Virus record (IMG/VR): IMGVR_UViG_3300042731_002664 | Span: 1 to 22,958 of that record | DNA: 22,958 bases | Direction: 5' to 3' (one strand) | Source of the DNA: a virus | Shown here: piece after piece, positions 1-22,958 of the stretch | How positions within the stretch are numbered: position 1 is the first letter of the stretch | Layout: each line of letters starts with the position of its first letter | Program-made: the position numbers and the translations under genes | The notes under the pieces: generated by a model | Told to the model about the DNA's origin: nothing | The model's input: the letters and a program-made list of their open reading frames with translations, nothing else | Databases searched by the model: none

Positions 1-1333
1 GCGCTTCAAGCGCCTTCTGCTTGATCTCCTCAAACGCGCGCAGCGCCTCCTGGACCGCTGGGTTGTCGGCAAAGTTCTCCGCCAGGCCCGCCAGCATTCC
101 GCCGTAGGCGTCGATCTGCTCCTTGATCCCGCCGACCAGGTCCGTGACGAACTTCTCGCCGTGTCCGGCGGCCTCCTGCATCGTCTCGTCCCAGGCTTCT
201 CCGAAGCTCATAATCTTCGGGACGGCCACCGTCTCGATCGTGCCGAAGATCTTGGCCAGCACGCCCTCGTTGAACCTCTCGGCCGCGGAGTTCCGTACCC
301 GGGCCCAGGCGTTGTCGAGCACGCTGACCAGGACCTCTCCGAAGTTGATCACCGCGTCCTTCAGGATGTTAAACAGCATGAACCACAACCGCGGCAGCAT
401 CATGATGCTCTGCTTCCAGACCGCGAAGAATCCCACGGCCATCTCGGCGACGTTCTGCTTGATCATGTCCCAGCTGACCGCCTCCTGAAGGATCACCTGG
501 ATGAGGTCGCCGACCGCCCGGAAAGTGTCCGGGAGGTTCTCCAGGTAGGGGATCATGTCCCGGACCATGTTGGCCGCCATCAGCGCGCCCTTGTTAAACA
601 GCGGGAACAGCCCCTCACCCAGGGCGATCTTCGCGTCGTCGATCGCGGCCTTGAAGATCTGCATCGGCTCGGTGGCGGTCATCTGAGACCCGGCCTCGCC
701 GACCATCTTCATGATCCGCTCGCCGTCCTGCAAAACTGCGTTCAGGAATCCCTGGCGCTTCTCGTTGTCCGTCAGCTGGGCGGCGGTCTTGCCGAGCGTC
801 TGAGCATACGCGTCGTACGCCTCTTTCGCTGAGATATTGATGCCCAGATTGTCGAGGATCATCTTGCTCTGACGACCGATTCCAGTTGCCAGATCGTCAA
901 ACATTTGGCCGACGTCGGTCCCGAGGGCTGTGGCCGAGGCTCGGGCTACCTGCATCAGGTCGCCGAGCTGCTCCAGGGGGATCCCGAGCAGGGCGGCCTT
1001 TGAGGCGCTCTCCATGATGTCCAGTTGGTTGATCGTCCCGCCGGACATGGCCTGCATCTGGCTGACCACTGCATCGGCCGTGGTCCCGGCCGCCACGGCC
1101 ATGGACTGCAGGGACGCCTTGATCTGGTCCGCCTGGGCGGCCATCATGGCCGTGTCCTTTGCGAAGTCAAACGCCTTTTTCGCCGCGATGATCGCCGCGG
1201 TGAACTTGGCAAAGTTGACCACGCCCTTCAGGGCGCTGCCCTGCATCTTGTTCAGGCTGCGATCGATGCCCTTGATGTCGTCCGTTGCGCGGTCGCGCCC
1301 TTCAAAGGTAATTTTGACTTTTGCGTCGGCCAT
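1..1333 (-). CDS. Tail tape measure protein, N-terminal part (runs off the left edge)
   Basis: The frame is open from an ATG at 1333 to the window edge, giving 444 codons without a stop. A GGAGG sits 7 bases before the ATG. The protein begins MADAKVKITFEGRD. It has long Ala/Met-rich amphipathic helices, a segment around residues 70-190 typical of tape measure N-termini (QADQIKASLQSMA, then KMILDNLGINISAKEAY) and hydrophobic stretches further on (FFAVWKQSIMMLPRLWFMLF). Tape measure proteins set tail length and line the tail tube before ejection. The position directly after the G/G-T tail chaperones is the standard one, which supports the call. Most of the protein should lie outside the window. 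The frame was read by hand from the sequence. Confidence 0.93.
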   Translation of the reverse strand, partial: MADAKVKITFEGRDRATDDIKGIDRSLNKMQGSALKGVVNFAKFTAAIIAAKKAFDFAKDTAMMAAQADQIKASLQSMAVAAGTTADAVVSQMQAMSGGTINQLDIMESASKAALLGIPLEQLGDLMQVARASATALGTDVGQMFDDLATGIGRQSKMILDNLGINISAKEAYDAYAQTLGKTAAQLTDNEKRQGFLNAVLQDGERIMKMVGEAGSQMTATEPMQIFKAAIDDAKIALGEGLFPLFNKGALMAANMVRDMIPYLENLPDTFRAVGDLIQVILQEAVSWDMIKQNVAEMAVGFFAVWKQSIMMLPRLWFMLFNILKDAVINFGEVLVSVLDNAWARVRNSAAERFNEGVLAKIFGTIETVAVPKIMSFGEAWDETMQEAAGHGEKFVTDLVGGIKEQIDAYGGMLAGLAENFADNPAVQEALRAFEEIKQKALEA

Positions 1334-1337
1334 GAGC

Positions 1338-1718
1338 CTACCTCCGGCGAGTGGTTCGTCTTGCTGGTCTCGGTGCCTTTCGCGATCGGGCGTGGGATGA
1401 TCGCGTCCTCGTCGATGAAGAGGCTTTCTTCATCTTTTCGTTCTGGATCTCTACGTATTTACCGCGCACGATCCAGTATATTTGAATGTCGAGCCAGGGC
1501 TGCTCGCTGTAGCTCCCCGGGTATTTCCAGTTCCGGTAGGTACCGTCCCCGTCGAGTAGCGTCACGCACTCGGCGATGAACGGTACCCACTGCTTCACCT
1601 CTCGATAGGGCTCTCGTCCGTCGGGGAGGATGGCTCCGGGTTGGAATCCGTCGCTCTGTCCTTTGATGAACCATTCTGTGCAGTCTCGGATTTCGAGCTG
1701 CTCTCTGGTGCTAAAGGG
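1338..1718 (-). CDS. Tail assembly chaperone T extension, reached by -1 frameshift from G
   Basis: This frame lies -1 to gene G and is open from before the slippery site to a TAG at 1338, four bases before the tape measure ATG. It reads as real protein (TEWFIKGQSDGFQPG, later WLDIQIYWIVRGKYVEIQ). A shift at 1712-1718 would fuse 121 residues of G to 124 residues of T, about 245 aa. This matches the lambda G/G-T arrangement, in which the fusion bridges the tail tube protein and the tape measure. A GTG at 1598 overlapping the G stop could give a separate 86-aa protein, but its only purine-rich signal touches the start, so I favour frameshifting. The last 27 codons are Arg/Ser-rich with poor codon usage. 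See the finding on a second frame change. Confidence 0.8.
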   Translation of the reverse strand, partial: PFSTREQLEIRDCTEWFIKGQSDGFQPGAILPDGREPYREVKQWVPFIAECVTLLDGDGTYRNWKYPGSYSEQPWLDIQIYWIVRGKYVEIQNEKMKKASSSTRTRSSHARSRKAPRPARRTTRRR

Positions 1719-2074
1719 CGGTTGAACTCCGTGATCGCCGAGAAGATCTCCATCTCCAGGTCCGGATACTCGAACAGCTTCTCGATGAAGTCCTCGTCGA
1801 CGACGATGTCCTCCCCGTTTTCGTTTGTGAAGTTCGTGTCCAGCAGTCCTGCTCTGAGAATCGCCGTGTGGAACTTCTTGATGTCGCCGGATTTGATGTT
1901 GATGGGCGTCCCGTCCTCACCGAACTCCAGCGACCCGCGCAGAGCCGCGATCTGTTCTTGAGCCTCGACGGTGAACTTCTTCCGCACGATCACACCGCCT
2001 TCCAAGTTCTTCAGCTCATAGTGATCTGAGCGCTGGATCTCTCGCGCCTTCTCTTCCCATTTCAGTTTCGCCAC
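1595..2074 (-). CDS. Tail assembly chaperone G
   Basis: A 159-aa protein starting at a GTG with GGAGG 6 bases upstream (GGAGGTAAATCGTG). The first 120 residues are a compact, charged, helical domain (KWEEKAREIQRSDHYELKN, then DFIEKLFEYPDLEMEIFSAI). The last 35 are a Ser/Pro/Glu-rich tail expected to be disordered. It lies between the tail tube and the tape measure, the usual place for G-type chaperones, which coat the tape measure during tail assembly. The slippery heptamer and the open -1 frame strengthen the call. I recognise the family by position, size and frameshift architecture, not by a catalytic motif. Confidence 0.8.
   Translation of the reverse strand: MAKLKWEEKAREIQRSDHYELKNLEGGVIVRKKFTVEAQEQIAALRGSLEFGEDGTPINIKSGDIKKFHTAILRAGLLDTNFTNENGEDIVVDEDFIEKLFEYPDLEMEIFSAITEFNRPLAPESSSKSETAQNGSSKDRATDSNPEPSSPTDESPIER
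1712..1718 (-). promoter_or_regulatory. Programmed -1 ribosomal frameshift site, C CCT TTA
   Basis: Read on the minus strand the heptamer is CCCTTTA. It is set exactly in the G frame as ..C CCT TTA, the X XXY YYZ form in which both the P-site and A-site tRNAs can re-pair after slipping back one base (CCC TTT). It lies 38 codons before the G stop, and the -1 frame is open beyond it. Both sequence and gene position fit tail-chaperone frameshifting in long-tailed phages. I did not identify a downstream stimulatory structure. Confidence 0.8.
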
Positions 2075-2089
2075 GATTTACCTCCGTGG
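2071..2089 (-). promoter_or_regulatory. Short hairpin enclosing the ribosome binding site of gene G
   Basis: CCACG and CGTGG form a perfect 5-bp stem. The 9-base loop holds the GAGG ribosome binding core, and the GTG start lies in the 3' arm. It is short and GC-rich, so chance is possible. It is listed because three other virion genes in this window have comparable structures at the same place. Confidence 0.3.
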
Positions 2090-2093
2090 ATTT

Positions 2094-3422
2094 TTAGTAC
2101 GCTGATGGGTCCTGATTGATCAGCGTGATTTTTACCGGATCGTTGTAGATCGTCCCCTTCGGACTCAAGGCGTTGAAGCCTATCGTCGCATCGATGATCC
2201 CCGTGTTCTCGACGAACTCGTAGCTCGTCAGGGCGCAGTAGGGCATCTCGATCAGCATGAACTCGGGCACCTGGGTGGTGGCGGTGTTGATGATGTACTT
2301 GGAGCTGAACTCCAGGGTCAGCGCGGCCTGGTCGGTGTTCGAGAAGATCTTGTTCCTCTCCCCGAAGCTCGACTGGTCCAGCCTCACCTGGATCGTACCG
2401 TTCGCCCCGAACATCCCCTTCTGATGGTACTGACGGTCGAGGCTTCCGCCCCCGTAGCCGTCGGTGTTATGGTTATTCACGAAGGTGACGTCGAAGTTGC
2501 GGGTGAAGTTGTAGTTGTTACCGCCGAGGGCGAAGTCGCCCCGGTAGTAGATGACCGGCTCCAGATCCTCCAGGGTCAGCGCTGTCTCATACGCCTGTCC
2601 CGTCGCCTCGGTGAAGCCGTAGATGGTCGTGGATCCCTCCACGATCGCCTTCAGCGCTCCGCTGAGGTTGATGCTGTCTACGACGCAGCCCGCGTACACG
2701 AACCCGTCGTTCGCGTCGATCCCGTACCCGTCTTTCTGCAGGGTCAGGGTCGGCCGCTCTCCGGTCCCCAGGTCTACGATGAACTCGTGACGGTAGCAGC
2801 CGCTGTCCGGCGAGTCGAAGAACAAATAGGTCCAGTTGTCCTTCCCCTGCGCCTGGGCCACTGAGATGATCGAGTTCGTCCCACCGCTGATGTCGTACCC
2901 GTCGACTCCGAAGATCTTCTCCGCCTGGTAGTCACTGTAGCCGTCGATGACGGTCACCAGCTCGCCCAGGGTATCCTGAGCGGCTGCGGTCAGGCTGAGC
3001 ACTCCGTTCGAGCCGAAGTTCGTGTCTCCCGTCTCCGACCCTTTCGCCCCCACGTAGGAGGTGATCGAGTTCCCCCCGCCGCTGGCGGAGAGTTTACAGC
3101 TCAGCTCGCTGCCGTTGTACTTCAGGCGCATGCACCCCCCGATCTGGTCGGGAGTTGTCTCGGATCCCAGGAGGGACTTGATGAGCATGCCCATGCCCCC
3201 GCTCGGCCTCACGGCCAGGGGGATGTCGCCCGCTACGTCTGCGAACAGGATGTAGTCGCCCGTCGACATGTTGTTGCCGACGATGGCCGGATCCGGCCCG
3301 GTATTTGCCATCCGGTCCAGGTCCACGATGCCGCTGATAGGAACGACCTTCGTGCGGGATACAGGCGTTCCGGCAGTCGCCTCCAGTCCCGCGGTTAGCT
3401 TGATTAGGTTTACACTTGGCAT
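2094..3422 (-). CDS. Major tail tube protein
   Basis: A 442-aa protein starting at an ATG with CTGGAGG 7-8 bases upstream. The N-terminus LIKLTAGLEATAGTPV followed by a KVVPISGIVDLDRM stretch resembles tail tube proteins of the Phage_tube_2 type. The protein is Gly, Thr, Ser and Asp rich with alternating beta-strand patterns and few charged helices, as expected for a tube subunit. It stands between the tail terminator candidate and the tail chaperones, the standard slot. It is longer than many tube proteins. Residues about 100-230, rich in Gly/Ser repeats, may be an inserted or surface-exposed domain. No sheath gene precedes it, which favours a non-contractile tail. Confidence 0.82.
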   Translation of the reverse strand: MPSVNLIKLTAGLEATAGTPVSRTKVVPISGIVDLDRMANTGPDPAIVGNNMSTGDYILFADVAGDIPLAVRPSGGMGMLIKSLLGSETTPDQIGGCMRLKYNGSELSCKLSASGGGNSITSYVGAKGSETGDTNFGSNGVLSLTAAAQDTLGELVTVIDGYSDYQAEKIFGVDGYDISGGTNSIISVAQAQGKDNWTYLFFDSPDSGCYRHEFIVDLGTGERPTLTLQKDGYGIDANDGFVYAGCVVDSINLSGALKAIVEGSTTIYGFTEATGQAYETALTLEDLEPVIYYRGDFALGGNNYNFTRNFDVTFVNNHNTDGYGGGSLDRQYHQKGMFGANGTIQVRLDQSSFGERNKIFSNTDQAALTLEFSSKYIINTATTQVPEFMLIEMPYCALTSYEFVENTGIIDATIGFNALSPKGTIYNDPVKITLINQDPSAY

Positions 3423-3427
3423 TTAAT

Positions 3428-3464
3428 ACCTCCAGCGTGTTTTATGGTTTCCGTCTCTGGAGGT
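3428..3464 (-). promoter_or_regulatory. Inverted repeat sequestering the tail tube ribosome binding site
   Basis: ACCTCCAG (3457-3464 read on the minus strand) and CTGGAGGT (3428-3435) are perfect 8-base complements separated by 21 bases. The second arm contains the GGAGG that serves the tail tube ATG at 3422. Folding would hide the ribosome binding site. No U-run follows, so it is not a terminator. It fills most of the 62-base gap between the tail terminator candidate and the tube gene. The effect on translation is inferred. Confidence 0.45.
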
Positions 3465-3484
3465 GTTCTGAGTAGGTCTCTCCC

Positions 3485-3964
3485 CTACAGCGTCCTGCAC
3501 GTCAGCGGAATCAGCAGCATCTGCATCATCTGCCGTTCTTCCTGGCTCGTCAGCATCTCGGAGTAGTCTTCCTCTCCAAGCTGTACCCAGTTGAACTCGC
3601 CTCCGAAGGTGTCGTCCGCCTCCTGGAGTCGGTTCACTGTTTCACTATATCGTAAAAGCGTGTCCTCTACAAGCTCCGTTTTTGCCGCCATGTGCGTGAT
3701 CCTCAGCACCACCCCGTGGACCAGCCACGGCTCCAGCAACGGCTGCGTCTCGAAGGCGTAGTCGTGCTCCGTCCCGGAGGGTAGCACCTCGATCTTCGGG
3801 AACTTGTTCTTGCGGCTCACCCCGCGCTTGATGTCTTTCGGCTCCTCGGTCTCTGTGTCGCTGCGTTCGGTTTTGATCGTGGTCAGCAGGGGCCCGAAGT
3901 TGTTGGTCAGGTAGTCCACGATCGTGTCGAGCGTGTCCTCCATGTACTTCCGCGTGATTGGCAT
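3485..3964 (-). CDS. Probable tail terminator / head-tail joining protein
   Basis: A 159-aa protein starting at an ATG with GGGAGG 9 bases upstream, inside the end of the preceding gene. It begins with a helix (YMEDTLDTIVDYLTNNF), followed by beta-rich sequence (FPKIEVLPSGTEHDYAFETQPLLEPWLVHG shortened here to its core) and a C-terminal region with a run of Met/Leu (QMMQMLLIPLTCRTL). This helix-then-sheet plan, about 150 residues, placed between the virion morphogenesis protein and the tube protein, fits tail terminator proteins of the lambda gpU/Gp17 type. The assignment rests on order, size and predicted fold. I see no decisive motif. Confidence 0.55.
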   Translation of the reverse strand: MPITRKYMEDTLDTIVDYLTNNFGPLLTTIKTERSDTETEEPKDIKRGVSRKNKFPKIEVLPSGTEHDYAFETQPLLEPWLVHGVVLRITHMAAKTELVEDTLLRYSETVNRLQEADDTFGGEFNWVQLGEEDYSEMLTSQEERQMMQMLLIPLTCRTL

Positions 3965-3967
3965 CTA

Positions 3968-4426
3968 TCAGTACCTCCCGAGCGCCCGGTTTATGAACCG
4001 GGTGATGAACTGCTCCATCTCGTCGATGTCCTTCCGGGTCACGAACAAGAACTCCCGCTTCGGCAGCCGTCCGGGAACGCCTTCCTGGTGGTAGTGCGCG
4101 TAGGGGATCTCGGTGCCCCAGTCCAGGAAATCCTTCCCGGAGGCCAGGACCTGGACGCTGCCCATCAGGTGCCCGTAGAACAACAGGACCCGGCTGTGCC
4201 CTTTCGCTTTGGCCTTCCAGCGGGCGTATGCCGGACTGAGCGGCTGCCACTTCCGGTGGCCGCGCCGGGCCCCCTGGACCATGAACGTCTGCCCCCACCA
4301 GCTCTTCGCCAGGATCTTCGTCATGAGGGTGAACATCCGGTAGTGCTCCGGACGTTTGGCGATATCCGACACGCGACTGCCGAGCTTGTCCCACTCGCGC
4401 GTGTCGATCTTGATCTGGACCGGCAT
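3968..4426 (-). CDS. Phage virion morphogenesis / tail completion protein (Mu gpG-like)
   Basis: A 152-aa basic protein. Its central part has aromatic and basic features of the virion morphogenesis family that includes phage Mu gpG and P2 gpS: GHRKWQPLSPAYARWKAKAK, then a LLFYGHLMGSV segment. Near residues 112-130 comes the hallmark HYHQEGVPGRLPKREFLFV region, a His/Gly turn followed by a PKREF/FL strand. Members act in head-tail joining or tail completion. The ATG overlaps the stop of the upstream connector gene (TGATG), indicating translational coupling. Position between the connector and the tail terminator candidate agrees. Confidence 0.8.
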   Translation of the reverse strand: MPVQIKIDTREWDKLGSRVSDIAKRPEHYRMFTLMTKILAKSWWGQTFMVQGARRGHRKWQPLSPAYARWKAKAKGHSRVLLFYGHLMGSVQVLASGKDFLDWGTEIPYAHYHQEGVPGRLPKREFLFVTRKDIDEMEQFITRFINRALGRY

Positions 4427-4869
4427 CAGATCACCCGGCCCAGACCCGGCTTGCGGAACGCGTCGTACTCCAGCTCCTCGTTGCTGTCGTCCAGGATCAG
4501 GATGTCGCCTCCCCGGATCTGCCCCAGCAGCTTGTGGTACTCGCCGGAGAAATAGTTGACGACCGCGCTGATCTCGCCCACACCCTCGGGCTCCGGAACT
4601 CCGGGGACCACGATGTCGGTGTCATGCTGCCAGCTGCGCACGATGGTCAGCTCCGCAGACTTATATCGGGACAGTCGGTTGATCACCCGCGGCACGCTGT
4701 CCAGCGCTTCGATCTCGCTCCAGTCGACCCACTTGCTCAGGTCGTCGTAGACGATCTCCTTCGCGTCGTCGATGTTGCGCTGCAGCTGCGCGTTCGTGAT
4801 GTCACTGTCCCGGAGCGCCGGGATGTCTCGCTTCAGCTCCTGCGTGCTACTTAGATCGGTCCACGCCAT
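4426..4869 (-). CDS. Head-tail connector / adaptor protein
   Basis: A 147-aa mostly helical protein starting at an ATG with GGGAG 6 bases upstream. The N-terminal half reads as helices of a gp6/DUF1320-like adaptor (ELKRDIPALRDSDITNAQL, then NIDDAKEIVYDDLSKWVD), with a long helix around residues 62-80 (VINRLSRYKSAELTIVRSW). Adaptors of this fold dock on the portal and are encoded just after the capsid in the head-to-tail order, as here apart from the two inserted glycosyltransferase genes. The start overlaps the end of the glycosyltransferase gene by 23 bases. The family assignment is from order and fold, not from a catalytic motif. Confidence 0.6.
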   Translation of the reverse strand: MAWTDLSSTQELKRDIPALRDSDITNAQLQRNIDDAKEIVYDDLSKWVDWSEIEALDSVPRVINRLSRYKSAELTIVRSWQHDTDIVVPGVPEPEGVGEISAVVNYFSGEYHKLLGQIRGGDILILDDSNEELEYDAFRKPGLGRVI

Positions 4870-5770
4870 CAGTCACTCCCTTCCAAGGCTCGCTGGCCTC
4901 GGTGTCAGTTTGCTGGCGTATCTGCTCCAGTCTCTTCCTCCACGGCCCGGAGGTGCGCTCCGGCTCCCACTCTGGATCCTCGAAGAACGCCCGGTAGGCT
5001 TCCACGACCGCGTCCACGGTCTCCGGGCGGCTCAGGCCCCACCGCGTGTTCCCGATGATATCCCAGCCGTTTTTGAGATCTCCCAGGATGCGGTACTTCA
5101 CGCTGGCCTTCGTCTTCCACTGGTCGGCCTCATGGTAGATGAAGTGCCACAGCTCTCTCGGTAAGTATACCAGATCCCCCAGGCGGAGTATACGCAAGAA
5201 GAACTCCCGGGTCTGCTTGCGCGGGAACCGGTCGTCCCACGGCCCGGCCTTGATCCAGTTCTCTCGCTTGAACAGCCACCCGCCCAGGCTCTCCTTGCCC
5301 TTGTAGTTCTCGAACGTCGATTTGCTGAAGTCGTAGATGTCGCGCACGCGATAGCGTTCGATCTTGTTCTCCAGGACGTAGTGCGTGGCGAAGTCGGTGT
5401 GCACGCCGTTGACGGTGTCCTCCCGACCGGCGATGAACTCCATGACCTCCTGGGCCCAGTTCGGCTCAAGGTAGCAGTCCGCGGCGTCGTTGTGGATCCA
5501 CGCGCCCCGGCTTTTCTCGAAGCCCAGGTTGACCGCCTGGCTCACCGAGCGCAGGCCGCTCTCGCGCTCCCGGCGCACCGTCACGATGTCCTTGCCGTAG
5601 CCCTTCAGGATGTTCGGCGTGTTGTCAGTGGATCCGTCGTCGATGACGATCACCTCGATGTTCGGATAGGTCTGGTTCAGTGCGCTCTCGATCGACTGCC
5701 GCAGCAGGTCCTCTCGCTCGTTGTAGGTCGGGATCAGGATGCTGATCATGCCCTTGATAATTTCAGCCAT
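4847..5770 (-). CDS. Family 2 (GT-A) glycosyltransferase
   Basis: A 307-aa protein with GGAGG 6 bases before the ATG, overlapping the previous glycosyltransferase by 8 bases. Residues 8-50 are the classic GT2 start: ISILIPTYNEREDLLRQSIE, then SALNQTYPNIEVIVIDDGSTDNT divided across the nucleotide-binding fold. The usual metal-binding DxD segment is replaced by WIHNDAADCYLEP near residues 91-103, so the metal ligands are probably N94/D95 and/or D98. A GWLFKRENWIKAGPWDDRF segment near 164-182 matches the acceptor-side motif where a Trp/Asp-rich loop follows. No membrane segment is seen, so it is likely cytosolic. It would transfer a nucleotide-activated sugar. The acceptor is unknown, but its place between capsid and connector genes suggests a virion target. 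Confidence 0.9.
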   Translation of the reverse strand: MAEIIKGMISILIPTYNEREDLLRQSIESALNQTYPNIEVIVIDDGSTDNTPNILKGYGKDIVTVRRERESGLRSVSQAVNLGFEKSRGAWIHNDAADCYLEPNWAQEVMEFIAGREDTVNGVHTDFATHYVLENKIERYRVRDIYDFSKSTFENYKGKESLGGWLFKRENWIKAGPWDDRFPRKQTREFFLRILRLGDLVYLPRELWHFIYHEADQWKTKASVKYRILGDLKNGWDIIGNTRWGLSRPETVDAVVEAYRAFFEDPEWEPERTSGPWRKRLEQIRQQTDTEASEPWKGVTDGVDRSK

Positions 5771-7937
5771 CGGTGGCCTCCACCAGCTCCAGCGGCGGCC
5801 TCTGGCCCGGCTGCGGCTGGTTCATCAACGGCCCTCCCAGTTGCTCGAACAGGTCCTTGATCCGGGCGACCATGTTGTTCACACCGTAGTGCTCCTGGAC
5901 CCATTTGCGGTATCGCTCGCTCTGGTACTTGCCGCTCAGTACCTTCTCCAGCTCCTCGAAGTCGTCCCAGATCAACTCGTGCGGCCACAGGTCCTTCGCG
6001 CCCCACCAGTTGTATATCAGCGGCTTGATGCCCTTCGCCATGCCCTCGGCCACGATGTAGCTGAACGCCTCCAGGTTGCTCGTGCTCAGCACGTATTTGC
6101 AGTCCTCGTAGAACCGGTCCATCGAGTCCTGCCGCGGCACGATCTCCCAGTTGCTCAGGCCCTGGATGTCGTGCATGAACGCGAAGTAGGAAATCGAATA
6201 GCTCCGCGGGACGTCCGTGCGGATCAGGAACTTGTACTCCGGGTGATGCTTGGCAAAGTAGCGGATCGTCATGGCCAGGCGCTCCACCCCCTTCTTCTCG
6301 GTGAACACGCCGACCCAGGCGATGCCGGTCTTCGTCGAGTTCTCGCGCTTGGCAAAGCTGAAGCCGTTCACGTCCACCGCGTTCGGGATCACCTCCAGGC
6401 GCAGGCTCGGCGGGATCGTGTTCGCGTACAGATCCAGGAACCGCTGCTTGACGTGCTTCGCCACGAACACCAGGGCGTCGATCGTCCGCCAGTTCATCTT
6501 CGCCATGACGTCCGGGTGATACAGCTCGTAGCTGTGCAGCCGGACCACGCGGATCTGACCGTTCGGCTTCGGCCAGTGGCTCATCTCCGCGGCGTTGTTG
6601 TGGCACCACTCCATGAACACGTAGTTCGCCCAGGCGGCGTACTCCACGTCGAAGTGCACGCCCTTCGCCACGTTCAGGTCCTGGGCGATCCGCTTCGCGA
6701 AGTCGTTCAGGAACGTGTAGCGCTGGGTGTCGTCGTAGAGGATCAGGTTCTTGCGGGTCGGGTCCATCTTGAGGTTCCGCTTCCACAGCTCCATCTTCTT
6801 GCCCAGCTCGCGATTGTCCTCGTCGCCCGCGGCCCCGAGGCTGATCGCTTTCTCGCCATTCTTCAGCGCCTCGAACCACTGGCCGACCTGGCTGTAGGTC
6901 GCGGCCAGTTTCATGTACGGCAGGTAGGAGTAGGCGGGCCCGTGCAGAAACATGCCATGAAGTGGCGGTTTCATATCTTTCGCGCAGAGGTACCAGTGCT
7001 CGGCGGCGTACCACTGCTTGTGCTCGAAGGCGATGTCGCCCATCAGCATGTAGAACTCCGGCCGCTCCCAGTCAAAGGCGAGCCCCTTGTACAGCCAGTC
7101 CTTCGTGGTCTTCCAGTCCTCGCGCTGGCTGTAGATCGAGGCGAGCTGGAGGCACGCCTGCGCCTTCTCGGCGTTCCAGGAGCTGATCTCCAGGTACTTG
7201 AGGTACCACTCGATGGCCTCATCGTGCATGTTCAGCTCGTTGTAGGTGTTGCCCAGATAGAAGTACGGGCGACTGACCTCCGGGTTCTCCTCGATGTCCT
7301 TCTTCAGCAGCTCGATGTTCATCTCCGCTCGCTGACTCTTGCGGACCTTCGCGTTCTCCGGAGTCCGCTGGTGGATGATCACCAGCTCGTTGACCGGCCG
7401 CTTCTTCGTGTCGTAGCCCTGCTCGGTGGCCAGCCAGTTGTGGACCCGGCCGGTGTAGCGGTGCTTCCCGTTGTTTTTGAACAGCCGCGGCTGGAGGAAG
7501 AAGATGTTCGGGATGATCTTCTCGATGTCGGTCACGTTCTCCGGGTTCATGTAGATCATCGCCGAGAAGATCTCGGTGTCCGCCAGGTCCCGTCCCGGCA
7601 TGACCCGCTCCAGCAGGGCCACCAGTACCGGGCGGCTTTTCGGATGGAGCAGCTCGTGGCCGTCCATCAGCAGGACCCACTCCTTCGTGCACTTGTCCAG
7701 GACCTGGTTCCGCGCGGCGGCGAAGTTGTCATCCCAGGTGAAGCTGTCCACGACGTGTGCGTACTGCTTCGCGATGTCCATCGTCCGGTCCGTGGACGTG
7801 TCGTCCACCAGAACCACGACCTCGTCTACCAGGTCCGCCACGGACTGGAGCGTGGTCTCCAGGGTGGCCTCTTCGTTCTTTACGAACAGTCCCAGGCTTA
7901 CCTCAGCCCGGGGCTTCTTCTGCTGCTCTCTCGGCAT
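5763..7937 (-). CDS. Bimodular glycosyltransferase: GT2 - TPR - GT4
   Basis: A 724-aa protein with GGAGAGG before the ATG. Residues 12-170 form a GT2-type domain (VSLGLFVKNEEATLETTL, then VDEVVVLVDDTSTDRT). Its metal site reads LLMDGHELL (90-97), unlike the usual DxD. Residues about 200-390 are TPR-like helical repeats with spaced Trp/Tyr/Ala (AIEWYLKYLEI, AAEHWYLCAKDM). Residues about 395-690 are a GT-B domain with GT4 features: VIPNAVDVNGF, a VGVFTEKKGVERL segment and the E-x7-E pattern in LEAFSYIVAEGMAKG. The GT2-plus-TPR part recalls SunS-like protein glycosyltransferases. Two catalytic modules could add two sugars in sequence. It lies directly after the capsid gene but beyond a terminator, so it may be expressed at lower level. 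No membrane segment or signal peptide is visible. Confidence 0.88.
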   Translation of the reverse strand: MPREQQKKPRAEVSLGLFVKNEEATLETTLQSVADLVDEVVVLVDDTSTDRTMDIAKQYAHVVDSFTWDDNFAAARNQVLDKCTKEWVLLMDGHELLHPKSRPVLVALLERVMPGRDLADTEIFSAMIYMNPENVTDIEKIIPNIFFLQPRLFKNNGKHRYTGRVHNWLATEQGYDTKKRPVNELVIIHQRTPENAKVRKSQRAEMNIELLKKDIEENPEVSRPYFYLGNTYNELNMHDEAIEWYLKYLEISSWNAEKAQACLQLASIYSQREDWKTTKDWLYKGLAFDWERPEFYMLMGDIAFEHKQWYAAEHWYLCAKDMKPPLHGMFLHGPAYSYLPYMKLAATYSQVGQWFEALKNGEKAISLGAAGDEDNRELGKKMELWKRNLKMDPTRKNLILYDDTQRYTFLNDFAKRIAQDLNVAKGVHFDVEYAAWANYVFMEWCHNNAAEMSHWPKPNGQIRVVRLHSYELYHPDVMAKMNWRTIDALVFVAKHVKQRFLDLYANTIPPSLRLEVIPNAVDVNGFSFAKRENSTKTGIAWVGVFTEKKGVERLAMTIRYFAKHHPEYKFLIRTDVPRSYSISYFAFMHDIQGLSNWEIVPRQDSMDRFYEDCKYVLSTSNLEAFSYIVAEGMAKGIKPLIYNWWGAKDLWPHELIWDDFEELEKVLSGKYQSERYRKWVQEHYGVNNMVARIKDLFEQLGGPLMNQPQPGQRPPLELVEATDG

Positions 7938-7950
7938 GTTTTCCTCTCCT

Positions 7951-7989
7951 CAAATAAAAATAAACGCAGGGACGCGTGGCCCCTGCGTT
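7951..7989 (-). terminator. Rho-independent terminator after the major capsid gene
   Basis: On the minus strand AACGCAGGG and CCCTGCGTT make a perfect 9-bp stem around a 9-base loop, followed at once by TATTTTTATTT. It lies 32 bases after the capsid stop codon and 13 bases before the next start. This is a textbook intrinsic terminator and separates the scaffold-capsid unit from the glycosyltransferase genes. Read-through may still feed the downstream genes. Confidence 0.9.
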
Positions 7990-8021
7990 GTATTTCGTGT
8001 CGCTTTTTTCCAGCGCCCGCT

Positions 8022-9005
8022 TTAGGTGTTCGCACCCACGCTCGATGCCGAGTACACCTTGAACAGTGCCTCCGGCCTCAGTTCCCCGAACCCGAACAGG
8101 CCGTACCAGTACACGTTCATCAGTCTCTGAAGGGCGTCGAACGGTCCGCTCATGCCCATCATGGGAGCCTGGCCCTCGGCGTATGCGATGCACTGGAAGC
8201 CGAGGAAGTACGAGGTGTACAGGTCTACGGTGCCGCTCGCTCCGTCGGAGGTCAACGCGGCGTTGCTGGTCTCTACGAACCGGAAGCCCTCGAACTCGCC
8301 GATCTCTCCGTTGTAGATCTCGGTCGGGTCGACGTACTCCTTCGGAGTGCGCCAGGCACCGGATCCGGTCTCTGCGCGGAGGTCATGGACGGTGTCCGGA
8401 TGGACGATGGCTACGTAGAACCGGCCGTCAGGTTTAGGTACGTTGTTCCGAGCCAGCCTGTTGCGCGCGAACCGGACGTCGGCCGCCGTCAGGAGTGATC
8501 CTGGCGAGGTTGTGATGTCCGTGGCGCTTGTCCCGGTGGCGTACTTGATGTACGCGCTGCCGGTCTGGGCGTCGTAGGCGGCCCGGGCGATCAGGTCGAC
8601 TGAGGTTCCCATGTTATCGCCGACCACCCGTCCTACGGACAGGTCGATGTCAGCGAAGCTCAGGAGCCTGATCTTCTGCGTGGTGGTCACCAGCTTGCCG
8701 TACTCCGCGAGGGAGACGGATTTCTGGGTCTTGCCCATCGTCTCGGCAGTGGGATCGCTTGTCTCGGCGAGGGCTCCGGTTGCCGCGGTCAGGTTGTTGA
8801 AGATCGTGAAGGTCACGGTATCTCCAGGCATCGGATCTCGCTCGCGAATTGTCCACCGCTTCGACTGCGCGAACTGGGCGAAGAACAGCTGGGGCTGGAA
8901 GGCGAACTCGACCGCTCTACTGTAGGCGGTCTGCACCAGGCCCGTGAGGCTTGTGGTGCTCGTGACTGCGAACCAGTTTAGCGGGATTTTGTAGAACCTT
9001 TTCAT
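8022..9005 (-). CDS. Major capsid protein, N4-gp56 family
   Basis: A 327-aa protein. I chose the ATG at 9005 because GGAGG lies 9 bases upstream; an in-frame TTG 36 bases earlier has no such signal. The sequence has N4-gp56-type capsid features: an early AVEFAFQPQLFFAQFAQ segment, a PMPGDTVTFTIFNNL strand region, a KTQKSVSLAEYGKLVTTTQKIRL stretch split over the E-loop, and GRFYVAIVHPDTVHDLRA in the middle. The N-terminus MKRFYKIPLNWFAVTS carries a PLNWFA motif shared in form with the scaffold, a possible protease cleavage site. It follows the scaffold and precedes a strong terminator, as expected for the most highly expressed virion gene. Confidence 0.88.
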   Translation of the reverse strand: MKRFYKIPLNWFAVTSTTSLTGLVQTAYSRAVEFAFQPQLFFAQFAQSKRWTIRERDPMPGDTVTFTIFNNLTAATGALAETSDPTAETMGKTQKSVSLAEYGKLVTTTQKIRLLSFADIDLSVGRVVGDNMGTSVDLIARAAYDAQTGSAYIKYATGTSATDITTSPGSLLTAADVRFARNRLARNNVPKPDGRFYVAIVHPDTVHDLRAETGSGAWRTPKEYVDPTEIYNGEIGEFEGFRFVETSNAALTSDGASGTVDLYTSYFLGFQCIAYAEGQAPMMGMSGPFDALQRLMNVYWYGLFGFGELRPEALFKVYSASSVGANT

Positions 9006-9017
9006 GTTGTCCGTCCT

Positions 9018-9060
9018 CCAAGAAAGTTTTGTGGTTGTCAATTTCTGCTGACTTTCTCGG
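9018..9060 (-). promoter_or_regulatory. Leader hairpin at the major capsid ribosome binding site
   Basis: CCGAGAAAGT and ACTTTCTTGG pair over 10 bp (one G-U) around a 23-base loop. The 3' arm ends within TTGGAGG, the ribosome binding site of the capsid gene. It fills most of the 60-base scaffold-capsid gap. It could stabilise the capsid mRNA 5' end or tune translation. This is seen in sequence only, with function inferred. Confidence 0.4.
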
Positions 9061-9065
9061 CGACG

Positions 9066-9863
9066 TTATCTGACGCCCTGTTGCCGGAAATCGGCGAGCA
9101 GCGCTTCGAGTTCTGCTTCATTCTTGCACTCGTCGATGAGCTGCTCGATGCGTCTCGCATCTGGCCGTCCGGCCGGTCCTTCTGGCGGTGTGTCGTCTCC
9201 GCCCACTTTCGTTTTTGACTTTCCAGAGTCGGTGTCATCGCCGCTGGAGCCAGGAGCAGCTTTCTTGACGACCGTCTGCTGGAACTTCTGTATCCACTTG
9301 ACCTGGTCTCGAATGTCCCCTTGCGGGATCAGGTTGTGGTACTCGACAGGGAGTTCCTCCTTCAGCTCATCGAGCCGTGTCTCGAAGAACTCCCGGGTCT
9401 TCGCTACGTCCTTTTTCAGTATATCATATTTAGGCTCTAATTCGTCAAGAGCCTTTTTGAACTCCTCCTTGTCCTTCATCTCCTTCAGCCGGGCCGCTTC
9501 GTCCCGCTCGGAGATCTCCCGCAGTTTTTGCTTTTTCTCCATGATCTCATGGAGTCGCTTGCGGGCCAGGTCGGAGAGCTTGTCGTTGCTGTCAGCCAGG
9601 ACCTTCATCGCCTTCGTCGTGCGCTTCAGCAGCGCCTTGATCGCCTCCGGGTCGTCGGAGTCGGCCCCTTCCTCCAGCTCGCTGAGCGTGCTCAGGGCCT
9701 GCTCGACCTCCTCGTCCACGATGCGCTTTTTCTCTTCGTCGTCCTGTTGTTCTTCTTTTTCTTCTTCGGCAGGTGTAGTCTCTTCGGAGCCTGGCTCTGG
9801 CTCGGTCTCTGCATCCGAAAACCACCACAGCGGCAGCCCACGGATCCTCTTAAATAGTCCCAT
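9066..9863 (-). CDS. Capsid scaffolding protein
   Basis: A 265-aa, highly charged, coiled-coil protein starting at an ATG with GGGAGG 7 bases upstream. After a short hydrophobic N-terminus (MGLFKRIRGLPLWWFS) comes an acidic Glu/Asp-rich segment (about 17-60). Long helices of Lys/Glu/Leu follow (70-180, for example RKRLHEIMEKKQKLREISER), then a linker and a C-terminal helix-turn-helix (ARRIEQLIDECKNEAELEALL, given as its span 240-260). This composition and the position immediately before the capsid gene fit a scaffold with a C-terminal capsid-binding helix. The PLWWFS motif at residues 11-16 resembles PLNWFA in the capsid N-terminus. No protease catalytic motif is evident in it. Confidence 0.85.
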   Translation of the reverse strand: MGLFKRIRGLPLWWFSDAETEPEPGSEETTPAEEEKEEQQDDEEKKRIVDEEVEQALSTLSELEEGADSDDPEAIKALLKRTTKAMKVLADSNDKLSDLARKRLHEIMEKKQKLREISERDEAARLKEMKDKEEFKKALDELEPKYDILKKDVAKTREFFETRLDELKEELPVEYHNLIPQGDIRDQVKWIQKFQQTVVKKAAPGSSGDDTDSGKSKTKVGGDDTPPEGPAGRPDARRIEQLIDECKNEAELEALLADFRQQGVR

Positions 9864-9865
9864 CT

Positions 9866-9883
9866 GTAAACCTCCCAGTTTAC
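9866..9883 (-). promoter_or_regulatory. Hairpin presenting the scaffold ribosome binding site in its loop
   Basis: GTAAAC and GTTTAC form a perfect 6-bp stem with a 6-base loop TGGGAG that contains most of the ribosome binding site of the scaffold gene. The stem is AT-rich and weak. It may be fortuitous, but matches the pattern at the capsid, tail tube and G leaders. Confidence 0.3.
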
Positions 9884-9895
9884 TATTCTGTTTAT

Positions 9896-9924
9896 ATTCT
9901 AAAGTATTTTTCGATCCCCGTCTA
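9896..9924 (-). promoter_or_regulatory. Candidate sigma-70-type promoter for scaffold and capsid
   Basis: TAGACG (4 of 6 matches to TTGACA), a 17-base spacer and TAGAAT (5 of 6 matches to TATAAT) lie in a conspicuously AT-rich gap between the beta-helix acyltransferase and scaffold genes. The -35 element overlaps the acyltransferase TAG. Transcription would begin near 9888 and end at the terminator at 7951-7989, giving a separate scaffold-capsid mRNA. This is inferred from sequence match only. Confidence 0.45.
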
Positions 9925-10704
9925 CAGCAGTTTCAGCTCCTTCTGCAGTTCCGCGTAGCGCTCCAGGACCCGCTCCTGGACGTCCTCCGGCCAGCGGAAC
10001 CGCAGCGGCCAGTCGTACCAGGTCCCGTACTCCGGATGCACGAACCGGCGGACCGGCATGACCGGCCGGGCCGGATCCCCGGAGTAAACCATGCCCGGCT
10101 CCGGGCAGTCCTTGACCACACTCCCGGCGGTGACGAAACACAGCTCCGCGACCACGGCCCCCGGCATGACCAGGGCGTTCGAGGCGATGCAGCTGAACAG
10201 GCCGATCTGCGGCTTCAGCTCCGTGGGCGAGGGAGGCAGCGGATCGTTTGTCATCTGGACGTTCGCGAACAGCTGCACATAGTCGCACAGCGTCGCCCCC
10301 GGGGTGATCTGGCAGCAGGTCTGCGTCTTCACGTAGTCCCCGATCCAGCCGCGGCCCTCGACGCTGGAGAGTCCTCCCAGTTGAAATCCCTCTCCGATGC
10401 GCATGCCGCTGCGTATAGTGCAGTGGCTGCCCGTCGAGAGCCGCCGCCCGATCACGCTGCCGCCCTGGATCACCGAGTGGCTGCGGATGAGCGAGTCCTC
10501 GCCGATGCACAGCGGCCGCTCGCTCCCGCCAGGGGAGCCGAGCACGCAGTGGCTGTCGATCACCACGCCCTTCTCGATGATCACGTCCGGGTGGATGATC
10601 GTGAACGCGCCGATCACCACGTCGCCTGCGATCGTGCAGCTTTCGTGCACGCGTAGATCCGCGCCCCAGTAGTAGCCCGCCTCTTTGGCCTCTGCGGAGT
10701 TCAT
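9922..10704 (-). CDS. Left-handed beta-helix (hexapeptide) sugar acyltransferase
   Basis: A 260-aa protein whose ATG overlaps the ACP stop (ATGA). Residues 12-200 are hexapeptide repeats of the left-handed beta-helix fold (VVIGAFTIIHPDVIIEKGVV, then SVIQGGSVIGRRL, TPGATLCDYVQLFANVQM). The coil ends with VVAELCFVTAGSVV and a GDPARPV segment typical of nucleotide-sugar N- or O-acyltransferases such as WbpD. A helical tail of about 45 residues follows. At 260 aa it is as long as LpxA, which takes acyl groups from ACP, while the GDPAR ending is more like acetyl-CoA-dependent sugar enzymes. The neighbouring ACP makes an ACP-borne acyl donor plausible. Donor and acceptor cannot be decided from sequence. 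It could supply the WbpD step to the dehydrogenase-oxidoreductase-aminotransferase set near 19-22 kb. Confidence 0.85.
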   Translation of the reverse strand: MNSAEAKEAGYYWGADLRVHESCTIAGDVVIGAFTIIHPDVIIEKGVVIDSHCVLGSPGGSERPLCIGEDSLIRSHSVIQGGSVIGRRLSTGSHCTIRSGMRIGEGFQLGGLSSVEGRGWIGDYVKTQTCCQITPGATLCDYVQLFANVQMTNDPLPPSPTELKPQIGLFSCIASNALVMPGAVVAELCFVTAGSVVKDCPEPGMVYSGDPARPVMPVRRFVHPEYGTWYDWPLRFRWPEDVQERVLERYAELQKELKLL

Positions 10705-10943
10705 GTCTTGACCCCGAACCTCTCCAGCAGCTCCCTCGGCGTCTTGATCGCTTTGATGATCCCGGGGACCTCCTCGACCGGGATCTCCTGCCCGTCCAGG
10801 AACTCATCCACCAGGATCGACAGCATCATCATCTTCGCCATCGAGTCGTATCCGATCAGGCCGGGCAGGTCCGTGTCCAGACCGATCGTCTCCTGCATGT
10901 CCGTGCTCAACGCTCCGAGGAACTTCTCTATCCTCTCGTCCAT
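10701..10943 (-). CDS. Acyl carrier protein
   Basis: An 80-aa acidic helical protein. I chose the ATG at 10943, which has GGAGG 7 bases upstream and follows the KAS III stop by 2 bases; an upstream in-frame start would overlap KAS III and lacks this signal. The phosphopantetheine site is GYDSM, with Ser34 as the attachment residue, followed by the usual helix (MMMLSILVDEF). The length and four-helix pattern fit ACPs or peptidyl-carrier-like proteins. It would need a phosphopantetheinyl transferase, presumably from the host. Its place between KAS III and a beta-helix acyltransferase suggests it carries the acyl group between them. Confidence 0.9.
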   Translation of the reverse strand: MDERIEKFLGALSTDMQETIGLDTDLPGLIGYDSMAKMMMLSILVDEFLDGQEIPVEEVPGIIKAIKTPRELLERFGVKT

Positions 10944-10945
10944 AG

Positions 10946-11860
10946 TTATACCTCCAAAATTGTCGCGGCCCAGGAGTATCCCACCCCGAAGCCGCACAGC
11001 AGCACCTTGTCCCCCACCGAAACGACCCTCCGTTCCATGCAGTCCCGCAGGGCCAGGGGGATCGAGGAGGAGACCGTGTTCCCTGTGTAGCGGATGTCGT
11101 TGTAGAACTTCTCCTGCGGGATCTTCAGCGTGCGCCGCAGGTGGTCCAGCATGTAGTGGTTCGCCTGGTGGAAAATGAAATAATCGACCGCATCGAGTTC
11201 GAGATTGTACCGAGAAACGACCTCACGGACGGCCTTCGGGACCTCCTGGATTGTAAAAGCGAAAATCTCCGCACCGTTCATGGTCAGGGTCCCGTAGCGC
11301 GGGACGATCAGGTTCTCCGCACCGCGGCCGTCGGTGCCGAACACGAACGACGGGTGCGGCAGGCTGTAGCTGACCAGTGTGGCCGTGGCCCCGTCTCCGA
11401 AGATCATGCGGTTCCCGGCGTCCTCCTTCGCAATATGCTGGGTGTACGCTTCGCTGGTCACCAGCAGGACCTGGTTCGCCTGGTTGCTGAACAGCAGCCC
11501 ATTCGCCAGGCTCAGGCCGTACACGTAGCCGGAGCAGCCGAGGTTGATGTCGAGGGCCCCGATGTCGGTCCGCAGGCCCAGGCGCTCCTGCAGGATGCAG
11601 GCCAGGTTCGGCAGGTGGTACTCCGAGGACTGGGTGCACAGGATGACATAGTCAATTAGTGACAGGTCGTGACGATCTACTACCTGCTGCGCAGCCTTCA
11701 GCGCCATGAACAGAATCGACTCGCCATCCGCCACGTGCCGCCGGGTCACCCCGATCTTCGAGGCGGCCCGCTTGACGTTATACTCGGGGACCTCCTCCTG
11801 CAGCATCTCGTTCGTGAGCACCTGCTCGGGCAGATGGTATCCGATATCGACAAGTCTCAT
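10946..11860 (-). CDS. 3-oxoacyl-ACP synthase III (FabH-like KAS III)
   Basis: A 304-aa thiolase-fold protein with the full KAS III triad: Cys109 in INLGCSGYVYGL, His231 in FIFHQANHYML, and Asn261 in YTGNTVSSSIPLAL. It also has the C-terminal GFGVGYSWAATIL that is diagnostic for the family. KAS III enzymes condense an acyl-CoA with malonyl-ACP, and some relatives instead transfer acyl groups to sugars or amines. The gene starts 4 bases after the kinase stop and ends 2 bases before the ACP ATG. The length is slightly short of the usual about 320 aa. The presence of its own ACP argues for a dedicated acyl product and not for general fatty acid synthesis. Confidence 0.93.
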   Translation of the reverse strand: MRLVDIGYHLPEQVLTNEMLQEEVPEYNVKRAASKIGVTRRHVADGESILFMALKAAQQVVDRHDLSLIDYVILCTQSSEYHLPNLACILQERLGLRTDIGALDINLGCSGYVYGLSLANGLLFSNQANQVLLVTSEAYTQHIAKEDAGNRMIFGDGATATLVSYSLPHPSFVFGTDGRGAENLIVPRYGTLTMNGAEIFAFTIQEVPKAVREVVSRYNLELDAVDYFIFHQANHYMLDHLRRTLKIPQEKFYNDIRYTGNTVSSSIPLALRDCMERRVVSVGDKVLLCGFGVGYSWAATILEV

Positions 11861-11864
11861 GGCC

Positions 11865-12734
11865 TCACCCCCTCGTGGCCAGATGTACGATCCGCTCCAC
11901 GCCCTCTTCGATGCTCAGCTTCTCCGTGTCCACGACCCAGTCCGGGTTCACCGGCACCTCATACGGGTCGTCGTAGCCGGTGAAATGCTTGATCTCCCCG
12001 GCCTTGGCCTTCGCCCACATCCCCTTGACGTCACGCTTGGCACAGGTCGCCGCCTCGGCCCTGACGTAGACCTCGTAGAACGGGACCCGCTCCTGGCCCG
12101 CGGTGAACCGGGCGGATCCGCGAAACTGCCGGTACGGTGAGACGAACGCGCACAGGACCACGATGCCCATCGTCGCCAGCTTCGTGGCCACCTCCGCGGC
12201 GTTGTGGATGTTCTTGCCGCGGTCGGTCTTGCCGAACCCCATCCGGTCCTTCATGTACACGTGGCGGAACTCGTCCCCGTCCAGGGTCTCCACCATGACC
12301 CCGTCCCGGCGCAGGCGCTCGGCGGCCCCGCGCAGCAGGGTCGTCTTGCCCGCACAGGGCAGCCCGGTCATCCAGATGATCCGGCCCCGGCCGCCGTTGA
12401 ACTTCACCAGGGCGTTCTCGCGGATCTCGGTGCCGCTGATCCGCTGGATCTCCTCCGGTGCCTCCACCAGGGCGTACCCGACGCCGCGGCCCACGACGAC
12501 CTGGTCGATGTCCGGCAAGTCAATAATTCGTAGCGACCCGGATCCAATTTCCTCGCTGAACTCCTCCTCGATCAGGGCCCGCCGCAGCTCCATGCTGAAT
12601 GGGTTCTTCACGCTCACCGGCGTGTCCCGGATCGCCACGCAGACCTTGTGCCCGTTGTTGAGGAACGACCGCATGATGTAGACGTGGCCCTCGTGCAGCG
12701 GCATCCACCGCCCGATGAACAGCTTGTAACTCAC
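11865..12734 (-). CDS. Nucleotidyltransferase - adenylylsulfate (APS) kinase fusion
   Basis: Starting at the GTG that overlaps the previous stop (GTGA), the protein has 289 aa. An upstream in-frame ATG would only add translated codons of the previous gene in a wrong frame. Residues 3-115 are an HxGH-type nucleotidyltransferase (FIGRWMPLHEGHVYIM at 6-21, ISGTEIRE at 99-106), closest in motif to NMN adenylyltransferase/cytidylyltransferase-like domains. Residues 118-289 are a canonical APS kinase: P-loop GLPCAGKTT (124-132), LDGDEFRH, GFGKTDRGKNIHNAAEVA, FVSPYRQFR, RDVKGMWAKAKAGEI and DDPYEVPVNPD. APS kinase makes PAPS, the donor for sulfotransferases, and one is encoded at 13503-14186. The role of the N-terminal domain is unknown. 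It might make APS or another activated nucleotide, but it is far smaller than ATP sulfurylase. Confidence 0.92.
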   Translation of the reverse strand: MSYKLFIGRWMPLHEGHVYIMRSFLNNGHKVCVAIRDTPVSVKNPFSMELRRALIEEEFSEEIGSGSLRIIDLPDIDQVVVGRGVGYALVEAPEEIQRISGTEIRENALVKFNGGRGRIIWMTGLPCAGKTTLLRGAAERLRRDGVMVETLDGDEFRHVYMKDRMGFGKTDRGKNIHNAAEVATKLATMGIVVLCAFVSPYRQFRGSARFTAGQERVPFYEVYVRAEAATCAKRDVKGMWAKAKAGEIKHFTGYDDPYEVPVNPDWVVDTEKLSIEEGVERIVHLATRG

Positions 12735-12898
12735 TCCGGCCGTTCCTTTTTCGTCGGACGCTTCTCCGCATCCCGCAGCGCCAGCTGTTGCGCCGCCCTC
12801 CGCGCCGCCGGGTTCCCGCACGGGTAGCGGTGCTTTTCTCCTCGTTTGCCCCAGCGGGCGAAACAGCCTCGGGTATCCTTGCCAGTTTCAATCGCCAT
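12731..12898 (-). CDS. Small basic two-cysteine protein, paralogue 2
   Basis: A 55-aa ORF starting at the ATG directly after the stop of its paralogue (TGAATG) and ending in a GTGA overlap with the kinase fusion. It has TGKDTRGCFARWGKRG near the N-terminus and YPCG around residue 26, then an Ala/Arg-rich helix. Two cysteines (12 and 27) and the spacing between them are conserved with the protein at 12899-13066. I do not recognise a function. Small basic proteins of this sort occur among phage head genes. The conserved motif and exact coupling on both sides make it a real gene. Confidence 0.8.
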   Translation of the reverse strand: MAIETGKDTRGCFARWGKRGEKHRYPCGNPAARRAAQQLALRDAEKRPTKKERPE

Positions 12899-13066
12899 TC
12901 ACTTCCCCTTCCAGCCCGAGGCCCTGACGGCCTGGCCCTGTTTGGCGGCCTTCTTTTTGGCCCGCTCCCGGGCCCGCACATCGCCGCACCTGTAGTGGTA
13001 TCTCTTGCCGCTCCCGCCCCACTGGGCGAAGCAGCCTTTCGAGTCCTTCCCAGTTTTGACTGGCAT
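12899..13066 (-). CDS. Small basic two-cysteine protein, paralogue 1
   Basis: A 55-aa ORF whose ATG overlaps the stop of the tiny ORF before it (TGATG). It begins MPVKTGKDSKGCFAQWGGSG and continues to YRCG, with the same Cys12/Cys27 pattern, Trp16 and Gly positions as its tandem paralogue, then a Lys/Arg/Ala-rich C-terminal part. The two probably arose by duplication. Function unknown. A zinc- or nucleic-acid-binding role is possible but only two cysteines are present, so it would need dimerisation or other ligands. Confidence 0.8.
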   Translation of the reverse strand: MPVKTGKDSKGCFAQWGGSGKRYHYRCGDVRARERAKKKAAKQGQAVRASGWKGK

Positions 13067-13113
13067 CAGCGCCTCCGCTTTTTCTTCTTCTTTTTACACT
13101 TCTTTTTTGCCAT
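13066..13113 (-). CDS. Possible 15-aa Lys/Arg-rich peptide gene
   Basis: A tiny ORF of sequence MAKKKCKKKKKKRRR is joined by TGATG overlaps to the gene before and the gene after it. Twelve of 15 residues are Lys or Arg. The exact coupling on both sides suggests translation, either as a product or as a ribosome-passing link in the operon. No Shine-Dalgarno of its own is obvious. It could also be a remnant of a longer gene. Confidence 0.4.
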   Translation of the reverse strand: MAKKKCKKKKKKRRR

Positions 13114-13274
13114 CAGCTTGTCACCTTCTTCTTCCGGCCGATCCGGTGGCCTTTCTTCTTCTGCCACTGAGCCAGGGCCCAGGGATTAATCCCACGTTTG
13201 CCCTTCAGCCGTTTGATTTGTCGCTCTACGGTCTTCGGCCGTTTTACTTTACGGCGTTTTCTTTTTCCCGCCAT
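13113..13274 (-). CDS. Small, very basic protein (53 aa)
   Basis: ATG at 13274, stop overlapping the next ATG. The protein starts MAGKRKRRKVKRPKTVERQ, has a central INPWALAQWQKKKGH segment and ends in a basic tail. About 45 percent of residues are Lys or Arg by eye. It overlaps the end of the upstream basic gene by 26 bases in another frame. Function unknown. A DNA- or RNA-binding virion component would suit the charge, but there is no recognisable domain. Confidence 0.65.
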   Translation of the reverse strand: MAGKRKRRKVKRPKTVERQIKRLKGKRGINPWALAQWQKKKGHRIGRKKKVTS

Positions 13275-13506
13275 TCACGTGCCCCTTCGATCGAGCCGCG
13301 GTCTTCCAGGCGTCTGGGACCTTGACGTGCCTGGAGAATGTTCGGCGGCTGACCTTGCGTCCTTTTAGTCTGAAGCCGTCCCGCTCGCCGTTGATCCAGC
13401 GCTGCTTGTTCGAGCTGACCGTGCGGTCCAGCGCCTTCAGCGACTTCATCCGGCCCCCGGATTTGGGCGGCCTTGACCTGCGTTTCGCTTGCTCTCCCAG
13501 CTTCAC
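13249..13506 (-). CDS. Basic hypothetical protein (85 aa)
   Basis: I chose the GTG at 13506, which overlaps the sulfotransferase stop (GTGA) and has GGAGG 5 bases upstream; an ATG four codons earlier lies inside that ribosome binding site. The protein is rich in Lys, Arg, Ser and Gly (KRRSRPPKSGGRMKSLKAL, later GFRLKGRKVSRRTFSRHVKV). No membrane segment or known motif. It opens the cluster of small basic genes between the sulfotransferase and the APS kinase fusion. Confidence 0.65.
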   Translation of the reverse strand: MKLGEQAKRRSRPPKSGGRMKSLKALDRTVSSNKQRWINGERDGFRLKGRKVSRRTFSRHVKVPDAWKTAARSKGHVNGGKKKTP

Positions 13507-14186
13507 TCTATCCTCCATTTTTCCAGATATGGGCTGACTTTGGCAATCCTCTCTCGGCTGATCACATCGCCGAGCGCGGCCAGGATCCGGTCCACCTGCT
13601 CCTCGCTCAGCACAGGATCCTCCGGCTTGCCCTCGTTTCTGCGGCCCGGGCGGACCGGCTTCTTGTCCCAGGTCTCCGCCAGGTAGGTCTGCCAGGCCCG
13701 GACATTCTCCTCGGCCCGGGGGACGATCTGCGTCAGGTAGGCAAAGAACTGGCTGCAGGCGGTCGGGTCCCCGAACAGGTCGAAGTAGACGCTCAGGTTG
13801 TGCACCGGGTTGTAGCCCTTGCTTTTCCGCTTCGCCCGCTCCTGGACGATCCGGTGGTCCTGCGTCCAGTAGTTCTCGCTCTCGGCCCTCAGCCAGGCCA
13901 GCGCCTGGTCGAACTTCCCCGGCCGCAGGATCTCGCGGTCCAGGAACGGCCAGCTCGCCATGATGTCCACCGGATGGCGGACCGTGCGCACGAAAATGAT
14001 CGGCATGTGGCGGTACAGCAGCGACAGGTCCACCAGGCCGTGGTCACTCTGCATCGGGTGCAGGGCGCAGCCCTCGGCGAGCTTTGCATAGCAGATGTCC
14101 TCTGTACACCGGCTGAACATCCGCTCCATCAGGGTGGTCCCGCTCCGCGGCGCACCGAAACTGATCAGCACCAGCTTGCTCGGCAT
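13503..14186 (-). CDS. Sulfotransferase (PAPS-dependent)
   Basis: A 227-aa protein whose ATG overlaps the previous stop (TGATG). Residues 8-20 (ISFGAPRSGTTLM) are the 5'-phosphosulfate-binding loop. Residues 63-79 (IIFVRTVRHPVDIMASW) are the 3'-phosphate-binding segment with Arg70 and Ser78. Both are hallmarks of the Sulfotransfer families. The protein is a little short compared with the usual 250-300 aa but both cofactor motifs are intact. No signal peptide, so it acts in the cytosol. It would move sulfate from PAPS to a hydroxyl or amine of a sugar, lipid or protein. The APS kinase fusion 0.8 kb downstream can supply PAPS, so the two likely work together. Confidence 0.88.
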   Translation of the reverse strand: MPSKLVLISFGAPRSGTTLMERMFSRCTEDICYAKLAEGCALHPMQSDHGLVDLSLLYRHMPIIFVRTVRHPVDIMASWPFLDREILRPGKFDQALAWLRAESENYWTQDHRIVQERAKRKSKGYNPVHNLSVYFDLFGDPTACSQFFAYLTQIVPRAEENVRAWQTYLAETWDKKPVRPGRRNEGKPEDPVLSEEQVDRILAALGDVISRERIAKVSPYLEKWRIE

Positions 14187-14356
14187 CAGATCAACGCTCC
14201 CTTCGGCAGCCGCGGCGGCTTCATCTTCTTCCCCGAGTCCAGCGCCCGCTGGATCCCCTCAGCGGCGACCTCCATCTCCAGGTTGAAGATCGGCGGGCTC
14301 TCCCTGAACTTTTCCATGTAGGCGTCAACCAGATCCATCAACTGCTTCCTCGTCAT
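14186..14356 (-). CDS. Small hypothetical protein (56 aa)
   Basis: ATG at 14356 overlaps the stop of the minor head gene (TAATG), and its stop overlaps the sulfotransferase start (TGATG). It begins MTRKQLMDLVDAYMEKF, has a central ESPPIFNLEMEVAAEGI segment and ends in a basic Pro-rich tail. Likely one or two helices. Function unknown. The double coupling argues that it is translated. Confidence 0.7.
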   Translation of the reverse strand: MTRKQLMDLVDAYMEKFRESPPIFNLEMEVAAEGIQRALDSGKKMKPPRLPKGALI

Positions 14357-15768
14357 TATTGCACCTTCCCCAGATACTGGAAAAATGTGTCATAGGTGTC
14401 TGGCCACTGGTCCTTGATCATCTTCAGCATCTTCGTCTTCTTGCGCGCATGCAGGGTGAACAGGTTCGCCACCGTCTCCGAGACACGGTGGGAGGTGTCC
14501 TGGAAGTAGCGGCGGCCGTGCCCCATCCCAACATCCCCAGCGGAGACGGCCTCGAAGGTGTCCGCGACGTACATGCCGAACGGATCCTTCCGGTACAGCT
14601 CCATCAGCTCCTTGTTCTTCGCCCTGATCGCCTCCCACCGGATGTTCCCCGCCTGCGCGGATCCAGACGGCACACCCGGATGTAGGGCTTTCAACTGCTT
14701 CTCGTATCGGACATGGTCCCGCTGTATCGCCGCAGTGATGTCCCGCTGGAACTGGGTGCCCCATTTCGGGTTCGCGCGCAGCGTCTCGAAATCAAACTTG
14801 TGCCCCAGCTCATGGAGCATCGTGCTATCCTTTTTCAGTGTATCCCAATTTCGCCGTCTGTCAAAGTACAGGCCCCCGGCCTTCGGATGCGTCCCGGGCT
14901 GCATGTAGTAGCAGGTCCCGGAGACCCGGCCGACCTTGTCTACCGTCGGCATCGCCAGGACGGCCCCCTGGATGTCCTTCGGCACATCCGGGTTGTCCAG
15001 CAGGTCCAGGTAGGCGTCGTTTGCCCCGCGGCTGGTACTCTTGAACTTGTCGGTCATGACGTACGGGGACTGCCCCTTCTCCGGGAGCTGGGTGGTGGTC
15101 TCTGGCTTCACCTTCTTCATCCCGCGCGCCGCGATCCGGGCGATCTGGCCCCGGGGGATCACGATCATGTTGCCCTGCGCCTTCAACTGGGCCCGGGTCT
15201 CCGGCGTGATCCGGTCACGGCCCCAGACCTCCTGCTCCTCGCCTCCGGCGATGATGAACGGACTGGTGGTATGTACGCAGCGGGGATGGAACAGGTGGAT
15301 CGACCGGGCCTCGGCGATGGTCTGGTAGCCGGGCGTCTGGCCGTCGATGGAGAGGATCCTCCCCTCCCAGGTGCGGCACATGTCCCCGGATCCGCCGATC
15401 GATACGATCACCAGGTCGAACCCGGCTCCGGCCATCTCGTGGTGTAGGCCCTCCTCCTGGAGCGCCCGGCTCTGGGTGCGCGCCTGGGTCTCGCTCCAGG
15501 ACTCCGGATCGTAGAACCGCGTCTTCCCGTCCCGGCACAGGATCGGCATCCGGCCGTACTGGTTCACCCGCGGCCCGATGATCTGCTGGATCTGGTTCTT
15601 GATCTCCGGGATGCTCATCGCGTTCAGGTTCGAGCGCATGGCGAACTCCATGACCTCCGGCGTGGAGGTGAGCTGCTCCAGGTAGCGGGCGTTGAAGTTG
15701 CGCATGTTGCGGGCGGAGGAGAAGATGTCGCGGTTGATCCCGTTGACGTAGAACTCCGGGTCCTTCAC
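14356..15768 (-). CDS. Minor head protein fused to a zinc metallopeptidase domain
   Basis: A 470-aa protein starting at a GTG that overlaps the protease stop (GTGA), with AGGAGG 5 bases upstream. Residues about 90-175 look like the phage minor capsid protein 2/MuF region, with GSGDMCRTWEGR (127-138) and LFHPRCVHT (159-167). Residues about 280-445 are a zincin-like domain: TMLHELGHKFDFE (316-328) holds the HExxH metal site, with Glu320 catalytic, and SETVANLF (430-437) offers Glu431 as a third ligand. A DTFEAVSAGDVGMGHGRRYF segment lies between, as seen in similar phage minor head proteins. MuF-type proteins sit at the portal and can be delivered into the host, so the C-terminal enzyme might act there or in head maturation. 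Confidence 0.82.
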   Translation of the reverse strand: MKDPEFYVNGINRDIFSSARNMRNFNARYLEQLTSTPEVMEFAMRSNLNAMSIPEIKNQIQQIIGPRVNQYGRMPILCRDGKTRFYDPESWSETQARTQSRALQEEGLHHEMAGAGFDLVIVSIGGSGDMCRTWEGRILSIDGQTPGYQTIAEARSIHLFHPRCVHTTSPFIIAGGEEQEVWGRDRITPETRAQLKAQGNMIVIPRGQIARIAARGMKKVKPETTTQLPEKGQSPYVMTDKFKSTSRGANDAYLDLLDNPDVPKDIQGAVLAMPTVDKVGRVSGTCYYMQPGTHPKAGGLYFDRRRNWDTLKKDSTMLHELGHKFDFETLRANPKWGTQFQRDITAAIQRDHVRYEKQLKALHPGVPSGSAQAGNIRWEAIRAKNKELMELYRKDPFGMYVADTFEAVSAGDVGMGHGRRYFQDTSHRVSETVANLFTLHARKKTKMLKMIKDQWPDTYDTFFQYLGKVQ

Positions 15769-16076
15769 TGGATCCTCCTGTCGTTGACGTACAGGGTGAC
15801 GTCCGCCGTCTCAGCGGCCACGTCCTGGATCCCCTTCAGGATGAACGCCGAGGCTCCCCGGATGAACTCCTCGCCGTTGCTGTGGATGACCTGGAGGCTG
15901 AGCTTTCCGGGCTCCGGGGCCTCTCCGATAATCTCCACGGCCTCGAAGCGGTCGATGACGGCTGCGTAGGTGCGAACAAGAGCAGACAGGGCGGCACAGG
16001 CGGCTGGATCGGTGTGACCGTCAACCTCCACTGCGCAGACCAGCCCCTCATGAAGTTCAACTCGAACCCTTACCAC
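15765..16076 (-). CDS. Prp-like (YsxB family) cysteine protease, candidate prohead protease
   Basis: A 103-aa protein starting at a GTG with AAGGAG 7 bases upstream. The beta-alpha pattern and the VDGHTD...CAALSALVRT segment match the Prp/YsxB family, where the His in GH and the Cys in CAAxSAL form the catalytic dyad. Here they are His21 and Cys27, closer together than in bacterial Prp. Prp of Bacillota cleaves the N-terminal extension of ribosomal protein L27, and in Staphylococcus aureus it also processes the scaffold and capsid proteins of phage 80alpha. This copy is encoded between portal and minor head genes, where prohead proteases are found. Both the scaffold and capsid N-termini carry a similar motif, making them likely substrates. 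Confidence 0.75.
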   Translation of the reverse strand: MVRVRVELHEGLVCAVEVDGHTDPAACAALSALVRTYAAVIDRFEAVEIIGEAPEPGKLSLQVIHSNGEEFIRGASAFILKGIQDVAAETADVTLYVNDRRIQ

Positions 16077-16512
16077 GTTTCAGCTCCTTTTTGGCCTTTG
16101 CCTCCAGGCGCTCGCGTTCTTCTTCCTCGTCAGAGATGAACGGACCGATGTACCGCAGCGCCCGCAGCTCGCCCCGGGCGTAGGCGTACATCTGCAGCGT
16201 GTTGTAGAACCGCTTCAGCCGTTTGTGGAACTGCGTGTCCAGATCGTTCAGGTAGGCCAGCAGCGTCTCGCGCTTGTCCGGATCCACCAGGGCGTCCAGG
16301 TTCTTGTACAGTGCCTTGTCCATCTCTCGCTTCAGCCGGGCGCTCTCCTTGATCGGATCGATGCCCGTGGCCCGGCGGACCCGTTTGTAGGCCGTGTTGA
16401 TGAACCGGTTCGTGCGCTTTTTCGTGCCCGGATCGACGCTACTTTTCAGCGGGGCCAGGGCCTCCTGATCGAGCCCGGTCTCTGCCGGAGTGGGGGTGAA
16501 CTCTTCGGCCAT
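16057..16512 (-). CDS. Helical hypothetical protein after the portal
   Basis: A 151-aa protein with an acidic N-terminus and long charged helices (RLKREMDKALYKNLDALVD, later RLKRFYNTLQMYAYARGELR), ending in a Glu/Lys-rich coiled-coil tail. The ATG follows the portal stop by 4 bases, and the gene overlaps the protease start by 20 bases. No recognised family. Portal-adjacent helical proteins can be scaffolding or head-assembly factors, but that is only positional. Confidence 0.75.
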   Translation of the reverse strand: MAEEFTPTPAETGLDQEALAPLKSSVDPGTKKRTNRFINTAYKRVRRATGIDPIKESARLKREMDKALYKNLDALVDPDKRETLLAYLNDLDTQFHKRLKRFYNTLQMYAYARGELRALRYIGPFISDEEEERERLEAKAKKELKRGKGSS

Positions 16513-16516
16513 TCAC

Positions 16517-18178
16517 CTATTCCATGCCGCGGAGGAAATCCTGCGCGCGTCGCTGCTCGTCCTCTGCGGCCAGGGACCGCTCGGCTGCCAGCCTGACGGC
16601 CTCCTGCTCCACGTCGATCTCGTCGAAGTACTTCTCCACGATGTCCAGCGCCGTGGCCTTCGTCAGCACGCCGCCGATCACCAGCTTCGTGACCTGCTCG
16701 ATGATATCCCGGACGTCAGTGGGCAGCGCGCTCTGGACCTCGATGTTCGGCTCGTAGATCTCATCCTCCCAGTCGGTGCGCGGCGCGGCCTCGATCTGCG
16801 GCGGGTTGTCCTCGGTGGCCTCTCCCCAGACGGCGCGCAGTTTCTGGCCGATCCGGATCATGTCGACGATCGCCTGGTTCATGTACGCCTCTTTCCTGGT
16901 CTTCATCGCCAGCGATCGGATCAGCTTGTACATCAGGGCCCGGCCGCTCTCGATGCCGCCCTCGTCCTTGCCCAGCAGCGCCGGGGAGATCTCGGTGTTC
17001 ATGCAGATCGCCTCGTACAGGCGCTTGATCTCATCCTGGGACTCCTGCAGGTGGCTGTCCCAGACCAGATATCCGGGCGGGGTGCCCTGGGCGTCGACCG
17101 GGAAGTACCGGCTCCCGCCGCCGCTCATCGTCAGGTTGCCGTACTCATCGAGGAAGCTCGCGTCCCCGTACATCGACGGGTCGGCGTGCTTGTCCAGCAC
17201 GTCGTTCAGCTGGGTCTCCCGGTTGTTCATGGCGTTCTGCAGGCTCTCGATCATCCCGGTGTCCGAGACGCCGTACACGTCGAACATGCGGTAGTTCGGC
17301 CAGTGGATCAGCAGCGGCTCATCCACGCCGGTGTACTCCACGATGACCATGATCCTCCGGGGATCCTCGCTCTCGCGGTTGCGCTCCGGATCCCACGGAT
17401 CGAACTCCAGGAACGTCTGCATGTGCGGGGACCGCAGCGCACGCTCCACCTCGATCATGTTCTCCGGGTAGCTGCCATAGGCCACCGGCTTCCAGCTCCG
17501 GCCCTCCCGCACGTACAGCTCCTTCATGATGAACCCCGGGTAGTGGGTCTTCTTCTGCGCGTACTCGGTCTTGCGCCTGCGGGCGAACAGCCGGACCTCA
17601 CGCTCGGCCTGCGGGAGGGGATCCTCCTCGAACTCCCAGGCGATCTCGTAGTAGTTGACCTCGAAGCCCTGGTGATCGATGTCGACCCAGTACGGGTTGA
17701 TGTAGCGGAACTTGACCAGCCCGTCCTCCATGTACGCCTCGTAGAACTGGTCCCCGAGGGAGCTGTTGCGGATGGCCGCCTCGTACATCGCGGTCAGGTA
17801 CTTGTTGCGGGTGATCAGCTGCTCCAGCCACTGGTCCAGCTCCTCGGCAACGCCGTCCTCCTCTTTCCACTTGACGGACAGCCGCTTGCCCAGCAGCAGG
17901 TCGGCGCTGGCCTTGTTGATCAGCTGCGCCTTGTTGTCGACGATGAACTCCTTCGTGGCCCATTCCTCGACCGTGTACAGCGCGCCGGTAACCGGGTCCC
18001 GCTTGACCGACTGGCCCAGCGGTCGCTCATAGTACGCCCTGCCGAACGGATCCTCGTTGATCACGTACAGCTGGTGGACCGTGGTCTCCTCCGCGATGGA
18101 GAAGCCCCTGGCGGTCATCTGCTTGTAGCGGGCGTAGTTCTTTTTTCGGATCTCTTGCTCTGGATTGCGGAAATACAT
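16517..18178 (-). CDS. Portal protein (SPP1 gp6-like)
   Basis: A 553-aa protein with AGGAG 6 bases before the ATG. It has the portal features of the SPP1 gp6/DUF1073-like group: an N-terminal KAQLINKASADLLLGKRLSVK strand-helix (80-105), a WHY-rich wing domain, the clip region around MNNRETQLNDVLDKHADP, and the crown helices near TEISPALLGKDEGGIESGRALMYKLI (given as positions about 400-425). The C-terminus is a long acidic helix (AVRLAAERSLAAEDEQRR). The portal forms the dodecameric DNA channel and nucleates head assembly. The terminase would be expected upstream, to the right of this region. Confidence 0.9.
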   Translation of the reverse strand: MYFRNPEQEIRKKNYARYKQMTARGFSIAEETTVHQLYVINEDPFGRAYYERPLGQSVKRDPVTGALYTVEEWATKEFIVDNKAQLINKASADLLLGKRLSVKWKEEDGVAEELDQWLEQLITRNKYLTAMYEAAIRNSSLGDQFYEAYMEDGLVKFRYINPYWVDIDHQGFEVNYYEIAWEFEEDPLPQAEREVRLFARRRKTEYAQKKTHYPGFIMKELYVREGRSWKPVAYGSYPENMIEVERALRSPHMQTFLEFDPWDPERNRESEDPRRIMVIVEYTGVDEPLLIHWPNYRMFDVYGVSDTGMIESLQNAMNNRETQLNDVLDKHADPSMYGDASFLDEYGNLTMSGGGSRYFPVDAQGTPPGYLVWDSHLQESQDEIKRLYEAICMNTEISPALLGKDEGGIESGRALMYKLIRSLAMKTRKEAYMNQAIVDMIRIGQKLRAVWGEATEDNPPQIEAAPRTDWEDEIYEPNIEVQSALPTDVRDIIEQVTKLVIGGVLTKATALDIVEKYFDEIDVEQEAVRLAAERSLAAEDEQRRAQDFLRGME

Positions 18179-18212
18179 CCGAGGCTCCTGGGTGTAGTGT
18201 TACGTCTCTGTA

Positions 18213-18413
18213 CTATTTCTTCTTCCCGGTCTGGAGCTTCGTCAGCAGTGGGGTATCTCCTTGCACGTGGTCGCCAAGATCGAAACGCATCCCGCCCGAG
18301 CGGACGGTCTTCGCTCCTTTTGGTCTCCGGCGCAGTAGCGCCGCGGCCTGCGCTGGGTCCTCGCAGTTCATGAACTGCTCCTCCCAGTGTCGGGCCCTTT
18401 CTTCTTCAGTCAC
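18213..18413 (-). CDS. Small hypothetical protein (66 aa)
   Basis: A GTG start overlapping the previous stop (GTGA), with GGGAGGG 4-5 bases upstream. It begins MTEEERARHWEEQFMNCED with a helix, and ends in KLQTGKKK. Function unknown. It is the last gene before the portal. Confidence 0.7.
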   Translation of the reverse strand: MTEEERARHWEEQFMNCEDPAQAAALLRRRPKGAKTVRSGGMRFDLGDHVQGDTPLLTKLQTGKKK

Positions 18414-18649
18414 ATATCCCTCCCGATCTTCATCGGCTTGCCCCTCACCGAGACGGCTCTCGCGCGCGGTTTCTGCTTCGCCACCGTTCGGAGCGCCCGG
18501 GCCCGCTCGTTCTCTGCGTCTGCCAGGCGCTGTGCGGCTCTCACGGCCGCCGCCATGCGTGCACCGTCTGATTTGATCGTCTCGGCTTCGGCCAGGGTGC
18601 GTGCGTCGCTCTCAGCCTGCCACTGTGCCTCACTCATCGGATCGGCCAC
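18410..18649 (-). CDS. Helical hypothetical protein (79 aa)
   Basis: I chose the GTG at 18649 because AGGAGG lies 6 bases upstream; an in-frame ATG four codons later is too far from it. The protein is nearly all one Ala/Glu/Arg-rich helix (SEAQWQAESDARTLAEAETI, then AAVRAAQRLADAENERARAL) with a basic C-terminus. It overlaps both neighbours. Function unknown. Confidence 0.7.
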   Translation of the reverse strand: MADPMSEAQWQAESDARTLAEAETIKSDGARMAAAVRAAQRLADAENERARALRTVAKQKPRARAVSVRGKPMKIGRDM

Positions 18650-18890
18650 CCGTGTCCTCCTCCTGCTCGTCGCGATCTCTCGCGCCCGCCTGGCTCACTA
18701 CTCCGGAGCGCTTGAAAACATTCCGCAGCGGGGAGCTGGCTTTACTGCCGATCCCCCGGATCCCTTGTGTCGTGATCGAGCGCTGCGTCCCGTCGTTGAG
18801 ATCGGCGCTCCCGGCGAACTTCCCCGCTTTGACGGATTTTTTCGAGGAGGTGGGCGAGCGCCTTTCGCTGAACCTTCCCACGCCTTTCAT
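18630..18890 (-). CDS. Basic hypothetical protein (86 aa)
   Basis: ATG at 18890 with AGGAGG 7-8 bases upstream. It is Ser/Gly/Arg-rich in the first two thirds (FSERRSPTSSKKSVKAGKF, then GIRGIGSKASSPLRNVFKR) and acidic at the end. In the region shared with the 142-aa frame it has the better G/C third-position pattern (by hand about 10 of 48 codons end in A/T against about 19 of 48), so this frame is probably translated. Function unknown. Confidence 0.65.
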   Translation of the reverse strand: MKGVGRFSERRSPTSSKKSVKAGKFAGSADLNDGTQRSITTQGIRGIGSKASSPLRNVFKRSGVVSQAGARDRDEQEEDTGGRSDE

Positions 18891-19170
18891 GTTCGGACCT
18901 CCTGTCCTTTACATTTTTTACCATATCCAGGTAGTTGTCAAGTTGATCCAGCATACCACGAAACACCACGTCTTGGCTCTCCCCCTGGACCTCGATGCGC
19001 TTGTCCCGGCCCGGCATGGCGTGGTGGATCTCGAACCCGGCCGTCCAGTGTCCTGGATCCGGCAGCCAGCGGAAATACATCCCGACACGTACCCGCGAGA
19101 ACTCAGCCACCAGGGTCTCGAACCGCTGCGCGGACCGGGCGATCCGGCGGCGCGTCCTACGCTTTCCCAT
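18742..19170 (-). CDS. Hypothetical protein (142 aa), 3' part overlapping the next gene
   Basis: ATG at 19170, overlapping the dehydrogenase stop by 14 bases. The first 94 residues read as a genuine small domain (FETLVAEFSRVRVGMYFRWL, then HHAMPGRDKRIEVQGESQDV and FRGMLDQLDNYLDMVKNV). The last 48 codons overlap the 86-aa gene in another frame and have poorer codon usage, becoming Arg-rich. Either the two genes overlap by 149 bases or a stop codon was lost, extending this protein. Function unknown. Confidence 0.6.
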   Translation of the reverse strand: MGKRRTRRRIARSAQRFETLVAEFSRVRVGMYFRWLPDPGHWTAGFEIHHAMPGRDKRIEVQGESQDVVFRGMLDQLDNYLDMVKNVKDRRSEHERRGKVQRKALAHLLEKIRQSGEVRRERRSQRRDAALDHDTRDPGDRQ

Positions 19171-20410
19171 CTCCCAGCCTTACCACCTTGAACCCGGCGC
19201 GCTCCCAGTCCCGGAGGAACAGGCAGTTGCGCACGTCGATGATCAGCTTCTGGCGCATGCTCCGGCGCACGTCCTCCGGATCCAGCTGGACGTACTCCGG
19301 ATGGGCCGTCATGATCACCGCGCAGTCGGCCTGGCGGAACATCTTCAACAGGTCCTTCTCCGGATACACGTACGGATCGTGGACTCCGACCCGGTAGACC
19401 ACCGTCTCCAGGAGGTTGCGCAGGGCGAATCCGGGGGAGTTGCGCACGTCGGTGCTCCGTGGCAGGTAGGCCACCCCCAGGACGGAGACAGCGGCCTCGT
19501 TCAGCTTGCGGTTCACGTGCTTCTTCAGCAGATCCACGATCCGGTGCGGCTGGCGATCGTTGACCAGGAGCGCCTGGTTCACGATGCCGGTGGATCCCAC
19601 GCTCTGCGTGCTCTCGCGGTACAGCCACGGATCCTTCGGCAGGCAGTAGCCGCCCACCACTCCGGGCATCAGCAGCGGGTGCTCGACCAGGTCCCGGACC
19701 TTCCAGAAGTCCACGCCCGCGGCCTCGCAGTCCTCGGCGATCTCGTTGGCCAGGGCGATGTTGACCGCGCGGTGGGTGTTCTCCACCAGCTTGGCCATCT
19801 CCGCCTCCTCCAGGGTCGCCGCGTAGGCTGCATGCGGGCCGATGAACGAGTACATCTCCGCGGCCCGGCGCACTCCCTCCGGGCGGCCTCCGATAATGCG
19901 CACCAGGTTCTTCAGGTTCAGCCACAGCCGGGTGGGCATGACCCGCTCCGGTGCGTGTACCAGGTAGAAGTCCTGCCCCTCCTCCAGCTCGGTGGCCATC
20001 TCGATGAGCTGGATCATCTTCCGGCAGGTGCCGACCGGGACCGTGGACTCGATCGAGATCACCTGGCCCATCTGCGGCTTCAGGTGCTGCGCCAGGCGCG
20101 CGAACACGCCGGAGAGGACCTTGATGTCCGAGCGCCAGGCGGTCCAGTCCACCGGCACGCAGACGCAGATCATGTCCGCATCGGCCACCAGGCGGAAGTC
20201 CCGGGTGAACTCGATCCGGTCCTTCGCGATAGCCTCCGACAGCTTCTCGGCGATCTTCGGCTCCTGCGGGGAGAACGGGCTGATCCCGTTCTGCAGCTGC
20301 ACCAGCTTCCCCCCGTCGCTATCGATCCCGATCACTCCGTCTGGGTCCGTCTCGCTGAACGCCAGCGCCAGAGGGAGCCCGATGTACCCGAGCCCTATGA
20401 CTGCCACCAC
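19157..20410 (-). CDS. UDP-N-acetyl-hexosamine 6-dehydrogenase (WbpA/WecC class)
   Basis: A 417-aa protein starting at GTG with AGGAGG 7 bases upstream, overlapping the aminotransferase end. Residues 2-30 are a Rossmann NAD site (VAVIGLGYIGLPLALAFSE). The family motifs follow: ESTVPVGT (121-128), HAPERVMPTR (152-161), AEMAKLVENTHRAVNIALANE (203-223) and the catalytic GGYCLPKDP (253-261) with Cys256. These enzymes oxidise C6 of a UDP-sugar twice to a uronic acid with NAD. The gene neighbours (MocA-type oxidoreductase and DegT aminotransferase) point to UDP-GlcNAc as substrate, as with WbpA. UDP-ManNAc or UDP-Glc cannot be ruled out from sequence. Confidence 0.9.
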   Translation of the reverse strand: MVAVIGLGYIGLPLALAFSETDPDGVIGIDSDGGKLVQLQNGISPFSPQEPKIAEKLSEAIAKDRIEFTRDFRLVADADMICVCVPVDWTAWRSDIKVLSGVFARLAQHLKPQMGQVISIESTVPVGTCRKMIQLIEMATELEEGQDFYLVHAPERVMPTRLWLNLKNLVRIIGGRPEGVRRAAEMYSFIGPHAAYAATLEEAEMAKLVENTHRAVNIALANEIAEDCEAAGVDFWKVRDLVEHPLLMPGVVGGYCLPKDPWLYRESTQSVGSTGIVNQALLVNDRQPHRIVDLLKKHVNRKLNEAAVSVLGVAYLPRSTDVRNSPGFALRNLLETVVYRVGVHDPYVYPEKDLLKMFRQADCAVIMTAHPEYVQLDPEDVRRSMRQKLIIDVRNCLFLRDWERAGFKVVRLGDGKA

Positions 20411-21495
20411 TTCAATACCTCCTCGGCCACTATCTCGGCCTCTTCATCTGTAGTCGTATGTGAACACGGCAGGGAGATGCTCTCCGCCGCGATGTTCGTC
20501 GTCACCGGCAGGGTGTAGCGCTGCGGGTTGCCCTCCGTGACCGGCAGCATGTGGATCGGCGGGCTGTAGTAGCGCTTCGTCGGGATCCCCTGCTCCCGCA
20601 GGTGTCGTTCCAGGCTCAGGACATTCGGCACCACGATCGTGTACACCGCCCAGGCGTGCTCGTCGACCCCGTAGGGGATCCCGATCCCGGTGCCGGTCAG
20701 CTTCTCCCCGTAGATCCTGGCGATCCGCCTGCGCCGGTGGATCATGTAGTCGAGGTACTTCAGTTTCACGTTGACGATGGCCGCCTGGAGGTTGCTCATG
20801 CGCAGGTTCAGGCCCAGGTGCCAGTGCGTGCCGTCGGCCAGGCCGTTCTGCACGATGGCCTGGACCCGCGCGGCGATGGCCGGGTGATCGGTGAACACCG
20901 CCCCGCCCTCTCCGTAGCCGCCCAGGGTCTTGGTCGGGAAGAAACTCGTCACGGCCACCTGGCTCAGGTTGCCTGACTTCCTGCCCTTGTATTTCGCGCC
21001 CAGGCTCTGCGCCGCGTCCTCCAGGACCGCGCAGCCGAACCCCGCGGCCAGGGAGCGGTACTCGTCCATGTCCGCAGGCTGTCCGAACAGGCTCGTCGGC
21101 ATCAGCACAGCGGTCCGCTGGGTGATGATCTCGACCACGCTTTTCGGGTCCATCGTCCAGGTGCCCTTGTGGATGTCGGCGAACAGGACCCGCGCGCCCA
21201 GGATCCGGGCGGCGTTGTAGCCCGCGATGAACGTGTAGCTCGGCATGATGACGTCTACTCCAGGCCCCACGCCAAGAGCCAGAAGAGCAGCAAGTAGAGC
21301 CCCAGTCCCGCTGCTACAAGGCACGCAAAAAGGGCTATCAGTATATCCGGCCAGCGCCGCAGCCAGAGCCGCCACAGGGCTCTCAGGATTCTCATAATCG
21401 GCGATGTACGACCCGCTGTCGAGGACCTGGCGGACCGCCTCCTGGATCTCATCCTGCCACGGATCACTGGGCAGGTCTATCCACTTTATTCCCAT
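20395..21495 (-). CDS. PLP-dependent sugar aminotransferase (DegT/DnrJ/EryC1/ArnB, WbpE-like)
   Basis: A 366-aa protein with GAGGAGG before the ATG. Motifs: PCSSGTGALLAALLALGVG (59-77) for cofactor phosphate, PSYTF (85-89), EDAAQSLGAKYKG (159-171) with Asp160 and Gln163, and SFFPTKTLGGYGEGG (184-198) with Lys189 as the PLP Schiff-base residue. A NLRMSNLQAAI segment follows near 252. Such enzymes transfer an amino group, usually from glutamate, to a keto-sugar nucleotide. WbpE does this at C3 after the WbpB oxidation. About 47 codons near the start have abnormal third positions where a second frame is open (see findings). Confidence 0.92.
   Translation of the reverse strand: MGIKWIDLPSDPWQDEIQEAVRQVLDSGSYIADYENPESPVAALAAALAGYTDSPFCVPCSSGTGALLAALLALGVGPGVDVIMPSYTFIAGYNAARILGARVLFADIHKGTWTMDPKSVVEIITQRTAVLMPTSLFGQPADMDEYRSLAAGFGCAVLEDAAQSLGAKYKGRKSGNLSQVAVTSFFPTKTLGGYGEGGAVFTDHPAIAARVQAIVQNGLADGTHWHLGLNLRMSNLQAAIVNVKLKYLDYMIHRRRRIARIYGEKLTGTGIGIPYGVDEHAWAVYTIVVPNVLSLERHLREQGIPTKRYYSPPIHMLPVTEGNPQRYTLPVTTNIAAESISLPCSHTTTDEEAEIVAEEVLKWWQS
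21255..21395 (-). CDS. Candidate overlapping gene for a 46-aa membrane protein
   Basis: Within the aminotransferase gene, in the +1 frame, an ATG at 21395 opens 46 codons to a TAG at 21255. The product has an Arg/Trp-rich N-terminus (MRILRALWRLWLRRW) followed by a hydrophobic stretch of about 27 residues able to cross the membrane. The host frame loses its normal third-position G/C bias precisely across this ORF and regains it after, which suggests the overlapping frame constrained the sequence. No clear Shine-Dalgarno precedes the ATG, and starts further upstream (GTG 21467, ATG 21452) are possible. It could be a small holin-like or membrane-anchoring protein, or not expressed. Confidence 0.4.
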   Translation of the reverse strand: MRILRALWRLWLRRWPDILIALFACLVAAGLGLYLLLFWLLAWGLE

Positions 21496-21505
21496 TCACT
21501 CCTCC

Positions 21506-21703
21506 TCAACTGTTTCTCTCCAGCCAGTCCTTGTCTGAAAATACGTAGCGCAGCCGCTGCTCCAGGACGTCGATCCGCGCCTCCAGCGCCTGGATCTCGG
21601 CCTGCAGCGCCCGGGCCGTCCCGTAGGTGATCCCCTCCCGGATCGGCTCCTCGTCCGGGCTTCGAGCCTCGCAGAACGAGCGCAACACACCGCGCGCGCT
21701 CAT
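21506..21703 (-). CDS. Small coiled-coil protein (65 aa)
   Basis: ATG overlaps the oxidoreductase stop (ATGA). The first third is basic/acidic mixed; residues 30-52 (ARALQAEIQALEARIDVLEQ) form a heptad coiled coil, and the end reads YVFSDKDWLERNS. It stands between two sugar enzymes. Function unknown. A structural or adaptor role is possible. Confidence 0.7.
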   Translation of the reverse strand: MSARGVLRSFCEARSPDEEPIREGITYGTARALQAEIQALEARIDVLEQRLRYVFSDKDWLERNS

Positions 21704-22626
21704 ATCGGCTCGTATTCCGCGCTGAGCACATCCTCCACGATCTGCACGGCCCGCAGGCCCACCGAGTCCTTCTCCAGGGGAGCGCGCCCAGCCTTGGCCG
21801 CGCTGATGAACGTCTCCAGCTCTCCCAGTAGCGGCTCGCCCGGGTAGCGGTCCTGGCGGACCTCCAGGGGCTCGCGCCGGTTGAACCGCCGGATGATCTG
21901 TTTCACCAGGTCGGCCTCCACCACCTGCGTGCTCGTGTACAGCGTGATCGTCCGACGCTTCTCCACATCGATCCAGCTGGTCCGCGTCATCCCCGGCGTG
22001 TTCTCCGGGATCATGAACTGCGCCAGGCAGAACACCGGCGTCATGTGCGGCCCGTGGACGATGGCCTCGTCGTTGATCAGCTTGATCCCCGTGCCGAAGA
22101 AGTAGACCAGCAGGTCGAAGTCGTGGACGGCCAGGTCGACCACCACACCCTCCGCCCGGTAGCGCTCCACCGCCAGGTTGCCCACGCGGCAGATCTCCAC
22201 CCGCAGCACGTCGCCCAGATCCCCGTCATCGTTGAACATCAGCGCGAACAATCCCCGGACCACCGGGTTGTACCGCTCGGTGAACCCGACCATCAGGACC
22301 GTGTCCCGCTCCCGGGCCGCCGTGTAGACCTCGATGATGTCGGCCGAGTTGTCGCACAGCGGCTTCTCGCACAGGACCGCCGCGCCCTGCTCGATGGCCC
22401 GCAGGCAGAGATCCTTGTGCGTGTCGATCGGCGTGGCGATCACGCAGGCGTCCATCCAGTCGAAGATCTCGTCCTCCGGCAGGTAGCAGCAGTCACGCAG
22501 TGCGGCGGCTATCTCCGGGTCCGGGTCGTATACTTTCAGGTGAAATCCGTGCACTTTCGACAGGCTCTGAAGGATCCGGAAGTGGTTCGAGCCCATGTTC
22601 CCCGCGCCCAACAGCGCGACGTTCAC
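21700..22626 (-). CDS. Gfo/Idh/MocA-family sugar-nucleotide oxidoreductase (WbpB-like)
   Basis: A 308-aa protein starting at a GTG overlapping the previous stop (GTGA), with CGGAG 6 bases upstream. Residues 2-15 are the NAD site (NVALLGAGNMGSNH). Residues 86-90 (CEKPL) carry the signature Glu-Lys-Pro, with Lys88 the likely catalytic or substrate-binding residue, and the C-terminal half is the alpha/beta substrate domain (VDLAVHDFDLLVYFFG at 163-178, with the conserved HDFD). WbpB-type members oxidise C3 of UDP-GlcNAcA, giving the keto sugar that WbpE aminates. Other members act on inositols or free sugars. The aminotransferase and 6-dehydrogenase beside it favour the WbpB role. Confidence 0.85.
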   Translation of the reverse strand: MNVALLGAGNMGSNHFRILQSLSKVHGFHLKVYDPDPEIAAALRDCCYLPEDEIFDWMDACVIATPIDTHKDLCLRAIEQGAAVLCEKPLCDNSADIIEVYTAARERDTVLMVGFTERYNPVVRGLFALMFNDDGDLGDVLRVEICRVGNLAVERYRAEGVVVDLAVHDFDLLVYFFGTGIKLINDEAIVHGPHMTPVFCLAQFMIPENTPGMTRTSWIDVEKRRTITLYTSTQVVEADLVKQIIRRFNRREPLEVRQDRYPGEPLLGELETFISAAKAGRAPLEKDSVGLRAVQIVEDVLSAEYEPI

Positions 22627-22817
22627 GTCTGGCTCCGGAGCTTCGCGAGCTTCCCGTCTCCGGCGAACGCCTCCTTCATCGGCCCCTCCGGGATCTGCTC
22701 CAGCAGCACATCATACGCCTCGCCGCACTCCCGGAGCTGGGCCCGCAACCGCCTCACATCCTCTTGTAGTTCCCGGATCGTCAGATCCTGCCGGAACACA
22801 GCCTCTTCAATTCCCAC
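22623..22817 (-). CDS. Small coiled-coil protein (64 aa)
   Basis: GTG start with GAGGGGG about 6 bases upstream; overlaps the preceding gene end by 11 bases and the oxidoreductase start by 4 (GTGA). Residues 10-40 (DLTIRELQEDVRRLRAQLRE) form a coiled coil. Resembles the 65-aa protein before the aminotransferase in size and style, though not clearly in sequence. Function unknown. Confidence 0.65.
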   Translation of the reverse strand: MGIEEAVFRQDLTIRELQEDVRRLRAQLRECGEAYDVLLEQIPEGPMKEAFAGDGKLAKLRSQT

Positions 22818-22958
22818 TGCTTCCCCCTCTTACCTTTGGCCAGCGGCCGATGACGCGCCGCCCGTACTCCTGCTCGATGATCAGCCGCCCCTCCTCGGCC
22901 AGCGTCCGCATGGCTGCCGCGCTGGCGCTCAGGGCCATCGAGTCCAGCGTCGGGTCCT
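22807..22958 (-). CDS. C-terminal end of an unidentified gene (start outside the window)
   Basis: An open frame enters from the right edge and ends at a TGA at 22807-22809, giving 49 residues in good codon usage (LIIEQEYGRRVIGRWPKVRG near the end). An internal ATG could also make it a short separate gene. By phage gene order it might be a terminase or terminase-adjacent gene, but the sequence itself shows no diagnostic motif. Confidence 0.55.
   Translation of the reverse strand, partial: DPTLDSMALSASAAAMRTLAEEGRLIIEQEYGRRVIGRWPKVRGGSSGN

Follow-up and report, generated by a model that had tools for sequence, protein, structure and literature searches.

Based on its genes, their motifs, their synteny and their relatives, the phage analyzed here is proposed to glycosylate a protein of its own virion, the most likely one being the major capsid protein (MCP). 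This reading is regarded as probable and would rely on phage-encoded donor-to-acceptor steps extending from a nucleotide-sugar 6-dehydrogenase (UGD) to a GT2 glycosyltransferase (GT2). As best read from the gene set, the product would be a 3-acylamino-uronic sugar on a virion protein, probably decorated from acyl-ACP and sulfated. As judged from the comparison with related phages, the core of the system is formed by two glycosyltransferases and not by the Wbp pathway.

The window, i.e., the whole stretch of DNA analyzed, represents the complete linear IMG/VR fragment IMGVR_UViG_3300042731_002664 (22,958 bp), and its ends are therefore arbitrary. Overlapping contigs lengthened the phage sequence by approximately 17 kb upstream (terminase, a second sulfotransferase, one GT4, two radical SAM proteins and RecA) and approximately 10 kb downstream (the remaining tape measure and large fibre/baseplate genes). 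The identical phage was detected in several further assemblies at 99.9–100% identity. Since the same genes recur in these assemblies and in relatives, the set of ten carbohydrate-, acyl- and sulfate-related genes is not a chance assemblage. Among cultured phages, a near-identity search gave none, and a search of genome contigs with the glycosyltransferase alignment returned only 22–29% matches in four MAGs, so that no host was assigned.

All ten of these ORFs, which had been listed in an earlier note on this DNA, were recovered between positions 4847 and 22,626 with support from Pfam/NCBIfam matches and intact catalytic motifs (Table 1). Like every gene of the window, they are located on the minus strand. 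From right to left, the order is GFO, DegT, UGD, small ORFs, portal, h151, a Prp-like gene and minor head, followed by the sulfotransferase, small ORFs, the APS kinase fusion, KAS III, the ACP-like gene and the acyltransferase AcT. Downstream of these are the scaffold-position protein, MCP, GT2-TPR-GT4, GT2, three connector-position genes, tail tube, a chaperone-position gene and the tape measure. Virion genes recognized are those for portal, minor head, scaffold-position protein, MCP, tube and tape measure. The ten genes had been described as alternating with virion genes; they indeed reside inside the virion operon, but are arranged in three clusters instead, namely GFO-DegT-UGD ahead of the portal gene, sulfotransferase-APS kinase-KAS III-(ACP)-acyltransferase in the interval separating minor head from scaffold, and the two glycosyltransferases downstream of the capsid gene and ahead of the head connectors.

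Table 1. Features of the 22,958-bp window, in order of position.
Feature	Position	Strand	Basis of assignment
Tail tube protein	2094..3422	-	PF18906 2e-12, phrog_290 2e-23
Head-connector-position gene hc1	4426..4869	-	GT2 neighbour kept in relatives
GT2 glycosyltransferase	4847..5770	-	PF00535 1e-28
GT2-TPR-GT4, putative protein glycosyltransferase	5763..7937	-	PF00535 9e-17, TPR, PF00534 5e-5
Intrinsic terminator, MCP to GT2-TPR-GT4	7963..7989	-	11-bp stem and T tract
Major capsid protein (MCP)	8022..9005	-	phrog_1357 8e-58
Scaffold-position protein	9066..9863	-	acidic/coiled, immediately ahead of MCP, kept in relatives
AcT, left-handed beta-helix N-acyltransferase, QdtC-like	9922..10704	-	PDB QdtC 3fs8 1e-32
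Probable acyl carrier protein (ACP)	10701..10943	-	GYDSMAK motif and position
KAS III, FabH-like beta-ketoacyl-ACP synthase	10946..11860	-	PF08541 3e-28 (C-terminal domain)
APS kinase with N-terminal NMNAT-like nucleotidyltransferase (HxGH) domain	11865..12734	-	TIGR00455 170 bits, over cut-off
PAPS-type sulfotransferase (motif-based)	13503..14186	-	PRSGTT and RHPVD motifs; PF13469 4.7e-4, sub-threshold
Minor head protein	14356..15768	-	phrog_4611 4e-14
Portal protein	16517..18178	-	PF05133 9e-7, phrog_533 4e-21
UGD, nucleotide-sugar 6-dehydrogenase (WbpA/UDP-ManNAcA-DH class)	19157..20410	-	UDPG_MGDP_dh domains, TIGR03026
DegT, PLP sugar aminotransferase, WbpE-like	20395..21495	-	PF01041 3e-92
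GFO, Gfo/Idh/MocA oxidoreductase, UDP-GlcNAc(A) 3-dehydrogenase-like (WbpB class)	21700..22626	-	PF01408 1e-16

Searching with the capsid protein and GT2-TPR-GT4 as queries yielded the relatives L006/G005 (72 kb), L007, L008, L010, L011, L042/G014 (80 kb), L043/G015 (87 kb), L046, L047 and L048. For counting lineages, an MCP at least 60% identical and a contig continuing past the capsid gene were required, leaving nine (the window, L006, L007, L008, L010, L011, L042, L043 and L046); L041/G019 was not counted separately because its matches nearly equal those of G005. In 9/9 lineages, the gene directly after MCP encodes a GT2-TPR-GT4 protein, the relatives being approximately 700 aa in length and 40–55% identical to that of the window. 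Furthermore, a GT2 of approximately 300 aa precedes the connectors in every contig reaching them. The content between both genes varies: nothing in the window, L006 and L007; DegT in L011; DegT, PIG-L deacetylase, formyltransferase and epimerase in L008, where the contig ends; DegT, epimerase, GT4 and a B12-radical SAM protein in L043; GT4, epimerase and a second GT2 in L042; GT4 in L047 and L048; and small ORFs in L010 and L046. Sugar enzymes were only 31–36% identical between relatives whose MCPs are 71–78% identical, which points to frequent exchange or fast divergence. The Wbp set does not make up the invariant part of the system, since the sugar genes differ between relatives; the two glycosyltransferases do.

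Retention of sugar-attaching enzymes beside the capsid gene, with sugar-making enzymes being swapped, suggests a coat that the virus makes for its own particle. The placement of glycosyltransferase genes among virion genes, kept across the lineage, likewise favors the previously voiced idea that the glycan would be located on the particle rather than elsewhere. In the cultured Streptomyces phage Kumquat, whose MCP is 41% identical, the capsid site lacks a glycosyltransferase, and glycosylation is therefore not general for this capsid type. Moreover, the unrelated phage L158, which has an SU10-type capsid protein, encodes a GDP-mannose-dehydratase-like protein, glycosyltransferases, DegT, GFO, a WlbB-type hexapeptide acyltransferase and an epimerase between MCP and head-tail adaptor, several of these genes overlapping. 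The same enzyme classes are thus present among the head genes of two unrelated phage lineages.

The predicted product of GT2-TPR-GT4 is a soluble protein glycosyltransferase. A six-member profile of this family matched solved structures of GmaR (9e-24) and SunS (3e-22) in its GT2 part, and further matches were to TPR proteins, OGT among them. Among folds compared with the predicted model (pLDDT 72), SPY, OGT, SunS and ThuS were best, at low whole-chain TM values of 0.2–0.3. Maximum 19-residue hydropathy of the two glycosyltransferases was 1.18 and 0.65, and no membrane segments were found. The glycosyltransferase domain of GmaR transfers GlcNAc to flagellin (PMC9638930), and flagellin is bound by the TPR domain of FlmG (PMC7591256). 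The phage enzyme is related to GmaR and SunS in its GT2 catalytic domain and to GmaR and OGT in its TPR part, but has an extra C-terminal GT4 domain, a different gene context and a predicted acceptor. The capsid protein, abundant and encoded by the neighboring gene, is the likely acceptor, tube or connector proteins being possible ones. Full-length relatives of GT2-TPR-GT4 were not found in cultured phages.

A strong terminator hairpin right after MCP has an equivalent in 9/9 lineages, with unrelated sequences and a stability unmatched in 60 shuffles for each of the nine. Its interpretation as a feature special to the glycosyltransferase was rejected; a terminator is also present in Kumquat and L158, and it is therefore an ordinary feature. 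Because it separates MCP from GT2-TPR-GT4, capsid and glycosyltransferase are not strictly co-expressed, and the terminator would keep the glycosyltransferases below the capsid level. GT2 shares 8 bp with GT2-TPR-GT4 and 23 bp with the connector gene and is therefore probably expressed together with the head genes.

UGD, GFO, DegT and the acyltransferase had been matched to the enzyme classes of the WbpA-B-E-D route, the pathway order WbpA-B-E-D(-I) being known from Pseudomonas (PMC10622841). This assignment held for UGD, GFO and DegT (WbpA, WbpB and WbpE classes), but not for the acyltransferase, which is QdtC-like rather than WbpD. At class level, the route's C6 dehydrogenase, its C3 dehydrogenase and its C3 aminotransferase are thus all matched, equivalog cut-offs not being reached. 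For GFO, the best NCBIfam model was NF040723, UDP-GlcNAc 3-dehydrogenase (142 bits, under the cut-off of 450), and its EKP and HDFD motifs are intact. DegT, with an intact PLP-lysine motif PTK, is closest to PDB 8e75 (4e-69; 8e77 alike) and WbpE 3nu7 (7e-68) and remains below the cut-off of its best NCBIfam equivalog. UGD reached 299 bits against TIGR03026 (cut-off 190), which is only a subfamily cut-off; its best matches are UDP-ManNAc/GlcNAc-type 6-dehydrogenases (PDB 4r16, 1e-66), its catalytic-Cys motif GGYCLPKD is intact, and it overlaps DegT by 16 bp. The WbpI-type 2-epimerase (PF02350) was absent from the 8 records searched, which, together with the QdtC-like and ACP-linked AcT, distinguishes this phage from the Pseudomonas pathway.

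Homologues of GFO are encoded in G005, G015, G014 and L158. G005 carries GFO-UGD at the pre-portal site where the window has GFO-DegT-UGD, G015 harbors GFO, a WlbB-type acyltransferase and UGD upstream of the terminase, and G014 carries GFO and a WlbB-type acyltransferase between terminase and portal. In G009, one protein with UGD-like and AcT-like parts is encoded ahead of the portal. The genes are therefore linked in other phages (GFO and UGD in G005 and G015; DegT, GFO and acyltransferase in L158) rather than carried singly. In L008 and L043, the DegT at the capsid site belongs to a different subfamily from that of the window. G005 has GFO, UGD and AcT without DegT, so that GFO, UGD, DegT and AcT need not form one route.

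AcT matches QdtC, a 3-amino sugar N-acyltransferase and its closest solved relative, far better than WlbB (1e-32 vs. 1.6e-6). Its orthologues in L006 and L007 (41–42% identical) have the TNDPxPPS motif in common with QdtC; the top NCBIfam model for that of L006 is LpxA. Both are placed with ACP, SDR and acyl ligase genes, not with GFO/DegT. In contrast, the WlbB-type acyltransferases of G014, G015 and L158, which adjoin GFO, are 45–51% identical to each other and 26–32% to AcT of the window, and no WlbB/WbpD-type copy was found in the approximately 50 kb of this phage. At the minor head-scaffold site, L006 and L007 carry sulfotransferase-ACP-SDR-acyl ligase-AcT. A putative carrier protein and AcT are thus linked in three phages, the carrier being proposed from a D-S-M/D-S-L serine motif, a sub-threshold profile and a poor model, and the accompanying acyl enzymes differ (KAS III, or SDR plus acyl ligase). 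This linkage with differing loading enzymes would favor acyl-ACP donors and argues against a plain WbpD role; unlike QdtC, the phage AcT is encoded beside ACP genes and is possibly dependent on acyl-ACP rather than acetyl-CoA.

The ACP noted earlier is retained as probable on its D-S-M motif and position, but has no Pfam match. Its predicted model is all-helical, of low confidence, with Ser34 at a helix start. The equivalents in L006 and L007 carry D-S-L and have no PDB sequence match; that of L007 matched PP-binding with an E-value of 0.0023, under the cut-off. KAS III reached 236 bits against NF006829 (cut-off 249) and has an intact Cys-His-Asn triad. Its relatives in viral contigs are confined to the same phage; KAS III and UGD matches in unannotated ‘phages’ records (OR84xxxx) look like bacterial DNA and were left out. 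The APS kinase (Pfam 5e-48; PDB 2yvu 5e-41) has a homologue in G005 (32%). An N-terminal ATP sulfurylase was rejected for this protein; the domain matches NMNAT (2qjt, 6e-6) and not sulfurylase, and a one-piece PAPS synthase is therefore not claimed. Similarly, the sulfotransferase keeps its earlier assignment by intact motifs, but its Pfam match is sub-threshold; counterparts reside at the same position in L006 (44%) and L007 (34%).

Substrates and order of the following steps are predicted from these assignments. UGD, GFO and DegT would convert host UDP-GlcNAc to UDP-2-acetamido-3-amino-uronic acid. A short acyl group may be built by KAS III with the small ACP as its carrier; this group, not plain acetyl, would be transferred to the 3-amino group by the QdtC-like AcT. 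The APS kinase would increase PAPS, and the sulfotransferase would sulfate the glycan at a presumed site. The TPR part of the soluble GT2-TPR-GT4 would grip the capsid protein so that this enzyme can attach the first sugar(s); lengthening of the glycan would fall to the second GT2.

Several alternatives were considered. That unrelated small pathways have piled up in an insertion-tolerant operon, yielding no single combined product, would agree with the identity gap between sugar enzymes and MCPs and with the variable cassettes at each site. This explanation is nevertheless deemed unlikely, given the repeated occurrence of these classes at matching places (GFO with UGD nearby or AcT adjoining, ACP close to AcT, a glycosyltransferase next to MCP) and the fact that GFO, DegT, AcT and glycosyltransferases appear again in L158. 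A plain WbpA-B-E-D route to UDP-2,3-diacetamido-uronic acid, in which AcT acts as WbpD with acetyl-CoA and KAS III, ACP and sulfation are separate, is compatible with the classes of GFO, DegT and UGD and with the common fold family of AcT and WlbB. It is rather improbable in view of the much closer match of AcT to QdtC, the orthologues travelling with ACP, and the separate WlbB-type group found beside GFO elsewhere.

Remodeling of a polymer on the host surface (capsule, LPS or teichoic-type), for instance against superinfection, would be in line with weak matches of the GtrB-like phrog_841 to the two glycosyltransferases (6e-8 and 5e-4), and surface polymers are the usual use of WbpA/B/E and LpxA classes. 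However, both glycosyltransferases are soluble and devoid of the C-terminal membrane helices of GtrB-type enzymes, no flippase, polymerase, phosphoglycosyltransferase or GtrA/Wzx-like gene was recognized, the genes are part of the late virion operon, and the nearest relatives of GT2-TPR-GT4 modify proteins. The membrane-bound glycosyltransferase with flippase of GtrAB-type seroconversion was accordingly not found, and surface remodeling appears improbable. DNA hypermodification, in which the glycosyltransferases would attach sugar to modified pyrimidines in phage DNA and this sugar would be decorated by the remaining enzymes, is very improbable. Hypermodification of DNA with various glycans is known for viral glycosyltransferases (Pyle 2024, as cited in PMC12619734), and folE/queD/queE-like genes are present in L042 and L043. 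Yet neither TET/JBP nor a thymidylate-synthase-family (ThyA) hydroxymethylase was found in 14 possibly incomplete records, including three of 72–87 kb, and the glycosyltransferases are placed with head genes and best match protein glycosyltransferases.

Glycosylation of the phage’s own virion has a precedent in mycobacteriophages (Che8 and others), for which papers citing Freeman et al. 2023 (PMC11256854, PMC12619734) link phage glycosyltransferases to capsid and tail-tube glycans. As far as these citing papers allow comparison, both cases tie phage glycosyltransferases to virion proteins, here by prediction from the genes, and the present phage differs in the glycosyltransferase directly after the capsid gene, the GT2-TPR-GT4 architecture and the donor-sugar, acyl and sulfate genes of the operon. 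It probably represents a new, better equipped variant with exchangeable donor chemistry. A literature search retrieved no phage ACP/sulfotransferase/glycosyltransferase cluster, and no other virion is known to carry acyl-ACP and PAPS chemistry such as that predicted here. GT2, ACP, ketosynthase, acyltransferase, PAPS supply and sulfotransferase classes occur together in the Nod-factor assembly line; the likeness is one of enzyme classes only, no homology is claimed, and nothing here points to a secreted lipo-oligosaccharide.

More tentatively, the whole lineage may coat its capsid with a self-made glycan exchanged by cassettes, in which a fixed glycosyltransferase pair flanks the post-capsid site and separate sites provide amino-uronic sugar, acyl group and sulfate, giving a virus-encoded, acylated and sulfated coat in which cassette turnover would resemble serotype switching of the virion. 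If virion glycosylation applies, nearly every step of particle glycosylation, from donor to acceptor, would be encoded by phages other than those of mycobacteria. Selection on the identity of the particle surface would then be suggested by the exchangeable cassettes, and a natural series of relatives would allow a test of why phages glycosylate their virions. Furthermore, GT2-TPR-GT4 would then be a candidate soluble protein glycosyltransferase with its likely substrate gene adjoining.

Two radical SAM proteins are encoded upstream in the window's own phage, one of which carries a B12-binding domain. Since a 45% homologue of the latter is located between the glycosyltransferase genes of the related phage L043, this protein may modify the sugar or its acceptor. 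Regarding the sulfate genes, the HxGH motif of the window's APS kinase fusion is lost from the homologue in G005, a related phage that also encodes a counterpart of the terminase-side sulfotransferase. The Cloacimonadota contig harboring a GT2-TPR relative looks phage-derived and also encodes collagen-like and fibre-like genes.

Coordinates of the features discussed
Feature	Position	Strand	Remark
Radical SAM proteins (two)	L022:12301-13485 (B12-binding); L023:2909-4096		upstream in window's phage
Second PAPS-type sulfotransferase	L022:15907-16611		directly adjoins terminase gene
Its G005 homologue	L027:13909-14589
APS kinase fused to short NMNAT-like HxGH nucleotidyltransferase domain	window 11865-12734
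Single 412-aa ORF, UGD-like and hexapeptide acyltransferase-like parts	L032:2498-3736	-	immediately before portal
Short acyltransferase (AcT)-like gene	L153:3950-4378		terminase-portal interval, another unrelated phage
Distant GT2-TPR relative	L134:7992-10373		Cloacimonadota MAG contig
folE/queD/queE-like genes (7-deazaguanine precursor)	L042:6032-7477; L043:135-707		related phages; 5' of scaffold gene
Strong intrinsic terminator	window 7963-7989	-	hairpin, 3' of capsid gene
Minor head protein	window 14356-15768

The structure of the post-capsid terminator, not its sequence, is kept across nine lineages, and a terminator also follows the capsid gene in the cultured Streptomyces phage Kumquat and the unrelated SU10-type phage L158. 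Furthermore, the minor head protein, ranging widely from 197 to 993 aa among relatives, features a zinc-protease-like HELGH motif in the window.
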